Shown here one piece after another: positions 1 through 64,000 of a DNA stretch of 64,000 nt. The notes beneath the pieces are model-generated. The model was not told where the DNA came from. It ran no database searches and was given only the letters and a program-made list of their open reading frames with translations. Every line of letters starts with the position of its first letter. The stretch's first letter is position 1. Source of the stretch: Mycobacterium marseillense. GTDB lineage: Bacteria > Actinomycetota > Actinomycetes > Mycobacteriales > Mycobacteriaceae. The stretch spans positions 1,116,001-1,180,000 of the forward strand of contig NZ_AP022584.1 of assembly GCF_010731675.1 (NCBI RefSeq), written 5' to 3'. Both the position numbers and the translations under genes were made by a program.

Positions 1-295
1 ACAGTTTGCGGTGCACGTCGTGGATCGGCGGGTCTTCGAAGATCAACATGCCCGACGGGATTTCGAGATTCGCCTTGATCAGTTCCAGGATCGCGCCGCG
101 CGCGGAGCTGTAGGTCTCGTGATCGACGAGCGCCTTGCTGACGTCGGCGTAGCGGCTCACCGCGTAGAAGTCGAATTCGGCGTTGTAGTACAGCGGCGCC
201 TCCGCGCGCAGGCGGGCGAACATCGGATACGGGTCGGCGATCAGCCCGACGTCGTATGGATCGAAACGAACATGGCTGTCGGTGCTCGCCGTCAC
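1..295 (-). CDS. Cytochrome P450, N-terminal part (cut by window edge)
   Basis: About 98 N-terminal residues of a cytochrome P450 are visible, and the rest lies outside the window. The stretch FDPYDVGLIADPYPMFARLR followed by EAPLYY, the AVSRYADVSKAL helix and the late FEDPPIHDVHRKL segment (helix B'/C of bacterial class I CYPs, with H-x-x-x-R/K) is typical of actinobacterial P450s. The heme-Cys region is not present, so the subfamily cannot be named. The GTG start at 295 is set by an AGGAGG ribosome-binding site 7 nt upstream. It lies downstream of the TetR gene on the same strand but has its own 250-bp upstream region, so TetR may control it. Confidence 0.85.
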   Translation of the reverse strand, partial: MTASTDSHVRFDPYDVGLIADPYPMFARLRAEAPLYYNAEFDFYAVSRYADVSKALVDHETYSSARGAILELIKANLEIPSGMLIFEDPPIHDVHRKL

Positions 296-466
296 GAAAC
301 CCCTCCTACCGCTGCAGTTTTGGACGCCCGCATGACGTGCACCGGGGCCGGCGCTGCCAGCGTCGCAGCGCTGGATTCGGTCCGGGGCAATTTACACACT
401 CCGCTTAATTGCGTCGCTCTGGCATGTGCACAATTTCGGCTGAAAACGGCGCATGAACGTGGGCTC

Positions 467-481
467 ACTCTATTCTCGTAG
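467..481 (-). promoter_or_regulatory. Candidate promoter/operator shared with the TetR gene (copy 1)
   Basis: The 15-mer ACTCTATTCTCGTAG here matches 13 of 15 positions of ACTCTATATTCGTAG at 1252-1266, upstream of the TetR gene. It overlaps a small dyad TTCTC-GTA-GAGAA (473-485). On the minus strand both copies read CTACGA..ATAGAGT and hold TAGAGT, an acceptable TANNNT -10 box. It lies between the putative TetR terminator and the P450 start. A TetR operator or a shared promoter element is inferred. Confidence 0.35.
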
Positions 482-496
482 AGAACCATACTGCGG

Positions 497-520
497 GTGC
501 TCTGGCAAGGGGCAGAGCAC
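497..520 (-). terminator. Hairpin 25 bp downstream of the TetR gene
   Basis: GTGCTCTG (497-504) and CAGAGCAC (513-520) form a perfect 8-bp stem with an 8-nt loop, just after the TetR stop on the minus strand. No U-tract follows, which is common in mycobacteria. Confidence 0.45.
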
Positions 521-545
521 CGCGCGCCGCATCCGGTCGGGGCGT

Positions 546-1229
546 TCATCGGGATCCGGCCGCCCCGCCGCGCAGCACCCGCAGGCCGCCCGCCTGGGTG
601 AGCCGGCCCTTGTCCGAACTCCTCAGGATCCCGGCCGCGATCGCCGACAGGACGCCGTCGAGCTGTTCGGCGCTGTCGACGATCCGGTCGCCATGGGCGA
701 ACCGCTGCAGCAGGCCGTTGATGAACGTGAGCGTGACGTTGCTCAGATCCTCGACGACGGCCGGGTCCAGGTCCGCGCCGTGTGGCATGAGCTGCACGAG
801 GATCTCCCGGTGCAGCTTGGTGAACTCGTCGGTGGCCTGCTGCAGGATCGCGGCGAGCGCGGGGTCGCGGGTGGCCTGCATGGTCAGCTCGTAACGCGCC
901 CTGGTCCGGTACAGCTGCGGGTCGCTGCCGGCCTGGATGACGACCTGCGACAGCCGCGAGGGTGCGGCGGCCTCGCCGCCGGCATCGGAGCTGTCCGCGA
1001 TCGCCTGCAGTTCGGCGAGGTCGAGCTCGGCCGAACGCTCCGCGACGGCCCGCAGCAGCGCCGAGCGGGTGCGGAAATAGAACGACGTCGTGCCGTCCGG
1101 CACGCCCGCCTTGCGGTCCACCTTCAAATGGCTCAGGCCTTTGGCCCCGTCATCGGCCAACAATCGAATCGCCGCATCGCAGAGATCGCGGCGGCGCTCG
1201 GCGGGATTAGGCTTTCGTCGTTTATCCAT
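546..1229 (-). CDS. TetR/AcrR-family transcriptional regulator
   Basis: A 227-residue protein with an N-terminal TetR helix-turn-helix (about residues 10-60, RRRDLCDAAIRLLADDGAKG then SFYFRTRSALLRAVAER) and a helical ligand-binding C-terminal domain. TetR proteins are dimeric repressors released by a small ligand. The next gene on this strand is a cytochrome P450, and a near-identical 15-mer sits upstream of both genes, which makes P450 control and autoregulation a reasonable inference. The start codon has no clear Shine-Dalgarno, so a short or leaderless message is possible. The ligand is unknown. Confidence 0.9.
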   Translation of the reverse strand: MDKRRKPNPAERRRDLCDAAIRLLADDGAKGLSHLKVDRKAGVPDGTTSFYFRTRSALLRAVAERSAELDLAELQAIADSSDAGGEAAAPSRLSQVVIQAGSDPQLYRTRARYELTMQATRDPALAAILQQATDEFTKLHREILVQLMPHGADLDPAVVEDLSNVTLTFINGLLQRFAHGDRIVDSAEQLDGVLSAIAAGILRSSDKGRLTQAGGLRVLRGGAAGSR

Positions 1230-1251
1230 TGTTATTCAGGATCGAGACCCT

Positions 1252-1266
1252 ACTCTATATTCGTAG
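1252..1266 (-). promoter_or_regulatory. Candidate promoter/operator of the TetR gene (copy 2)
   Basis: ACTCTATATTCGTAG lies 23 bp upstream of the TetR start and is nearly identical to the element at 467-481. On the minus strand it contains TAGAGT at a plausible -10 position for the TetR start at 1229. Confidence 0.35.
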
Positions 1267-1392
1267 TGTCCGTAAAGGGCGGCGTCGACGGGGCGGGTCG
1301 GGGCCTCGAAGCCCAAGTGGCTCGCGGCACCAAAGAAACTGCGGTGCAAGAGTTCCGAGACTTCGGCCAAGACCTGGGTAAAGTGTGTTGCG

Positions 1393-1995
1393 ATGAGTCG
1401 CCGTCGAGCTCGCGTGAGCAATGCCGTTGCCTGGCTTGGGTCCATCGGCCTGCTTGTCACGCTGACGGTCGGCTGCCACGAGGCTCACAAGCCCGCGCCG
1501 TCCAGCCCGCCGACGACCGGCACGTCCACCGCGCCCGCCCCACCGCCCGCGCCGCCGGTCGTGAAGATCGCGCCACTGCCGGTTCGGCCGGTGACGAAAT
1601 CACATCCGACGACGCCCGCCACCAAGTGCCCCGACATGGGCCCGAACGTCCCGGTGGCCCCGGCCGACGCCCTCAACACCTGCGACATCTCCGGGGCCAA
1701 CGTCTACACACTCGGTCCGGAAACCATGCAGCTCGGGCTGATACACGTGGAACCGCCCAAGGCCTTGACGGCAGATTTCTTCGAGGTGACCCTGGTGCTC
1801 GATCCGCCGTCGACGGCGGCCTGGGCGTTGTTCACCGCCGAGCATGTGAAAGACCATGTGGCCTTCATCCGTGACAACCTGGTATTGGAAGCACCGATCA
1901 TCGAGGAACAGGTCACCTCCGGACGGATCGTGCTGACCACTCAAACGGCCGAGGGGGCAGCACAATTGGCCCAGCTGGTGGGTCGTCCCGCGTGA
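1393..1995 (+). CDS. Lipoprotein with a SecDF P1-head-like domain
   Basis: A 200-residue exported lipoprotein. An Arg-rich n-region, a hydrophobic segment (residues 11-26) and the lipobox TVGC place the lipidated Cys at residue 28. A Pro/Thr-rich linker (about 32-75) follows. The remainder (about 95-198), with FFEVTLVLDPPSTAAWALF and later PIIEEQVTSGRIVLT, resembles the periplasmic head subdomain of SecD. There is no SecD membrane part, so it is not SecD itself. Its role is unknown; similar stand-alone head-domain lipoproteins occur in mycobacteria. TAAAGT at 1379-1384 is 8 nt before the ATG, so a leaderless transcript is possible. The stop overlaps the next start (GTGA). Confidence 0.8.
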   Translation: MSRRRARVSNAVAWLGSIGLLVTLTVGCHEAHKPAPSSPPTTGTSTAPAPPPAPPVVKIAPLPVRPVTKSHPTTPATKCPDMGPNVPVAPADALNTCDISGANVYTLGPETMQLGLIHVEPPKALTADFFEVTLVLDPPSTAAWALFTAEHVKDHVAFIRDNLVLEAPIIEEQVTSGRIVLTTQTAEGAAQLAQLVGRPA

Positions 1996-2831
1996 CCGCG
2001 ACGGGGTGTCCCGATCGCCTCGCCCTCGGCATGCTCAGCGTATTCGGTCTTCCCCCAATCGAGTTCGTGGATCTGGCCGCGGAGCTCGGCTGCCGCCACA
2101 TCTCGGCCGCCGTCCGGGGGATGCCGCTGGTGCCGCTGGGCTACCCGCCCATCTCGCTGACGGACGACGCCGTGCTCAGGAAGGATCTGCTCGCCGCGAT
2201 GGACGATCGCGGCGTCACCATCTCACTCGGCGACGGATTCCTCGTGCTGCCCGGCGCCGAGGTTGACGCGCTCCAACCCGACCTCGACGCGTTGGCCGGG
2301 CTAGGGGTACCCCGGATCAACGTGGTGAGCCTCGATCCCGACCTTTCGCGCACCTTCGACCAATTCGCGGCGCTGACCGAGCTTGCCGCCCGGCGCAACA
2401 TCTGCACCGTCGTCGAACCGGTGCCCGGCCTGACGATCGGCGACCTCGCCACCGGCCTGGCGGCCACGGATTACGTTGGGCGAAGCGAATTCCGGTTGCT
2501 GATCGACACCATGCACCTGGTGCGCTCCGGCTCCGGGGCCGCCGAACTGGCGGCCGTCGACCCCGGCCGTATCGGCTACGCCCAGCTCAACGACACGACG
2601 CTGCGGCCACGCACCGACGACTACATGGAGGAGGCCATGTTCGAGCGCCTGGTGCCCGGCGAGGGCGAATTGCCGCTGCGCGACATCCTTTCGGCGCTTC
2701 CGGTTGACACGGTCCTCGAGATCGAGGTTCCGCAAAGGTCTTTGGCGCTGGCCGGGGTGAGCCCGATCGAACGGCTGCGCCCGTGCGTCGAGGCGGCACG
2801 CCGGCTGCTGGCCAACGCTCAGGCCGGATAG
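1992..2831 (+). CDS. Sugar-phosphate isomerase/epimerase-type TIM barrel protein
   Basis: A 279-residue xylose-isomerase-like (AP-endonuclease 2 superfamily) TIM barrel. Visible metal-site candidates are Glu142 (VVEPVPGL), Asp172 and His175 (LLIDTMHLVRSG), Asp201 (QLNDTTLRP) and a late Glu in LEIEVPQ, the usual order in this family. Members isomerise or epimerise sugars, inositol derivatives or hydroxypyruvate-like substrates. The substrate cannot be read from sequence. The GTG start overlaps the lipoprotein stop by 4 nt, so the two are probably co-translated. Confidence 0.82.
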   Translation: MTATGCPDRLALGMLSVFGLPPIEFVDLAAELGCRHISAAVRGMPLVPLGYPPISLTDDAVLRKDLLAAMDDRGVTISLGDGFLVLPGAEVDALQPDLDALAGLGVPRINVVSLDPDLSRTFDQFAALTELAARRNICTVVEPVPGLTIGDLATGLAATDYVGRSEFRLLIDTMHLVRSGSGAAELAAVDPGRIGYAQLNDTTLRPRTDDYMEEAMFERLVPGEGELPLRDILSALPVDTVLEIEVPQRSLALAGVSPIERLRPCVEAARRLLANAQAG

Positions 2832-2900
2832 CGCGCCCGAAGGCCTGCGGCAACGAACGGGCCCCTGTCGCCGCAGCGTTGCGCAGTTTAGAGTCAGCAT

Positions 2901-3566
2901 ATGGGGCAGGTAACGGACCGCTGGCGTGCCGCTCGGGTGGCATCGGCGTTATATAACGCGGCGGCAATGAATGACAATGTGGCTGCGATGGGCGCGAAAG
3001 CGTTGTGGGGATTGGCGTTACCTGACCTGTTGGCGATGGTTGAGCGTGTCTCTGATGCTCCCGCCGGCGCGCATGTACTCGACGTCCCGTGCGGTGGGGG
3101 TTTTGCCTTTCGTGGCTTGCGCCCCGGCCAGGATTGCCACTACGTGGCCGCAGACATTTCCCCGGACATGCTGAGGCGCGCGCGCAGCAGGGCAACTCAG
3201 TTGGGCGTGGCCGCCCTCATGGAGTTCACCGACGCGGATGTCACTGATTTGCCCTTCCAGGACGACACCTTTGATCTGATATTGACGTTCAACGGACTGC
3301 ATTGTCTTGCTGACCCGCACGCTGCGGTAGTCGAACTTGCGCGCGTGATCAAGCCGGGAGGAGTTCTTCGCGGGAGCACGTGTGTACGTGGTCGTGGCTG
3401 GCGCCAAGATCGCTTTGTGACGGCGTTGCGGGGGGCCGGGTTCTTCGGGAATACGCCGCAGGCCGGTGACGTGGAGCGCTGGCTCAGGGATTCGGGACTC
3501 GACGTCTTGGTCGCGCGGCACAGCGGTTCAGTCGAGCTATTTGAGGCCGTCCGACCCGGCACGTGA
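2901..3566 (+). CDS. Class I SAM-dependent methyltransferase
   Basis: A 221-residue Methyltransf_11-type enzyme. The SAM-binding motif I is VLDVPCGGGFAFRG (about 59-72), followed by the acidic motif VAADISPDML (about 88-97) and post-motif DLPFQDDTFDLILTFNGLHC. The substrate is not predictable. It is convergent with the arylsulfatase, separated by 40 bp, and not obviously in an operon with the upstream isomerase (69-bp gap). Confidence 0.85.
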   Translation: MGQVTDRWRAARVASALYNAAAMNDNVAAMGAKALWGLALPDLLAMVERVSDAPAGAHVLDVPCGGGFAFRGLRPGQDCHYVAADISPDMLRRARSRATQLGVAALMEFTDADVTDLPFQDDTFDLILTFNGLHCLADPHAAVVELARVIKPGGVLRGSTCVRGRGWRQDRFVTALRGAGFFGNTPQAGDVERWLRDSGLDVLVARHSGSVELFEAVRPGT

Positions 3567-3606
3567 TCGACGAGGCGCTTTTCCAGCGGGGTGACTCCGC
3601 CGATCG

Positions 3607-6310
<2,704 letters not shown>

Positions 6311-6314
6311 CAGT

Positions 6315-7136
6315 TCAGAATTCGAAACGGTTGAGCACGTCGTAGCCGCGCCCGCCCGTCACCCAGGTGACCTTGTAGATCATCCGCACCGCGGTCGACG
6401 GGATGTGCTCGTAACCGGCCAGCGCGGGCGTCTGCTCGAGAAACCGCAACCGAGGATGCCACGCCGCCACCTGGCGCGCGTCCCGGATGCCCCAGGCGAT
6501 GATGCCCCGGGTGAAGACCTTGGACAACAGCGGGGCCAGCGCGGAGAGCGTATCGAAATGCATTTCTCCGCCGGGGAATCGGTCGATCAGACGCTGCAGC
6601 AGCCGCCGGACTTCCTCTTCGCGCAGATACATCAGCAACCCTTCGGCCACGACCAGGGTGGGACGCCCGGTGGGAACGCCATCCAGCCAGTGCAGTTCGG
6701 TCACCGACGAGCCGATCATCCGGTAGTGCTCGGTGTCGTCGTAGAGCTGCCGCCGCAACCCGATGACGCTGGGCTGGTCGACGTCGAACCACGAAACCGA
6801 CGGTGGTAGGTCAAGCCGAAAGGCTCGCCCGTCCAGACCGCATCCCAGGTGCAGGACGACGGCGTCGGGATGACGCGAGAGGAAATCGGCGCACCAGTCG
6901 TCGAACTTCTTGGCGCGCAGGGCGACCAGGTATTGGTTGGAGGCGGGCAGCGTGCTGCGGCGCATGCGCTTGAAGTCGTAGCTGATCCGGTCCACCGCGT
7001 CCGCGGCGACGGTGTCGCCCAAGATCGGCCGCTTAGAACGGCTTTCGCACGCGCGCAGATACAGCGTGACGAGGTTCGTCCATTCCACCGAGCCCCAGGC
7101 GACCGAGCTGAAGTCGACTTTGTCCGTTGCGGTCAT
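6315..7136 (-). CDS. Leucine-carboxyl-methyltransferase-type (TcmP-like) O-methyltransferase
   Basis: A 273-residue SAM methyltransferase of the PPM1/LCMT family widespread in mycobacteria. Motif I is VVLHLGCGLDGRAFR, followed by WFDVDQPSVIGLRRQL and the family-typical LVVAEGLLMYL. Relatives methylate carboxyl or hydroxyl groups of polyketide-like products. The ATG at 7136 has GAGGAAG 5 nt upstream and overlaps the MarR stop by 4 nt (ATGA), so the two are translationally coupled. The target is unknown. Confidence 0.88.
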   Translation of the reverse strand: MTATDKVDFSSVAWGSVEWTNLVTLYLRACESRSKRPILGDTVAADAVDRISYDFKRMRRSTLPASNQYLVALRAKKFDDWCADFLSRHPDAVVLHLGCGLDGRAFRLDLPPSVSWFDVDQPSVIGLRRQLYDDTEHYRMIGSSVTELHWLDGVPTGRPTLVVAEGLLMYLREEEVRRLLQRLIDRFPGGEMHFDTLSALAPLLSKVFTRGIIAWGIRDARQVAAWHPRLRFLEQTPALAGYEHIPSTAVRMIYKVTWVTGGRGYDVLNRFEF

Positions 7137-7603
7137 CGCTGCTTCCTCTTCGCTCGGTATTGCATCCACATTTCCATGAGCTGGTCGCGGTAGGCCTGCG
7201 TGCAGAACTCGCAGAAGTCCCGGAAGTCCTCGACGCGTTGCCGTTGTTCGGCACGGTCTTCGCCCAGCACCGACAGCGCGAATTCGGCGGGTTCGATGCC
7301 CCGCCGCATCAGCGACAACTGGGTTTCCAGCACGCTGGTGAACCCGCCCGGCGTGACCCGGTAGAGGTGCTGGCGGTTCGGGCTCGGCAACCGCTCCACC
7401 ATGCCGCCTTCCAGCAACTGCCGGGCGACGGTGCTGATCGACGCCTTGCTCACGGACAACGCGGCGGCCAGCGCGGTCAGCGACTGCTGCGGCGGATCGC
7501 AGATCAGCAGCCACCCGTAGAGCCGGCCCATGGTGCGGGTGGCGCCGAGTAGTTCGAAGAACAGCCCGAGGCGGTCAACGAACTCGGCCTCTTCCGGCGA
7601 CAT
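7133..7603 (-). CDS. MarR/GbsR-type winged-helix regulator
   Basis: A 156-residue regulator. The winged helix spans about residues 25-95 (MGRLYGWLLI, then LAAALSVSKASISTVARQLLEGGMVERLP), followed by a charged C-terminal helix probably used for dimerisation. GGAGG lies 5 nt before the ATG. It sits inside the minus-strand series ligase, aldolase, amidohydrolase, MarR, methyltransferase. The 97-bp gap on its 5' side is the only sizeable one there and could hold its own promoter. The ligand is unknown. Confidence 0.88.
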   Translation of the reverse strand: MSPEEAEFVDRLGLFFELLGATRTMGRLYGWLLICDPPQQSLTALAAALSVSKASISTVARQLLEGGMVERLPSPNRQHLYRVTPGGFTSVLETQLSLMRRGIEPAEFALSVLGEDRAEQRQRVEDFRDFCEFCTQAYRDQLMEMWMQYRAKRKQR

Positions 7604-7700
7604 ACGCCTCCATCAGTTCGTTCAGTACATACTAAACGTAACGTACATCAGATGAAGCGCTCGCGGAACCCCGCCCGCGATCAGGGGCTCGGCTTGCGGG

Positions 7701-8969
7701 TCAGAATGCCTCGGGGTCCTGCTGCACTGCGGTCGGCACCGGGTGCCGATACAAGCGGGAGGCGTTCTCCCAGCTGAACTTACGGATGACGTCGGGCGGC
7801 AGGTCGCCGATCTGTTCGTGGATGGTCTGCTGGGTGTGCGGCCACGTCGAGTCGCAATGCGGGTAGTCGGCTTCCAGCATGATGTTGTCGACACCGATTC
7901 GGTCGCGCTGCACGAACGACGACTTGTCCTCGACCGCGCAGAACCAGAAGTTGCGGACCAACACCTCCGCGGGGGTCAGCCGCTCGCCGAGCGCCTGCCA
8001 GGTGCCATACATCGCGTGATAGCTGAGCATGTGGTCGAGGCGGTCGAGCAACCCTGCCACCCAACCGATTCCGCCCTCGGACAGGCAGACCTTGAGATCG
8101 GGGAACCTGCTGGGCAGGCCCGAGTACAACCAGTCCACCGCCGCGGAGATGGCGTAGGCGAAAAACAGCACGCCTTGGACATCCGGCGGCGCGTCCGCGG
8201 TGGTCGACGGCGACGACCCGGACGACCCGATGTGCAGGTTCACCACGGTGCCGGTCTCCGCGCACGCGGCCATCATCGGGTCCCAGTGGTCGGTGTGGAT
8301 GCTCGGCAGGCCGAGCATCGCCGGGTTCTCGCTGAACGTCACGGCGTGAAAGCCACGGTCGGCGTTCTCATAGATCATCTTCGCGCCGAGCTCGGGGTCG
8401 AGCAGCCACGGCAATTGACAGGGGATGATGCGGTCGGGGTACGAGCCCGCCCAAACGTCGAAATGCCAGTCGTTCCATGCCCGCACGCAGGCCAGCGCCA
8501 GCTCGCGGTCGGCGGTCACCTGCTGCAGCCGCTGCCCGGCGAAGCCCGGCAGAAACGAGGGGAAGTTCAGCGAGGCGTAGATCCCGTTGAGGTCCATATC
8601 CTTGACGCGTTCGTGGATATCCCATGCGCCCCTGCGCATCTCGTCGAATCGGACGGGCTCGAACCCGTACTCCGCCACCGGCCGCCCGACCACGGCGTTG
8701 AAGCCGACGTTGGGCAGCTCCCGCCCGTCGTACACCCAGGTCTGTCCCCCGCCGTCGGTGTCGACGACCTTGGGCGCCCGGTCGGCGAATCTTCGGGGCA
8801 GCCGGCCGTTGAACGTGTCCGGGGGTTCGACGATGTGGTCGTCGACCGAGATCACGGTGTAGCGGCGCCGCGCCCGGGGCGGATCGGGCAGAAAGGTGAC
8901 CGAACGCTCGGTGCCGGTCTTCGCCGTGGTGAAGCTCAGGTCGGTGGCCAGCTCGTCGATCGATTTCAC
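7701..8969 (-). CDS. Amidohydrolase-2 family metal-dependent hydrolase/decarboxylase
   Basis: A 422-residue amidohydrolase-related TIM barrel of the ACMSD/LigW type. The metal-site entry is SVDDHIVEPPDTF. A mid-barrel His lies in VVNLHIGSSG, and the late NIMLEADYPHCDSTWP provides the catalytic Asp region. Relatives hydrolyse C-N bonds or decarboxylate aromatic or beta-keto acids. GTG 8969 is chosen because AGGAGA is 7 nt upstream. The upstream ligase and class II aldolase suggest a role in degrading a CoA-activated aromatic or alicyclic acid, but this is inference. Confidence 0.87.
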   Translation of the reverse strand: MKSIDELATDLSFTTAKTGTERSVTFLPDPPRARRRYTVISVDDHIVEPPDTFNGRLPRRFADRAPKVVDTDGGGQTWVYDGRELPNVGFNAVVGRPVAEYGFEPVRFDEMRRGAWDIHERVKDMDLNGIYASLNFPSFLPGFAGQRLQQVTADRELALACVRAWNDWHFDVWAGSYPDRIIPCQLPWLLDPELGAKMIYENADRGFHAVTFSENPAMLGLPSIHTDHWDPMMAACAETGTVVNLHIGSSGSSPSTTADAPPDVQGVLFFAYAISAAVDWLYSGLPSRFPDLKVCLSEGGIGWVAGLLDRLDHMLSYHAMYGTWQALGERLTPAEVLVRNFWFCAVEDKSSFVQRDRIGVDNIMLEADYPHCDSTWPHTQQTIHEQIGDLPPDVIRKFSWENASRLYRHPVPTAVQQDPEAF

Positions 8970-9007
8970 GCGTGAATCTCCTTGTGGCTCAGAGGTGGGG
9001 CGAGCGG

Positions 9008-9781
9008 TCAGGTGAGCACATCGGGATCGGCCTTGATCGTCAGGCGCGCCGCCCCGGCCCAGTACACGTCGGCGGCGCGTTCGATCAGCGAGCGTTGCAT
9101 GCCGGCCATGTCCGACCACTGCATGGCCACCGGCTCCTTGCCGGTGAGCATGACGTCGTAGGCCAGCTTGCAGACCCGCTCGATCGAGGCGGCGCGGTAG
9201 ACGGCCTCGGGCAGGTTGCGGCCGGTCGCGATGACGCCGTGGTTGGCCAGGATGGTCAGGTTGGCCGCGCCGATGCGGGCCGCGAGATCCGCCGCCCGGG
9301 TGGGGCTGTCGATTTCGCCGTCGTAGGCCTCAACCAGGCACAGGTCGTCGAGGAACAGCGAACCGGTTTGATGCACCAGCTCCGGCAGCCTGCCCAGCGC
9401 GGCGAGCACGCAGACGTAGTAGGGGTGGTTGTGGATGACGACGCGGGCGTCGTCGCGGACGCGGTGCAGTTCGGTGTGGATGTGGATGGCCGGGGTGACG
9501 TCCCAGCGGCCGCCGACCACGCGCGCGTCGCCGTCCACCACGCAGATATCGGAGGCGGTGATCTCCTGCCACCACAGACCCCAGGGATTGACGAACATGT
9601 CCGTCTGACCGTCGAGCTGCCAGGTGATGTGCCCGGCCATGTTCTCGGCGAATCCGATGCCGGCGAGGTGACGGAACGCGATGGCGAGCGCCTGCTCGTG
9701 GGAGAGCTCGACGCCGATCGGCGGAACCACCGACGGCGCCCAGACTTCCAGCCCGCCACGGCGTGCGTCAGGTGCGTTCAT
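9008..9781 (-). CDS. Class II aldolase/adducin-family protein
   Basis: A 257-residue zinc-dependent aldolase-fold protein. The histidine motifs IHIHTELHR and VVIHNHPYY, plus the later ANHGVIATG, form the usual zinc site. Relatives act as fuculose-phosphate aldolases, ribulose-phosphate epimerases or aldol-type decarboxylases. ATG 9781 is preferred over 9805 because GGAGG lies 6 nt upstream. The start overlaps the ligase stop by 14 nt and the gene ends 38 bp before the amidohydrolase, so it belongs to that operon. Confidence 0.88.
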   Translation of the reverse strand: MNAPDARRGGLEVWAPSVVPPIGVELSHEQALAIAFRHLAGIGFAENMAGHITWQLDGQTDMFVNPWGLWWQEITASDICVVDGDARVVGGRWDVTPAIHIHTELHRVRDDARVVIHNHPYYVCVLAALGRLPELVHQTGSLFLDDLCLVEAYDGEIDSPTRAADLAARIGAANLTILANHGVIATGRNLPEAVYRAASIERVCKLAYDVMLTGKEPVAMQWSDMAGMQRSLIERAADVYWAGAARLTIKADPDVLT

Positions 9782-11381
9782 GACCAGCCTCCATCCTGGC
9801 TCCAATATCCTCGCGAAGTCGGCCCTTGGCTATCTTTCCGCCCGACGAGCGGGGCAATTCGTCGAGAATGATGAGGCGTTCGGGCAGCAGTTCCTTGGAA
9901 ACGCCCAGCGCCAGCAGGTGTTCGGCGAGCTCGGGGAGGTCGATGGTGGCCGGGCCGGTGAGTTCGGCGTAGAGGCAGACCTTTTCGCCGAACACCGGAT
10001 CGGGCATGGCGACCGCCGCCGCCACCGCGATGGCGGGATGGGTGGTGACGGCGTCTTCGACCTGGCTTGCGCTGATGTTCTTGCCGCCGCGCACGATGAA
10101 ATCGGAGGTGCGCCCGGTGACCCGCAGATAGCCGTCCGCGTCGATCTCACAGATGTCGCCCATGCGCATCCACCCGTCGCGGGTGAACAGCTTGTCGTGG
10201 TCGGTGCCGCCGAGGTAACCCAGGCTGGTGGCCGGGCCCCGGCATGCGGGCTGCCCCCACCCCGTTTCGGTGACGTCGCGGTCGCCGTCGAAGAGCCGCA
10301 CCGACATTTCGGGGATGATCCGGCCCCCCGTCCGCAGCCGACGTTCACGCGAGTCATCGACGGTGGTCGCGCTGAGCATCCCCGTCTCGTTCGAGCCGAA
10401 GAACTGCAGGATCTTGGCGCCGGTGAGTTCCTCGAATTCGGCCGCGGGGCGATACGGCAATGCCTCCCCGCCGGTGTAGACGACGCGCAGCGAACTCAAG
10501 TCGTGCTCGCGGCTCACCGGGTCCGCCATCAACATAGTCAATTGCGTGCTGACACAACACAATACGCTGACCTTATGTCGGTCGATCGCTTCGCAGGTGG
10601 CTTTGGTCGTGAACCGGTCCAGGAGCACCGCGGTGGCGCCGAGGTAGATCGGCGTGGTGTGGCTGGTCCAGAGCCCGAACCCGAACGGCGTGGGTATCAC
10701 CGGCAGGAAGACGTCGTCGGCCGTCAGCAGCCCGTTGGCGACGGCCTTCTGGTGGAAGTAACGCCAACGGTTCTGGGTGTGCACGACGCACTTGGGCAGC
10801 CCGGTGGTCCCAGAGGTCGAATTGATCAGGAAAACGTCGTCGGGGCCGAGCCGGGAGGCGGCCGCCGGCGCCGCGGGCTCGGCGTCGACGTCCAGGCGAA
10901 GCGCCCGGCTCAACAGCAGCGCGGGCAGTCCCAGTTCGTCGGCGACGCCCGCTGCGGCGTCGCGGTGGGGTTCGTCGCTGATCAGGACTTTCGGCTGGGC
11001 GCTGCGCAGTATCGCGGTGGCCTCGCGGGTGCCCGCCCGCGCGCCGACGCCGACGACCACAGCCCCGCAGCGTTCGATGGCGACGAACAGGGCGTGGATG
11101 GCCGCGGAGTCACCGTGCCATACCGCGACCCGATCCCCGCGCGCGATGCCGGTACCGGCCAGGGTCTGGGCCAAACGTGTTGCGATATCGTCGAATTCAT
11201 GCCACGTCAGGGACGCCTTGGCGTGGTCGACATAGGCAGGACGGTCCGGTGTGTGTGCGGCGTTGCGGCGCACCGCGTCCGACAGCGTCGTGTCGCACCA
11301 CCAGCCCTCGGCGCGAAACCGGGCCGGGTCCTGTTCGGAGAACGCCGGCGACGACTCGATATCCAGCCCACCGGCGCTCAT
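9768..11381 (-). CDS. Acyl-CoA ligase (FadD/ANL superfamily)
   Basis: A 537-residue adenylate-forming ligase. The P-loop is STSGTTGLPK (about 190-200), the Y/F-G-x-E-type motif appears as FFGSNETG, the hinge aspartate region is MRMGDICEIDADGYLRVTGR, and the C-terminal A10 lysine lies in PRSSGGKIAKGRLR. Family members activate fatty, aromatic or alicyclic acids to CoA thioesters; the SNET variant resembles cyclohexane- and benzoate-type ligases. As first gene of the aldolase/amidohydrolase set it probably activates that pathway's substrate. Confidence 0.9.
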   Translation of the reverse strand: MSAGGLDIESSPAFSEQDPARFRAEGWWCDTTLSDAVRRNAAHTPDRPAYVDHAKASLTWHEFDDIATRLAQTLAGTGIARGDRVAVWHGDSAAIHALFVAIERCGAVVVGVGARAGTREATAILRSAQPKVLISDEPHRDAAAGVADELGLPALLLSRALRLDVDAEPAAPAAASRLGPDDVFLINSTSGTTGLPKCVVHTQNRWRYFHQKAVANGLLTADDVFLPVIPTPFGFGLWTSHTTPIYLGATAVLLDRFTTKATCEAIDRHKVSVLCCVSTQLTMLMADPVSREHDLSSLRVVYTGGEALPYRPAAEFEELTGAKILQFFGSNETGMLSATTVDDSRERRLRTGGRIIPEMSVRLFDGDRDVTETGWGQPACRGPATSLGYLGGTDHDKLFTRDGWMRMGDICEIDADGYLRVTGRTSDFIVRGGKNISASQVEDAVTTHPAIAVAAAVAMPDPVFGEKVCLYAELTGPATIDLPELAEHLLALGVSKELLPERLIILDELPRSSGGKIAKGRLREDIGARMEAGHERT

Positions 11382-11441
11382 CCGGTCAATGATAGGAAAA
11401 CGAAGCGGGCGGCGGTCGCACTCCCGCCGAGAATCGACCGG

Positions 11442-11744
11442 TTAGGGATTCCTCGGGGCGGGAGTGGAGCGTTGCGTTTTGGCGGGAACGTTCGGAGGGT
11501 GGGGACGCGACTTATGGCAGTTGTGCAGGCACCCGCAATTGAGACCGATGATGCAGCCGTTTCCGCCGGTGGGTTGCACGGGCACCGCTCCGTCGGGGTC
11601 GCTTTGCGACACCTGCGCGGGGCCGGACAAAGCGGCTAACGTCGTCGGTTCAGCCGCGGTGCCGGGCGACCAGCCCAGCGCCAAGACCATCGCGGTGACC
11701 CCCACGCAGAACGCGGCTCCTGTTCTTTCGTTTCGCCTACCCAC
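11442..11744 (-). CDS. Small secreted cysteine-rich protein of unknown function
   Basis: A 100-residue protein with a Sec-type signal peptide (n-region RRNER, hydrophobic core about 10-25, likely cleavage after GTAA at residue 31). The mature part of about 69 residues holds four cysteines at 64, 70, 72 and 76 (C-x5-C-x-C-x3-C) next to His, and a basic Pro-rich tail. Disulfides or metal binding are possible; no family is recognised. The GTG start is 8 nt after TAGAGT on the minus strand, consistent with a leaderless message. The opposite-strand frame lacks these features. Confidence 0.65.
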   Translation of the reverse strand: MGRRNERTGAAFCVGVTAMVLALGWSPGTAAEPTTLAALSGPAQVSQSDPDGAVPVQPTGGNGCIIGLNCGCLHNCHKSRPHPPNVPAKTQRSTPAPRNP

Positions 11745-11829
11745 ATGGCGCGACTCTAGTTAGGCCAAACGGGATGCACAGGACGCGCGCGGACCCGGAA
11801 GGACACTCCAAGGAGTCACCAAGAATCCT

Positions 11830-12372
11830 CTAAGGCCCGTCGCCGGAGGGTTGATTCGTTGCCCGGGACGACCTTTCCCGCGTCCGCGTCCGTCGCCGCG
11901 CCGTTGCCGTCCGGGTGGCGTAGATTGCCCCGCTGACCGCGAACATCGCTGCGGTCAACAACAGCCACCGCCCCAGGAACGGGTCCTGGGTCTGACCGGT
12001 CGCGGCCCGGTAGGTGGCGGCGCCCTGCTCGATGATCCCGGGAAGGAACACCAGCAGCGTGAGGCCCGCACCCAGCGCGGGCACCCGCAGATAGTTGAGC
12101 ACGGGCACGCGCTGACCGGGACGCTGCGGTCGGCGTGCCGGCAACCGGTCGAGGAGCCGGTCGAGGCACGCGTAGAGCGGGAACAACACCAGGTCGTGGG
12201 CGACGATGGCGGCGGCGAACCACACGATAATCGACTGCCACCACACGTCGGGGTTCCACAACGTGGCCGGTCTGACCGTCGCGACCACGTAGCCCAGCAG
12301 CGCGAATCCCGCGATCATCGTCAGCAGGTGCAGCGGGTGGGACCCATAAAGCCTCACGAACGCGCTACGCAT
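11830..12372 (-). CDS. Four-helix integral membrane protein paired with the Moco oxidoreductase
   Basis: A 180-residue membrane protein with about four hydrophobic segments (LLTMIAGFALLGYVVATV, SIIVWFAAAIVAHDLVLF, LGAGLTLLVFLPGI and WLLLTAAMFAVSGAIY) and an Arg-rich cytosolic tail. The start at 12372 gives MRSAFVRLYG and overlaps the preceding gene by 8 nt; longer in-frame extensions are shadow sequence. Gene pair, sizes and order resemble M. tuberculosis Rv0218/Rv0219 from memory, so orthology to Rv0219 is likely but unproven. A partner or anchor role is inferred. Confidence 0.8.
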   Translation of the reverse strand: MRSAFVRLYGSHPLHLLTMIAGFALLGYVVATVRPATLWNPDVWWQSIIVWFAAAIVAHDLVLFPLYACLDRLLDRLPARRPQRPGQRVPVLNYLRVPALGAGLTLLVFLPGIIEQGAATYRAATGQTQDPFLGRWLLLTAAMFAVSGAIYATRTATARRRTRTRERSSRATNQPSGDGP

Positions 12373-13681
12373 GTGCGGCCATCCGGAAGTCAATGGCGGC
12401 CACCCATTTGGTGTTGTGCACGCCGGGCAGCGCCGGCACGATGATGCGCGCGGGAAAGCCGTGGTCCGGGGACAGGTCGGTGCCGTTGACCCGCAGCGCC
12501 AGCAGCGCGTCCGGGTGCAGCACCTGGCTGCTCTGCAGGGTGGCGCCGGCGAAGGCACCGGAGCGCTCCAGCGACGACACGCGCGCCGATTCCGGTGCGG
12601 GCACACCGGCAAGGCGGGCGAGTTCGGCCAGCCGCACCCCGCTCCACGTTTGGGTGGTCGACCAGCCCTCCACGCAGGCGATCGGCAACGCGGCGGTGTG
12701 TTGCGGCATCGCCAGCAGGGCGGCGCGGTCCACGCTCACCGGCCGGGGTCCGCCGCTCAAGGTCAGCCGCCATCGGCCGGCGGTGTCCTCCGCAGAGATG
12801 CCGGCGGCCGCCGCGGTCCGGTTGACCTGGAAGTCAGTCGGCCCGCTCCCGCGGCTGCGCCCGCGCGGCAGGAGTAACGCGGCGGGCCGGGCGTACCCGC
12901 CCAGGGTTTGACCGGCGGTGATGACCGCGAGAAAGAAGGCGCCGCCGCCGACCAGCGCCAGCGCGCCGCGCCGGCTCATCGTCGCGGGGCCCGGGTGGGC
13001 GGCGACCAGGCCGTCGGGCTGCCAGGGCTCCGGCTCGGTGTCGGCCCGTCCGGTGCGCAGCACGTCGCGCAGTGACATCGAGCGCAGCCCGGACCACATG
13101 CGCCGGCTCTTGACCGCCACGTGCATGACGAATCCGGTGATGAAGACCCAGGCGCCGAAATAGTGGGCGGTGTAGAAGCTGAACCCGAAAATGTAGTCGT
13201 ACTGGATGTTCAGCACCCCGGTGACGATCTCGAACAGGATGCCACCGACGAGCATCAGCAGCGAAACCCGTTCCAGCAGTTGGGCTATCGATCGTGCGGG
13301 CGGCAACACGAACAGCCTCGGTATCACCGACCACAGCTTGGCGAGCACCACGGGGATCAGGACCAACCCGAGTCCGACGTGGAGTCCCTGGGTCAGCCGG
13401 TACAGCCAGGACGGGTGGGTAGGCCACTGGAAACTCGGCAACTTCAGCCAGCCGACGTCGCCGGGAATCGCCTGGCCGAATTGCGGCCCGTAGGCGGCGT
13501 AGGACAGCAGACCCGTGAGGATGACGATGGGCAGCGTCACCAACAGCGCCGAGCCGAACACCGACGTCAGCCATGGCCCGCGCAGCGGGCTGCGCCAGAG
13601 CCGCGCGGGCAAGCGTTCGCCGCCGGAATCGACCGTCGGCTCGGTCTCGTCGGTGTCGGCGCTGCGGACGCGGGGCATCAT
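12365..13681 (-). CDS. Membrane cytochrome b561-like / molybdopterin oxidoreductase fusion
   Basis: A 438-residue two-part protein. The N-terminal half has four transmembrane helices with histidines (LYRLTQGLHVGLGLVLIP, FYTAHYFGAWVFITGFVMH) typical of di-heme b-type cytochromes. A fifth helix (about 255-275, MSRRGALALVGGGAFF) follows. The exported C-terminal domain is of the sulfite-oxidase/YedY type, with the Moco-ligating Cys in PIACVEGWSTTQTWSG and late SPDHGFPARIIVP. It probably passes electrons between a periplasmic Moco site and the membrane. The substrate is unknown. It resembles mycobacterial Rv0218 and is translationally coupled to the next membrane gene. Confidence 0.85.
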   Translation of the reverse strand: MMPRVRSADTDETEPTVDSGGERLPARLWRSPLRGPWLTSVFGSALLVTLPIVILTGLLSYAAYGPQFGQAIPGDVGWLKLPSFQWPTHPSWLYRLTQGLHVGLGLVLIPVVLAKLWSVIPRLFVLPPARSIAQLLERVSLLMLVGGILFEIVTGVLNIQYDYIFGFSFYTAHYFGAWVFITGFVMHVAVKSRRMWSGLRSMSLRDVLRTGRADTEPEPWQPDGLVAAHPGPATMSRRGALALVGGGAFFLAVITAGQTLGGYARPAALLLPRGRSRGSGPTDFQVNRTAAAAGISAEDTAGRWRLTLSGGPRPVSVDRAALLAMPQHTAALPIACVEGWSTTQTWSGVRLAELARLAGVPAPESARVSSLERSGAFAGATLQSSQVLHPDALLALRVNGTDLSPDHGFPARIIVPALPGVHNTKWVAAIDFRMAAHA

Positions 13682-13814
13682 CGATGATGATCCACGACCG
13701 GTCGCCGAAAATGGTTCAGATTGGACCTACATCGCGCCGGACGTGGGCGCTAGGTACGAGACGTGCACCGAATTCGTGCATACGCCCCACTCTCGGCGCG
13801 ACCCGAGAGTGCGG

Positions 13815-15224
13815 TCAGTCTTTGCCGCGTGGCGGAGGCTGCACCTCGACGCCGGTGGCCTCGTGTTCGGGACCGGCGGCCGGGTGTTCGGCCGGGACCC
13901 GCTGCCTGAACCGGGTGCCTTCGCTGGGGCGTTCCGGGCCGCGACGGCCGGCCGGTTCGCGGTACGGGCCCGGCTTGGGGCGGGGCTTTCCACCGGGAAA
14001 TGCCAACCGCAAGATGCTGCGTTGAACCATCAGCCACTGCTTTCCGAACGGGCCTGAGTTGTAAGGCAATTCGTAGCGCTCGCAGATGTCCTTGATCTTC
14101 GGCGCGATCTCCGAGTATCGGCTGCTGGGCATGTCGGGGTAGAGGTGATGCTCGACCTGATAGCCCAGGTTGCCGCTGATGATGTGGAACAGCGGGCTGC
14201 CCTCGATGTTCGCGGCGCCCAGCAGCTGGCGCACATACCAACCGCCGCGGGTCTCGTCCTCGACCTCCTCCTGAGTGAAGCTGTAGGCCTGGTCGGGAAA
14301 GTGGCCGCAGAAGATGATGGCGTTCGACCACACGTTGCGGATCAAGTTGGCGACGGCGTCAGCGCCCAGGGTTCGCAGGTAGGTGCTTTCCACACCGGGC
14401 GCGGTCTTGTCGAGGAAACCGGCCAGGGCCGCGATGCGACCCCTGTTCGACACCTTGCGCAGCCGCTTGCCCAGGCGTGATCGCGCCGGCTGCTCGATCC
14501 TGCCGCGCATAGCCAGCTGGGCCAGGGCGAATGCGCCGGCACTGATCAACGGCCAACCGAGATAGTCCTTGATGATCTGCGCGCGCGCCTTGCCGCTGAT
14601 GCCCTTGAGGTCCTTGCGCACCTCCGACCACGGCTTCTCACGACGCCGGATGGCCTCGATATCCATGTCGTGGATCGCCACACCCCACTCGAACAGGAGC
14701 ATCAGCAGCACGTTGGAGATCGGCTGAAACAGGTAGCGCGGGACCCACTTCTGCGCGGGGTCGATCCGCAGGAGTTCGTAGCCGAGGTCTTTGTCCTTGC
14801 CGAGGATGTTCGTGTACGTGTGGTGGATGTAGTTATGGGAGTGCTTCCAGGATTCCGCGGTCGATGCGGTATCCCAATCCCACACCGAGGAATGGATATC
14901 GGGATCGTTCATCCAATCCCATTGACCGTGCATCACGTTGTGGCCGATCTCCATGTTCTCCAAGATCTTGGCCATGCCGAGGCAGGCGGTGCCCAGCGCC
15001 CATGCGATCTTCGACCTGGAGGCCAGCAGCAGCACCCGGCCGACCACCACGATCTGCCGCTGCGCCGAGATGACGGTCTTGATGTACCGACGGTCCCGGT
15101 CCCCCAGGTCGGCGAAGACCTCGTCATGAATCGCATCCAGCTCTTTGGCGAGCTTTTCGATTTCCTGCTCGCTCAGCCGGTCCAGTGGGCTTTCTCGCCC
15201 GGTTTTCTTCACGGCGCTGGTCAT
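13815..15224 (-). CDS. desA3: Acyl-CoA delta9 desaturase DesA3 homologue
   Basis: A 469-residue membrane fatty-acid desaturase that makes oleoyl-type chains from stearoyl-CoA using electrons from the adjacent reductase. The three histidine boxes are clear: GHNVMHGQW, WKHSHNYIHHTY and YQVEHHLYPDMP. Its two hydrophobic stretches fit integral membrane insertion. ATG 15224 has AAAGGAG 6 nt upstream. The gene order (reductase then desaturase) matches M. tuberculosis Rv3230c-desA3. Unlike DesA3 there (about 427 residues as I recall), this protein carries an extra Pro/Arg/Gly-rich C-terminal tail from about residue 410, lacking any obvious fold. Confidence 0.92.
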   Translation of the reverse strand: MTSAVKKTGRESPLDRLSEQEIEKLAKELDAIHDEVFADLGDRDRRYIKTVISAQRQIVVVGRVLLLASRSKIAWALGTACLGMAKILENMEIGHNVMHGQWDWMNDPDIHSSVWDWDTASTAESWKHSHNYIHHTYTNILGKDKDLGYELLRIDPAQKWVPRYLFQPISNVLLMLLFEWGVAIHDMDIEAIRRREKPWSEVRKDLKGISGKARAQIIKDYLGWPLISAGAFALAQLAMRGRIEQPARSRLGKRLRKVSNRGRIAALAGFLDKTAPGVESTYLRTLGADAVANLIRNVWSNAIIFCGHFPDQAYSFTQEEVEDETRGGWYVRQLLGAANIEGSPLFHIISGNLGYQVEHHLYPDMPSSRYSEIAPKIKDICERYELPYNSGPFGKQWLMVQRSILRLAFPGGKPRPKPGPYREPAGRRGPERPSEGTRFRQRVPAEHPAAGPEHEATGVEVQPPPRGKD

Positions 15225-15240
15225 GAGCCGCTCCTTTCCA

Positions 15241-16338
15241 TCACAGTTCGAGTTCCACGTCGCCTTCGGCGGTGTTGATGCAGATGCGGACGTCCTGTTC
15301 GGTCGGCTCGATGACGTCACCCGAGCGCAGGTCGCGCAGCCGTCCCGATTTCAGCGTCCCGACGCAGGTATGGCAGATGCCGATGCGGCAGCCGTAGGCC
15401 AGGTTCAGGCCGGCCTTCTCCCCCGCCTCCAAAATCGATGTGCCACCGTCACATTCGACGGACTTCTCGCTGTCGAGAAAGCACACTGTGCCGCCCTCGC
15501 CGGCGTTGGCGTCGCCGCCGATCTTGGGCTGGAACCGTTCGAAATGCAGCCGTTCGCGGTCGGCGTTGGCCTCCCAGTGCTCGATCAGTGCGTCGAGCAT
15601 GTCACCGGGGCCCGAGCTGAAGGTCTCGCGTTCGCGCCAGTCGGGGCAGGCTTCGTCCAAGTCACCCGGCTTGAGCCGGCCCCGCTCGCCGGTCAGGCGC
15701 AGATCCAGCCGCATCCCGGGGTGGCGGCGGGCGAGGTCTTCGAGGACGGACAAAAACATCACCTGCTCGCGGGTGCGCGCGGAGTGGATGACCACGACGT
15801 CACCGAACGCGTCGCGATGGTCGAGGCTGCGAAGCATGCTGATCACCGGCGTGATGCCGCTGCCGGCGCTGATGAACAGCAGCTTGGGCGGCAGCGGTTC
15901 GGGCAGGGTGAACACGCCCTCGATCTCGCCGAGCCGGACCAGGTCCCCCGGCTGGATCCGCTGCACCAGATACGGCGACACCACGCCGCCGTCCACCTTC
16001 TTGGGCGTCACGCTGATCAGCCCGTCTTCGGGCGCCGGATCCGACGTCAGCGAATACGCGCGCCAGTGGTAGACGCCGTCGATGACGACGCCAAGCCGCA
16101 CGTACTGCCCGGGCTGGTGACCAGGCCATTCATAGCCGGGCTTGATCAGGACGCTGGCCGCTTCCGAGCCTTGCGGCTCCACGCGCTCGACCTTTCCGCG
16201 CAGCTCCTTGGTGGTCCACAGCGGATTGATCATCTCGAGGTAGTCGTCGGGCTGTAGCGGGCTGAACAATCGCCGCACAGCACGCAGGAACATCCGACGC
16301 CCCCGGGGGACGTGGGGCTGGGCACCGCGTTCAGCCAT
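15241..16338 (-). CDS. NADPH-dependent reductase partner of DesA3 (Rv3230c-like)
   Basis: A 365-residue flavodoxin-reductase-type electron-transfer protein. The FAD site is WRAYSLTSDP, the NAD(P) region LLFISAGSGITPVISMLR, and the C-terminal plant-type 2Fe-2S domain has GCRIGICHTC with a later Cys in VRICINTA. It delivers electrons from NADPH to the desaturase 16 bp downstream. ATG 16338 is preferred to GTG 16353: TACTCT at 16345-16350 lies exactly 6 nt upstream, which fits a leaderless mycobacterial promoter, and the longer form would put coding sequence inside the -10 box. Confidence 0.92.
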   Translation of the reverse strand: MAERGAQPHVPRGRRMFLRAVRRLFSPLQPDDYLEMINPLWTTKELRGKVERVEPQGSEAASVLIKPGYEWPGHQPGQYVRLGVVIDGVYHWRAYSLTSDPAPEDGLISVTPKKVDGGVVSPYLVQRIQPGDLVRLGEIEGVFTLPEPLPPKLLFISAGSGITPVISMLRSLDHRDAFGDVVVIHSARTREQVMFLSVLEDLARRHPGMRLDLRLTGERGRLKPGDLDEACPDWRERETFSSGPGDMLDALIEHWEANADRERLHFERFQPKIGGDANAGEGGTVCFLDSEKSVECDGGTSILEAGEKAGLNLAYGCRIGICHTCVGTLKSGRLRDLRSGDVIEPTEQDVRICINTAEGDVELEL

Positions 16339-16344
16339 GTCCCG

Positions 16345-16363
16345 AGAGTACACAGATGTACAC
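16345..16363 (-). promoter_or_regulatory. Putative leaderless promoter and GTACAC repeat of the reductase-desA3 operon
   Basis: On the minus strand TACTCT (16345-16350) is a TANNNT -10 box 6 nt before ATG 16338. Overlapping it, the hexamer GTACAC occurs twice on the plus strand (16348-16353 and 16358-16363), 10 bp start to start, one helical turn. A regulator occupying this repeat would block the promoter; which regulator is unknown. Confidence 0.4.
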
Positions 16364-16558
16364 CGAGGCTAAACATCGATATGAAACATGTTGCAGCGCA
16401 ACGTTAGACATATGCGCAACGCGGCTATTGCACACGCTTACCCGTTCACTGGCGGGTGTCGCGGAGGTTTGGGGCTGGCACGATACGCAACGCAGGCGTG
16501 CCCCGGGTGACCCTCGCCCAAACATTTGTTCAGATCGGCGGCACGCCCTGCGCGGCTA

Positions 16559-17431
16559 ATGTCGGTGGTTGTGTTGATCGGCTTTCTCCTCGCTTTGGGT
16601 TGCTCGGTCTGTTACGGCACCGCGACCGTGTTGCAAGCGGCGGGAACCCGCTCCGTGGAAGCCGGCAGCGGTTCGGGCGTCGACACCGTGTTGCTGTTGC
16701 GGGCCGCCCGGCAGTGGCGCTACCTGATCGGCGTCGGTCTCGACGTCGTCGGGTTTCTGCTTCAGGTGGCCGCGCTGCGGTTGGTGCCGATTTATGTCGT
16801 CGCGGCGGCGTTGGCCGCGTCGATCGCGGTCACCGGCGTAGTGGCCGCATGGGTCTTGTCGGCGCGGCTGTCGCCCGCGGAATGGACGGCCGTCGGCGTG
16901 GTTTGTGTCGGCCTCGTGGCCCTCGCCCTGGCCGCCGGGCCCGGGCACTTTCGACATGCCCCGGCCGGGCTCGGCTGGGGGCTGTTGGGCGTGGCGGCCG
17001 CGATCTTCGTCGCCGGCGCCGCCGCCGGGCGACTGCCCGACCGTGCGCGTGCGCTCGCCCTGGGCCTGGGAGCCGGCAGCGGATTCGGGGTCGTCGAGGT
17101 CGGCGTGCGCCTGATCGACGTGATGGATCCGACCAAGCGCTCGTTCTACACCAACCCCGCCTTGTACGCGGCCGCGGTCGGCGGGGCGGCGGGGTTTCTG
17201 TTGCTCACTTCGGCGCTACATCGCGGCTCGGTGACCGCGGCGGTCGCGGGCATGGTGGTCGGCGAGACACTCGCGCCGGCGTTCGTCGGAGTGGCCTGGC
17301 TGGGCGACACCGCGCGCGACGGGCTGGGCTGGTTGGTGATCGCCGGGTTTGCCGTCGCGGTGTCCGGAACGCTGGTGCTGGCGCGGTTCGGGGAAGCACC
17401 CGCACCGGTCACCCCTGTCTCAGGACCCTGA
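16559..17431 (+). CDS. DMT/EamA-like multi-spanning membrane protein
   Basis: A 290-residue protein with roughly nine to ten hydrophobic helices (for example VVLIGFLLALGCSVCYG, VVAAALAASIAVTGVVAAWV, WGLLGVAAAIFVAGAAAG, WLVIAGFAVAVSGTLVLA). It looks like an actinobacterial member of the drug/metabolite transporter group. The substrate is unknown. ATG 16559 begins directly before the first helix; an upstream frame to 16526 adds only a polar stretch. It is divergent from the reductase-desA3 operon and overlaps the stop of the convergent FadD gene by 12 bp. Confidence 0.8.
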   Translation: MSVVVLIGFLLALGCSVCYGTATVLQAAGTRSVEAGSGSGVDTVLLLRAARQWRYLIGVGLDVVGFLLQVAALRLVPIYVVAAALAASIAVTGVVAAWVLSARLSPAEWTAVGVVCVGLVALALAAGPGHFRHAPAGLGWGLLGVAAAIFVAGAAAGRLPDRARALALGLGAGSGFGVVEVGVRLIDVMDPTKRSFYTNPALYAAAVGGAAGFLLLTSALHRGSVTAAVAGMVVGETLAPAFVGVAWLGDTARDGLGWLVIAGFAVAVSGTLVLARFGEAPAPVTPVSGP

Positions 17432-19020
17432 TTCAACCGCCCGCGCATATGTGGTGCCGCGGGCGGGCCGCGCCCACAACACCCCACCCTGCGCGCTGAC
17501 GCCCGCGGCGATGAGCGCGCGCTTGAGGATCTTGTTGGTCGCGGTCGCGGGCAGCTGATCGTTGATGCGCACGTAGCGCGGCCACGCCTTGGGTGACAGA
17601 TCGGGCTGCGAGGCCAGGAACTCACCGAAAGCGGCCGGCGTCAGGTCCGCCCCGGCGCGCGGCACGATCGCGGCCATCACCTGGTCGCCGACCCGCTCGT
17701 CGGGGACGGCGTAGACGGCCACCTGGCTGATCCCGGGCAGGCGCGCCAGGATCCGCTCGATCGGGGCGGCCGCCAGGTTCTCCCCGTCCACCCGCATCCA
17801 GTCCGAGGTGCGGCCGGCCAGGTAGATCCAGCCGTCGGCGTCCCGGTAGGCCAAATCGCCCGACCAGTACATCCCGTGCCGCATCCGCTCGGCCGTGGCG
17901 CCGGGATCGTTGTAGTAGCCGACGAAGGGTCCGGCTCCCTGGGTGTTGACGAGCTCGCCGACGGCCTCGTCGAAGTTGGTCAGCACCCCGTGCGCGTCGA
18001 ACTTCGCGACGGCGCATTCGGTCAGTGTGGTCGAGTTGTAGATGCTCACCCCGGGGTAGGGCTTGCCGATCGAGCCGGGCGGGGTGCCGTCTTCGCGGAC
18101 CACGATCACCGCGAACTCGCTGGATCCGAAACTGTCCACCACGCGGCAGCCGAAACGCCGTGCGAATTCGGCGATGTCGCGGTCGGTCGCCTCGTTGCCG
18201 AAGGCCACACGCAAGGTGTTCTCGGCGTCGTCGGGACGCTCCGGGGTGGACAGGATCAACGCCAGGGGCTTACCGACGTAGTTCAGGTAGGTCACGTGGT
18301 GGCGCCGCACGTCCTCCAGGAAGCGGTTCGGTGAGAACTTGGCCGGCACCATGGTGGCCCCGCTGCCGATCGCGACCGCCCACCCGGCCGCGACGCCGTT
18401 GGAGTGAAACAGCGGCATCGCCAGGTAACACACGTCGGCGGCGGTGACGTCGTACTGGTAGATCAGGCTGGCGCCGCACATGATCGCCATGCCGTGCGCG
18501 AACCGGACCACCTTAGGGTCACCGCTGGTCCCCGAGGTGAAGATCATCATGAACGTGTCGGCGGCGGCGACCTCGCGATGCGGGGTCAGCGGCGGGGCCG
18601 CGGCCAGCGCCTCGGCGTAACTCGCCCCGCCCACGTCGACAACCTGAATCCCGTTGAGATCCAACCCCTCCAGCAGGGGTAGGTGATCGCGGTCGACGAG
18701 CAGGATCTGGCAGTCCGAGCGCCGGATGTCGGCGAGCAGCGCGGGGCCGCGGCGGGTCGTGTTGAGGCCGCACAACACGTAGCCGCCGAGCGCAGCCGCG
18801 GCCATCGCCCGCAGCATGGCCGGCGAATTCCCCAGTGCCGCACCGACATGCAACGGCCGGGCGGGATCGGCGCGTGCGATCAGGGCCGCGGCTTCGGCCT
18901 CGGCTTCGGCGAGGTACTCGCGCCAGGTCCACGTCTTTTCGCCGTGGGCGATCGCGGGGGTGTCGTCGTTTCGGCGCTGTCGCAGCAGCTGCTGCACCGT
19001 CTCGAGCTGCATCGTCTCGG

Positions 19021-19024
<4 letters not shown>
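17420..19024 (-). CDS. Acyl-CoA ligase (FadD) at the 3' end of the igr-like operon
   Basis: A 534-residue adenylate-forming ligase. The P-loop reads FTSGTSGDPKVVRF (about residue 165). FGSSEFAV, WSGDLAYRDADGWIYLAGR and the A10-type lysine in ATATNKILKRALI follow. The domain order and MYWSGDLAYRD are typical of mycobacterial steroid and fatty-acid FadDs. The ATG overlaps the BVMO stop by 4 nt. It probably activates a carboxylic side chain that the upstream FadE/MaoC/thiolase enzymes then shorten. Confidence 0.9.
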
Positions 19025-20612
<1,588 letters not shown>

Positions 20613-20616
<4 letters not shown>

Positions 20617-21023
20617 GCCGGCCGGTACTTCAGTAGCGTGACCCCGCCTTCGAGGTCACTAAACACCGGCTCCACCCGCATCCCGATCCGGATGTCGTCG
20701 GGATCGACGTCGACCAGCTCGGTGCTGAACTTCGGTCCCACGTCCCATCGCACCACCGCGAGCAGCTGCGGCAGCGCGTCGGCCCACGGCGGCCCAGTGG
20801 GCCGGCGGGCGATCGTGAAGGTGTACAGCGTTGCGGCGCCGTCGATCTCACGCCATTCCAGGTCATCGGCGAGGCTGCCCGGGGCGAGGGTGCGCGGGTA
20901 GAACACGTAGCGCTGCAGCGACGGCGAGTACTGCACCAGGATGCGGCGCTGCGCCAGGCCGTCCCAGAACGGTTGGGAGACCGGCGTGGGCTCGGGGGCG
21001 GGTGCATCGGCGCGGCGGTTCAT
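20613..21023 (-). CDS. Stand-alone DUF35-type OB-fold protein lacking zinc-ribbon cysteines
   Basis: A 136-residue protein of the DUF35 (rubredoxin-like zinc ribbon plus OB-fold) family that partners thiolase-like acyl-CoA enzymes. The ribbon region (about 18-48, FWDGLAQRRILVQYSPSLQR then FYPRTLAPG) has the right spacing and the conserved PR, but no cysteines at all. The OB-fold follows (DLEWREIDGAATLYTFTIARR). In M. tuberculosis the equivalent domain is fused to ChsH2 and binds Ltp2. Here it lies 2 bp after the thiolase-like gene, supporting a complex with it. Confidence 0.85.
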
Positions 21024-21025
21024 CG

Positions 21026-22228
21026 TTAATCCCCCCGCAGGAGCAGCGCGACCTGCTCGCTCATGATGCCGCCGTTACCTGTCACGAACGCGGTGTGGCA
21101 GTCGGGCACCTGCGCGTCGCCGGCGCGTCCCATGACTTGGCGCGCGCCGTCGACCACATGGTGCATGCCGCCGGCCATTCCGGCCTGACCGAAGGACAAT
21201 TGCCCGCCCGCGGTATTGAGCGGGAAGTCCCCGCGGTAGGTCAGGTCGTGTTCGCTAATCCACGACATGCCTGTGCCTTTCGCGCAAAATCCGGCGTCCT
21301 CCAGGCTCATCAGCACCGTGATGGTGTAGCAGTCGTAGATGGAGGCGACGTCGACGTCGGACCGGCCCAGCCCGGCCATCGCGAAGGCCCGTTCGGCGGC
21401 GCGCGCGATGGGTGTGGACAGCAGGTCGTCCGCGTAGGTGGGGGTCTTGAAGGCGATGTGTTCGCCGAAGCCCGTGATCCACACCGGACGGTGGCGGGCG
21501 CGGCGCGCGATGTCGGCGTTGGCGATCAACACCGCCGCTCCCCCGTGCACGCGCATCACCGTTTCCAGCATGTGGATGGGGTCGGCGATCATCGGGCTGT
21601 CCAGCACGTCGTTAACCGTGATCGGGGCGCCGTGAAAGACCGCGCCGGGGTGCGCGCCCGCGTTGGTGCGTTGGTCGACGGCGATCTTGGCGACGGCGGC
21701 GGGGTCGTAACCGAACTCGGCCGCGTACCGCTGGGCGATCTGCGCGTAGGGCGCGTTTTGGCCGACGTTGCCGTAGGGGATCTCGAATTCGGCCTGCGGC
21801 GAACCGTAGTTGTTGGAGGAGGCGCCATACCAGTTCGGGTCGGGCGCGGGCCGCCGCTCGGACTGCGGCACCGACGCCGACCCGGGCACCACGGCCAGTG
21901 CGGCCTCGCAGATGCCGAGTTCGACGGCCGCCGCGGCCCGCCACACCATGCCGGCCGCGGTGGCCCCACCCAAATCGACCCTTTCACCGAAATCCAGTGC
22001 CAGACCCAGGTATTCGCACAGGGTGGCCGGGGCGAACATCACCGATTCGGCGACGCCGTGGGTCAACAGGCCGTTGACGCAACCCGGCTCGATGCCGGCG
22101 TCCTCGATCACCAGCTTCGCCAGCAGCGCGTACTGGTCGAGGGTGAACTGCGCCGGCCGGGTGGGACGCCGTTCTGCCGGCAACTCGGCGATGCCGACGA
22201 TCGCGGCTTCCCCGCGCAGCCCGCTCAT
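21026..22228 (-). CDS. Thiolase-fold lipid-transfer/aldolase protein (Ltp2-like)
   Basis: A 400-residue SCP-x/Ltp-type thiolase-fold protein. The usual nucleophile region reads GGATAAGMVW (about 88-97) without a Cys. IYDCYTITVLMSLEDAGFC (297-315) and the late GMAGGMHHVVDGARQVMG are as in Ltp2-type steroid side-chain aldolases, which use Tyr rather than Cys chemistry. Retro-aldol release of a short acyl-CoA from a beta-hydroxy-acyl-CoA is the inferred reaction, with the adjacent DUF35 protein as partner. Its start overlaps the MaoC stop by 4 nt. Confidence 0.87.
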   Translation of the reverse strand: MSGLRGEAAIVGIAELPAERRPTRPAQFTLDQYALLAKLVIEDAGIEPGCVNGLLTHGVAESVMFAPATLCEYLGLALDFGERVDLGGATAAGMVWRAAAAVELGICEAALAVVPGSASVPQSERRPAPDPNWYGASSNNYGSPQAEFEIPYGNVGQNAPYAQIAQRYAAEFGYDPAAVAKIAVDQRTNAGAHPGAVFHGAPITVNDVLDSPMIADPIHMLETVMRVHGGAAVLIANADIARRARHRPVWITGFGEHIAFKTPTYADDLLSTPIARAAERAFAMAGLGRSDVDVASIYDCYTITVLMSLEDAGFCAKGTGMSWISEHDLTYRGDFPLNTAGGQLSFGQAGMAGGMHHVVDGARQVMGRAGDAQVPDCHTAFVTGNGGIMSEQVALLLRGD

Positions 22229-22680
22229 GCCTGGTTCTCCCGCCGCGGCAGCGCGACCGTCGCGCTGCCCGGCATCAGCACCGTGTCGCCGCGGCGACCG
22301 GCGATGTCGAGATCGACCAGGCCGTATCCCCCAAACCCGTTGTCGCCCGGGCGTTTGCCGGTGACCTCCCCCCCGAAACTCAGCGGCTCACCGGGATAGG
22401 CGATCGCCCGGTTTTGTACCGAGAACGTGACGAGGCGGCCCCGCCCGCCGATCCAGTCCCCGAGGGCGCGGGCCAGCAGCGCCGCCTGCAGCGGGCCGTG
22501 CACCAGCACGTTGTCGTATCCCTCGGTGTCGCGGGCCCACTCCTTGTCGTAGTGGATGCGGTGGCCGTTGTACGTAGCGGCGGAGAAGAAGAACATCTGG
22601 GTTTCGTCGACCGTGATACTCAGCGTGGGGATGTGATCGCCCACGGCGACGTCGTCATAAAAGACCTGCGGGTCGCTCAT
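22225..22680 (-). CDS. MaoC-type enoyl-CoA hydratase subunit (HTD2/ChsH1-like)
   Basis: A 151-residue hot-dog-fold protein. The active-site stretch is FSAATYNGHRIHYD with later GYDNVLVHGPLQAALLAR, the HTD2/mesaconyl-hydratase variant of the MaoC motif. It is half the size of a fused double-hot-dog hydratase and follows another single hot-dog gene, so a heteromer like ChsH1-ChsH2 is likely. It overlaps both neighbours by 4 nt. Confidence 0.88.
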   Translation of the reverse strand: MSDPQVFYDDVAVGDHIPTLSITVDETQMFFFSAATYNGHRIHYDKEWARDTEGYDNVLVHGPLQAALLARALGDWIGGRGRLVTFSVQNRAIAYPGEPLSFGGEVTGKRPGDNGFGGYGLVDLDIAGRRGDTVLMPGSATVALPRRENQA

Positions 22681-23177
22681 GGGCGGGCGATCATCGACGT
22701 GGACGCCTCGGCCAGCAGGTCGCGGTCCTGGTTGCGGTACACCGTGTGCCAGGTGACGAGGACGAATCTCCCGGAGCGACCCTGCTTTTCGACGATCGAC
22801 TCGATGGTGCGGACCATTTCGATTTCGTCGCGGTGGTAGGCCGGCAGGTGGAAGGTGAAGCTCTCCCCGCCGGCCATCCGCTTGGGGGCACGGGGAAACG
22901 CGAGGCTGCCGGAGACCGCGCCGGACGATCCGTCGGGACGCAGCGACTCGAGCCGCGACACCCCAAGGATCGCGTACTGCAGAAACAGCGGTGGGCAGAT
23001 GACATCGCGAAAGCCGTTGGCGCGGGCGTAGTCCGGGTCGAAATACAACGGGTTGTTCTCCCCCACCGCCGCCGCCCACCGCTGCCAATCGCGCCGGTTC
23101 ACCTCACCGGTCGCCGACGCGGCGACGGTGCCCACCCGCGACGCCGACTCCGCGTCGATCAAGCTGTCCTCACTCAC
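22677..23177 (-). CDS. MaoC-like N-terminal hot-dog domain protein (partner subunit)
   Basis: A 166-residue FAS1-like dehydratase/MaoC N-domain protein. NRRDWQRWAAAVGENNPLYFD is the family hallmark, followed by the ICPPLFLQYAILG and GGESFTFHLPAYHRDEIEM strands. It matches the N-terminal part of ChsH2, whose C-terminal DUF35 domain is here encoded by a separate gene two positions downstream. It probably pairs with the next MaoC to hydrate an enoyl-CoA. Its start overlaps the FadE stop by 8 nt. Confidence 0.86.
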   Translation of the reverse strand: MSEDSLIDAESASRVGTVAASATGEVNRRDWQRWAAAVGENNPLYFDPDYARANGFRDVICPPLFLQYAILGVSRLESLRPDGSSGAVSGSLAFPRAPKRMAGGESFTFHLPAYHRDEIEMVRTIESIVEKQGRSGRFVLVTWHTVYRNQDRDLLAEASTSMIARP

Positions 23178-24303
23178 CCGCGCTCCCTTCCCTCATGGTC
23201 TCCTCGAGCCACGACGCCGCGACGTCGGCACCGCCGCCGAGCGTCGCTCCGAGGCGGGCCCGTTCGCTGAACAGATGCAGGTCCGTCTCGGTGACATAGC
23301 CCATCCCGCCGTGCAGTTGGTGGGCGTCCAGCGTGATCAGCCGGGCGGCGGTGGCCGCATGGATGCGGGCGATGGCCGTTTCCCTGCTCGCGGTGCGGCC
23401 GCGCCCCAGCCAGAAGACCGCCGCGTGGGAGGCCAATCGCGCGGCCGCCAGGGCGATGTGCATGTCGGCGATCAGATGCTGGGCCGCCTGAAACGAGGCG
23501 ATGGGCCGGCCGAACTGATGACGCAGCTTGGTGTAGTCGACGGTGCGGTCCAGCACGGCCTGCCCGACCCCGACCAGGTCGAGTGATCCCAGCGCCACCG
23601 CGGAGTTGGCCAGCCAACGAAGCCCCGCCGCGGTGACGCCGTCGAGCACGGCATCGTCGGCCACGGGCGTGTCGTCGAAGCGCACCGTGAACGCCCGGTG
23701 CCCGCCGACCATGTCGAGCGGTTCGATGCTCACACCTCCGGCGTGCGCGTCGACGACGAAGACCAGCGTGCGTTCGGCAGTGTCCCGCAACGAGGCGGCC
23801 GACACCACGATGAGGTCGGCGACGTCGGCGTCGGCGACGTAGTCCGCGGTTCCGTTGAGCCGCCACCGGTTCGGGGTGGCGTCGGCGCGCAGCGTCGGGG
23901 CGCCCAGCGCGGCGTCGCGGGCGTTCCACAGCGCGGTGGTGGCGCGGACGCTGCCGGACGCGAGCGGCGGTAGCCAGGCCGCCTTGGCCTCTGGGGAGCC
24001 GAGCCGGTCGACGGCGAGGGCGGCGTGCACGCTGCTGTGCACGGTCGTCGGGCACAGCGCGCGGCCGGCTTCGGTATAGAACACGGCCAGGTCGTCGAGG
24101 GTGCCGCCGGCGCCACCGTATTCCTCGGCGATGGCGAGGCCGAAGACGCCCGCGTCGGCGAGCGCCTTCCACAGCGCGGGCGTGCGGCGGTCCGCGCCCG
24201 GTTCGTCGCGGGTGCGCACCAGGCTGACCGGGTTCTCGGCGGCCAGCAGGGCGCGTAACGCCGCGGCGAACTCGCGCTGTTCGGCGGACAGGATCGTCTT
24301 CAT
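23170..24303 (-). CDS. Acyl-CoA dehydrogenase (FadE, second subunit of a pair)
   Basis: A 377-residue acyl-CoA dehydrogenase fold. It has an N-terminal helical domain, a mid beta-domain with ATPNRWRLNGTADYVADAD, and the C-terminal FAD motif RHQFGRPIASFQA, then LDAHQLHGGMGYVTETDL. Paired FadEs in mycobacterial steroid catabolism form alpha2beta2 heterotetramers in which only one subunit is fully catalytic; the 20-bp spacing to the preceding FadE suggests the same here. The likely step is introduction of a double bond next to a CoA thioester on a shortened side chain. Confidence 0.9.
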   Translation of the reverse strand: MKTILSAEQREFAAALRALLAAENPVSLVRTRDEPGADRRTPALWKALADAGVFGLAIAEEYGGAGGTLDDLAVFYTEAGRALCPTTVHSSVHAALAVDRLGSPEAKAAWLPPLASGSVRATTALWNARDAALGAPTLRADATPNRWRLNGTADYVADADVADLIVVSAASLRDTAERTLVFVVDAHAGGVSIEPLDMVGGHRAFTVRFDDTPVADDAVLDGVTAAGLRWLANSAVALGSLDLVGVGQAVLDRTVDYTKLRHQFGRPIASFQAAQHLIADMHIALAAARLASHAAVFWLGRGRTASRETAIARIHAATAARLITLDAHQLHGGMGYVTETDLHLFSERARLGATLGGGADVAASWLEETMREGSAGE

Positions 24304-24324
24304 CGGTGGTGTGCGAGGCTCCCG

Positions 24325-25515
24325 TCAGCGTCCATACGAGGGCATCCCGTGGCCACGCTGGGCGATGATGTCGCGCAGCACCTCGTTGGTGCCCCCGCCA
24401 AAGCGCATCAGCGGGGCGGCCCGGTAGAGCCGCTCGAATTTGCCGGCCAGCGGCGCCTGTTCGCTGCGGTGCGCCAGCAAGCCGTCCGGGCCGAGGAGAT
24501 CGAGCGCCAGCGCGGCGATGCGCTGGCGCAGCTCGCTGGTGAACACCTTTTCGACGCTCACCTCGACCGTCGGAATGACGCCGCTGTCGAGGATCGACGC
24601 CGCCTCGTAGCCCATCAGGGTGGCCACGGCGACGTCGGCTTCGGCCTGCGCCAGCCGTCGGCGTAACGACGGGTCGTCGGCGGGCACCGTCCCGTCCCGC
24701 CGCGGATCGCGCGAAAGCTCGTGCAAGTCCTCGACGGCGCGGCGCAGGTCTCCGGCGTTGGTCAGGGCTCCGCGTTCCAGGTCGAGCGCGCCCGTGATGT
24801 AGGTCCAGCCGCGGTTGATCTCGCCGATCAGGTTGGTGACCGGCACCCGCACGTCATGGAAGTAGACCTCGTTGGTGCGATAGCCCGACCACGCGTAGAG
24901 GGGGCGGATGTCGATGCCGGCGCTGTCGATGGGCACGATGATGACCGAGATGCCGTGGTGGCGCACACCTTTCGGATCGGTACGGACGCAGAGCCATTCG
25001 TGCGTCGCCCGCTGGGCGCCGCTGTTCCAGATCTTGGTCCCGTTGATCACCCAATCCTCGCCGTCACGGGTCGCGGTGGTCCGCAGGCTCGCCAGGTCGG
25101 TCCCGGCGTCGGGCTCGGAATAGCCGACCGCGCAGACCATTTCGCCCCGGGCGATCAGGGGCAGCCACTCGCTCTTGTTCCGCTCGGTGCCGTGCCGCAT
25201 GATCATCGGCGCCACCGACGTCACCGTCAGGTCGGGGCCGGGCACACCCCAGTATTCGAATTCGCTCATCAGCAGATGCAGGTGAACGGCCCCCAGCCCC
25301 CGTTCACCGGCGAGACCGCCGTACTCGCGCGGCCAGTTCAGGCCGAACCAGCCCTTGGCGCCGATCTTGCGACGGAACCGCGCCACCTCCCCGTCCGGAA
25401 ACTCCAAGTCGTGCGCGGCCAGTTCGGCGCGCAGGGCGGGGGTGACGTTCTGGTGCAGAAATTCGCGGACCTCGGCCAGCCAGGCGCGCTGCCCGGCGTC
25501 GAGTTCGAAATCCAT
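24325..25515 (-). CDS. Acyl-CoA dehydrogenase (FadE, first subunit of a pair)
   Basis: A 396-residue acyl-CoA dehydrogenase. CAVGYSEPDAGTDLASLRT and WVINGTKIWNSGA form the FAD and substrate pocket, DLERGALTN carries a candidate catalytic Glu, and MRFGGGTNEVLRDIIAQ is the C-terminal FAD contact. It heads the operon. ATG 25515 gives the usual MDFELD beginning, but the frame stays open to another ATG at 25584 across a 16-bp tandem repeat, so the start is not certain. It resembles the FadE26/FadE28 class by context. Confidence 0.9.
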   Translation of the reverse strand: MDFELDAGQRAWLAEVREFLHQNVTPALRAELAAHDLEFPDGEVARFRRKIGAKGWFGLNWPREYGGLAGERGLGAVHLHLLMSEFEYWGVPGPDLTVTSVAPMIMRHGTERNKSEWLPLIARGEMVCAVGYSEPDAGTDLASLRTTATRDGEDWVINGTKIWNSGAQRATHEWLCVRTDPKGVRHHGISVIIVPIDSAGIDIRPLYAWSGYRTNEVYFHDVRVPVTNLIGEINRGWTYITGALDLERGALTNAGDLRRAVEDLHELSRDPRRDGTVPADDPSLRRRLAQAEADVAVATLMGYEAASILDSGVIPTVEVSVEKVFTSELRQRIAALALDLLGPDGLLAHRSEQAPLAGKFERLYRAAPLMRFGGGTNEVLRDIIAQRGHGMPSYGR

Positions 25516-25528
25516 TCCGGCGCCTATG

Positions 25529-25573
25529 CCTTTCTCGGAAGTGGCCTTTCTCGGAAGTGGCCTTTCTCGGAAG
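25529..25573. repeat. 16-bp tandem repeat (about 2.8 copies) upstream of the igr-like operon
   Basis: The unit CCTTTCTCGGAAGTGG occurs at 25529-25544 and 25545-25560, with a third copy truncated after 13 bases (25561-25573). Each contains the small dyad TTC-TCG-GAA. On the minus strand each gives GAGAAAGG, resembling a Shine-Dalgarno. The repeat is 14-58 bp before the FadE start, so it lies in the leader/operator region (or in coding sequence if the upstream ATG is used). Confidence 0.85.
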
Positions 25574-25800
25574 CCCCGAGGCATTACATCGAGCAGCGCC
25601 AGCGTAACTCCGGGGCGAGATCGCGCGTGGCATTCTGCCGCGCACCCGTCGCAAACGGCCGGGGTCGAACTGTAAAACCGCGGTCAAACTCCCGTTAAAA
25701 CCCGTCGACGCTCTGGCGGATTCGCCGTAGACCTGCGAAGATTCTCGGATCGGTTGGTCGACGCGGACCAGGCCCTCTGCCCCAGCCCGAGGGAGAAATC

Positions 25801-25965
25801 ATGCCCACTGTTGAGATGCGCCTCCGCGAAGATTTGCGCAACTACGCCGTCGAGTTGAGGCAACTGGCGTACACCCTTCCCCTGGGCGTAGGTGAGCACA
25901 ATCTTCTGCAATTGTCCGATCGCATGCGCGCGGCGGCCGACCAAGTGGTCCGCAAGGGCGCCTGA
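25801..25965 (+). CDS. Small 54-residue conserved-looking protein
   Basis: A short open frame with a good ribosome-binding site (GAGGGAG, ending 5 nt before the ATG) and a stop at 25963-25965. The product begins MPTVEMRLREDLRNYAVELR and ends ADQVVRKGA. It is amphipathic, Leu/Arg-rich and without cysteines, and probably forms two helices. No signal peptide or known domain is seen. It is divergent from the FadE operon and convergent with the FHA/ABC gene 12 bp away. The function is unknown. Confidence 0.65.
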   Translation: MPTVEMRLREDLRNYAVELRQLAYTLPLGVGEHNLLQLSDRMRAAADQVVRKGA

Positions 25966-25977
25966 CGCCGCGAGCGA

Positions 25978-28674
25978 TCAGCCGCCCTTGAGGCGGATCT
26001 TCCAGCGCACGAAACCCAGATAGATCGCGCTGATGAGCGCCAGCATGCCGACGTCGAACCACCATGCGGCCGGCGTGTGCTGCCAGTGCGAATCCTTCGG
26101 GGTCAGCGGGCCGGGTACCAGCTTGGTCAGGTCGGCGGTCGACGCCGACGCCGCGAACCCCCACCGGGCGGGCGTCGCCCACGCCATCTGATCCAGACCC
26201 ACCCGGCCGGTCACCGGGATCATCCCGCCGGAGAAGACCAACTGCGACATGACGGCCACCACCAGCAGCGGCATGATCTGCTCGTTGGATTTCGCGACGG
26301 CCGACAGCGCCAAACCCAGCATGGCCGACGCCACGCATGTCAGCGCGACGTCGGCGAACAACTCCAGGCCGGGCTTGCCGAGCGCCACCGCGCCCTGGGT
26401 CGGCGCGCCCTTACCGAGCACCGCGATGATGCTCACGATCGCCGATTGAACGATCGCGAAGACCGTGTAGACACACACCTTCGCCAACAGGTACGCCGTC
26501 GTGGACAGGCCAACGGCCTGCTCCCGCAGGAAGATCGCGCGTTCGCCGATGAGGTCGCGGATGGTCAGCGCGGTGCCCATGAACACCGCGCCGACGTTCA
26601 GCAGCACCAGGATCTGACCCGGCTCGTTGGGTGCCGCGCCCATCGGATTCGGGATGCCGAAGCCGACATCGCCGGGCACCGACATCGACAGCGAACCCAT
26701 GATGAACGGGAGCAACGCCAGGAACACGAAATAGCCGCGATCCGAGATGATCAGCCGCAGTTGGCGCCGGGCGATCGTGGAGAACTGGCGGAACAGGCTG
26801 GTGTGTGAGGGGTCGCCCAGTTCGGCGGGTTTCTCCGCGGGGGGCGGCGCCGGGGGTGGGCCCGTCCGCGCCAGGTAGCGCGCCCGGGAGCCGTCGGGGT
26901 CGCTGGCGACGGTGCTGAAGATGTCGGCCCAGTTGGTGGTGCCCATGGCGGCACCGATCTGGCTGGGCGGCCCGCAGAACGCCGTCTTGCCGCCGGGGGC
27001 GAGCAACAGCACCTGATCGCAGACGTCGAGATAGGTCAGCGAGTGGGTGACGACGAGCACCACCCGGCCGGCGTCGGCCAGCTGCCGCAGCATGGTCATC
27101 ACCTGGCGGTCCAGCGCCGGGTCCAGCCCGGACGTCGGCTCGTCGAGGATCAGCAGCGACGGCCCGGTAAGCAACTCCAGCGCCACCGACGCGCGCTTGC
27201 GCTGGCCCCCGGAGAGCTTGTCGACCCGCGTGTGCAGGTGCTGGGTCATCTCCAGTTCCTCGAGCACCCGGGCCACCACCTGGGCACGGTCGTCCTTGGT
27301 GGTGTCCGGCGGCAGGCGCAGCTCGGCGGCGTACATCAACGCCTGCTGCACGGTCAGCTGGCCGTGCACCACGTCGTCCTGGGGCACCATCCCGATCCGG
27401 CTGCGCAACGAGGCGTACTCGGCGTGGACGTTGTGGCCCTCGAACGACACCGTGCCCGTGCTGGGGTGCGTGTAGCCGGCGACCAGCCGGGCGAACGTCG
27501 ATTTGCCGGCGCCGGACGGCCCGATGATCGCCGTCAGCGTCCCGGGCAGCGCGGTCAGCGAGATGTTGTCCAGCAGCGTCTTGTTGTTCTCGATCGTCCA
27601 GGTCACCCCGCGCACGTCGAGGCCGCCGGTGCGCGTCGCGGTCGCGGTCTGGTCGCGGCGGGCCAGGACGCCGCCGGCGTAGACCAGGTCGATGTTGCCG
27701 ATCGTGACGACGTCGCCGTCATGCAGCACGGCCGAATCGACGCGGACGCCGTTGACGAAGGTGCCGTTGATGCTGCGGTTGTCATGGATTTCGGTGCCGG
27801 TGGGCGCCGGGATCAGGGTGGCGTGGTGGCGTGACGCCAGGACCTCGGGGATGACGATGTCGTTGTCGTTGGCGCGGCCGATCTTGATCGCGCCGGGTGT
27901 GGATTCCAGCCCGGCCTTGCCCGGCCGCAGGATCTTCAGCATCGACGTCGCGAGGATCGACGAGTCACCGCCGATGCGGCCCGTCTGGGACGCCGCCGGC
28001 TGCGCGGTGGTGGGCGGGGCCGCGTGCACCGCCGACGGCGCCCGGTAGATCTGCGGTGCGGGCTGGGGCGCGCTGGGCGGCGCGGCCATGGGGCCGCTCG
28101 CCGGGTAGCGGGGCTGCGGGCCGGACGGCTGGGTCGGGGTCGGGCCGCTGGGCGGCTGGGTCGCGAGGGGTCCGCTCGCTACGGGGCCGGGCTGGGCGGC
28201 GGTGGGCGGAGCCGGGTGCCGAAACGAGGCCGACGCCGGCTGCTGGGGCTGGGCGGGACGTTGCGTACCGGTCGGCGGGCCCTGCGGCGCTCCCACCAGT
28301 GGCCCGCTGGACGCGCTGACGATCGGTATCGACGTCGTCAGCGGCGGGCGCCCGGCCGTCCCCTGGTGGCGGCCGACCTCGAAGGTCAGCGCGGGGCCGT
28401 CGGGGTTGCCGACGTTGACCCGCAGCCCGTCCTGGATGTCGACGACCGGGACGCGGCGGTTGTTCACGTACAGGCCGTTGAGGCTGCCGTTGTCGATGGC
28501 GATCCACCGGCCCTGGTCGAACCGCACGATCAAATGTGTGCGGGAGATCAGGGGGTGGGCGACGCGGACGTCCGCGCGAAGGTCACGCCCGATCACTACG
28601 TCGTTGCCTGCCGCGAAGGTGCGCTCGGCTCCCTCGTACCGCACGGTCAGCGCAGGCGGGGCTGGTGGGCTCAT
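25978..28674 (-). CDS. FHA-domain ABC transporter (Rv1747-like)
   Basis: An 898-residue fused exporter. FHA domain 1 (about 20-100, VIGRDLRADVRVAHPLISRTH), a Pro-rich linker (about 105-225), FHA domain 2 (about 245-320, IKIGRANDNDIVIPEVLASRHH), then the nucleotide-binding domain with Walker A GPSGAGKST, signature LSGGQRKRASVALEL and Walker B LLILDEPTSGLDP. About six C-terminal membrane helices follow. In M. tuberculosis Rv1747 is phosphorylated by the adjacent kinase PknF and exports cell-envelope lipid; no kinase gene is next to it here. ATG 28674 is chosen over TTG 28683. Confidence 0.93.
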   Translation of the reverse strand: MSPPAPPALTVRYEGAERTFAAGNDVVIGRDLRADVRVAHPLISRTHLIVRFDQGRWIAIDNGSLNGLYVNNRRVPVVDIQDGLRVNVGNPDGPALTFEVGRHQGTAGRPPLTTSIPIVSASSGPLVGAPQGPPTGTQRPAQPQQPASASFRHPAPPTAAQPGPVASGPLATQPPSGPTPTQPSGPQPRYPASGPMAAPPSAPQPAPQIYRAPSAVHAAPPTTAQPAASQTGRIGGDSSILATSMLKILRPGKAGLESTPGAIKIGRANDNDIVIPEVLASRHHATLIPAPTGTEIHDNRSINGTFVNGVRVDSAVLHDGDVVTIGNIDLVYAGGVLARRDQTATATRTGGLDVRGVTWTIENNKTLLDNISLTALPGTLTAIIGPSGAGKSTFARLVAGYTHPSTGTVSFEGHNVHAEYASLRSRIGMVPQDDVVHGQLTVQQALMYAAELRLPPDTTKDDRAQVVARVLEELEMTQHLHTRVDKLSGGQRKRASVALELLTGPSLLILDEPTSGLDPALDRQVMTMLRQLADAGRVVLVVTHSLTYLDVCDQVLLLAPGGKTAFCGPPSQIGAAMGTTNWADIFSTVASDPDGSRARYLARTGPPPAPPPAEKPAELGDPSHTSLFRQFSTIARRQLRLIISDRGYFVFLALLPFIMGSLSMSVPGDVGFGIPNPMGAAPNEPGQILVLLNVGAVFMGTALTIRDLIGERAIFLREQAVGLSTTAYLLAKVCVYTVFAIVQSAIVSIIAVLGKGAPTQGAVALGKPGLELFADVALTCVASAMLGLALSAVAKSNEQIMPLLVVAVMSQLVFSGGMIPVTGRVGLDQMAWATPARWGFAASASTADLTKLVPGPLTPKDSHWQHTPAAWWFDVGMLALISAIYLGFVRWKIRLKGG

Positions 28675-28726
28675 CAGGACCAACTGTAACGGCAGACCCG
28701 CGGGCTGGGCGCGCCGTTCCTGTCCG

Positions 28727-28751
28727 GCCGGCGCTCCCGCCGGGCGCCGGC
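28727..28751 (-). terminator. Strong GC hairpin between the esterase and the FHA/ABC gene
   Basis: GCCGGCGC (28727-28734) and GCGCCGGC (28744-28751) form a perfect 8-bp stem with a 9-nt loop, about 85 bp after the esterase stop on the minus strand. It may separate that gene from the ABC gene. Confidence 0.45.
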
Positions 28752-28834
28752 AGCGCGCGGTGACCGCAAGCGCCGGAATCGGGGACGGCCGGCGTCCCCC
28801 GAGTCACCCTGCGGCGCAATTACTTTCGTCGGCT

Positions 28835-29890
28835 TCAACCGGCCGCCGCGGCGCGGCGCAGGCGGCGCGCGTTGCGGACCTTACTTCGGACCGCATCCCC
28901 GACGGGGGTGACGTCCTTGACGAAGTCCCCGAGGTATTTGATGGCCCGCCTGCCCTCCGGCAGGATGTCGGCGGCCAACGGGAAGTCGTGGATTTGCCCG
29001 TCCCACAGGTGCAGATCGCACCGGATCCCGCTGGCTTCCAGGCGCTTCGCCATCAGCTCGGCGTCGGCGAGCAACAATTCGTCCGAGCTCGCGTGAATGG
29101 TGACCGGCGGCAACGACGACAGGTCGGCGTCCACGGGCGAGGCCACCGTGGACTCGCCGCGGCCCTCCACCACCTGGGCGTCGCCGAGGTACTGAGCGAA
29201 CCGCGAGAAGGCACGGCGGGTGAACATCGAGCACTTGCGGGCGTTGCGGTGCTTGAGTTTTCGTTCCGGGTCCGCATCGGTGAACGGCGAGACGGTCGCC
29301 ACCCCGGCCGGCTCCATGACGTCCTCGCGAATCGCCAACAGCGTGGTCATGAACGCCAGGTATCCCCCGGCCGAATCGCCGGCCACGACGATCCGGTCGC
29401 CGTCGTAGCCGCGCTCCTGCAGCCATCGCAGGCCGCTGATCCCGTCGTCGATGGCGTCGGTGATCTGATGCGTCGGCAACTTCCGGTAGGCGACGGTGAG
29501 CACGGCGGCGTCGGCCGCCTTGGACAGGCGGGTCACCATCGAGCGGTGCGTGTTGAGGCCGCAGGTGAGGAATGCGCCCCCGTGCAGATACAGGATCGCC
29601 CGGTCCCCCGAGACGCCGGGAGCGCGAACCCACTCGGCGGCGCAGTGCTCGAGACGCACCGCTTCGGTGCTGGCCGCCGACCCGACGCGGGGGAACATTC
29701 CCGCGAAACTGTCGACGTACTCGAACGGCCAGCGCAGGTTGGGTGTCATGGCCCAGGCGCGGACCGCGTTCTTCACGATCAGGCGGCTGGCGAGCGACAC
29801 GGCGACCGACTGCGGGCTATGCCGGTGATGCATGCGCCGCGTGGTCGCCACGCTCGGCAAGATATGGACCGGATCGATTGTGCTCACCAT
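28835..29890 (-). CDS. Alpha/beta hydrolase of the hormone-sensitive-lipase family
   Basis: A 351-residue esterase/lipase. The oxyanion motif is LYLHGGAFLTCG, the nucleophile elbow VVAGDSAGGYLAF, and the late SSDELLLADAE and WDGQIHDFPL supply Asp and His. This class cleaves short- to medium-chain esters. An N-terminal extension of about 60 residues has no clear signal peptide. It resembles the Lip carboxylesterases of mycobacteria; the exact orthologue is not certain. It is divergent from the downstream SDR gene across 196 bp. Confidence 0.88.
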   Translation of the reverse strand: MVSTIDPVHILPSVATTRRMHHRHSPQSVAVSLASRLIVKNAVRAWAMTPNLRWPFEYVDSFAGMFPRVGSAASTEAVRLEHCAAEWVRAPGVSGDRAILYLHGGAFLTCGLNTHRSMVTRLSKAADAAVLTVAYRKLPTHQITDAIDDGISGLRWLQERGYDGDRIVVAGDSAGGYLAFMTTLLAIREDVMEPAGVATVSPFTDADPERKLKHRNARKCSMFTRRAFSRFAQYLGDAQVVEGRGESTVASPVDADLSSLPPVTIHASSDELLLADAELMAKRLEASGIRCDLHLWDGQIHDFPLAADILPEGRRAIKYLGDFVKDVTPVGDAVRSKVRNARRLRRAAAAG

Positions 29891-30086
29891 GTGTCATCAA
29901 CTCCTAAGTGGACACCGGGTACCCGGCGTACCCGCTGATCTCGCCCGCAGCAACTGTCGCGTCCGTCACGGTTTGCCCGCGGCAGAGACGGGTACCACTC
30001 GGGGGCCGTGATCGCGGCTGTCGCGCGGCCGAAATCAAGCCGGACCGGTTGTGGCCGGGCCCCCCAAATGGCCCAAGATATGAGCG

Positions 30087-30932
30087 ATGACACACGCACA
30101 GCATCCGGACCTGTTGCTGGCCGACCGGGTTGCGGTCGTGACGGGTGGTGGGGGCGGCATCGGCGCGGCGACGGCGCGGCTTTTCGCCCGCCACGGTGCG
30201 CACGTCGTCGTCGCCGATATCGACGGCGGGCTGGCCGACGAGACCGTCGACGTGATCACGGCGTCCGGTGGGTCCGCGCGGGCGGTCGTCGCCGACGTCC
30301 GGGTCCCGGACCAGGTCACCGGCCTGGCCCGAACGGTGCTCGACGGGTACGGCCGGGTCGACGTGCTGGTCAACAACGTGGGCCACTGGCTGCGCCACCC
30401 CGGAAACTTCGTCGACACCGACCCGCAACTCTGGGATGAGCTGTACCGGATCAACCTCCACCACGTCTTCCTGGTCACCCGGGCATTCCTGCCCGCCATG
30501 GTGGACCGGCACGCCGGCGCGATCGTGAACGTCTCGTCGGTCGAGGGGCTGCGCGGCTACCCGGAGGACCCGGTGTATGCCGCGTTCAAGGCCGGCCTGA
30601 TCGGATTCACCCGAAGCCTCGCCGTGCAAGTGGGCAACGATGGCGTGCGGGTCAACGCGATCGCCCCCGACGTCACCGAGTCGCTTCAAGTGCCCTACTC
30701 GCAATGGCTTTCGCCGCAGGAGCAGACGCAATGGCCGCGATGGGTGCCGGTCGGGCGGATGGGGGTGCCCGACGATCAGGCCCGCGTGATCCTGTTTCTG
30801 GCCTCGGATATGTCGTCGTTCGTCACCGGGCACACCATTGCGACCGACGGCGGAACCGGCGCGGCCGGCGGGTGGTTCCGCTCGTCACGTCGGCCGGGCC
30901 GCGAGTGGACGAACCGGCCAGTCGACCCCTGA
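30087..30932 (+). CDS. Short-chain dehydrogenase/reductase (SDR)
   Basis: A 281-residue classical SDR. VAVVTGGGGGIGAATA binds the cofactor, VLVNNVGHW is the NNAG strand, INVSS-type IVNVSSVEG carries the catalytic Ser, and VYAAFKAG holds Tyr and Lys. ADIDGG after strand 2 favours NAD(H). The C-terminus has an extra Arg/Pro-rich tail of about 25 residues after the usual DGG end. It probably oxidises a secondary alcohol; the substrate is unknown. Confidence 0.87.
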   Translation: MTHAQHPDLLLADRVAVVTGGGGGIGAATARLFARHGAHVVVADIDGGLADETVDVITASGGSARAVVADVRVPDQVTGLARTVLDGYGRVDVLVNNVGHWLRHPGNFVDTDPQLWDELYRINLHHVFLVTRAFLPAMVDRHAGAIVNVSSVEGLRGYPEDPVYAAFKAGLIGFTRSLAVQVGNDGVRVNAIAPDVTESLQVPYSQWLSPQEQTQWPRWVPVGRMGVPDDQARVILFLASDMSSFVTGHTIATDGGTGAAGGWFRSSRRPGREWTNRPVDP

Positions 30933-31040
30933 GGGTGTTCGGTGAACCGCGGGCGCCCCTTAAAGCGCTTGTGCGGGACGGAATCTGGCGTGATCGGCGA
31001 TGATGGTCACCGGGATGCGGGTGCTTGACGGCCGACAAGC

Positions 31041-31072
31041 GGTGGCCCGGCCACCGCCGTGACCGGGCCACC
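31041..31072. terminator. Likely bidirectional terminator between SDR and CsbD genes
   Basis: GGTGGCCCGG (31041-31050) and CCGGGCCACC (31063-31072) form a perfect 10-bp stem with a 12-nt loop in the convergent gap, 12 bp beyond the CsbD stop. No U-tract is seen. Confidence 0.6.
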
Positions 31073-31083
31073 CTCGATTGTCG

Positions 31084-31317
31084 CTACTGTTCGGCCTTCT
31101 GGCGAGCCTCGTTGATATCGGCGGCCTTTCGGGCGCTTTCGGCCTCGGCCTCCTTCTGCGCGGCCTCGCGCTGCGCGTCGGCCTTGTCCTGTTGGGCCTG
31201 GCCCTCGCGCATCAGGTCGTCACGCCCGGCGACCGCGCCGGCGACTTCCTTCACCTTGCCCTTGACGCCCTCGACGACGCCTGCGATGGCTTCCTCGGGA
31301 CCGCTCTTGTCCGACAT
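31084..31317 (-). CDS. CsbD-family small stress protein
   Basis: A 77-residue hydrophilic, Ala/Glu/Lys-rich helical protein. The start GPEEAIAGVVEGVKGKVKEV is the CsbD repeat that occurs in sigma-B or stress-induced bacterial proteins, and the rest is a charged heptad-like helix (QQDKADAQREAAQKEAEAE). It is likely cytosolic and intrinsically flexible, and related mycobacterial proteins have been annotated as microaggregate-binding protein. It ends at a strong hairpin, which indicates an independent transcript. Confidence 0.85.
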   Translation of the reverse strand: MSDKSGPEEAIAGVVEGVKGKVKEVAGAVAGRDDLMREGQAQQDKADAQREAAQKEAEAESARKAADINEARQKAEQ

Positions 31318-31555
31318 ACGTACTCCCTCCGTGTCGTGCGTCCTGCTCAGCGTTTATTGCCCAGCGGGCCGGTTCCCAAAACCTCGGGGACGAGTCGCCT
31401 TCACCACAGCGCCGCGTGGTCTCACCGCAAGGACCGCAAGCCGCGCCGTTTAATTGCCCTGGGGTTCAGGCTGTTTGGTCATGACCCTGGCCGAATCGGC
31501 TACGCTGGTGACCCGATATCGCTGCGCCCGGTCAGCGGCGGGAGGAGCCCTAACA

Positions 31556-32002
31556 GTGGACATGTGGGAGCTGGTGGCCCGTGAGCAGATCCGCGACACC
31601 TTGGCGCGCTACAACTGGTCCGGCGACGCCGGCGCGCTCGACGGCCTCACACAGACGTTCTGCCCGGACGGTGTCCTCGAGATCCGGGGGTTCGACCCGC
31701 TGCACGGGCGGTCGGCGATCGCGGAATTCCTGTCCGGTGTCACCGGCAGGGTCGCAACCGACGCCGATGTCACCGCGGGCGTCAAACCGATTGTGCGCCA
31801 TAACGTCGCCAACGTGTTGTTCACCGAACTGGCGCCCGCCCGGGCGCGCGTCAAGTCGTATTTCACCGTCATCACCCACATCGGGCTGGACCATTGCGGC
31901 CGCTACCGCGACATCCTGGTGCCCGAGGACGGCACCTGGCTGCTCAAGCACCGCCAGGTCTCGACCGACTGGGCGGCGCCGGACTCGGCGATGGCCCGCT
32001 AG
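31556..32002 (+). CDS. SnoaL/NTF2-like fold protein
   Basis: A 148-residue NTF2-like protein (VAREQIRDTLARYNWSGDAG, then the HGRSAIAEFL turn). Such proteins include ring isomerases, dehydratases and small ligand-binding proteins that often accompany steroid or terpenoid oxidation genes. GTG 31556 is chosen because GGAGGAG lies 8 nt upstream; an earlier in-frame ATG has none. Catalytic residues cannot be assigned with confidence. Confidence 0.8.
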   Translation: MDMWELVAREQIRDTLARYNWSGDAGALDGLTQTFCPDGVLEIRGFDPLHGRSAIAEFLSGVTGRVATDADVTAGVKPIVRHNVANVLFTELAPARARVKSYFTVITHIGLDHCGRYRDILVPEDGTWLLKHRQVSTDWAAPDSAMAR

Positions 32003-32235
32003 CCCGCCGCAACCCCGTCGTGGTCGCGTCAAACCCCTTGGCCGCGTGTGGTTTTCGCACCGTCTCGGGACACCGGTAGGCGCCGCTGGGAAACCGGGCG
32101 GCCGTCGGTGCGGGGCGATTTTCGATCCCGGGCCCACCTGCGATGTTTGCCGGAAGCCCCCGACCGGCTACAGACAAAGTGTCACACCAACGAATTGCGG
32201 TCGCCCCGATCGTGCGTTCCCCACGGGGCCTGGGA

Positions 32236-32263
32236 TGACCGATGGTCACGTGACCAGCGGTCA
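32236..32263. promoter_or_regulatory. Tandem dyad operator candidate before the WS/DGAT gene
   Basis: Two 13-bp dyads TGACC-N3-GGTCA (32236-32248 and 32251-32263) stand side by side, separated by CG. Together they create a central perfect 14-bp palindrome TGGTCACGTGACCA (32243-32256). The element ends 26 bp before the ATG of the acyltransferase. The 287-bp gap 32003-32289 contains nothing else I can identify. Confidence 0.55.
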
Positions 32264-32289
32264 GAGCCGCACACAAGAGACGAGCAGGT

Positions 32290-33684
32290 ATGCAACGACT
32301 CAGTGGGCTAGATGCGTTCTTTCTGTACCTCGAATCCCCGACGCAGCCGCTGAACGTTTGCTGCGTCCTGGAGCTCGACCCCGCGACCATTCCCGGCGGC
32401 TACAGTTTCGCGCGCTTTCGTGAGGCGCTGGCGGAACGGGTGGACGCCGTGCCGGAATTCCGCCTCAAGCTGGCCGACAACCAGCTGAACTTCGACCACC
32501 CGGTCTGGGTGGACGACGACCGGTTCGACCTGGCCCGCCACCTTCACCGCGTCGCCCTGCCCGCGCCCGGCGGACCCGAAGAGTTAGCGGACATCTGCGG
32601 CCACGTCGCCGGGCTGGCACTGGATCGCGATCGTCCGCTGTGGGAAATGTGGGTGATCGAAGGCCTGCGCGGCGGCGCCGCGCTGTCCGTCCTCCTCAAG
32701 GCCCACCACGCGGTGATCGATGGTGTGGGCGGGGCCAACCTGCTCGCGCAGCTGTGCAGCCCCGCGCCCGATGGAACGCCGCCCAAACCGGCCGCGCGCA
32801 CCGGCGGGGCGAATCCCCTGCAGATCGCCGCCAGCGGGCTGATCGGGGCGGCGCTGCGGCCGTGGCGGCTGGCCAGGGTGGTGCCGGCCACGGCGCTCAC
32901 GCTGGCGCAGACGTTGCTGCGCGCCCGCGGCGGCGGCCACACGATGGCGGCCCCGTTCGCGGCACCGCCGACGGCGTTCAACGGCCGGTTCACCCGGCGC
33001 CGCAACGTCGCCCTGGCCACCGTCGAGCTGGACGACGTCAAAACCGTCAAACAGCGATTCGGCGTGACCGTCAACGACGTGGTGACGGCGATGTGTGCGG
33101 GCGCGCTGCGACAGTTCTTCTCCGACCGCGACGCCCTGCCGGACATCCCGATGGTCGCCAGCGTGCCGGTGTCCGTGCACGGCAAGTCGTCCCGGCCGGG
33201 CCGCAACCAGACGACCTGGATGCTGTGCCGGCTCGAAACCCACATCGCCGATCCCGTCGAACGCCTCAGCCGGATCGCCGGCGGGAACGCCGCGGCCAAG
33301 GACCACGCCGCCGCGATGGGTCCGACCCTGCTGCAGGACTGGACGCAAGTGGCCGGGCAGACCATGTTCGGCGCCGCAATGAAACTGCTGCCCCGCATCC
33401 GCCTGCCCGAGAAGCCGCCGCACAACCTGGTGATGTCGAACGTGGCCGGGCCGCGAGACCAGCTCTACTTTTTAGGCTGCCGGCTCGATGCGATGTACCC
33501 CCTGGGTCCGATCATCGCCGGCGCCGGGCTCAACATCACCGTGATGTCGCTGGGCGGCCGGCTCGGCGTCGGCATCATTTCCTGCCCCGACCTCGTGCCC
33601 GACCTGTGGGACTTGGCCGAGGCATTCCCCGTCGCCCTCAAAGAGCTGATGAATTCGAGCGCGCCGGTCCGCGGCCGAACCTGA
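32290..33684 (+). CDS. Wax ester synthase/diacylglycerol acyltransferase (Tgs-type)
   Basis: A 464-residue WS/DGAT that joins acyl-CoA to a fatty alcohol or diacylglycerol to make storage wax or triacylglycerol at the membrane. The catalytic motif HHAVIDG is at 139-145, preceded by PLWEMWVIEG. NDVVTAMCAGALRQF, PVSVHGKSS and the late NLVMSNVAGPRDQLYF and MSLGGRLGVGIIS are family hallmarks. Mycobacteria carry many paralogues, so no tgs number is given. It is monocistronic by spacing and is preceded by a tandem dyad operator candidate. Confidence 0.93.
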   Translation: MQRLSGLDAFFLYLESPTQPLNVCCVLELDPATIPGGYSFARFREALAERVDAVPEFRLKLADNQLNFDHPVWVDDDRFDLARHLHRVALPAPGGPEELADICGHVAGLALDRDRPLWEMWVIEGLRGGAALSVLLKAHHAVIDGVGGANLLAQLCSPAPDGTPPKPAARTGGANPLQIAASGLIGAALRPWRLARVVPATALTLAQTLLRARGGGHTMAAPFAAPPTAFNGRFTRRRNVALATVELDDVKTVKQRFGVTVNDVVTAMCAGALRQFFSDRDALPDIPMVASVPVSVHGKSSRPGRNQTTWMLCRLETHIADPVERLSRIAGGNAAAKDHAAAMGPTLLQDWTQVAGQTMFGAAMKLLPRIRLPEKPPHNLVMSNVAGPRDQLYFLGCRLDAMYPLGPIIAGAGLNITVMSLGGRLGVGIISCPDLVPDLWDLAEAFPVALKELMNSSAPVRGRT

Positions 33685-33757
33685 CCCGAACCCATCCCTG
33701 GCCCGTTCAGCGGAACCACGTCCCCCGTCCGCGCCGCGACATGGCAAGGTGACATCC

Positions 33758-34642
33758 GTGGCAGACACTTCTGGACAGACTCTCGCGGAACAAGACCTGC
33801 GCGAAATCGGCACGGAAAAAGGCGCTTTGCGCTACTACGACACTGGGGACAGCGGGGCCCCCGATTCCGCCCCGGTGCTGCTGTTCCTGCACGGGTCCGG
33901 TCCCGGCGTCACCGGGTGGCGCAACTTCCGGGGCGTGCTGCCGGCCTTCGCCAAGCGGTTCCGCTGCCTGATCCTGGAATTCCCCGGGTTCGGGGTCAGC
34001 GACGACTTCGGCGGCCACCCGATGGTGACCGCGTTCGGCACGGTCGCGCCCTTCTTGGACGCGCTCGGCGTCGCCACGGTGCACATCGTCGGCAACTCGA
34101 TGGGCGGTGGCGTGGGCATCAACTTCGCCACCCACAATCCCGACCGCGTCGACCGGCTGGTGACCATCGGCGGGATCGGCACCAACATCTTCAGCCCCAG
34201 CCCCAGCGAGGGCATCCGGTTGCTGCAGGAATTCGTCGAGGACCCGACGCGGCAGCGCCTGGTCGACTGGCTCAAGTCGATGGTCTACGACCAGGCGCTG
34301 GTCACCGAGCAGTTGATCGAGGAGCGCTGGCAGCTGGCCACCGACCCCGACACGCTGGCCGCGGCGCGACGCATGTACGGCAAGGCGGCGTTCGGCGCGA
34401 TGAACGCCGCGCTGGCCGCCTCCGACCGGCCGCTGCCGTGGGCGGTCATGCACAAGCTCACCGCGCCCACCCTGCTGACCTGGGGTCGCGACGACAGGGT
34501 GAGCCCGCCTGACATGGCCCTCATCCCGATGCGCACCATTCCCAACGCGGAGCTGCACATCTTCCCCAACTCGGGGCACTGGGCGATGATCGAGGCCAAA
34601 GAAGCGTTCGAAAGCACGGTGCTGGGCTTCCTATCCCGCTAG
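33758..34642 (+). CDS. Meta-cleavage-product hydrolase-like alpha/beta hydrolase (HsaD/BphD type)
   Basis: A 294-residue alpha/beta hydrolase. The oxyanion motif is HGSGPGVTGWRNFRG, the nucleophile Ser114 lies in VGNSMGGGVG, Asp245 in TWGRDDRVSP and His274 in NSGHWAMIEAKEAF; these match C-C hydrolases that split extradiol ring-cleavage products. GTG 33758 is favoured by an AAGG site; GTG 33749 is possible. The HsaC-like dioxygenase and HsaA-like oxygenase lie 5-6 kb further on, so it may complete that ring-opening step. It overlaps the next convergent stop (CTAG). Confidence 0.85.
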   Translation: MADTSGQTLAEQDLREIGTEKGALRYYDTGDSGAPDSAPVLLFLHGSGPGVTGWRNFRGVLPAFAKRFRCLILEFPGFGVSDDFGGHPMVTAFGTVAPFLDALGVATVHIVGNSMGGGVGINFATHNPDRVDRLVTIGGIGTNIFSPSPSEGIRLLQEFVEDPTRQRLVDWLKSMVYDQALVTEQLIEERWQLATDPDTLAAARRMYGKAAFGAMNAALAASDRPLPWAVMHKLTAPTLLTWGRDDRVSPPDMALIPMRTIPNAELHIFPNSGHWAMIEAKEAFESTVLGFLSR

Positions 34643-35147
34643 CCCGCAAGGCCTTTCGTCAGCAGGGCAGGCGCGTCGGGGCTACCGTCGAGCACCCGGC
34701 TGGTGCGTGCGCCGATCCGCCACTGACCGGCGACCCGTTGCAGCGCGAAATGGTTTGCGGTGCAACGCCATACGCGGTAGGAGCTTTTCTCCGAGGCCTC
34801 TTCAGCGTCCTGGCGGACCAGCACGATGGACTCGCACACCGCCACCGCCGAATCGCCGTCGACCGTGACGACACACGGTCCGAGAAAGTGGCAGCAGCCC
34901 TCCGCCACCAGCTTCTGATGGGCGTCGGAGCTGACCATCGCGTGCACGTCGGCGCGGCTCCGCATGCGCCAGCCGTCGACGTCGTAGCTGCCGTCGCTCG
35001 CCCACAACGCGGCGGTGGCATCGGCATCGCTCACGCCGGGCATCCGGCGTCGACCGCCGGACCGTACGACGCGATCAACCGGGCGATGTCGCGTTCGTCC
35101 TCGAGCCGGCGCACCCGGGCCAGCAGTTCGTCGACGGCGGTCATCAT
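34639..35147 (-). pseudogene. Frameshifted SnoaL/NTF2-like gene
   Basis: Two abutting frames together spell one NTF2-like protein. The first (ATG 35147 or 35144, after GAGGAGGAC) encodes MTAVDELLARVRRLEDERDI through ASYGPAVDAG and then stops at 35031. The second frame (readable from 35043) continues with DADATAALWASDGSYDVDG and the rest of the fold to 34639. A -1 shift (or a lost base) near 35035-35050 separates them. No slippery heptamer is visible, so this is a broken gene or a sequencing error rather than programmed frameshifting. It lies 7 bp after a mycofactocin-type SDR gene. Confidence 0.65.
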
Positions 35148-35154
35148 GTCCTCC

Positions 35155-36000
35155 TCAGCGCTGGGTGGCGCCCGCATCGACGGGCAGGGTGATCGCGGTG
35201 ATGTAGCGCGCCTCGTCGGACGCCAGAAACAGCGCGGCATTGGCGACATCGACCGGATCGATCCACGGCACCGCAAGCATATTCATCGAGCGCGCCGCGT
35301 CGGCGAATTCGGCGCGTGTGGGCGGTGAGTCCAGGTCCGGACGGAAAGCACTGCTGACGATGTCGTTCTGGATCATCGGCGTGTCGACGTTGGTGGGGTT
35401 GATGCAGTTGACCCGGACATGATGTGGCGCAAGCTCGTTGGCCAACGAGCGCATCAGGCCGACCACGCCGTGCTTGGCGGCCGTGTAGTGGGCGACCCCG
35501 ACCAGCCCGCGCAGCCCGGCGATCGAGCTCGTCAGGATCATCGCGCCGGCCCCGCGCTCGATGAGGTGGGGCGCACCGGCGCGGCAGGTGTGCCAGACCC
35601 CGGTCAGGTTGACGTCCAGCATGGTGCGCCAAGCGTTTTCGTCCAGCTCGATCGCCATGCCGCGCGACGTGATTCCCGCGGTCGCGCATACTACGTCCAG
35701 CCCGCCGAACCGCTCGGCGCCGCGGTCGGTGGCGGCCTGCATGGCGGCGAGATCGCGGACGTCGACGATTTCGGTGTGCACCCGCCCGCCGGCGCCGCTC
35801 ACCAGCGACGCGGTGGTGTCGAGGTCGGCCGGCGTGCTGGGCGGGATGAGAACGGTGTCAACCGGGCCGCAGACGTCCAGCGCCACGATGTCGGCGCCCT
35901 CCTGGGCGAAGCGCACCGCCTGGGCGCGACCGATCCCCCGCGCGGCGCCGGTGACCAGGGCGACCTTGCCTTTCAGCCGCCCGCCGGATGCCGCGCTCAT
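35155..36000 (-). CDS. Mycofactocin-type SDR oxidoreductase
   Basis: A 281-residue SDR (ALVTGAARGIGRAQAVRF; NCINP; YTAAKHG with catalytic Tyr/Lys). After the cofactor Asp it has an extra insert (CGPVDTVLIPPSTPADLDTT), and near the end it has FLASDEARYITAITLPVDAG. Both mark the mycofactocin-associated SDR subfamily, which keeps NAD(H) bound and passes electrons to the peptide cofactor mycofactocin. It probably oxidises an alcohol on a terpenoid or steroid. Its ATG overlaps the stop of the next SDR by 4 nt. Confidence 0.9.
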   Translation of the reverse strand: MSAASGGRLKGKVALVTGAARGIGRAQAVRFAQEGADIVALDVCGPVDTVLIPPSTPADLDTTASLVSGAGGRVHTEIVDVRDLAAMQAATDRGAERFGGLDVVCATAGITSRGMAIELDENAWRTMLDVNLTGVWHTCRAGAPHLIERGAGAMILTSSIAGLRGLVGVAHYTAAKHGVVGLMRSLANELAPHHVRVNCINPTNVDTPMIQNDIVSSAFRPDLDSPPTRAEFADAARSMNMLAVPWIDPVDVANAALFLASDEARYITAITLPVDAGATQR

Positions 36001-36812
36001 GTCGTCTTCTGCGTCAGCCCGGCATCGACGACGAGCTGGGTGCCGGTGATGTAGCGGGCCTCGTCCGAGGCCAGGAACAGCACCGCGTTGGCGATGTCGA
36101 CGGGCTCGACCCACGGCACCGGAAGCAGATTGCGGGCCCGCAGCACCTCGGCGGCGTCGTCCTCCGTCGGGTTTTCCAGGTCCGGTCGCAGCCGCCGAAA
36201 AGTGGCCTCGTTGAGCACCATTGGGGTCGCGACCGGCCCGGGGTGCACGGTGTTCACCCGGATACCTCGCGGACCGAGCTCGTTGGCCAGCGTGCGGGCC
36301 AGCCCGACCACGGCGTGCTTGCTCGCGGTGTAGTGGGCGGTATTGGGCAGACCGCGGATTCCGCTCGTGGAGCTGATGATGACGACCGACCCGCCCGCGT
36401 CGCCGTCGCGATCGAACATGTGCGGCGCGCCCGCCCTGACGGTGTGCCAGACGCCGGTGAGGTTGATGTCCAGCGTGCGCTGCCACACCAGCGGGTCCAG
36501 CTCCCACGACGGCGCGCCCGGCAGGTGGACTCCGGCGTTGGCGACGATGACGTCGAGGCGGCCCAGTTCGGCGACGCCGGCATCGATGACGGCGGTCACG
36601 GCCCCGAGGTCGGTGACATCGGCCAGCCCGGTCACGCAACGCCGACCGCGATCGGCGACCTGCTGCGCGGTGTCGGCCAACTCGTCGGCCACCGCCGGGG
36701 CGTCGAGCGCGATCACATCGGCGCCCTCGTCGGCGAAGCGCTGGCAATGCACCCGGCCAGTTCCCTTGGCGGCGCCGGTGACGACGACGACCTTGTCCAG
36801 TAAACCCGTCAT
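35997..36812 (-). CDS. SDR oxidoreductase, mycofactocin-type C-terminus without the insert
   Basis: A 271-residue SDR (VVVVTGAAKGTGRVHCQRF; VIVANAGVH; SSTSG; YTASKHAVV). The end RPDLENPTEDDAAEV and PVPWVEPVDIANAVLFLAS is nearly that of mycofactocin-dependent SDRs, but the insert after VIALDAP is missing, so its electron acceptor is uncertain. The ATG overlaps the BVMO stop by 4 nt; BVMO-SDR-SDR-NTF2 reads as one operon. Sequential alcohol oxidation and lactone formation is an inferred scheme. Confidence 0.9.
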   Translation of the reverse strand: MTGLLDKVVVVTGAAKGTGRVHCQRFADEGADVIALDAPAVADELADTAQQVADRGRRCVTGLADVTDLGAVTAVIDAGVAELGRLDVIVANAGVHLPGAPSWELDPLVWQRTLDINLTGVWHTVRAGAPHMFDRDGDAGGSVVIISSTSGIRGLPNTAHYTASKHAVVGLARTLANELGPRGIRVNTVHPGPVATPMVLNEATFRRLRPDLENPTEDDAAEVLRARNLLPVPWVEPVDIANAVLFLASDEARYITGTQLVVDAGLTQKTT

Positions 36813-38434
36813 CGTTCGATTAGATCGAAGCCGCGATAGCCCGCGTCGGCGACCTCGGCGCAGATGTCGTTGTAGGTCGCGAAGCCCCCGACGAACAGCA
36901 TGAAGCCCCGGGGCTTTCCCGGCACGTTCGCGCCCATGTACCACGAGTTGGCCTTGGTGAACAGGGTTGTCTCGGCGCGGCGGGCGCATTCGGCGCCCCA
37001 GCCGTCCACGCTGTCGACGCCTGCTTCGATTGCGGCGTAACCGTGATCGTCGAGGAACGCGATGGCGTCGGCGATCCAGTTCACCTGCGCTTCGGCGTGC
37101 AGCACCATGTTCGCCAGCACGGCGGGCGCTCCCGGTCCCGAGATGAGGAACAGGTTGGGGAAGCCGTCGACGCCCAGCCCCAGATAGGTGCGGGGTCCGT
37201 GCGCCCAGTCCTCGCGCAGGACGGTCCCGCGGCGTCCGACGATGTCGATCCTGCCCAGCGCCCCGGTCATCGCGTCGAAACCCGTTGCCAACACGATCAT
37301 GTCGAGATCGTAGTGGGCTTTGGCTTTGTCAATCCCGGTGGTGGTGATGCCGGTCGCGTCGACGGATTCGATCGGGGTGGTGCGGACGCTGACCAGCGAC
37401 ACGTTCGGACGGTTGAAGGTCTGAAAGTAGTTGCTGTCGGTGCAGATTCGCTTGGTGCCGATCGGGTGGTCGTCGGGGATCAGGAGGTCGGCGAGCGCCG
37501 GATCGTCGATGACGGCCCGGACCTTCTCCTCGTAGAATTTGCGGGCCTCTTCGTTGGCCTCGAGATCCGTCATCTGGTCCGGGAAGGTCTTCGAGAACAG
37601 CACACCGCCGAGCTGCCAACGCTTTTCGAACGCCGCCCGGCGCTCCTCGGGCGTGAAGGCCATGGTCGGCTTCGGCGCGGTGATGTGGGGGGACCCACCG
37701 CCGCTGCGCCACGACAGCGCGCGTCGCTGCGGGTAACCGGCCTTGAGCTCGCGGAGTTCGTCGGCCGACAGCGGCCGGTTGCCCGCCGGGACGCTGTAGT
37801 TGGGTGTGCGCTGGAAGACGTAGAGGTGTGCGGCCCGCTCGGCGATGACCGGGATCGATTGAATGCCGGAGGATCCGGTGCCGATCACCGCCACCCGCTT
37901 ACCGCTGAAGTCGACGGGATCCTGCGGCCAGTGCGCGGTGTGGTAAATCTCGCCCGCGAAGGTGTCCAGGCCATCGAAGTCCGGGGTCAGCGCGGCCGAC
38001 AACGGCCCGGTGGCCATGACACAGAAGCGCGCCGAGATCGTCTGGCCGGCATCGGTGATGACGGACCAGCGCAGCGTCGTCTCGTCGAGTGTCGCCGATG
38101 CCACGCGGGTGCTCAGCGCGATGTCGCGGCGCAGGTCGAGTCTGTCGGCGACCCAGTTCAGATACGCGAGGATCTCGGCCTGGGTGGCATAGCGTTCCGT
38201 CCAGTCCCAGTCCTGCTGCAGTTCGTCGGAGAACGAGTAGCAGTAATCGACACTCTCGACGTCGCAGCGCGCGCCGGGATAGCGGTTGTGATACCAGGTG
38301 CCGCCGATCTCGGGGGCGGCTTCCAGCCCCCGCACCGAGAGACCGTGGGCGCGCAACTTGTGCAGGGCGTACAGGCCGGCGAACCCCGCGCCGACCACGA
38401 CGACATCGAGAGCCTGCTCGTCGGGATCGTTCAC
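36809..38434 (-). CDS. Baeyer-Villiger monooxygenase
   Basis: A 541-residue class B flavoprotein. The FAD site is VVVVGAGFAGLYALH (11-25) and the NADPH site is VAVIGTGSSGIQS. The BVMO fingerprint is complete at 159-170 (FAGEIYHTAHWP, with His165). It inserts oxygen next to a ketone to give an ester or lactone, using NADPH and O2. It is a close paralogue of the 19-kb gene, sharing GGTWY..NRYPGARCDVESVDY. It heads a minus-strand operon and is divergent from the ferredoxin gene across 130 bp. Confidence 0.93.
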   Translation of the reverse strand: MNDPDEQALDVVVVGAGFAGLYALHKLRAHGLSVRGLEAAPEIGGTWYHNRYPGARCDVESVDYCYSFSDELQQDWDWTERYATQAEILAYLNWVADRLDLRRDIALSTRVASATLDETTLRWSVITDAGQTISARFCVMATGPLSAALTPDFDGLDTFAGEIYHTAHWPQDPVDFSGKRVAVIGTGSSGIQSIPVIAERAAHLYVFQRTPNYSVPAGNRPLSADELRELKAGYPQRRALSWRSGGGSPHITAPKPTMAFTPEERRAAFEKRWQLGGVLFSKTFPDQMTDLEANEEARKFYEEKVRAVIDDPALADLLIPDDHPIGTKRICTDSNYFQTFNRPNVSLVSVRTTPIESVDATGITTTGIDKAKAHYDLDMIVLATGFDAMTGALGRIDIVGRRGTVLREDWAHGPRTYLGLGVDGFPNLFLISGPGAPAVLANMVLHAEAQVNWIADAIAFLDDHGYAAIEAGVDSVDGWGAECARRAETTLFTKANSWYMGANVPGKPRGFMLFVGGFATYNDICAEVADAGYRGFDLIER

Positions 38435-38564
38435 AAGCAGTCACGCTAAGCCTTGCGGCGCTGCGCGCCGCTCCCCCTCCCGGTGACCGGACGCCGGCGG
38501 CGAGTTTTCCCGGCCACCGGGCACCCGGCCTCGACGCGGCGCCCGCATCGCCCACGATCGGCGC

Positions 38565-38843
38565 ATGCCGCAAGTCGCGCACGTCGACGTCGAACTGGAC
38601 GGTCAGCGGCATCGTTTGTGCTGGCCGCCCGGTCAGACGCTGGTCGACACATTGCTCGAGGCCGGCATCGCCGTGCCCCATTCGTGCCGGGAGGGCCGCT
38701 GCGGCTCGTGCGTGGCGACCGTGGTCGCGGGCCGGGTCGACATGGCCGCGTGCGACGTGCTGGACGCCGACGATCTCGCGCAGGGCCTGATCCTGGCCTG
38801 CCAGGCGCGGCCGGCGGGCGCCGATGTTCATGTCGAATTTTGA
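38565..38843 (+). CDS. Plant-type 2Fe-2S ferredoxin
   Basis: A 92-residue ferredoxin with iron ligands Cys41, Cys46, Cys49 (C-x4-C-x2-C in SCREGRCGSC) and Cys79 (LACQARP). It carries single electrons to an oxygenase. Its position ahead of the HsaA-like and HsaC-like genes, and the absence of any other ferredoxin or KshB-type reductase gene in this region, make it a candidate donor for the KshA-like Rieske oxygenase at 59-60 kb. A cognate reductase is not seen nearby. Confidence 0.92.
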   Translation: MPQVAHVDVELDGQRHRLCWPPGQTLVDTLLEAGIAVPHSCREGRCGSCVATVVAGRVDMAACDVLDADDLAQGLILACQARPAGADVHVEF

Positions 38844-38933
38844 CCGCGGTGTGTCCGCTCATCGGGATTTCCTTTGGGACGGGCCGGGACTGCGGTAGAC
38901 CATTACTAGGCACCCACACGTAAGGACAACGAT

Positions 38934-40118
38934 ATGAGCGACCGGGTACTCGACCGGGTAGTGGCCATGGCCGATCAGTTGCGCGAACAGGCCGCGGAAG
39001 CCGAGCAACTCGGCCGGCTCACCGACGACACCGTCAAGCTGATGAAGGGCGCCGGGCTGATCCGGCTGCTACAGACCAAGCAGTACCAGGGCTTCGAGGT
39101 TCACCCCCGCGAGTTCGCCGAGACGACGATGGCCACCGCGGCGCTGGATCCGGCGGCGGGCTGGATCGTCGGCGTGGTGGGCGTGCATCCCTACCAGTTG
39201 GCCTACGCGGACCCGAAGGTCGCCGCCGAAATCTGGGCCGACGACGTCGACACCTGGATGGCCTCGCCGTACGCGCCGCAGGGCGTGGCCAAACCGGTCG
39301 ACGGCGGTTACCTGTTCAACGGTCGCTGGCAATTCAGTTCGGGCACCGACCATTGCGACTGGATCATCCTGGGCGCCATGCTCGGCGACGAGAAGGGCAT
39401 CCCGTTGATGCCGCCTCAGATGCTGCACATGATCCTGCCTCGCAAGGACTACGAGATCGTCGAGGACTCGTGGAATGTGGTGGGGCTGCGGGGAACCGGC
39501 TCCAAGGACGTCATCGTCAAAGACGCGTTCGTCCCGACCTACCGGACCATGGACGCGGCGAAGGTGATGGACGGCACCGCCCAGCGCGAGGCCGGCATGA
39601 CCGAACCGCTGTACCTGATGCCGTGGTCGACGATGTTTCCGCTCGGCATTTCGGCGGCCACCATCGGCATCGCCGAGGGCGCGCTGGCCGCGCACCTGGA
39701 TTACCAGCGGGGCCGGGTGGGCGCCACCGGGACGGCGATCAAGGACGACCCCTACGTGATGCACGCGATCGGCGAAGCCGCCGCCGACATCAACGCCGCC
39801 CGCCAGGAACTGCTGGCCAACGCCGACCGCATCTACGACATGGTCGCGGCCGGCAAGGAGGTGTCGTTCGCCGACCGCGCGGCCGGGCGGCGCACCCAGG
39901 TGCGTGCGGTGTGGCGCGCGGTCTCCGCCGTCGACGAGATCTTCGCCCGCTCCGGCGGCAACGCGGCCCGGATGGACAAACCGCTGCAACGATATTGGCG
40001 CGACGTGCACGTCGGCCAGATGCACGCCATCCATGTGCCCGGCACCACCTATCACGCGTCGGCGCTGAGTTCGATCGGCATCGACCCACCCGAGGGCCCG
40101 CTGCGGGCGCTGATCTGA
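38934..40118 (+). CDS. HsaA-like flavin-dependent monooxygenase (class D, acyl-CoA dehydrogenase fold)
   Basis: A 394-residue oxygenase component. AALDPAAGWIVGVVGVHPYQLA, the FNGRWQFSSGTDHCDW region, WNVVGLRGTGSKDVIVKDAFVP and the late QRYWRDVHVGQMHAIH are shared with HsaA (Rv3570c), which hydroxylates a phenolic secosteroid to a catechol with reduced FMN. The partner flavin reductase (HsaB) is not adjacent. AAGGA lies 7 nt before the ATG. It is followed after 10 bp by the extradiol dioxygenase gene, the natural next step for a catechol. Confidence 0.92.
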   Translation: MSDRVLDRVVAMADQLREQAAEAEQLGRLTDDTVKLMKGAGLIRLLQTKQYQGFEVHPREFAETTMATAALDPAAGWIVGVVGVHPYQLAYADPKVAAEIWADDVDTWMASPYAPQGVAKPVDGGYLFNGRWQFSSGTDHCDWIILGAMLGDEKGIPLMPPQMLHMILPRKDYEIVEDSWNVVGLRGTGSKDVIVKDAFVPTYRTMDAAKVMDGTAQREAGMTEPLYLMPWSTMFPLGISAATIGIAEGALAAHLDYQRGRVGATGTAIKDDPYVMHAIGEAAADINAARQELLANADRIYDMVAAGKEVSFADRAAGRRTQVRAVWRAVSAVDEIFARSGGNAARMDKPLQRYWRDVHVGQMHAIHVPGTTYHASALSSIGIDPPEGPLRALI

Positions 40119-40128
40119 GGAGTTATCG

Positions 40129-41037
40129 GTGACTGACCTGAAAAGCCTTGGCTACATCACGGTTTCGACCACCGATATCGAGCGCTGGCGCCATTTCGCG
40201 TTCGGTGTGCTGGGATTCGCCGAAGGGAAGGGACCCGACGAGTCGGCGCTGTACTTGCGGATGGACGAACGCGCGGCCCGGATCATCGTCGTGCCCGGCG
40301 ACGTTGACCGAGTGGTCACGGTCGGCTGGGAGGTGCGTGACCACCAGGCGCTGCAACGAGTCAAGGCCGCCCTCGACGGCGCCGGTGTCGGTTTCAAGGA
40401 ATTATCCGTCCAGGAGGCCGACGCCCGCCGCGTCGAAGAGGTGATCACCTTCGAGGATCCGGCCGGCACCACGCTGGAGGTGTTCCACAGCGCGGTGCTC
40501 GACCACAGCCCGGTGATCACCCCGTTCGGCGCGAAATTCGTGACGGGCGATCAGGGTCTGGGCCACGTCGTCGTGCCGGCGACCGATTTCAACGGCGTCG
40601 TCGACTTCTACACCGAGGTGCTCGGCTTCCGGTCCCGCGGCGCGTTCCGGGTTCCGCTGCCCGCGGAGTTCGGCCCGATCCGGGTGCGGTTCCTCGGCAT
40701 CAACGCGCGCCATCACAGCCTGGCGATCTGCCCCGCCGCCCAGCAGCGCGACCCCGGGCTGGTCCACGTCATGGTGGAGGTGGACACCCTCGACGCCGTC
40801 GGCCAGGCGCTGGACCGCGTCAACGCCGACGGCTTCACCGTCGCGTCCACCCTGGGCCGGCACACCAACGACAAGATGGTGTCCTTCTACGTCCGCGCGC
40901 CCGGCGACTGGGACATCGAATTCGGCACCGACGGAATGCGGGTCGACGAAACGTATTACACCGCAGAGGAAATCACCGCTGACAGCTATTGGGGCCACGA
41001 GTGGATTCCGGAGCCACCCGCGGCCATGCGCATGTGA
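40129..41037 (+). CDS. Extradiol (VOC-fold) ring-cleaving dioxygenase, HsaC/BphC-like
   Basis: A 302-residue two-module VOC protein. The C-terminal module keeps the Fe(II) triad: His146 (GLGHVVVPATDF), His in the INARHHSLAI motif (195/196) and Glu264 (WDIEFGTDG). The second-shell His245 (LGRHTND) and Tyr254 (SFYVRAPGD) are also present. It cleaves a catechol beside one hydroxyl. GAGGAG lies 6 nt before the GTG. The stop overlaps the following flavoprotein start (GTGA), so HsaA-like, HsaC-like and KstD-like enzymes are coupled. Confidence 0.93.
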   Translation: MTDLKSLGYITVSTTDIERWRHFAFGVLGFAEGKGPDESALYLRMDERAARIIVVPGDVDRVVTVGWEVRDHQALQRVKAALDGAGVGFKELSVQEADARRVEEVITFEDPAGTTLEVFHSAVLDHSPVITPFGAKFVTGDQGLGHVVVPATDFNGVVDFYTEVLGFRSRGAFRVPLPAEFGPIRVRFLGINARHHSLAICPAAQQRDPGLVHVMVEVDTLDAVGQALDRVNADGFTVASTLGRHTNDKMVSFYVRAPGDWDIEFGTDGMRVDETYYTAEEITADSYWGHEWIPEPPAAMRM

Positions 41038-42500
41038 TCGCCGAAGCTGACGTGACGCCGGTGGCGGCGTCGTCGATCACGTCATGGGACGCCGAGGCCG
41101 ACGTCGTCATCGCCGGCTATGGCATCGCGGGCGCCGCGGCGGCGGTGGAAGCCGCCCGGTCCGGCGCCGACGTCCTGGTGCTCGAACGCACCGGATCCTG
41201 GGGCGGAGCGGCCTCGATGGCGGGCGGATTCATCTATCTCGGCGGCGGCACGCCGCTGCAAAAGGCCTGCGGTTTCACTGATTCCGTCGACAACATGGCG
41301 GCGTTCCTCAACGTGGCGATGGGCCCCGGTGCCGACGAGGCCAGGATCGCCGACTACTGCGCCGGCAGCGTCGCCCACTTCGACTGGCTGGTGGGCTGCG
41401 GCGTGCCGTTCAAGGCGGAGTTCTTCTCCGAGCCGGGGTGGGAGCCCATGGGCGACCAGGGGCTGATGTACAGCGGCGGCGAAAACTCCTACCCGTTCAA
41501 CACGATCGCCTCCCCCGCCCCGCGCGGGCACGTCCCGCAGATGCAGAACAAGAAGCAGGGCGAGGCGAGCGCGGGCTACATGCTGATGAAGCCGCTCGTC
41601 GAAACGGCCACCGCCGCCGGCGCGCGGGCGCTCTACGACGTGCGGGTGCAGCGGCTGATCGTGGCGTCCGACGGCCGGGTGGTGGGCATCTGCGCGCGCC
41701 AGTACGGGAACGACATGGCGATCCGGGCGCGCCGCGGGGTCGTGCTCGGCACCGGCAGTTTCGCCTACAACGACGCGATGGTGGCGCGCTACGCGCCGCG
41801 CATCGCGGGACGGCCGGCCGCGTCGATCGAGCAACACGACGGGCAGGCGATCCGGATGGCGCAGGCGCTGGGCGCCGACCTGGCGCACATGGACGCCACC
41901 GAGGTCGCGATCTTCGTCGACCCCCAGCAGCTGGTGCGCGGCATCCTGGTCAACGGCCGCGGTCAGCGCTACGTCGCCGAGGACACCTACCCGGGCCGGA
42001 TCGGCCAGCTCACGCTGTACCAGCAGGACAACGTCGCGTATCTGATCATCGACGGTGACGCCCAGGAGGAGGCGGAGGCGTCGTGGTCGCCGAAGCTGAT
42101 GCTGCGCCCGGCGACCTGGGTCGCCGACACCGTGGCCGACCTGGAACGCGACATGGGCCTGCCACCCGGCTCGCTGCAGTCCACCGTGGCCGCCTACAAC
42201 GAGGGCGCCGCCCGCGGCGAGGATCCGCTGCTGCACAAGAAGCCCCAGTGGATCAAGCCGATCGGCTCCCCCGTCGGCGCCATCGACCTGCGGGAAAGCA
42301 CCGGCGGCTTCACGCTCGGCGGGCTCGCCACCACGCTGGACGCCGAGGTGCTACACGTCAGCGGCGAGCCCATCCCGGGGCTCTTCGCCGCCGGCCGGTG
42401 CACCGCCGGACTGGCCGCGTGGGGTTACGCCAGCGGCGTCTCGCTCGGTGACGGCAGCTTCTACGGCCGCCGCGCCGGCCGCTCGGCCGCCAAGGCCTGA
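41034..42500 (+). CDS. 3-ketosteroid delta4-(5alpha)-dehydrogenase-like flavoprotein
   Basis: A 488-residue FAD_binding_2 protein. The FAD motif is VVIAGYGIAGAAAAVEAARSG and the C-terminal FAD contact is IPGLFAAGRCTAGLAAWGYA. The end holds Tyr465-x-Ser467 (GYASGVSLG), matching Tyr466/Ser468 of the R. jostii delta4-(5alpha)-KstD as I recall, and the length agrees. It lacks the TYPGxG motif of delta1-KstDs. It probably desaturates a 3-keto ring A of a 5alpha-reduced steroid or similar polycycle. Confidence 0.85.
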   Translation: MIAEADVTPVAASSITSWDAEADVVIAGYGIAGAAAAVEAARSGADVLVLERTGSWGGAASMAGGFIYLGGGTPLQKACGFTDSVDNMAAFLNVAMGPGADEARIADYCAGSVAHFDWLVGCGVPFKAEFFSEPGWEPMGDQGLMYSGGENSYPFNTIASPAPRGHVPQMQNKKQGEASAGYMLMKPLVETATAAGARALYDVRVQRLIVASDGRVVGICARQYGNDMAIRARRGVVLGTGSFAYNDAMVARYAPRIAGRPAASIEQHDGQAIRMAQALGADLAHMDATEVAIFVDPQQLVRGILVNGRGQRYVAEDTYPGRIGQLTLYQQDNVAYLIIDGDAQEEAEASWSPKLMLRPATWVADTVADLERDMGLPPGSLQSTVAAYNEGAARGEDPLLHKKPQWIKPIGSPVGAIDLRESTGGFTLGGLATTLDAEVLHVSGEPIPGLFAAGRCTAGLAAWGYASGVSLGDGSFYGRRAGRSAAKA

Positions 42501-42651
42501 GGCCCTTTTCCCCGCGGGCGTAACGCCACGGCGGAATATCGCGCCGAGACTCACCCCTGCGTTACGAGCGCGCGCGAGGAGTGCCTCGTGTTCGCGGGTT
42601 CGCGACGCGCGCCCGTGGCGTGTGACAGCGGCCACAGCCGTGTGATAGAAC

Positions 42652-42672
42652 TATATTCCTAATAGGAATATA
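42652..42672. promoter_or_regulatory. Perfect 21-bp palindrome, probable IclR operator
   Basis: TATATTCCTA (42652-42661), one central base, then TAGGAATATA (42663-42672) is a perfect 10-1-10 inverted repeat in otherwise GC-rich DNA. It ends 16 bp before the IclR start, over the likely promoter. IclR regulators bind such sites as dimers, so autoregulation is inferred. Confidence 0.7.
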
Positions 42673-42688
42673 CCAGCCAGGAGGACTC

Positions 42689-43525
42689 ATGTCGGCGCCT
42701 GTCGAAACCCCCACCGCGGTCATCGACCGCATCTCGCTGGTCCTGGACGCGTTCGACGGCCCCGGCCGGCTGACGCTGGCCCAGATCGTGCGGCGCACCG
42801 GCCTGCCGCGCTCGTCGGCGCACCGGATGCTCGAGCGGCTGGTCCAATTGCGCTGGCTGCGCCGCAGCGGCCGCGACTACGAACTCGGCATGCGGCTGGT
42901 GGAATTGGGTTCGCTTGCCGTGCACCAGGATCGGCTGGTGCGGGCGGCCGGCCCGCTGCTGGGTGAATTGCACCGCGCAACCGGGCTCGTCGTGCACCTC
43001 GCGGTGCTGGACGGGGCCGACGTCGTCTACCTCGACAAGATCGGCGACCGCATGACCGGCGCGATTCCCACCCGGGTCGGCGGCCGTCAGCCCGCGCACT
43101 GTACCGCCGTCGGCAAGGCGATCTTGGCGTATCGCGACGAGGACACCGACCTCGATCTGGGAACCCGCCTGACCAAGTACTCGATCTCCAGCGCCGCGCA
43201 ATTGGCGGCGGAACTGGCCAAGGTCAGGGCGCACGGCGTCGCCTTCGAGCGCGAGGAGTCCCTGCTCGGGTTCGGTTGCGTCGCGGCACCTATCGGTAGT
43301 CCCGGCGAAGCCGTCGCGGCCGTGTCGGTGTGCGGCCCGTTGCAGCGCATGGCGCTTGACCAGCGCCTCGCCGCGCCGGTGCGAATGACCGCGATGGGCG
43401 TGTGGCGCAACGTCGAAGACGGCCCGCAACGAGTCGCCCCGACCCTGCAGCCCCTGCGGCCATTGCTGTCCATGCGGTCATCGCACCCTGCCCCGCCGCG
43501 GCCACCCGCCCTGCAGTACGCGTGA
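42689..43525 (+). CDS. IclR-family transcriptional regulator
   Basis: A 278-residue regulator. The N-terminal winged helix (about 10-75, ISLVLDAFDGPGRLTLAQIV then SSAHRMLERLVQLRWLRR) precedes the IclR effector domain (LHRATGLVVHLAVLDGADVV; GRQPAHCTAVGKAILAY). IclR proteins commonly control aromatic-acid and steroid catabolic genes in response to a metabolite. GGAGG lies 4 nt before the ATG, and a perfect palindrome sits just upstream. It follows the KstD-like gene by 188 bp and overlaps the esterase start, so it is the best candidate local regulator. Confidence 0.93.
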   Translation: MSAPVETPTAVIDRISLVLDAFDGPGRLTLAQIVRRTGLPRSSAHRMLERLVQLRWLRRSGRDYELGMRLVELGSLAVHQDRLVRAAGPLLGELHRATGLVVHLAVLDGADVVYLDKIGDRMTGAIPTRVGGRQPAHCTAVGKAILAYRDEDTDLDLGTRLTKYSISSAAQLAAELAKVRAHGVAFEREESLLGFGCVAAPIGSPGEAVAAVSVCGPLQRMALDQRLAAPVRMTAMGVWRNVEDGPQRVAPTLQPLRPLLSMRSSHPAPPRPPALQYA

Positions 43526-44445
43526 GCCTCGACCCGCAGATCGCCGAGATCATCGGGCAATTGGACAGTGGGTTTCCCCCGGTCCAGGAGATGAGCGGCG
43601 CCGAGGCCCGAGCGCTCATCCGGTCCAGGTTCGTGCCGCCGGCGCAGCCCGAACCGATCGCCGAGGTCGTCGATCGCTCGGTGCAGGGCCGCGGCGGCCC
43701 GATTCCCGTCCGCGTCTATCGTCCCCAGGCGGCGGGACCGCTCCCCCTCGTCGTGTATGCCCACGGCGGCGGGTTCGTGTTCTGCGACCTCGACAGCCAT
43801 GACGGGCTCTGCCGCAGCATCGCCAACCTCATTCCCGCCGTTGTTGTTTCGGTCGGCTATCGGTTGGCTCCGGAGCATCCCTGGCCGGCGGCGGCCGAGG
43901 ACGTGTACGCCGTCACGCGCTGGGCCCGTGACAACGCCGGCGCGTTCGGTGCCGACCCCGGGCGTCTGGTGGTGGGCGGCGACAGCGCCGGCGGCAACCT
44001 GGCCGCGGTGACCGCGGTCATGGCCCGCGACCGCGGCGGCCCGGTGCCGGCGGCCCAACTGCTGCTCTACCCGGTGATCGCGGCCGACTTCGACACCGAG
44101 TCCTACCGGCTGTTCGGCCGGGGCTACTACAACCCGAAGCCGGCGCTGCAGTGGTACTGGGATTGCTATGTGCCCTCGCGCGACGACCGCGCGCACCCCT
44201 ACGCCACACCGCTGAACGCCGACCTGCGCGGACTCCCGCCCGCCGTGGTGGTGGTCGCCGGCCACGATCCGCTGCGCGACGAGGGATTGGCGTACGGCGC
44301 GGCGCTGACGGCGGCCGGCGTGCCGACCAGGCAACTGTGTTACGACGGCGGCATCCACGGGTTCATGACGATGCCGATGCTCGACATCGCGCGCCGGGCC
44401 CGCCACGAGGCGGCCGCCGCCGTGGCCGAGCTATTACAGCGGTAA
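43522..44445 (+). CDS. Alpha/beta hydrolase (hormone-sensitive-lipase/Aes family)
   Basis: A 307-residue esterase. YAHGGGFVFCDLD is the oxyanion loop, VVGGDSAGGNLAAV the nucleophile, GHDPLRDEGLAY supplies Asp and CYDGGIHGFM supplies His. The GTG start overlaps the IclR stop (GTGA), so it is translated with the regulator. It may hydrolyse an ester or lactone made by a Baeyer-Villiger enzyme in this region. It overlaps the convergent OYE gene by 12 bp. Confidence 0.9.
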   Translation: MSLDPQIAEIIGQLDSGFPPVQEMSGAEARALIRSRFVPPAQPEPIAEVVDRSVQGRGGPIPVRVYRPQAAGPLPLVVYAHGGGFVFCDLDSHDGLCRSIANLIPAVVVSVGYRLAPEHPWPAAAEDVYAVTRWARDNAGAFGADPGRLVVGGDSAGGNLAAVTAVMARDRGGPVPAAQLLLYPVIAADFDTESYRLFGRGYYNPKPALQWYWDCYVPSRDDRAHPYATPLNADLRGLPPAVVVVAGHDPLRDEGLAYGAALTAAGVPTRQLCYDGGIHGFMTMPMLDIARRARHEAAAAVAELLQR

Positions 44446-45660
44446 TTCCCTGGCGGGCAACGCTTCCGCCGCACCGTAACGTTGCCCGGGATCGAGCACG
44501 CAATGGGTCCGCCCGAAGACGGTGACCATGCACTTGTTGTTGTGGGTGCAGCGGCTGCGGGTGGCCGGATCGGTGATCATTCTGGAGACCAGGTCCGGTT
44601 CGCGCAGCAGGGCCCGTCCCATCGCCACGAAATCGAAGCCTTCGCGCATGCCGGTCTCGACGTGCCCGCGATCGGTGATGCCCCCCAACAGGATCAGCTT
44701 GGTGTTGCGCATGAGGGGGACGAACTGGCGGGCATTCTCCAGCATGTAGAGATCGCGGTAGGGATAGTCGCCCATCGCCCACTTTCCGATGAAGCGGATG
44801 CCGGTGCGCATCGGCTGGGGCATCACCTGCGCGAACTCCTTGACGGGGACGTCACCGCGAAACAGATACATGGGCTTGAACACCGAAGAGCCCTGGGTCA
44901 ATTCGATCGCGTCCAGCACGGCGTCGGCATCGAGCAGCGCGGCGGTGCGCAGCGCCTCGTCGACCCAGATGCTGCCCGGCACGCCGTCGTCCATGTCGAG
45001 CTTGGCGGTCACCGCGATGCGGTCACCGATCTCGTCTCGAACGCGCCGGGCGATCTGGCGGCACAGCCGCGACCGGTTGTCGATGTCGCCGCCGTATTCA
45101 TCCCTGCGCCGATTGATCAACGGACTCAAAAACGAGCTCGGCAGGTACAGGTGCCCGAAATGCAGTTCCACGGCATCAAAGCGCGCGTCGGCGGCCACCC
45201 GGGCGGCGGCACCGAATTGGTCGATCACCCGGGCGATCTCGGCGCGGGTGATCTCGCGGCAGTAAGCCATGGAGGCGGGGTTGATGAACCTGCTCGGCGC
45301 CATGGGCGTGACTCCGGTCAGCCTCTTCTGCGCGACCACACCCGCATGGCCCAGTTGGGCCGAGATGGCCGCGCCGTCCTGGTGGACCGCATCGGTCAGC
45401 TTCCGCAGACCCGGCAGGGCCGCCTCGCTCATCACGATCTGGCCGGGCGCGCTGGCGCCCTCGGGCGCCACACAGCAGTACGCGACAGTCGTCATGCCCA
45501 CGCCGCCCCGGGCGAAGGCCCGGTGGAACTCGATCAGATCATCGGTCACCAAGCCCTGCGGCGATCGGCCTTCCGACGTCGCCGCCTTGATCACCCTGTT
45601 ACGTAACGTCACCGGCCCCAGCACGGCGGGGGCGAAGGGGTCGGGCGGCGCTGCACTCAT
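44434..45660 (-). CDS. NADH:flavin oxidoreductase / Old Yellow Enzyme-type
   Basis: A 408-residue FMN TIM-barrel protein. LRNRVIKAATSEG opens the barrel, AQLGHAGVVA follows, and LPSSFLSPLINRRRDEYGGD with the IDNRSR segment is the family hallmark. MGRALLREPDLV holds the FMN phosphate. The end has RSRCTHNNKCM and a later THC, remnants of the 2,4-dienoyl-CoA-reductase iron-sulfur motif without the remaining domains. It probably reduces an activated C=C bond. ATG 45660 is used; the gene is divergent from the small barrel genes. Confidence 0.88.
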   Translation of the reverse strand: MSAAPPDPFAPAVLGPVTLRNRVIKAATSEGRSPQGLVTDDLIEFHRAFARGGVGMTTVAYCCVAPEGASAPGQIVMSEAALPGLRKLTDAVHQDGAAISAQLGHAGVVAQKRLTGVTPMAPSRFINPASMAYCREITRAEIARVIDQFGAAARVAADARFDAVELHFGHLYLPSSFLSPLINRRRDEYGGDIDNRSRLCRQIARRVRDEIGDRIAVTAKLDMDDGVPGSIWVDEALRTAALLDADAVLDAIELTQGSSVFKPMYLFRGDVPVKEFAQVMPQPMRTGIRFIGKWAMGDYPYRDLYMLENARQFVPLMRNTKLILLGGITDRGHVETGMREGFDFVAMGRALLREPDLVSRMITDPATRSRCTHNNKCMVTVFGRTHCVLDPGQRYGAAEALPARELPL

Positions 45661-45759
45661 GCGGCGACACTGACCCCGCATCGGGAGCTGGTCAACGGGA
45701 GGTTCCCGGTGGCCGGGAGCCGACGACGCCACGTGCTCAAGGTGTCATACGGTCGGCGC

Positions 45760-46107
45760 ATGGCCGACGGCGCAGTCTTCGTGATCGACCGGGTGGTCAC
45801 CCAACCCGGGTGTGCTCGCCGATTCGTCGAGGCCTACCTCGCCGAATACGCCCCCGGCGCGCGCGAACGGGGCATGACGTTGCGCGACATCCTGGTGAGC
45901 CCACCGATCTGGTTCGAGGATGACAGCAACGTCGTCACGGCGACCTGGAGACTGCCCAGCACCCGGGCGTGGTGGGAGATGACCTGGAAGGGCCGGCCGG
46001 ACCCGACGCTGGGCGAATGGTGGTCGCGGATCGACGAATTGGTGGTCGAGCGGTCCCGGTCCTTCGCCGCGAGCGCCGACGACGTGGACGGGCTGTGCGA
46101 TGTATAA
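45760..46107 (+). CDS. Small NIPSNAP/EthD-like alpha-beta barrel protein (unassigned)
   Basis: A 115-residue protein starting MADGAVFVIDRVVTQPG, with the pattern strand-helix-strand plus WWEMTWKGR typical of small ferredoxin-like dimeric barrels, but no firm family match. An earlier in-frame start at 45709 would overlap the divergent promoter. The stop overlaps the start of the next gene by 8 nt (ATGTATAA), so both are co-translated and may form a hetero-barrel. The function is unknown. Confidence 0.65.
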   Translation: MADGAVFVIDRVVTQPGCARRFVEAYLAEYAPGARERGMTLRDILVSPPIWFEDDSNVVTATWRLPSTRAWWEMTWKGRPDPTLGEWWSRIDELVVERSRSFAASADDVDGLCDV

Positions 46108-46726
46108 CCTCACGCGGCTGATCGACGTCGCCGAGGCCGATCGCGACCGGCTTCTCGACGAACTGCGCGGTGCCGTGGGTGCGGCGGCGCCGCTGAGCGG
46201 GGTCGTGCAGCCGACGCTGCCCGGATCGCGCAACGGGGGCGACCTCCTGGTGCATGTGCGGTTCGCGGCCCAGGACCAATGTGACCGCGCGGCAGATGAT
46301 CTCGCGGTCGTGCTGGCGGACCCCTCGGTGGGGCGGGTCAACGGCGCCGGCTACGTGGGCACGCCCATCCGCTGCGGTGAGAAATCCGGCACCGTTTACC
46401 GGGCGCTCCTGCTGCGCGTGCAACCCGACACACCCGAGACCACCGTCGCCCGGTTCGAGCGCGAGCTGTGTTCGATGCCGCGCTATCTACCGACGATCCG
46501 TGCCTGGCAGCTGAGCCGGGTGTCCGCGGCGGTCGGAACCTCCTCGTGGACACACGTATTCGAGCAGGAGTTCGCCGACGTCGAGGCGCTGATGGGACCC
46601 TACCTGATGCACCCCGTCCATTGGGCGGTGGTGGACCGCTGGTTCGACCCGGAGACCACCGACGTGATCATCCGCGACCGGGTGTGCCACAGCTTCTGCG
46701 CCATCGCCGACCCGGTGCTGAGCTAG
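46100..46726 (+). CDS. Dabb-type (stress-responsive A/B barrel) protein
   Basis: A 208-residue two-part protein. The C-terminal half (about 95-205, VYRALLLRVQPDTPETTVAR, SWTHVFEQEF, YLMHPVHWAVVDRWFDPE) is a clear Dabb ferredoxin-like barrel; the N-terminal half looks like a second, diverged copy. Dabb and related barrels include cyclases, monooxygenases and heme or aldehyde enzymes. No catalytic role can be assigned. It ends in a CTAG overlap with the convergent SDR. Confidence 0.7.
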   Translation: MYNLTRLIDVAEADRDRLLDELRGAVGAAAPLSGVVQPTLPGSRNGGDLLVHVRFAAQDQCDRAADDLAVVLADPSVGRVNGAGYVGTPIRCGEKSGTVYRALLLRVQPDTPETTVARFERELCSMPRYLPTIRAWQLSRVSAAVGTSSWTHVFEQEFADVEALMGPYLMHPVHWAVVDRWFDPETTDVIIRDRVCHSFCAIADPVLS

Positions 46727-47613
46727 ACGCCCGCGGGCAAAATGTTGGGGTTAGCCGTCGCCGGCGGTGCCAGCGGGGGCAGCACTTCGCTGCCGTCCAG
46801 GCTGTGCACCGGCAATCGCTGCGACCACGGGTAGTGCAGGCTGAAGGCGACCAGTCCCGTGCGCTGCTCGGCGGGCACATGACACATCGCCAGCACGGTC
46901 TCGGCCAGATATTCTACCGGCTCGGTCGGGAATGAATCCGGAATCAGTTGCGCGGCACCGGGCGTGCGGACCGCCGTCGACGGCCCGACGCAATTCACCG
47001 CGATGTTGGCGTCGAGCAACTCGGCGGCCACACCCTGGGTGAACCGGTGCAACGCCGCCTTCATGGACGCGTAGATCACATCGCCGGAGGTCTTGTTGTA
47101 TTCCCGGTAGGGCCGGGCCGGGGCCACGCCCGTGACCGAACCGATGTTGACAATCCAGCCGGCGCCTTGGTTACGCATGTGCGGCACAGCCGATTTCGTC
47201 AACACGAACGGGACCCGCAGGTAGTGCTCCACGGTGCGGTCGAACGTTTCCACACTCATGTCCTCGACCAATGAGTAATCGGCGAAACCGGCGTTGTTGA
47301 CCAGGATGTCGATGCGTCCCGTGCACTCCAAGACCGCGTCGACCAAACCGTCGCGCTGCCGCGCATCCTCCAGGTCACTCGCAATGCCGAACGCCGAGCC
47401 GCCGGCGGCCTCGATCAGCTCCACCGTTTCGCCGATGGTGCCGGGCAGGGCGCTGGTCGTTCCGGCGCGCGTCGACAACGAGGGTGTCTGCGATCGTGCC
47501 GTGACCGCCACCGTGGCGCCCTCGGCAGCCAGCCGCCGCGCGATGGCCCGGCCGATGCCCCGGCTGCTGCCGGTGACCAAAGCCGTTTTGCCGCTGAGCA
47601 ACCCGTCGCTCAT
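46723..47613 (-). CDS. SDR oxidoreductase
   Basis: A 296-residue SDR. ALVTGSSRGIGRAIARRLAA, then a Ser/Thr-rich insert after VAVTARSQ, ILVNNAGFADY, VNIGSVTG and VIYASMKAALHRF (Tyr/Lys). TARS after strand 2 suggests NADP(H). The C-terminal extension, about 45 residues longer than a classical SDR, is unusual. Its ATG overlaps the BVMO stop by 4 nt, so it likely supplies or removes the ketone used by that enzyme. Confidence 0.87.
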   Translation of the reverse strand: MSDGLLSGKTALVTGSSRGIGRAIARRLAAEGATVAVTARSQTPSLSTRAGTTSALPGTIGETVELIEAAGGSAFGIASDLEDARQRDGLVDAVLECTGRIDILVNNAGFADYSLVEDMSVETFDRTVEHYLRVPFVLTKSAVPHMRNQGAGWIVNIGSVTGVAPARPYREYNKTSGDVIYASMKAALHRFTQGVAAELLDANIAVNCVGPSTAVRTPGAAQLIPDSFPTEPVEYLAETVLAMCHVPAEQRTGLVAFSLHYPWSQRLPVHSLDGSEVLPPLAPPATANPNILPAGV

Positions 47614-49550
47614 CGAAGCTCGAGATCCTCTTCGGCCGGGGCGCGGTGGTCGTGCCAGAAGTCGACGAGGCGGTACGGGAAGGAGATCACGATCCGGCCG
47701 CCCGAGCGGTAGTAGGTGTGGGCCGACGGCGTGTGGCGCCACACGGTGCCGGCCATGGTCTCATCGATGCGGGCGACGTAGTCCTCGTACGCGCGCTGCG
47801 TCACCTCCAGGGTGGTGGCCTCGCGCAGCGCCATCAACTGCAGGCATTCCATCACGTAGTGCACCATCACCTCGACGCCGAAGTTGTGCCCCGCGCCGTG
47901 ACCCGGGCTGTAGTTGGGCGCCGAGGAGATGAACAGGTTCGGGAATCCCGGCACCATCCCGCCGCGGTAGGCCCGGGGCGAGTCACCCCATTCCTCGATC
48001 AATTTCCTGCCGTCGCGGCCCCGAATATCCACGGTGGACAGGAAATCCAGGTAGTAGCCGGTCGCGTAGACGATGACGTCGAGGTCGAGTTGCCTGCCGT
48101 CGGCCGTCACGATGCCGGCCTCGTTGACCCGCGCCGGTTCGCCGGCCTCGACGTCCACGTGTTCGCGAGCCAGCGCCGCGTAGTAGCCGCCGGGATCGCG
48201 GATGATCCGCTTGCCGTAGGGCGCGAAGTCGGGCGTGATCTTGCGGGCCAGCTCGCTGCCCGCGCCGAACACGCGATCGATGTAATCGAGGCACATCTGC
48301 AGCAGCACGTCGTTAGCCGGCGAGATCGACAGATGCTCGGCCGCCCACTGCTCGTCATGCAGGATCACCGGATAGTTGTTGTCCGAGGTCCCCCAATAGG
48401 ATTTGAGCCGAATCCAATTGGCGTAATACGGCAACCGGGTGCCCAGCCACCGTCGGTAGGCCGGAACATCGTCGGATGCGCGGCGCCGCGGTGCGACCCA
48501 GTGCGGCTGGCGCTGAAAGACCGTCATGTGTGCGACCTGGTCCACGCAGGCGTCGACGATCTGGACCGCGGTGCAGCCCGCGCCGATGATCGCGACCCTC
48601 TTACCCGAGAGATCCAGCTTCGGATCCCACTGCGCGGAGTGAATGGAGGTTCCCGAGAACGTCTCGCGGCCAGGCAGATCCGGCCAGCGGGGCCGGTTGA
48701 GGTACCCGGCGGCCGGGATCACCACGTTCGCGTAGCCGACGTCGCGGGTTCCGTCCGGGCCGACAGAGTGGATCTGCCACTGCTGGCGCCCCTCGTCCCA
48801 CCACAACGCTTCGACGGCAGTACCGAACCGGGTGTGCCCGCGCAGGTCGTTCTTATTCGCCACCGACACCAGGTAGGCCTGGTATTCCGCTCCCTGCGGG
48901 TAGTAGCTCGACCAGTCGCCGTTGATGTCGCGCGACAACGAGTAGTACGCCGAGGGTGTGTCCACCCCGATGCCGGGATAGGTGGTGGTGTACCAGGTGC
49001 CGCCGACCTCGTCGTTGCGTTCGATGATCCGATAATCGATGCCGGCGTCCGCGCACGCGAGCGCCGCGGTGATCCCGGCGATGCCGGCGCCGATGATGAC
49101 AACCCGGAAGTCGGCGGGAAGTTTTGCGGTGCGCGGTAGTACCGGCTGTGCGGGCTGGAACCCGCCCTGTTCGAGGAGCAGTCCGAGGTACTCGGGGGCG
49201 ACCTCTCCACCGAGTGCGATGGGGGCGATGCGGGCGAACAGGTCGCGGTCGTCGGCGGGCACCGCGTCCGCCCGGCGCGGCTCCCGCAGCGCCGTGACGA
49301 TCTCCTCGATGAGCTGCCCGGCGGTCTCCGCGTCGGTGACGCCGGCCTGCTCCGGCGGGTCGGGCACATGCGTGATTTTCGAGGCGAACCGTTCGGCGAC
49401 GGCCGGATCCCCGGTCAGCTGCGCGAGTACGGCGACGAGGACCCCGGGATCGGCTTGGCGCAGATTGGCCCGCAGTTCGTCGACGTCGTGGGGATCCGCA
49501 CCCGCCCATCCGCCGGTTTCGGTCGTTGTGACGGGGACGCCAGTGCTCAT
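47610..49550 (-). CDS. Long Baeyer-Villiger monooxygenase (HAPMO-like)
   Basis: A 646-residue class B flavoprotein with an N-terminal helical extension of about 145 residues before VVIIGAGIAGITAALACADAG, the layout of 4-hydroxyacetophenone monooxygenase. NDEVGGTWYTTTYPGIGVDTPS follows, then the complete fingerprint FSGTSIHSAQWDP and the NADPH site VAIIGAGCTAVQIV. It converts a ketone to an ester or lactone. It differs clearly from the two shorter BVMOs in this window, so a different substrate is expected. It is divergent from the FadD gene. Confidence 0.93.
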   Translation of the reverse strand: MSTGVPVTTTETGGWAGADPHDVDELRANLRQADPGVLVAVLAQLTGDPAVAERFASKITHVPDPPEQAGVTDAETAGQLIEEIVTALREPRRADAVPADDRDLFARIAPIALGGEVAPEYLGLLLEQGGFQPAQPVLPRTAKLPADFRVVIIGAGIAGITAALACADAGIDYRIIERNDEVGGTWYTTTYPGIGVDTPSAYYSLSRDINGDWSSYYPQGAEYQAYLVSVANKNDLRGHTRFGTAVEALWWDEGRQQWQIHSVGPDGTRDVGYANVVIPAAGYLNRPRWPDLPGRETFSGTSIHSAQWDPKLDLSGKRVAIIGAGCTAVQIVDACVDQVAHMTVFQRQPHWVAPRRRASDDVPAYRRWLGTRLPYYANWIRLKSYWGTSDNNYPVILHDEQWAAEHLSISPANDVLLQMCLDYIDRVFGAGSELARKITPDFAPYGKRIIRDPGGYYAALAREHVDVEAGEPARVNEAGIVTADGRQLDLDVIVYATGYYLDFLSTVDIRGRDGRKLIEEWGDSPRAYRGGMVPGFPNLFISSAPNYSPGHGAGHNFGVEVMVHYVMECLQLMALREATTLEVTQRAYEDYVARIDETMAGTVWRHTPSAHTYYRSGGRIVISFPYRLVDFWHDHRAPAEEDLELR

Positions 49551-49652
49551 GGCACCGAGTATCGGGGCGATCCGCGGCCATGGGCAGGGTCTTGTCTACT
49601 CAGCGGGACGCGGACGACCCGCAAACCGGCGTTGGCGCTTACCGTGACCGGC

Positions 49653-51242
49653 ATGCAGTCCGATGACCTCGACGTCATGATCGAACGGGCGCGTCGCCAC
49701 GGGCTCGGCGATATTCCCCGGCTATCGGCCCGCCGGCATCCGGACAAGATCGCGATCATCGACGACGATGTCGTGCTGACATTCGCCGAATTCGACAGTT
49801 TGGTAGACCGGGCCGCGGCAGCGTTGCACGACAGCGGTTTTGGACCCGGCGGCCGATTAGGACTCTTGTCACGCAACTGCTGGCAGTACGCCGTGCTGGC
49901 CTTCGCGACGGCGCGCGCCGGAGTGGTCTTGGTGCCGATCAACTTCATGCTGACCCCCGAGGAGATCGCTTACATCCTCGACCACAGTCGGGTCGGCGGC
50001 GTCGTCGTCGAGGCGGATCTGACCACCACGGCCGAAGAAGCGATGCGGCGCGGCGGCGTGGTCAGGACCAAAGTCGCCCTGGTGCCGAGGGGACACCAGG
50101 GCGTACCCGGGTGGGCCGATTTCGCCGGATGGCTGACCACCGACTCACCGGCGCCCTGCCCGCTCATCGACGACGACCAGCCGGTGCGGCTGATGTACAC
50201 CAGCGGAACCGAATCCCGTCCCAAGGCCGTCATCCACACCAGCCGTAGCCTGATGTGGCAGTACGTCAGCACGATTGTCGCCGGCGAGATGTCGCACGAC
50301 GACGTCGAGATCCATTCGCTGCCGCTGTATCACTGCGCGCAGCTGGACAACTTCCTGGCCACCGACCTCTACCTCGGCGCCACGAGCATCATCCTGCCGC
50401 GGCCCGAGCCCGAAGCCGTCCTGCGCACGATCGAGCGCTACCGCGTCACCAACTATTTCGCTCCCCCGACGGTGTGGATCTCGCTACTGCGCTCACCGCT
50501 GTTCGATCAGGTGGATTTGTCCAGCCTGCGCAAGGGCTATTACGGCGCCTCGGCAATGCCGGTGGAAATCCTGCACGAGATCCGCGAGCGGCTGCCGCAC
50601 CTGCGGCTGTGGAACTTCTACGGACAGACCGAGATGGCGCCGCTGGCCTCCGCCCTGGGACCCGACGAGCAGGACGCGCACGGCGGTTCGGCCGGCAGGC
50701 CGGTGCTCAACGTGGAAACCACCATCCTCGATGACGACGACATCCCCGTCGCCGCCGGCGTGGTCGGCGAGATCGCCCACCGCAGCCCGCATTTGGCGCT
50801 GGGCTACCTCGACGATTCGGAGCGCACCGCGGCGGCGTTCAAGGGCGGCTGGTTCCACTCAGGCGACCTGGGCTACTTCGACGAACACGGACTGCTGCAC
50901 GTCATCGACCGCAAGAAGGACATGATCAAGACCGGTGGCGAGAACGTGGCCAGCCGGGAAGTGGAGGAAGTCATCTACCGCCACAACGGTGTTGAAGAAG
51001 TCGCCGTGTTCGGCGTGCCCCATCCGGTGTGGGTGGAGGCGGTGGTGGCCGCCGTCGTCCCGCGCGACGGCGCCGTTCTCACCGAGGACGACCTGCTCGC
51101 TCACTGCCGCGAGCACCTGGCCGGATTCAAGACCCCCAAACGCGTCATCTTCGTGGACGCCCTGCCGAAGAACCCCAGCGGAAAACTGCTCAAGCGGGTA
51201 CTGCGCGAGCGTTTCAGTCTCCAACAGCACGCCTTCAGTTGA
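49653..51242 (+). CDS. Acyl-CoA ligase (FadD)
   Basis: A 529-residue ligase. The P-loop is YTSGTESRPKAVIHT (Glu in place of the usual Thr), with NFYGQTEMAPL, WFHSGDLGYFDEHGLLHVIDR and GGENVASREVEEV, and the A10 lysine in PKNPSGKLLKRVLR. ATG 49653 is preceded by TACCGT 7 nt upstream, which fits a leaderless promoter. Two FadE genes follow at 76 bp, so this starts a plus-strand operon for a CoA-activated acid. The substrate is unknown. Confidence 0.92.
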   Translation: MQSDDLDVMIERARRHGLGDIPRLSARRHPDKIAIIDDDVVLTFAEFDSLVDRAAAALHDSGFGPGGRLGLLSRNCWQYAVLAFATARAGVVLVPINFMLTPEEIAYILDHSRVGGVVVEADLTTTAEEAMRRGGVVRTKVALVPRGHQGVPGWADFAGWLTTDSPAPCPLIDDDQPVRLMYTSGTESRPKAVIHTSRSLMWQYVSTIVAGEMSHDDVEIHSLPLYHCAQLDNFLATDLYLGATSIILPRPEPEAVLRTIERYRVTNYFAPPTVWISLLRSPLFDQVDLSSLRKGYYGASAMPVEILHEIRERLPHLRLWNFYGQTEMAPLASALGPDEQDAHGGSAGRPVLNVETTILDDDDIPVAAGVVGEIAHRSPHLALGYLDDSERTAAAFKGGWFHSGDLGYFDEHGLLHVIDRKKDMIKTGGENVASREVEEVIYRHNGVEEVAVFGVPHPVWVEAVVAAVVPRDGAVLTEDDLLAHCREHLAGFKTPKRVIFVDALPKNPSGKLLKRVLRERFSLQQHAFS

Positions 51243-51318
51243 TCTCGAACCAAGCAGCGCTCACTAGAGTTGCCGGCATGAGCTCACCTCTTGATACCGC
51301 CACCCCGAGGACGCGCTG

Positions 51319-52458
51319 ATGGCACTCCCCCGTTTGGTGCCGCCCGCCAGTGTCGACGCCGCGGCGACCGAGGAGTTGCGCAACGAGGTGCGCGATTTTC
51401 TTGCCGACCAGTTGGCCGCCGGCGCGTTCACCCCGTCGGTCGACGCCTGGCTGACGGGCTGGGACGAAAACTTCACCGCCGCCCTCGCGGCCCGCGGCTG
51501 GCTGGGCATGACGGTGCCGCCCGAATATGGTGGCCACGGGCGCTCATTCCTGGAACGGTTCGTCGTCACCGAGGAACTCCTGGCCGCTGGGGCGCCCGTG
51601 GCGGCGCACTGGATCGCCGATCGCCAGATCGTGCCCTCGCTCCTCAAATACGGTACGGAACACCAGAAGTCGGAATTCCTGCCGCGAATCGTGCGCGGGG
51701 AATGCTTCTTCGGCATCGGGATGAGCGAGCCGGACTCGGGCTCAGATCTGGCCAGCGTGCACACCCGCGCCACCCGCGCCGACGGGGGCTGGTCGCTGAC
51801 CGGCACCAAGGTGTGGACGTCGGGCGCCCACCTCGCACACGCGTTCATCGCCCTGGCCCGCACCGCGCCGGTCGACCCGGCGAACCGGCACGCCGGACTG
51901 AGCCAGTTCATCGTCGACCTGCGTGGCCCCGGCATCGAGATCCGGCCGATTGTGTCGATGAACGGCGCCCACCACTTCAACGAGGTGATCCTGGATTCGG
52001 CGTTCGTCCCCGACGCCATGGTCTTCGGCGACATCGGCAACGGCTGGCAGCAGGTGACGTCCGAGCTCGCGTTCGAACGCAGCGGGCCCGAGCGGTTCCT
52101 GTCCACGTTCGTGCTGTTGGCGGCCTGCGCCGATCGCATGGCGGCGAACACCATCCCCCGCGACCCCACGCTGGGCCGCCTGGTCGCGCGCATCGCCGGC
52201 TTACATCAGATGTCCACCGCGGTGGCCGGCGCGCTCGAACGGCACGAACCCGCGGACCTCCCGGCCGCGGTCGTCAAGGTGCTCGGCACCACCACCGAAG
52301 GCGACATCGCCGAATTCGCCGACCAGCAGGACTCCCCAGACTCGGCCTTCTCGGACCTGAGGTATGCGGCCATCGATCAGCGGCCCGGCTTCACGCTGCG
52401 CGGCGGCACCAATGAGGTCCTGCGTGGCGTGCTCGCGCGCGGGTTGGGCATGCGATGA
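51319..52458 (+). CDS. Acyl-CoA dehydrogenase (FadE, first of a coupled pair)
   Basis: A 379-residue acyl-CoA dehydrogenase. FFGIGMSEPDSGSDLASVHT and LTGTKVWTSGAHLAHAFIAL bind FAD and substrate, FERSGPERFLS carries a candidate catalytic Glu, and TLRGGTNEVLRGVLARGLG is the C-terminal end. GAGGA lies 7 nt before the ATG. The stop overlaps the next FadE start (ATGA), as in heteromeric steroid-side-chain FadE pairs. Confidence 0.92.
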   Translation: MALPRLVPPASVDAAATEELRNEVRDFLADQLAAGAFTPSVDAWLTGWDENFTAALAARGWLGMTVPPEYGGHGRSFLERFVVTEELLAAGAPVAAHWIADRQIVPSLLKYGTEHQKSEFLPRIVRGECFFGIGMSEPDSGSDLASVHTRATRADGGWSLTGTKVWTSGAHLAHAFIALARTAPVDPANRHAGLSQFIVDLRGPGIEIRPIVSMNGAHHFNEVILDSAFVPDAMVFGDIGNGWQQVTSELAFERSGPERFLSTFVLLAACADRMAANTIPRDPTLGRLVARIAGLHQMSTAVAGALERHEPADLPAAVVKVLGTTTEGDIAEFADQQDSPDSAFSDLRYAAIDQRPGFTLRGGTNEVLRGVLARGLGMR

Positions 52459-53480
52459 GCACCGGGCCCTCCGTTGACGGCGCCCTCGTCGAAATGATGA
52501 ACGCGGTTTTCGCCGATTACCGCGAAACCCACCCGCCCGCGGCGACGATCGAGCGCGACAGCGCCCTCTGGCGCCACCTTCACGAACTCGGGCTGGTGCG
52601 CTTGACCGGTGCGGAACAGCACGGCGGCAGCGGGGCGACCTGGTACGAAGCCGCCGAACTCGTCGCCACGGCCGTCGGCCACGGGGTGCGAATCCCGTTG
52701 GCCGAGCACGACTTATTGGCCTGCTGGCTGCTGGAAACCAGCGGCGTCCCCGCGGGCGACGCGGTGCGGACGGTGTGCGTGCTCGACAAGCAGGGCACCG
52801 CGACGGACGTGCCGTGGGCCGCTTCCGCCGACCGGATCGCGGTCGTGTGGCGAGCCGAGGGCGGGCACCGGGTCGCCGACGTCGCCACCGAGCAGCTCAC
52901 GATCACGCCGGGCCGCAACCTGATCGGCGAGCCGCGCGACACGGTGTCCGCGGAGCCTGCGGCCCTGCACGGCGTCCCGGTCACCGCGGCGCCGCTCACC
53001 CAGCTACGGCTGAAAGCCGCCCTGGTGCGATCCATCCAAGTGACCGCCGCCCTGGATCGGATCCTGGCGCTGTGCATCGACCACGCGGCCGCGCGGGTTC
53101 AGTTCGGCCGCCCGCTGTCCAAGTTCCAGGCCGTACAGAACTTGATCTCCGATATCGCCGCCGAGGCCGCGCTCGCCCGGGCGGCGACCGAGGCCGCACT
53201 GCACGCCGGGGTCATCAGTCAATGGTCGGCGCCCAACTTGGAGTTCCTTGTGGCGGTGGCGCGTTCGTGCGCCGGCCACGCGGCCTCGGTGGTGGTGCGC
53301 AGCGCCCATCAAGTGCACGGCGCGATCGGCACCACCTGGGAGCACCGATTGCACGAGTTCACCCGCGCGGCGCTGGCGTGGCGCTCGGAGTTCGGCTCGG
53401 TGCGGTATTGGGACGAGCGGGTCACCGACGCGGCGATGCACGCGAGCGCCGGAGCCCTGTGGGACCTGATCACCGGCTGA
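52455..53480 (+). CDS. Acyl-CoA dehydrogenase-like partner subunit (FadE)
   Basis: A 341-residue, shorter and more diverged acyl-CoA dehydrogenase. The C-terminal FAD motif RVQFGRPLSKFQAVQNLI and HQVHGAIGTTWEHRLHEFTR are clear; the middle beta-domain is reduced (DVATEQLTITPGRNLIGEP). Such short partners form alpha2beta2 complexes with a full-length FadE and often lack the catalytic base. It is coupled to the upstream gene by 4 nt. Confidence 0.88.
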   Translation: MSTGPSVDGALVEMMNAVFADYRETHPPAATIERDSALWRHLHELGLVRLTGAEQHGGSGATWYEAAELVATAVGHGVRIPLAEHDLLACWLLETSGVPAGDAVRTVCVLDKQGTATDVPWAASADRIAVVWRAEGGHRVADVATEQLTITPGRNLIGEPRDTVSAEPAALHGVPVTAAPLTQLRLKAALVRSIQVTAALDRILALCIDHAAARVQFGRPLSKFQAVQNLISDIAAEAALARAATEAALHAGVISQWSAPNLEFLVAVARSCAGHAASVVVRSAHQVHGAIGTTWEHRLHEFTRAALAWRSEFGSVRYWDERVTDAAMHASAGALWDLITG

Positions 53481-53549
53481 GTCCACACCGTGTTCCACTG
53501 ACCGGGCATCCGCGGTGTTAGCGGGACCACCACCGAGTTGACTGTGCCC

Positions 53550-54038
53550 ATGAGCACTGACCTCACGCTGCCGGAATTGCAGGAGTTCATCGCGTCCTTC
53601 TGGTACCACTACGACGAGGCCCACTACGACGAATTGGCCAACAGTTACGCCGAGGACGTCCGTTACCTGACCCGAAGCGACTCCGGCGCAAGCCCATTCG
53701 AAGAACTGATGTCCCCGGAGCTCAAGGGCCGCGGCGCGGTGATGGAATGGCTGTCCGAGCACCGCAAGCAAAGCCCCTACCCGTTGCGGCACCACGCCAC
53801 CAACGTGCACCGCACCGGCGCCGACGCCTCTGACGACGGCATCACCCGCGCGCGCTTCTACATCTTCGTCAACCAGATCGCCAACTTCGTACCGTTCGCG
53901 GTGTCCAGCGGGGTGGTCAACGTCGGCGTCCGGCGCGGGGCCAACGGCCTGGAGTTCACCGAGATGGACGTGATCCTCGACGCCACCAACTCGGTTCTGC
54001 TCTCGGAACTGCACGCCGAAAGCGGCACCGGCGCATAG
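53550..54038 (+). CDS. SnoaL/NTF2-like fold protein
   Basis: A 162-residue NTF2-like protein (LPELQEFIASFWYHYDEAHY, DELANSYAEDVRY, then RHHATNVHRTG). The early Tyr/Asp and the RHH strand resemble SnoaL_4-type proteins and small subunits of ring-hydroxylating oxygenases. ATG 53550 is used. It lies in a row with the FadE pair and an SDR 2 bp downstream. It could be an isomerase or dehydratase in the same pathway; this is not proven. Confidence 0.82.
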   Translation: MSTDLTLPELQEFIASFWYHYDEAHYDELANSYAEDVRYLTRSDSGASPFEELMSPELKGRGAVMEWLSEHRKQSPYPLRHHATNVHRTGADASDDGITRARFYIFVNQIANFVPFAVSSGVVNVGVRRGANGLEFTEMDVILDATNSVLLSELHAESGTGA

Positions 54039-54040
54039 CC

Positions 54041-54913
54041 ATGGACGCTCGGGACATCTTCGGCGGCGGCGTCGCGGTCATCACCGGCGCCGGATCCGGC
54101 ATCGGCGCCGGGCTGGCCCGCCACGCCGCACGGTTGGGCATGACGGTCGTGCTGGCCGACATCGACGAGGGTGCCATCGCGGCGCTACGCGACGAGCTGT
54201 CCGCGGCCGGCGGCGTGGCGCACGACGTCGCCTGCGACGTGCGAGACCCCGATGCCGTGCAGGACCTCGCCGACCGTGCCTACCGCGACGTCGGCCCCGT
54301 GCGCCTGCTGGTGAACAACGCGGGGATCGAACAGTTCGGGTACCTATGGGACACCCCGGTGGCCAACTGGCGACGCGTGATGGACGTCAACGTCAGCGGC
54401 GTCTTTTACGGCGTGCGGGCCTTCCTGCCGCAGATGATGGCCACCGGCGAGCGGGCGTGGGTGTGGAACATCGCGTCGGTGGGCGCGGTGGTGGCCATCC
54501 CGTTGCAGGCGCCCTACATCGTGAGTAAGCACGCGGTGTTGGCGCTGACCGAATGTTTGCACCTCGAGGTGCAGGCCACGGGCCACGACCATCACATTCA
54601 TGTCCAGGCCGTGCTGCCCGGGCCAGTGCGCTCCAACATCTTCGAGTCGGCCGGCGGCGTGGACCCGGCCGCGGCCGGCGACGCCGGCGCCGCCGAATCC
54701 CACCGTTCGACGATGCTCGGCATCAAGGCCGCGTCCATGGATCCGCTGGACGCCGCCGAGCGGATCTTCGGGCAGTCCGCCGAGGGCCGCTTCTATCTGC
54801 ACACCCACCCGGACAGCGTCGGCGCGGCGATGACCGAGCGAGCGGATGTGTTGACCGCGCAACGACACCCACGCTTGCGCACCGAGACGCGGTTCGAGTC
54901 CGCACCGGATTGA
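54041..54913 (+). CDS. SDR oxidoreductase
   Basis: A 290-residue SDR. VAVITGAGSGIGAGLARHAA, VVLADIDEGA (Asp favours NAD), LLVNNAGIEQFG, WNIASVGA and APYIVSKHAVLAL hold the cofactor and the Ser-Tyr-Lys set. The last 80 residues, including MDPLDAAERIFGQ and FYLHTHPDS, differ from classical SDRs and occur in a mycobacterial subgroup. It is 2 bp after the NTF2-like gene and 12 bp before the esterase, so it is part of the operon. Confidence 0.88.
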   Translation: MDARDIFGGGVAVITGAGSGIGAGLARHAARLGMTVVLADIDEGAIAALRDELSAAGGVAHDVACDVRDPDAVQDLADRAYRDVGPVRLLVNNAGIEQFGYLWDTPVANWRRVMDVNVSGVFYGVRAFLPQMMATGERAWVWNIASVGAVVAIPLQAPYIVSKHAVLALTECLHLEVQATGHDHHIHVQAVLPGPVRSNIFESAGGVDPAAAGDAGAAESHRSTMLGIKAASMDPLDAAERIFGQSAEGRFYLHTHPDSVGAAMTERADVLTAQRHPRLRTETRFESAPD

Positions 54914-54925
54914 TGTGACGACGAC

Positions 54926-55909
54926 GTGACTTCGTACGCAATGGATCCCGACGCGGCCGCCCGGATCGCCTCGTTCGGTGCGATCGCCCCGATGCGGCAA
55001 CGGGGTTTGGCCGCGGTACGCGCCGGACTCGAATCCGCGCCGCTGCCGCAGGACATGCCCGAGATGGCCGGCGTCACCGAGTCGCTTGTCCCCAGCGCCG
55101 GTAGCGACGTGCCGGTCCGGATTTATTGTCCGACAACGGATGCCGATGCGCCGGTGCTGGTCTATCTCCACGGTGGCGGGCTGGTGATGGGATCCAACCG
55201 CTCGTTCGAGCCACTGGCGCGTGAGCTCGCCGCGGCGTCGGCGGCCACCGTCGTGGCCGTCGACTACCGGCTCGCCCCGGAGTCGTCGCCGCCCGCGCAG
55301 TTCGACGATGCCTATGCCGCCACCGAATGGGTGTCGCGAAACGCCGGCGAATTGGGCGTCGACGCCGAGCGGCTCGCGGTGGTCGGCGACAGCGCCGGGG
55401 GCGCCCTGGCGGCGGCGGTGGCTCTCGCGGCCCGAGATCGTCACGGACCGGCCATCTTTGCGCAGGTGCTGCTGTATCCCGGCCTGGACCGCGACATGTC
55501 CGTGGCCTCGATCGCCGCGATGCCCGACGCGCCGCTGCTCACCCGCGACGACATCGAGTACATGCACGCGCTGGCCGACGGCGACGCCGGAGCGCCCACC
55601 GATCCGTATCTGGTCCCGGCGTACGCGACCGATCTGTCGGGCCTGCCGCCGGCGATCGTCGTCACCGGGAGCTGCGACCCGATCAGGGACTGGGGTGAGC
55701 GCTACGCCGACCGGCTGCGCAACGCCGGTGTGCAGACCACCGTCACCCGCTATCCCGGGATGTACCACGGCTTTCTGATGCGCTCCGACGCCACCGCCCG
55801 AGGCCGGCTGGCCGTCGCGGAAATCGGGGCGCTGCTGCGCGCCAAGTTCGCCCACCCGCTTCGGTTTGACGTCCCGATCACTGGACAGCCGTCGACCGTC
55901 TCGCGGTGA
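54926..55909 (+). CDS. Alpha/beta hydrolase (hormone-sensitive-lipase family)
   Basis: A 327-residue esterase. VYLHGGGLVMGSN is the oxyanion loop, AVVGDSAGGALAAAV the nucleophile, GSCDPIRDWGERY supplies Asp and RYPGMYHGFLMRS supplies His. GTG 54926 gives VTSYAMDPD; ATG 54941 is an alternative. It is one of three HSL-type esterases here and would suit hydrolysis of a lactone or ester from a Baeyer-Villiger step. Confidence 0.9.
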   Translation: MTSYAMDPDAAARIASFGAIAPMRQRGLAAVRAGLESAPLPQDMPEMAGVTESLVPSAGSDVPVRIYCPTTDADAPVLVYLHGGGLVMGSNRSFEPLARELAAASAATVVAVDYRLAPESSPPAQFDDAYAATEWVSRNAGELGVDAERLAVVGDSAGGALAAAVALAARDRHGPAIFAQVLLYPGLDRDMSVASIAAMPDAPLLTRDDIEYMHALADGDAGAPTDPYLVPAYATDLSGLPPAIVVTGSCDPIRDWGERYADRLRNAGVQTTVTRYPGMYHGFLMRSDATARGRLAVAEIGALLRAKFAHPLRFDVPITGQPSTVSR

Positions 55910-55955
55910 CGCTGCGCACAATCAACCAACCGTGAACTGACAAAGGAGACCGCTG

Positions 55956-57032
55956 ATGCTCACCGACGAGCGCCGGATGGAGCTTTCCGACGTACTGCGG
56001 CCGGCCGCGCCGCCCCGCGAAATCGACGACGTCTACACCGACGACCAGCGCGAGCGCCTCCTCGACGTGGTGCACGCCGAGGGCCCCTGGAAGCTGATCA
56101 TCGCCCAGCACTTCGCGTCCGCCGACGAGTTGATGGCGACGATGAGCGGCATGTTCCCCGAGGGGTTCAGCCCCTCGCTGGATCTGTTCCTGACCCCGAC
56201 TTTCCGCGGCTACCTCGCCAACTACGGTGCGGTGCTCTACCCGCAGCTGCACGACTGCTTCTACAACGAACGCTTCCTGCAGCTGGCTAAGGACTACTGG
56301 AACGCCGAATACGCCAAGCCCGAGATGATGCTGTTCAACATCAACGGCCCGTGCGCCAACCGCGATCCGGGACATTTGGATGCGCCGAGCTTCCGCGGCG
56401 TGCGGCACGATAACGCCCCGACGTGGTTGACCAGCGTCATGGGCAAATCCGGTCTGTTCCGCGACTATCTGATCAAGATGGCGCAGGTCATCACCTGGTT
56501 CTCCCTCGACGCCGGCAGCGGCTTCACCTACTGGCCGCACGGACCGCTCAAGGCGCCGCAACGCATCCTGCCGCCGATCAACAACCGCGGTGTGGTGGTG
56601 CAAAACGAGATGATGGTGCACCGCGGTGAGGCGAATGGCCCACTGGACCAACAGGTTCCGGCGGGGCTGGCGTTCGACACCGTGTTCGCGGGAGACCCGG
56701 CCAGCCGGGAGCATTGGCTGCTGAAAAACGGCGAGGACGTGATCGCCCGCCACCACACCGACGAACTCCGATTTCTGGTGCACTGGTCGGCGGAGGTGTT
56801 CTCCGACTTCGATGAGCTGAAAAAGAACATGGACGGCTCCGATGACCTGACCGTCGACAAGGCCATCGACATCATGGTCGACGACCTCAAGGGCAAGGGC
56901 ATCAATCTCGACATCCCGAGCGAACCGCTGCACGATGCGGCGTTCATCAGCGCGCTCAACGCGGCCTACGACCTGGGCGGCCCGGCCACCTATCCGGCGG
57001 AAGCCCCGATCAGCGCCTTCCAACTGACGTGA
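55956..57032 (+). CDS. Uncharacterised protein, possible Fe(II)/2-oxoglutarate-type oxygenase
   Basis: A 358-residue protein that I do not recognise by name. It holds His140-x-Asp142 in DPGHLDAPSFRGVRHDN and, about 80 residues later, His222 in VVVQNEMMVHRGEANGP: the order and spacing of a 2-His-1-carboxylate iron triad. It is rich in aromatic residues between these (WFSLDAGSGFTYWPHGP). No cysteine motif, signal or membrane segment is seen. AAAGGAG lies 7 nt before the ATG. The SDR start overlaps its stop, so it belongs to this catabolic operon. An oxygenase role is a hypothesis only. Confidence 0.75.
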   Translation: MLTDERRMELSDVLRPAAPPREIDDVYTDDQRERLLDVVHAEGPWKLIIAQHFASADELMATMSGMFPEGFSPSLDLFLTPTFRGYLANYGAVLYPQLHDCFYNERFLQLAKDYWNAEYAKPEMMLFNINGPCANRDPGHLDAPSFRGVRHDNAPTWLTSVMGKSGLFRDYLIKMAQVITWFSLDAGSGFTYWPHGPLKAPQRILPPINNRGVVVQNEMMVHRGEANGPLDQQVPAGLAFDTVFAGDPASREHWLLKNGEDVIARHHTDELRFLVHWSAEVFSDFDELKKNMDGSDDLTVDKAIDIMVDDLKGKGINLDIPSEPLHDAAFISALNAAYDLGGPATYPAEAPISAFQLT

Positions 57033-57832
57033 CGGAAAGGCGTGTGCCGGTGGGTCGTTTCGCCGATCGACGGGTCATCGTGACCGGGGCCGGCTCGGGC
57101 ATCGGGCAGGCCACCGTGGCCCGGCTGCTCGACGAGGGGGCCACGGTCGTGGCCTACGACGTGTCCGCGGACGGGTTGGCGCGCACGGTGGCCGCCGCCG
57201 ACGACGCGGGCACCGCCAACCGGCTGACCACCGCCGTCCTGGACGTCTCCGACGAGGACGCCGTCACTGTCGCGGTGGACACGGCGGTCGGCGACCTCGG
57301 CGGGCTCGAAGTGCTCGTCAATGTTGCGGCCGTGCAGACGTGTTCGCACACTCACCGGACCACGCTGGCCGACTGGAACAGGACGCTGGCGGTCAATCTG
57401 ACCGGCACCTTTCTGATGACGCGTCAGGCGCTGCCGGCGCTGCTCGAATCCGGCCGCGGTGTCGTCGTAAACTTCACCTCCACCGCTGCGTCGTTCGCCC
57501 ACCCCTACATGGCTGCGTATGCCGCCAGCAAGGGCGGCATCTTGAGTTTCACCCATTCGCTGGCGCTCGAGTACTCCAAGCAAGGACTGCGCGCGGTCAA
57601 CATCCAACCGGGCGGGATCTCGACGGCACTGGCCAACAGCACGCTCGAGAAAATGCCCGACGGCTATGACCTGGGCCTGTGGGCCAAGCAGACTCCGTTG
57701 CTGCACGGTCAGGACAGCGAAATCCTCGGCGACGCAAGCGCGGTCGCCTCGGTGATCGCCATGGTGGCCTCCGATGACGGTGCGTTTGTCACCGGAACGG
57801 AGATTCGCGTCGACGGCGGCGCGCACGCCTAA
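57029..57832 (+). CDS. SDR oxidoreductase
   Basis: A 267-residue classical SDR. VIVTGAGSGIGQATVARLLD, VVAYDVSAD (NAD-favouring Asp), VLVNVAAVQT, VNFTSTAAS and AAYAASKGGILSF (Tyr/Lys), ending FVTGTEIRVDGGAHA. The NNAG motif is altered to NVAA. The GTG start overlaps the stop of the putative oxygenase (GTGA), so the two enzymes may act in sequence: hydroxylation, then oxidation of the alcohol. Confidence 0.9.
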   Translation: MTERRVPVGRFADRRVIVTGAGSGIGQATVARLLDEGATVVAYDVSADGLARTVAAADDAGTANRLTTAVLDVSDEDAVTVAVDTAVGDLGGLEVLVNVAAVQTCSHTHRTTLADWNRTLAVNLTGTFLMTRQALPALLESGRGVVVNFTSTAASFAHPYMAAYAASKGGILSFTHSLALEYSKQGLRAVNIQPGGISTALANSTLEKMPDGYDLGLWAKQTPLLHGQDSEILGDASAVASVIAMVASDDGAFVTGTEIRVDGGAHA

Positions 57833-57845
57833 CGCCAGGCCCCGG

Positions 57846-58652
57846 CTAGCGCACCACGACGCTGCTCGGCATCCGGGGAGAACCGAGCATGTCCCGGTGC
57901 GAGGGCGGGCGGCGGCCGCCCTCGTCGACGATGCCGTAACGCTGGCCAAGTTCCGCCCCGATCAGCGCCTGCCCGCTCACCTCCGCCAAGCGCGCATCGC
58001 CGAACAGCGCATCGATCACATGTCCAGTGAATTCGGGTGTTTCGGCATGCTCGGCCGTCGCCGTCAACGCCGCCGGATCCGCACTGAAAGCGGCACGCAG
58101 CTTTTCGGTCAGCAGGATGCCCATCCAGATCGACACCGTCGCGACCCCGGTGCCCCGGAAGTCCACGGCCATGTCCGCGACCATCTTGTCGACGCCGGCC
58201 TTCTGCGCGCCGTACGCGGGACCGTGCATGTAGCACACCGACCCCGGCGACGACGTGAACGCGATCAGACCCCGGCCGGCGGCGACGAGCAGCGGCGCGG
58301 CGCACCACGACGCCACGTAGGACGACCGCAATCCCACATCGAGCACATCAGCCAGCTCGAGTGGCTTCTCCCAGAAGGGCTTTGGGCTGACCAGCGCATC
58401 GGAGATTGACGCGGCGTTGTTGACCAGAAGGTCAAGGCGCCCGCACTCATCGTGTACGCGGTCGAACAAGCCCTTGACGGCGCCGTCGTCACCATGATCG
58501 ACACGAACGGGCACGACGCCGGGCGGAGCGTCGCTGATGGTGCGGCTCGTCGCATACACCCGCCAGTCGCGGGCGGCGAGCGCGGCCGCGATACCACGTC
58601 CCGCGCCGCGGCTGGCTCCGGTGACGACGGCGACCCGCGCTGCACCACTCAC
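57846..58652 (-). CDS. SDR oxidoreductase (DHRS1-like)
   Basis: A 268-residue SDR. VAVVTGASRGAGRGIAAAL, DLLVNNAASISDAL, IAFTSSPGSV and PAYGAQKAGVDKMV carry the cofactor and catalytic residues. The following VDFRGTGVATVSIWMGILLTEKLR resembles the DHRS1 branch, whose members reduce steroid and carbonyl substrates. It is convergent with the preceding SDR (13-bp gap) and 15 bp downstream of the zinc-ribbon gene, and so lies in the KshA-like operon. Confidence 0.88.
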   Translation of the reverse strand: MSGAARVAVVTGASRGAGRGIAAALAARDWRVYATSRTISDAPPGVVPVRVDHGDDGAVKGLFDRVHDECGRLDLLVNNAASISDALVSPKPFWEKPLELADVLDVGLRSSYVASWCAAPLLVAAGRGLIAFTSSPGSVCYMHGPAYGAQKAGVDKMVADMAVDFRGTGVATVSIWMGILLTEKLRAAFSADPAALTATAEHAETPEFTGHVIDALFGDARLAEVSGQALIGAELGQRYGIVDEGGRRPPSHRDMLGSPRMPSSVVVR

Positions 58653-58667
58653 GCCAATCAGACTACG

Positions 58668-58955
58668 TCAGCCTAGGGGGTCGACGACCGCCAATTCCCC
58701 TGTGGCCACGGCGGCCTGGATGGAATCGCGCAACGCCGCGCACACCAGGAACGGCCCGTGATGGTGAGCAGCCAGGCGCTCGGCCTCACGGCGCTCGCTA
58801 CAGCGCGCCGAAGCGCGCTCATTCCACTGCACACTCGTCTGGTTCCAGCTGCTTTTGCGGGCCAACACCCGCGCACCGCACTCGCGGCACGTGATCGGGA
58901 CCATCGGCATGTCGGCCAGCCGGTTGTCGGCCCTGGCGGACCAGTCCTGCGCCAT
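58668..58955 (-). CDS. Small Cys-containing protein coupled to the KshA-like gene
   Basis: A 95-residue protein with Cys23-x2-Cys26 (ITCRECGARV), Cys52 and Cys72, and a His triplet at 64-66. This looks like a zinc ribbon or small iron-sulfur scaffold, but the spacing (C-x2-C-x25-C-x19-C) fits no family that I can name. The ATG shares one base with the KshA-like stop (TGATG), so it is translationally coupled. A role as accessory or electron-transfer partner of the Rieske oxygenase is inferred. Confidence 0.7.
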   Translation of the reverse strand: MAQDWSARADNRLADMPMVPITCRECGARVLARKSSWNQTSVQWNERASARCSERREAERLAAHHHGPFLVCAALRDSIQAAVATGELAVVDPLG

Positions 58956-60088
58956 CACACCGAACCCGCCGCCTGGGCCGCGAGGTTCGCCTCGACCTCC
59001 TTCATCCAAGCTTCGTAGGGCCGGGTCGTGTCGAGTTCGAACTCGAAGCGATCCACCATGTCCGGTTGCACGTCGGCGACGTCGACATAGAACTGCTGAT
59101 ACCAGCGACGCAGTTGATAGACCGGCCCGTCCTCCTCGACCAGGAGCGGGTTGTCGATGCGCGCCTTGTGCCGCCAGATCTCGACGTCCTGCTCGAAGCC
59201 GAGCTTGACGTAGTCGCCGAGGGTGATCGCGGTCGCCATCGCCTGGTCGTCGGGCATCACCTCCGACTTCTTCACGATGATGCCATATTGCAGCACAAAG
59301 GAATTCGCATCGATCGGGTAGTGGCAATTGATGAGGATCGTGTTGGCATCACCATGCTCGTAGTGATACGTCAGGTCGTCGACCATGAACGAGGGACCGT
59401 AATAGGACGCCACCGACGTCGTTCCCAGCATCTGCGACCCGGTGCCGCCCATGTCCGGCCGGCTCCCACCGTTCATGTATTGGGTGGCCACGTGCCCCTC
59501 GAAGATGTTCTTGAAGTACGTGGGCAACGAGCCGTGAATGTAGAAGAAGTGCGCCATATCCACGACGTTGTCGATGATTTCGCGGCAGTTACTACCCACG
59601 ACGGTGGTGTACCAATGCCAGTCGGTCCACCGGTCGCTGGTGGCGCCCTCGATGCGCGGGATCGTGACCTCCGCTGGCGGCGGTTTGCGCTCGGGGTCGT
59701 TCCACACGAACAGCAACCCGTCCTGCTGCAGCGTCGTCCAGGCTTGGGTGCGCGCCAGTTTGGGGGTGCGACGGCTGTAGGGCACCTGCTTGCAGCGGCC
59801 GTCGCCGCCCCAGCGCCAGTCGTGGAAGGGGCACGCGATCTCGTCGCCCTTCACCTCGCCCTGGGACAGGTCTCCCCCCATGTGCCGGCAATAGCTGTCG
59901 AGTACGTTGATGCTGCCGTCACCGCTGCGGAAGACGACGAGCTTCTGTCCGAATGCGTTGATCGCGTGGGGCTTGCCGTCGGCGAAGTCCCGGATCAGTC
60001 CCAAGCAGTGCCAGCCCCGGGCGAACCGCGTCGGCGCGGCCTGCGCCTCTATCAGCCGAACCTCGTCGGCCTCAGTCTGCGACGTCAT
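58955..60088 (-). CDS. KshA-like Rieske oxygenase (3-ketosteroid 9alpha-hydroxylase type)
   Basis: A 377-residue terminal oxygenase. The Rieske cluster ligands are Cys67, His69 (YCRHMGGDL) and Cys86, His89 (IACPFHDWRW). The mononuclear iron ligands are His180, His185 and Asp301 (DNVVDMAHFFYIH; FEQDVEIWRHK). The sequence follows M. tuberculosis KshA closely, with the Rieske ligand numbers the same as I recall. KshA 9alpha-hydroxylates 3-ketosteroids, triggering ring-B opening together with KstD. No KshB reductase is adjacent. It is probably one of several KshA paralogues, so no symbol is given. Confidence 0.93.
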   Translation of the reverse strand: MTSQTEADEVRLIEAQAAPTRFARGWHCLGLIRDFADGKPHAINAFGQKLVVFRSGDGSINVLDSYCRHMGGDLSQGEVKGDEIACPFHDWRWGGDGRCKQVPYSRRTPKLARTQAWTTLQQDGLLFVWNDPERKPPPAEVTIPRIEGATSDRWTDWHWYTTVVGSNCREIIDNVVDMAHFFYIHGSLPTYFKNIFEGHVATQYMNGGSRPDMGGTGSQMLGTTSVASYYGPSFMVDDLTYHYEHGDANTILINCHYPIDANSFVLQYGIIVKKSEVMPDDQAMATAITLGDYVKLGFEQDVEIWRHKARIDNPLLVEEDGPVYQLRRWYQQFYVDVADVQPDMVDRFEFELDTTRPYEAWMKEVEANLAAQAAGSV

Positions 60089-60189
60089 GGGCGCGATTCA
60101 ACTCCTCCGGGCTCGCGCGTGGGCCGCGTTGTTCCACTCATCAGGACGGCTCTTCCGCTGTCGCGCCGGCGCGGAATACCGTTTCGGGC

Positions 60190-61899
60190 GTGACGACGCG
60201 CAGCACGACGATCCCTGCCGGTCTTCCCGTGGCCGACACCGCCGTTGATCTGCTCGTCGTCGGTTCCGGCACCGGCATGGCCGCGGCGCTGGCCGCCCAC
60301 GAATCCGGGCTGTCGGCGTTGATCGTGGAGAAATCGTCGTATGTGGGCGGCTCGACCGCCCGGTCGGGCGGCGCGCTGTGGCTGCCCGCCAGCCCGGTGC
60401 TGGCGGAGGCCGCCGCCGGCGACACCGCCGAACGCGCCGGTGCCTACCTGGACTCGGTGGTCGCCGGGTCGGCGCCCGCGCAGCGGTCCGCCGCGTTCCT
60501 GGCGCACGTGTCGGCGACGGTGGACATGCTGCGCCGCACAACGCCGTTGCGGCTGTTCTGGGCCCGCGACTATTCGGACTACCACCCCGAGGAACCGGGC
60601 GGCAGCGCGGCCGGGCGCACCTGCGAATGCCGCCCGTTCGATACCGCGCTCCTCGGCGAGTACCGCACCCGGCTGGAGCCTGGCCTGATGGAGGTCAGTA
60701 TTCCGATGCCGACGACGGGCGCGGACTACCGCTGGATGAACCTCGTCGCGCGGATGCCACGCAAGGGCATTCCCACGTACGGCAAGCGATTGGCACAGGG
60801 CGTGGCGGGCCGCATGCTGGGCCGGCGTTACGCGGCGGGTGGCCAGGGCCTGGCGGCCGGGCTGTTCACCGGGGTGCTGCGCGCCGGGATCCCCCTGTGG
60901 ACCGACACCGCGCTCGTAAGGCTCGCCGACGACGGTGAACGCGTGACCGGCGCCGTCGTCGAACACGGCGGCCGCGAGGTGACGATCACCGCCCGGCGCG
61001 GCGTCGTCCTGGCCACCGGCGGTTTCGACCACAGCATGGACATGCGGTGGAAGTTTCAATCGGAATCGCTGGGCGCCGATCTCAGCCTCGGCGCCGCGGC
61101 CAACACCGGCGACGGCATCCGCGCCGGGCAGGAAATCGGCGCCGGCATCGACTTGATGGATCAGGCGTGGTGGTTCCCCGCTATCGCGCCACTGCCCGGC
61201 AAGGCGCCCGCGGTGATGTTGGCCGAGCGTTCGTTGCCTGGCTGCCTGATCGTGAGCCAGAACGGGCGCAGGTTCGCCAATGAAGCGACCGATTACATGA
61301 CGTTCGGGCAGCGGGTGCTCGAGCTGGAGCGCTCCGGTAGTCCGGTCGAGGCGATGTGGATCATTTTCGATCAGCAGTACCGCAACAGTTATGTCTTTGG
61401 CGCCGAACTGTTTCCGCGCATGCGTGTGCCGCAGGCCTGGTACGACGCCGGCATCGCGACCCGGGCCGACAACCTCACCGACCTGGGCGCGCGGATCGGC
61501 GTGCCGGTCTCGGCGTTCTTCGAGACGATGACGCGGTTCAACCACCATGCCGCCGTCGGTGAGGACCCCGACTTCGGCCGCGGCCGCAGCGCGTACGACC
61601 GCTATTACGGCGACCCGACGATCGCGCCGAATCCGAACCTGCGTCCGTTGGTCAAGGGCCCTTTCTACGCCGTGAAGGTGGTGCTGTCCGACCTGGGCAC
61701 CTGCGGTGGCCTGAAGACCGACGAGCGGGCTCGGGTGCTGCGCGAGGACGGCGGGGTGATCGCCGGGTTGTATGCGATCGGCAACACCGCCGCGAACGCC
61801 TTCGGCACGACGTATCCGGGTGCGGGCGCGACGATCGCGCAGGGGTTGGTGTACGGCTACATCGCGGCCCAGGACGCGGGTCGGCGCCACCAGACCTAG
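60190..61899 (+). CDS. 3-ketosteroid delta1-dehydrogenase (KstD)-like flavoprotein
   Basis: A 569-residue FAD protein. The FAD motif is LLVVGSGTGMAAALAAHESG, with GGSTARSGGALWLPASP, GPFYAVKVVLSDLGTCGGL and the C-terminal TYPGAGATIAQGL. Tyr542 and Gly546 in the last motif correspond to catalytic Tyr487/Gly491 of R. erythropolis KstD1. It introduces a C1-C2 double bond in 3-keto ring A. It is divergent from the KshA-like gene across 101 bp, an arrangement that pairs the two enzymes needed to open ring B. Confidence 0.9.
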   Translation: MTTRSTTIPAGLPVADTAVDLLVVGSGTGMAAALAAHESGLSALIVEKSSYVGGSTARSGGALWLPASPVLAEAAAGDTAERAGAYLDSVVAGSAPAQRSAAFLAHVSATVDMLRRTTPLRLFWARDYSDYHPEEPGGSAAGRTCECRPFDTALLGEYRTRLEPGLMEVSIPMPTTGADYRWMNLVARMPRKGIPTYGKRLAQGVAGRMLGRRYAAGGQGLAAGLFTGVLRAGIPLWTDTALVRLADDGERVTGAVVEHGGREVTITARRGVVLATGGFDHSMDMRWKFQSESLGADLSLGAAANTGDGIRAGQEIGAGIDLMDQAWWFPAIAPLPGKAPAVMLAERSLPGCLIVSQNGRRFANEATDYMTFGQRVLELERSGSPVEAMWIIFDQQYRNSYVFGAELFPRMRVPQAWYDAGIATRADNLTDLGARIGVPVSAFFETMTRFNHHAAVGEDPDFGRGRSAYDRYYGDPTIAPNPNLRPLVKGPFYAVKVVLSDLGTCGGLKTDERARVLREDGGVIAGLYAIGNTAANAFGTTYPGAGATIAQGLVYGYIAAQDAGRRHQT

Positions 61900-61926
61900 C
61901 GGTGTCAAAGGTTTTCCGTGGCAGCG

Positions 61927-63291
61927 TCAAACGGGGTCGTCGTCTTGGTCGTAGTTGAGGTTTCGTTCGGGGTGGTGGTAGGTGTTGGTGCGGGGTTGTC
62001 CGTGGTCGAGGTGGGCCGGGGGCAGCCATTCGGTGTCGCCGTGGGCGTTTTTGCGGGTGGTCCAGCCTTTTTCGACGAGTCGGTTATCGGGGCCGCAGGC
62101 CAAGGTGAGGTCGTCGATGTCGCTGCGATGGGTGGCCGTCCAGCCGGTGACGTGGTGGACCTGGCTGTGATATGCCGGGGCGTCACAGCCGGGTTTGGTG
62201 CAGCCGCGGTCTTTGGAGTACAGCATGATGCGTTGGGCGGGGGAGGCCAGCCGCTTGGTGTGATGCAAGGCTAGGGCTTTGCCGCGGTCGAAGATCGCCA
62301 GGTAGTGGTGGGCGTGGCTGGCCATGCGGATCAGATCCGACATCGGCACCAGCGACCCACCCCCGCTGACGCCCTTGCCGGCGGCAGCTTCGAGGTCGTG
62401 CAGGGTGGTGGTGACCACGACCGAGACCGGCAGCCCGTTGTGGCAGCCCAGCTTTCCGCAGGCCAGCAGGGCGCGCAGCCCGGCCAGCAGGGCGTCGTGG
62501 TTGCGTTGGGCCGGGGTGCGCAGATCGCGGCGCACCGCGTCCTGGTCGGGAACCTCGTCGATGATCGGTGTCTCGTCGTCGGGGTTACACGCCCCGGGGG
62601 CGCCCAGCTTGGCCAGCACGGGTTCAAAGGTGGCCCGCAACTCCGGCGTCAAATAGCCGCGCAGCGCCGACATCCCGTCGTATTGCTGGGGCCCGAGGAT
62701 GATGCCGCGTTTGCGGGCACGCTCGCCATCTTTGAGTGTGCCGTCGGGGTTGAGCCAGCCCATGGCCCGGCGCGCGTACTGCTGCAACTCGCCGGGGCCA
62801 AACCTGCTGGCCTGAGAGGCCAGGTCGGCTTCGACATGCGCGCGGGTGCCCGGGTCGATCTCGGCGGGCAGCTCGGCGAAAAAACTGCGGATGATCCGCA
62901 CGTGGGCCTCGCCGATCAACCCCCGGCGCTGGGCGGCCGCAGTGGCGCCCAAGGTGGGTGTCAACGCTTCCCCGGTCAGCGCCCGACGCTCCCCAAGATC
63001 GGCGGCCTCGGCGACTCGGCGCCCGGCATCGGCGGTGCTGATGCGTAGCCGTTCGGCCAGCGCACCCCCCAGTGTGTCGCCCAGCTCTGTCGTGGTCGCT
63101 TGGGCGCGCAGCTCATTGATCACGGTGTGCCCCGGTACGCGGACCCGGCGCGCGATGCGTTCGATGCGCTCGAGCACATTCAACCGCTCCGGAGTGGTCA
63201 ACACCTCAAAAGAAAACGCGCACAACCGGTCCAGCTCGGCATCGAGCGCATCAAAGACCTCGACGATCTCCTCGCGCGTGCTCGAACCCAT
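61927..63291 (-). CDS. DUF222/HNH-endonuclease (13E12-type) protein
   Basis: A 454-residue protein of the REP13E12 family, multicopy in mycobacteria. The N-terminal DUF222 domain (about 10-330) is followed by an HNH-like end: [20 protein letters not shown] and then [18 protein letters not shown]. The frame is intact, unlike many copies. ATG 63291 is preferred to an upstream start at 63321. Such genes are associated with phage integration in M. tuberculosis and are poorly understood. I see no att site or integrase here. Confidence 0.88.
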
Positions 63292-63472
63292 ACCCCAGAC
63301 CCTACGAACACCCACCGACAAAAACCCTCACATTGTGACCACTGAAACCACAGTGACACAAGGGATTTCGCTATGCGTTTCCGATATCCGGAATCGCGCC
63401 GGCGCGAGGCGAGAGACCCGACGGCGCGGGCGAAACCCACGGCACCGGCAAAAACGGGCACTACCGTCGGAA

Positions 63473-64000
63473 CTAGTCGGCGTCGCGCTTCGCCTGGACC
63501 TGCTTCTCGATTTCTCGCCAATACCCCGGGGTGGGGCGCGCCTTCCCGAAGCCGCCCTTCTCCGCCTTCTTCAGCACGGCGTCGGCCTCGTCGATGTCCT
63601 TCATGAGTTCCAGGGCGAACTCACGCTCGGCGGCGTAGTACTTGGCTGCCCACCGCAACGCGATCACCGAATACGCCCACGCGGGTTCGCCCTCGGCGCC
63701 GTCGGCATCCTCGACCGCCTTGCGGTGGCGCGCGTCTGCGAAGGCCACATGTTCTTGCAGTAGTTCCTTGAGCCGGGCCGGATTGGTCAGGTGGCCGAAC
63801 GTAACCCGCAGCAGCACACTGTGTTTGAGCACAGGCGGGTCCACCGGCGCATCGTTGACCCACTCGATTGCGGCCGCCATGCCGGCTTCGGTGATCTTGT
63901 AGAGGCGTCGGGTGCGGGTGCCCTCGTCACGCTCGACGCGCGACGTGACGAGCCCCAGGCCCTCCAGCTTCTTCAGCTCCGTATAGATCTGGCTGTAGGA
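63473..64000 (-). CDS. PadR-family transcriptional regulator, N-terminus beyond window
   Basis: 175 residues are visible. The frame runs off the window end, so the first part of the winged helix is missing. SYSQIYTELKKLEGLGLVTS, then ERDEGTRTRRLYKITEAG is the PadR recognition helix and wing. The C-terminal Vir-type helical domain follows (LKHSVLLRVTFGHLTNPARL and YYAAEREFALELMKDIDEAD). PadR regulators respond to phenolic or toxic compounds. An internal Met at 63880 is not the start. The target is unknown. Confidence 0.9.
   Translation of the reverse strand, partial: SYSQIYTELKKLEGLGLVTSRVERDEGTRTRRLYKITEAGMAAAIEWVNDAPVDPPVLKHSVLLRVTFGHLTNPARLKELLQEHVAFADARHRKAVEDADGAEGEPAWAYSVIALRWAAKYYAAEREFALELMKDIDEADAVLKKAEKGGFGKARPTPGYWREIEKQVQAKRDAD

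Follow-up and report, generated by a model that had tools for sequence, protein, structure and literature searches.

A second steroid-ring degradation cluster in Mycobacterium marseillense, probably a counterpart of C-19+, with a predicted PadR operator and an STMO-type monooxygenase

The C-19+ cluster of Mycobacterium smegmatis, said to have been delimited by Fernandez-Cabezon et al. in 2018 as MSMEG_2851-2901, reportedly carries hsa2 gene names and a PadR regulator, MSMEG_2868. Gene sizes given for M. smegmatis include a KshA of 386 aa (MSMEG_2870) and KstDs of 558 aa (2869) and 522 aa (2867) (excerpt of PMC5270728); the MCE genes are 2854-2865 (excerpt of PMC4881515), and the cluster is apparently required for efficient use of androstenedione (AD), androstadienedione (ADD) and 9-hydroxy-androstenedione (9OH-AD) (excerpt of PMC5962712). 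In Rhodococcus jostii RHA1, kshA2 is ro02490, and kshA4, on the plasmid pRHL1, is ro09003 (excerpt of PMC4064121).

Here, we compare these systems with a gene set found in a 64,000-nucleotide stretch of M. marseillense DNA (the window). We put at roughly three in four the probability that this set is the counterpart of C-19+ and of RHA1 cluster 2, that is, a predicted accessory route that takes rings A and B of 3-ketosteroids through 9,10-seco chemistry, which would lie outside the KstR regulon, under cluster-wide control by PadR and with IclR as co-regulator.

Between 33.7 and 61.9 kb, an open frame was found for every family that the initial annotation had named, KshA, KstD, the Delta4(5alpha)-KstD, HsaA, HsaC and HsaD included (Table 1). 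The Old-yellow enzyme (OYE), FadD and FadE pair are likewise present by profile matches, and both BVMO1 and BVMO2 carry the Baeyer-Villiger fingerprint. Mycofactocin-type SDRs had been proposed in the plural, which holds for the one at 35997, while that at 46723 scores 124 bits against a cut-off of 300. As for the three esterases, two of LipP1 type lie in the interval (43402 over and 54926 under the cut-off), and a third could only be HsaD or a hormone-sensitive-lipase relative at 28835, outside 33758..61899. Two things had been missed: the PadR gene at 63485-64117, and the absence of the HsaB, KshB and HsaEFG families, none of which was found among the scanned proteins of the interval.

Table 1. 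Features of the window, with positions counted from its first nucleotide.
Feature	Position	Strand	Evidence and remarks
Side-chain-type module: BVMO3, OB protein with ChsH2 C-terminal domain, thiolase-type, MaoC-like, FadE, FadE	19021..25584	-	neighbouring
Candidate operator TCCGCTGAACGGG 5' of hsaD-like gene	33702..33714	-	pattern scan
HsaD-like meta-cleavage-product hydrolase	33749..34642	+	NF045632 265 bits (cut-off 400); GNSMG nucleophile motif
Mycofactocin-coupled SDR	35997..36812	-	TIGR03971 323 bits (cut-off 300); likely start overlaps BVMO1 stop, read from sequence
BVMO1, STMO-type Baeyer-Villiger monooxygenase	36809..38434	-	PDB 4AOS 784 bits vs PAMO 594; fingerprint FAGEIYHTAHWP; tree
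One-mismatch operator copy, divergent BVMO1/hsaA promoter	38479-38491	-	pattern scan
Candidate operator TCCGCTCATCGGG, divergent BVMO1/hsaA promoter	38854..38866	+	pattern scan
HsaA-like flavin monooxygenase, oxygenase component	38934..40118	+	NF045629 367 bits (cut-off 450)
HsaC-like extradiol dioxygenase	40129..41037	+	NF045631 367 bits (cut-off 450); ligands aligned
Delta4(5alpha)-3-ketosteroid dehydrogenase	40989..42500	+	PDB 4AT0 763 bits (best PDB match); NF005512 979 bits (cut-off 812); longest ORF, real start probably 3' of 41037
Palindrome TATTCCTAATAGGAATA 5' of iclR, candidate IclR site	42654..42670	+	motif scan
IclR-family regulator	42689..43525	+	PF01614/PF09339
LipP1-type esterase	43402..44445	+	NF058653 390 bits (cut-off 350); HGGG, GDSAG; longest ORF, likely start near 43522
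Old-yellow-enzyme family reductase	44434..45732	-	PF00724
SDR	46723..47613	-	PF00106; likely start overlaps BVMO2 stop, read from sequence
BVMO2, FMO-like, ~140-residue N-terminal extension	47610..49550	-	fingerprint FSGTSIHSAQWD
FadD-type acyl-CoA ligase	49368..51242	+	NF006182 800 bits (cut-off 663), match from residue 103; longest ORF, likely start near 49650
Candidate operator TCTACTCAGCGGG, BVMO2/fadD promoter	49595..49607	+	pattern scan
FadE acyl-CoA dehydrogenase, first of pair	51319..52458	+	profile matches
FadE acyl-CoA dehydrogenase, second of pair	52455..53480	+	profile matches
Candidate operator TCCACTGACCGGG 5' of 53538-57832 gene run	53494..53506	+	pattern scan
SnoaL-like protein	53538..54038	+	PF13577
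SDR	54041..54913	+	PF00106
Second LipP1-type esterase	54926..55909	+	NF058653 292 bits (below cut-off 350); HGGG, GDSAG
SDR	57029..57832	+	PF00106
KshA-like 3-ketosteroid 9alpha-hydroxylase oxygenase	58955..60088	-	PF19298 309 bits; PDB 4QDF chain B 621 bits; Rieske and iron ligands align
One-mismatch operator candidate, kshA/kstD divergent promoter	60133..60145	+	pattern scan
KstD, 3-ketosteroid Delta1-dehydrogenase	60190..61899	+	NF009479 1080 bits (cut-off 793)
PadR-family regulator	63485..64000, on to C1:1180117 (=64117)	-	49% identical to Pfam-confirmed PadR of G076

The search of the genome for the canonical cluster, which had been named as a check that could overturn the reading, found the canonical copies: an HsaC at C1:4368619 (571 bits, above the cut-off) and another high-scoring KshA at C1:4411744. 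Their region contains HsaA-, HsaD-, HsaC-, KstD- and KshA-type genes. Because this region exists elsewhere, the ring-degradation genes of the window form a second cluster, as had been suggested. The chemistry of rings A and B is homologous in the two, but the window proteins are only 38-61% identical to the canonical ones (HsaA 42%, HsaC 45%, HsaD 38-43%, KshA 61%, KstD 43%), the gene order is different, as had been claimed, and the canonical region (L096-L099; HsaB and KshB assigned there from their place) has KstR boxes. The marks of the canonical KstR cholesterol cluster, equivalog-level HsaA, HsaC and HsaD together with KstR boxes, are absent from the window set.

The HsaA-, HsaC- and HsaD-like proteins, which match the Hsa models below their equivalog cut-offs, are by these scores divergent relatives. 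The HsaA-like protein matches PDB 2OR0 at 554 bits versus 311 for 3AFE and 306 for 2RFQ, and the HsaC-like protein does slightly better with TIGR03213 (374 bits, cut-off 366). Active-site residues align with those of the canonical copies in the three proteins compared (HsaC-, HsaD- and KshA-like). Extradiol and Rieske enzymes also act on the rings of di- and triterpenoids, and scores under the steroid cut-offs would suit a terpenoid pathway too. We regard such a pathway as very improbable, since the nearest solved relatives of KshA, the Delta4(5alpha)-KstD and BVMO1 are steroid enzymes and C-19+ has been reported for C19 steroids (excerpt of PMC5962712). The evidence favours 3-ketosteroids, probably 20-keto and 5alpha ones; among the substrates first listed, the terpenoids, for which no support was found, were rejected.

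The link between the window and C-19+ runs through a related genome (G076) and the published M. smegmatis gene sizes. The porin of this genome is 98% identical to what we take to be the sequence of M. smegmatis MspA; among the 396 genomes searched, none has an identical MspA, and the porin led only to relatives of the species. Nineteen window genes, from HsaD to KstD, have the same order and strands in G076, and past KstD lie a PadR, a KstD of 522 aa and an MlaD/Mce4_CUP1 protein, an end region that fits the published gene sizes and order. Three window genes are missing there and are therefore not constant members: the SDR at 54041, the mycofactocin SDR that follows BVMO1, and the Delta4(5alpha)-KstD that in the window separates HsaC from IclR. 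Of two other relatives reached via the porin, G344 gave no second HsaC, and G089 gave only a distant one (168 bits) and a second KshA with no other recognised cluster gene adjoining.

With C-19+ the window shares a second kshA, kstD, hsaA, hsaC and hsaD set, apart from the cholesterol cluster and outside the KstR genes, and the KshA-KstD-PadR end, its PadR (C1:1179485-1180117) lying beside kstD and kshA. It differs in that a DUF222 gene separates KstD from PadR and a side-chain-type module lies upstream, and in lacking, in the flank read, the second KstD and apparently also the Mce genes beside PadR; the 20-kb right flank (L101) gave no KstD-type match, whereas G076 has this gene. We treat the second KstD and the Mce genes beyond PadR as variable content and not as defining. 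The window set is thus probably a counterpart of the known C-19+ cluster, and the type is not a new one.

On the RHA1 chromosome, PadR, IclR, HsaC (75-77% identical to the window protein), HsaA (73%), KshA (62%) and an STMO type (62%) are grouped, in stretches (L189/L190) that we infer to be steroid cluster 2. The KshA-HsaA-HsaC operon, IclR, PadR, STMO-type BVMO and mycofactocin-type SDR place chromosomal cluster 2 in one type with the window set, although the gene order is another and BVMO2 and the Delta4(5alpha)-KstD were not found in the stretches read. A stretch further into the chromosome (L191) had no recognised cluster gene and is excluded from the other-genus linkage and promoter counts below. 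Cluster 4 of pRHL1 is more distant (HsaC 64%), with homologues of KshA, HsaA, HsaC, HsaD, KstD, OYE, SDR46 and IclR at 54-70% and a PadR at 46%, but no STMO type was found in its 40.9-kb stretch.

By bit score, BVMO1 is nearer to the steroid monooxygenase STMO, to which it is ~64% identical, than to PAMO or CHMO. In the genome G523, probably one of R. rhodochrous (its KshA is identical to R. rhodochrous KshA 4QDC at 389/390 residues), a cluster gene matches the crystallised progesterone monooxygenase STMO (4AOS) at 528/528 residues. This gene lies ~2.6 kb from the KshA frame, alongside KshA-HsaA-HsaC-IclR and PadR, which points to 20-ketosteroids as substrates; BVMO1 would belong with the steroid monooxygenases that remove the side chain of steroids like progesterone. 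The pdc progesterone cluster of Caenibius tardaugens also has a type I BVMO, converting progesterone to testosterone acetate, but it is described as four genes with LLM, TetR and LuxR proteins and no ring genes, and its BVMO is just 30.4% identical to STMO (excerpt of PMC12239570).

It is also possible, although we would bet against it, that the cluster serves C19 steroids only (AD, ADD and 9OH-AD), with the 17-ketone or some other ketone as the substrate of BVMO1. The name C-19+ and the apparent need for the cluster in AD, ADD and 9OH-AD use (excerpt of PMC5962712) speak for this, as would the induction of R. erythropolis kshA2 by 9-OHAD (excerpt of PMC4064121) if that kshA2 is of this type. 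Against it stand the identity of the presumed R. rhodochrous gene to a biochemically proven progesterone monooxygenase, the report that STMO did not lactonise AD (excerpt of PMC12239570), and the linkage of BVMO1 to the cluster in 52 of 60 full-flank mycobacterial loci (missing in 8).

Outside the mycobacteria, BVMO1 is linked in 9/20 stretches, and 9 of 16 genomes lack it within ~10 kb of HsaC, one stretch being incomplete and the 16 having been hand-picked from 144, mostly one per genus. In a tree that took in no PAMO or CHMO, the copies of RHA1, R. erythropolis and G405 fall near BVMO3, apart from those of R. rhodochrous and the mycobacteria. BVMO1 as a protein query drew 7989 matches, of which the best 120 are 82-99% identical and mycobacterial where named. 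The fingerprint substitution of BVMO3 was sought in five relatives, with no match of any sort.

Four window promoters carry the 13-bp pattern TCYRCTNANCGGG, but these sites are no test of it because it was partly drawn from them. In the loci of 80 relatives it has 114 matches, 108 of them before cluster genes, versus 4, 0, 8, 4 and 4 in simulated sets, and G076, which was left out of the building of the pattern, has four exact matches, all of them at cluster promoters. In other genera it is found 5' of kshA in 8/17 and of padR in 7/11 cases, 15 of 28 promoters together, where permuted patterns reach a mean of 0.79 and a maximum of 5 (0/200 reach 15). Allowing one mismatch adds seven window matches, two at cluster promoters and five inside called genes (16647, 31527, 46189, 55873 and 63131); at the padR promoter of the window itself, no site comes within one mismatch of the pattern. 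The shared pattern ties the cluster genes into one predicted regulon, and it is likely a PadR operator, PadR being preferred over IclR as binder because 7/11 padR promoters carry it versus only 1/16 iclR promoters in other-genus loci.

The palindrome before iclR is unique in the window even with three mismatches allowed, and a cluster-wide role was rejected on this single occurrence. Of the 80 loci, 67 have an IclR at least 60% identical, and 37 of these carry the core of the palindrome, TCCTANTAGGA, always 32-69 bases before the iclR start. KstR control was also rejected, as the interval 33.7-61.9 kb has no exact KstR box; the canonical region examined has 11 distinct ones, and among the loci of the 80 relatives, L033, L063, L072 and L083 have one exact KstR pattern each.

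The side-chain-type module, ~8-15 kb away on the upstream side of the HsaD-like gene, is linked with the cluster in some species but not in others. Were the module to degrade the side chain while the ring genes handled rings A and B, the substrates would be bile acids or other C22-C24 acids, and in 11 genomes one contig indeed carries both the module thiolase and HsaC, ~15-30 kb apart. We consider this unlikely: in G039 and G045 (each one contig) and G004 (three contigs, both on the same one), thiolases of 77-83% identity lie >1 Mb from the cluster, G076 has no thiolase above 63% and none close to the cluster, and no copy of TCYRCTNANCGGG within one mismatch was found between 16.7 and 31.5 kb. 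The module was therefore rejected as an obligatory part, being unlinked in other species.

From the computed families, motifs, second copy, gene order common with relatives, promoter pattern and STMO-identical gene in a relative, we infer each reaction in the host, the substrate and the regulator that binds TCYRCTNANCGGG. An SDR and the Delta4(5alpha)-dehydrogenase would convert 3-hydroxy or 5alpha-reduced steroids to 3-keto-4-enes, and the mycofactocin SDR would yield the 20-ketone. BVMO1 would then insert oxygen between C17 and C20, a LipP1 esterase release the 17-hydroxyl and an SDR form the 17-ketone. Ring B would be opened by KstD and KshA, and the phenol hydroxylated by HsaA, cleaved by HsaC and hydrolysed by HsaD, with rings C and D mostly left to genes elsewhere. 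The reductases for HsaA (flavin) and KshA are absent from the interval and so must come from elsewhere.

More tentatively, and with doubt prevailing, the C-19+/cluster-2 type may at root be a Mycobacteriales regulon for the catabolism of pregnanes (20-ketosteroids, 5alpha-reduced ones among them), with two SDR-BVMO-esterase sets in series. BVMO1 would take off the C17 acetyl side chain and BVMO2 lactonise ring D at the 17-ketone; the opened acid would be activated by FadD and oxidised by the FadE pair, a ring D route other than KstR2, and PadR at TCYRCTNANCGGG would respond to a steroid.

The C-19+ cluster matters for industrial steroid making (excerpt of PMC5962712), and its natural mode of activation has been described as not established (excerpt of PMC10672877). 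The predicted operator offers a direct handle on which regulator governs the cluster, and a concrete substrate class to consider comes from the STMO-identical gene of the Rhodococcus copy. In 2025, the use of progesterone by derepressed M. smegmatis was put down to the luciferase-like MSMEG_4862, in an article whose available excerpt names no type I BVMO of this species (PMC12239570). Should M. smegmatis carry an STMO-type enzyme in the cluster, this would account for its progesterone use more simply.

Genes were called by codon-position GC, and 50 window proteins were scanned with Pfam and 40 with NCBIfam; all the gene families named in the initial annotation were found as open frames. The HsaA-, HsaC- and HsaD-like proteins score below their NCBIfam cut-offs (367 vs 450, 367 vs 450, and 265 vs 400 bits, respectively) and, on these scores, are divergent relatives and non-canonical enzymes, with active-site residues in HsaC, HsaD, and KshA that match the canonical copies in alignment. 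The HsaC-like protein is 99% identical to a protein of Mycobacterium sp. WUMAC-067 and 93% to that of M. intermedium; going by this single protein, the host is probably a non-tuberculous Mycobacterium. The likely starts of the two SDR genes that adjoin BVMO1 and BVMO2 (see table) run into the respective BVMO stops, which suggests SDR–BVMO pairs.

Features discussed in the text (window coordinates unless prefixed C1, the host contig)
Feature	Position	Strand	Remark
Sulfatase-family protein	3607-5364	-	upstream
Ferredoxin-reductase/fatty-acid-desaturase-type gene pair	13815-16353	-	
Exact KstR pattern	16382-16395		precedes the gene pair
BVMO3	19021-20616	-	Phe in place of BVMO-fingerprint His, FSGEVYFTAAWP
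TCYRCTNANCGGG, exact	33702		upstream of hsaD-like
Mycofactocin SDR	35997-36812	-	
BVMO1	36809-38434	-	STMO-type
TCYRCTNANCGGG, exact	38854		BVMO1/hsaA promoter
Second SDR	46723-47613	-	
BVMO2	47610-49550	-	
TCYRCTNANCGGG, exact	49595		BVMO2/fadD promoter
TCYRCTNANCGGG, exact	53494		upstream of 53538 run
DUF222 protein	61927-63321	-	between kstD and padR
Short conserved ORF	63473-63880		within PadR stretch
PadR orthologue	C1:1179485-1180117		spans the window's right edge

The interval from 33.7 to 61.9 kb had been read as a possible second steroid-ring cluster, and a genome search confirms that its homologues are not the only ones: the canonical HsaC and a strong second KshA sit elsewhere. The host genome (5.5 Mb) has two HsaC genes by NF045631 (571 bits at C1:4368619, 366 bits in the window), and the PF19298 profile finds five KshA-type genes, the top two being the window copy and C1:4411744. 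The region at 4.35–4.42 Mb, with genes assigned by similarity to those of the window, holds HsaA-, HsaD-, and HsaC-type genes in that order, plus FadE-, thiolase-, KstD-, and KshA-type genes; the reductase gene adjoining HsaA is taken for KshB, judged by position alone. The exact KstR pattern occurs at 11 distinct sites in this 73-kb canonical region (12 counts, as the stretches overlap) and once in the window, outside the interval (expected 0.16). The observation and main reading of the initial annotation hold. The gene pair that the single window match precedes may belong to the KstR regulon. A third KshA-type gene lies in L103, a fetched stretch of the host genome (C1:2094001-2110000), near BVMO-type and SDR-type genes.

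The cluster type is already known from M. smegmatis as C-19+, and the window probably holds a further, well-conserved case. G076, a genome located by way of a porin with 98% identity to the M. smegmatis MspA query, shares 19 window genes, HsaD through KstD, with order and strands conserved: HsaD, BVMO1, HsaA, HsaC, IclR, LipP1a, OYE, 45709, Dabb, SDR46, BVMO2, FadD, both FadEs, SnoaL53, LipP1b, 55956, KshA, and KstD (numbers denote window genes by position). At the corresponding positions, G076 has no Delta4(5alpha)-KstD, mycofactocin SDR, or counterpart of the SDR at 54041. Right of the shared run come a Pfam PadR protein, a 522-aa second KstD, and an MlaD/Mce4_CUP1 protein. MSMEG_2868 is reportedly the PadR regulator of C-19+ (Fernandez-Cabezon et al. 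2018). Excerpts of PMC5270728 give MSMEG_2870 as KshA (386 aa), 2869 as KstD (558 aa), 2867 as KstD (522 aa), and kshB2 as MSMEG_2893, all of them lacking a KstR operator; part of PMC4881515 places the MCE genes at MSMEG_2854-2865. The host's PadR orthologue is 49% identical to that of G076. Relatives of the DUF222 protein (60% and 49% identity) occur at two other places in the host genome (stretches L100 and L103), so this gene may have entered the cluster as a mobile element.

In the extracts cited, the C-19+ cluster apparently evolved separately from the KstR regulon and appears to be needed for efficient use of androstenedione (AD), androstadienedione, and 9-hydroxy-androstenedione (PMC5962712); the compounds it serves are there termed unknown (PMC6593523), and its natural activation not established (PMC10672877).

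Among 118 sampled genomes of the genus, an HsaC-family match at E<=1e-60 was found in 108, with the cut-off passed in 107; at least 69 have two or more HsaC matches among the matches listed, where the window type is established for only part of the extra copies. Across the family in the GTDB sense, 144 of 301 genomes drawn have a match at E<=1e-95, spread over 18 of 31 genera. The 80 relatives' loci fetched were the best 80 of 558 (HsaC identity 80–99%), and with set identity limits, the 60 of these with at least 9 kb either side of HsaC contain HsaA (60), HsaD (56), Delta4(5alpha)-KstD (55), IclR (54), BVMO1 (52), SDR46 (42), BVMO2 (42), LipP1a (35), FadD (31), OYE (18), KstD (10), and KshA (9), with the ~10-kb flank holding down the counts at the end of this list. 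G004, G052, and G092 each have two window-type HsaC genes ~10–11 kb apart (78–79% identity to the window's), which points to local duplication of all or some of the cluster.

The module at 19–25.6 kb, a minus-strand run of BVMO3, an OB protein, a thiolase-type protein, a MaoC-like protein, and two FadEs, is an optional neighbour. Its thiolase has a match at E<=1e-90 in 76/118 genus genomes and shares a contig with the HsaC copy, ~15–30 kb away, in eleven (G000, G001, G017, G031, G036, G038, G057, G079, G096, G099, and G109; thiolase identity 87–100%, split across two frames in G031). In G004, G039, and G045, a thiolase 77–83% identical lies >1 Mb from an HsaC copy; in the remaining genomes thiolase and HsaC fall on separate contigs, or a position is absent among the matches listed. 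A search of relatives for the BVMO3 fingerprint position obtained no match.

G608, in which one hit begins at 966499 exactly as the R. jostii pRHL1 hit does, is taken to be R. jostii RHA1, and its chromosomal locus (PadR 50%, IclR 67%, HsaC 75–77%, HsaA 73%, KshA 62%, and STMO-type BVMO 62% identity) for RHA1 cluster 2, by a tag-to-place match that we infer. kshA2 is ro02490 in the portion cited of PMC4064121, and the cluster 2 proteins form, with those of R. erythropolis and M. smegmatis, a third subclade of function unknown in that of PMC4810484. The version on pRHL1 of R. jostii is more distant (HsaC 64% to the window's).

Compared with R. rhodochrous steroid monooxygenase (STMO), BVMO1 reaches 784 bits; with phenylacetone monooxygenase it reaches 594. 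In genome G523, a gene identical to STMO over the 528 residues compared (L196:2711-4408) lies ~2.6 kb from a KshA frame, the first of a KshA-HsaA-HsaC-IclR run; PadR comes next, on the opposite strand. This KshA is identical to PDB 4QDC, presumably KshA5, at 389/390 residues (read from the alignment), which makes G523 probably R. rhodochrous. In the excerpts of PMC6153880, 4QDC is a R. rhodochrous KshA, and KshA5 accepts progesterone and AD, with a preference for substrates lacking the C17 side chain, e.g., 5-androstanedione. STMO-type genes (>=55%) occur in 9/20 other-genus stretches (7/16 picked genomes and 2/3 plasmid records); HsaC, an STMO-type BVMO, and a LipP1-type esterase are consecutive in R. 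erythropolis pLRE138 and a N. farcinica record. No published statement placing STMO in such a cluster was found in the parts of papers covered; one may be in print.

The 13-bp pattern TCYRCTNANCGGG was written from the relatives' hsaA upstream region and near matches in the window, and the four exact window matches are no test because it was composed with them in view. Allowing one mismatch adds seven window matches: those at 38479 and 60133 lie at cluster promoters, the other five within called genes. The 80 relatives (1.52 Mb), whose loci depend on one another and on the pattern, give 114 exact matches vs 4, 0, 8, 4, and 4 in five simulated sets; 108 precede hsaA (48), BVMO2 (28), hsaD (16), the 53538 gene (10), BVMO1 (5), or the mycofactocin SDR (1); the other six have no assigned gene. 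G076, left out of pattern building, has four exact matches, 4/4 at cluster promoters including kshA/kstD. In the 20 other-genus stretches, allowing one mismatch, upstream matches occur at kshA (8/17), padR (7/11), kstD (2/11), STMO (1/9), hsaA (1/18), hsaD (1/3), iclR (1/16), and BVMO2 (0/3), at an expected chance rate of 0.04 per gene. Pooled, kshA and padR give 15/28; 200 permuted patterns average 0.79 (maximum 5), and 0/200 reach 15. The whole host genome has 20 exact matches vs 7 for the reversed control, so many outside the cluster may be chance.

PadR is the likeliest candidate binder of TCYRCTNANCGGG, favoured because the padR promoter often bears the site; the window's own padR promoter has no copy, even with one mismatch. 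A separate palindrome precedes iclR, its core present in 37/67 loci with IclR >=60%, always 32–69 bases ahead of the start.

Relative to the known cluster type, this member makes the candidate substrate class clearer and comes with a predicted operator, and the natural substrate of the type is now directly testable.
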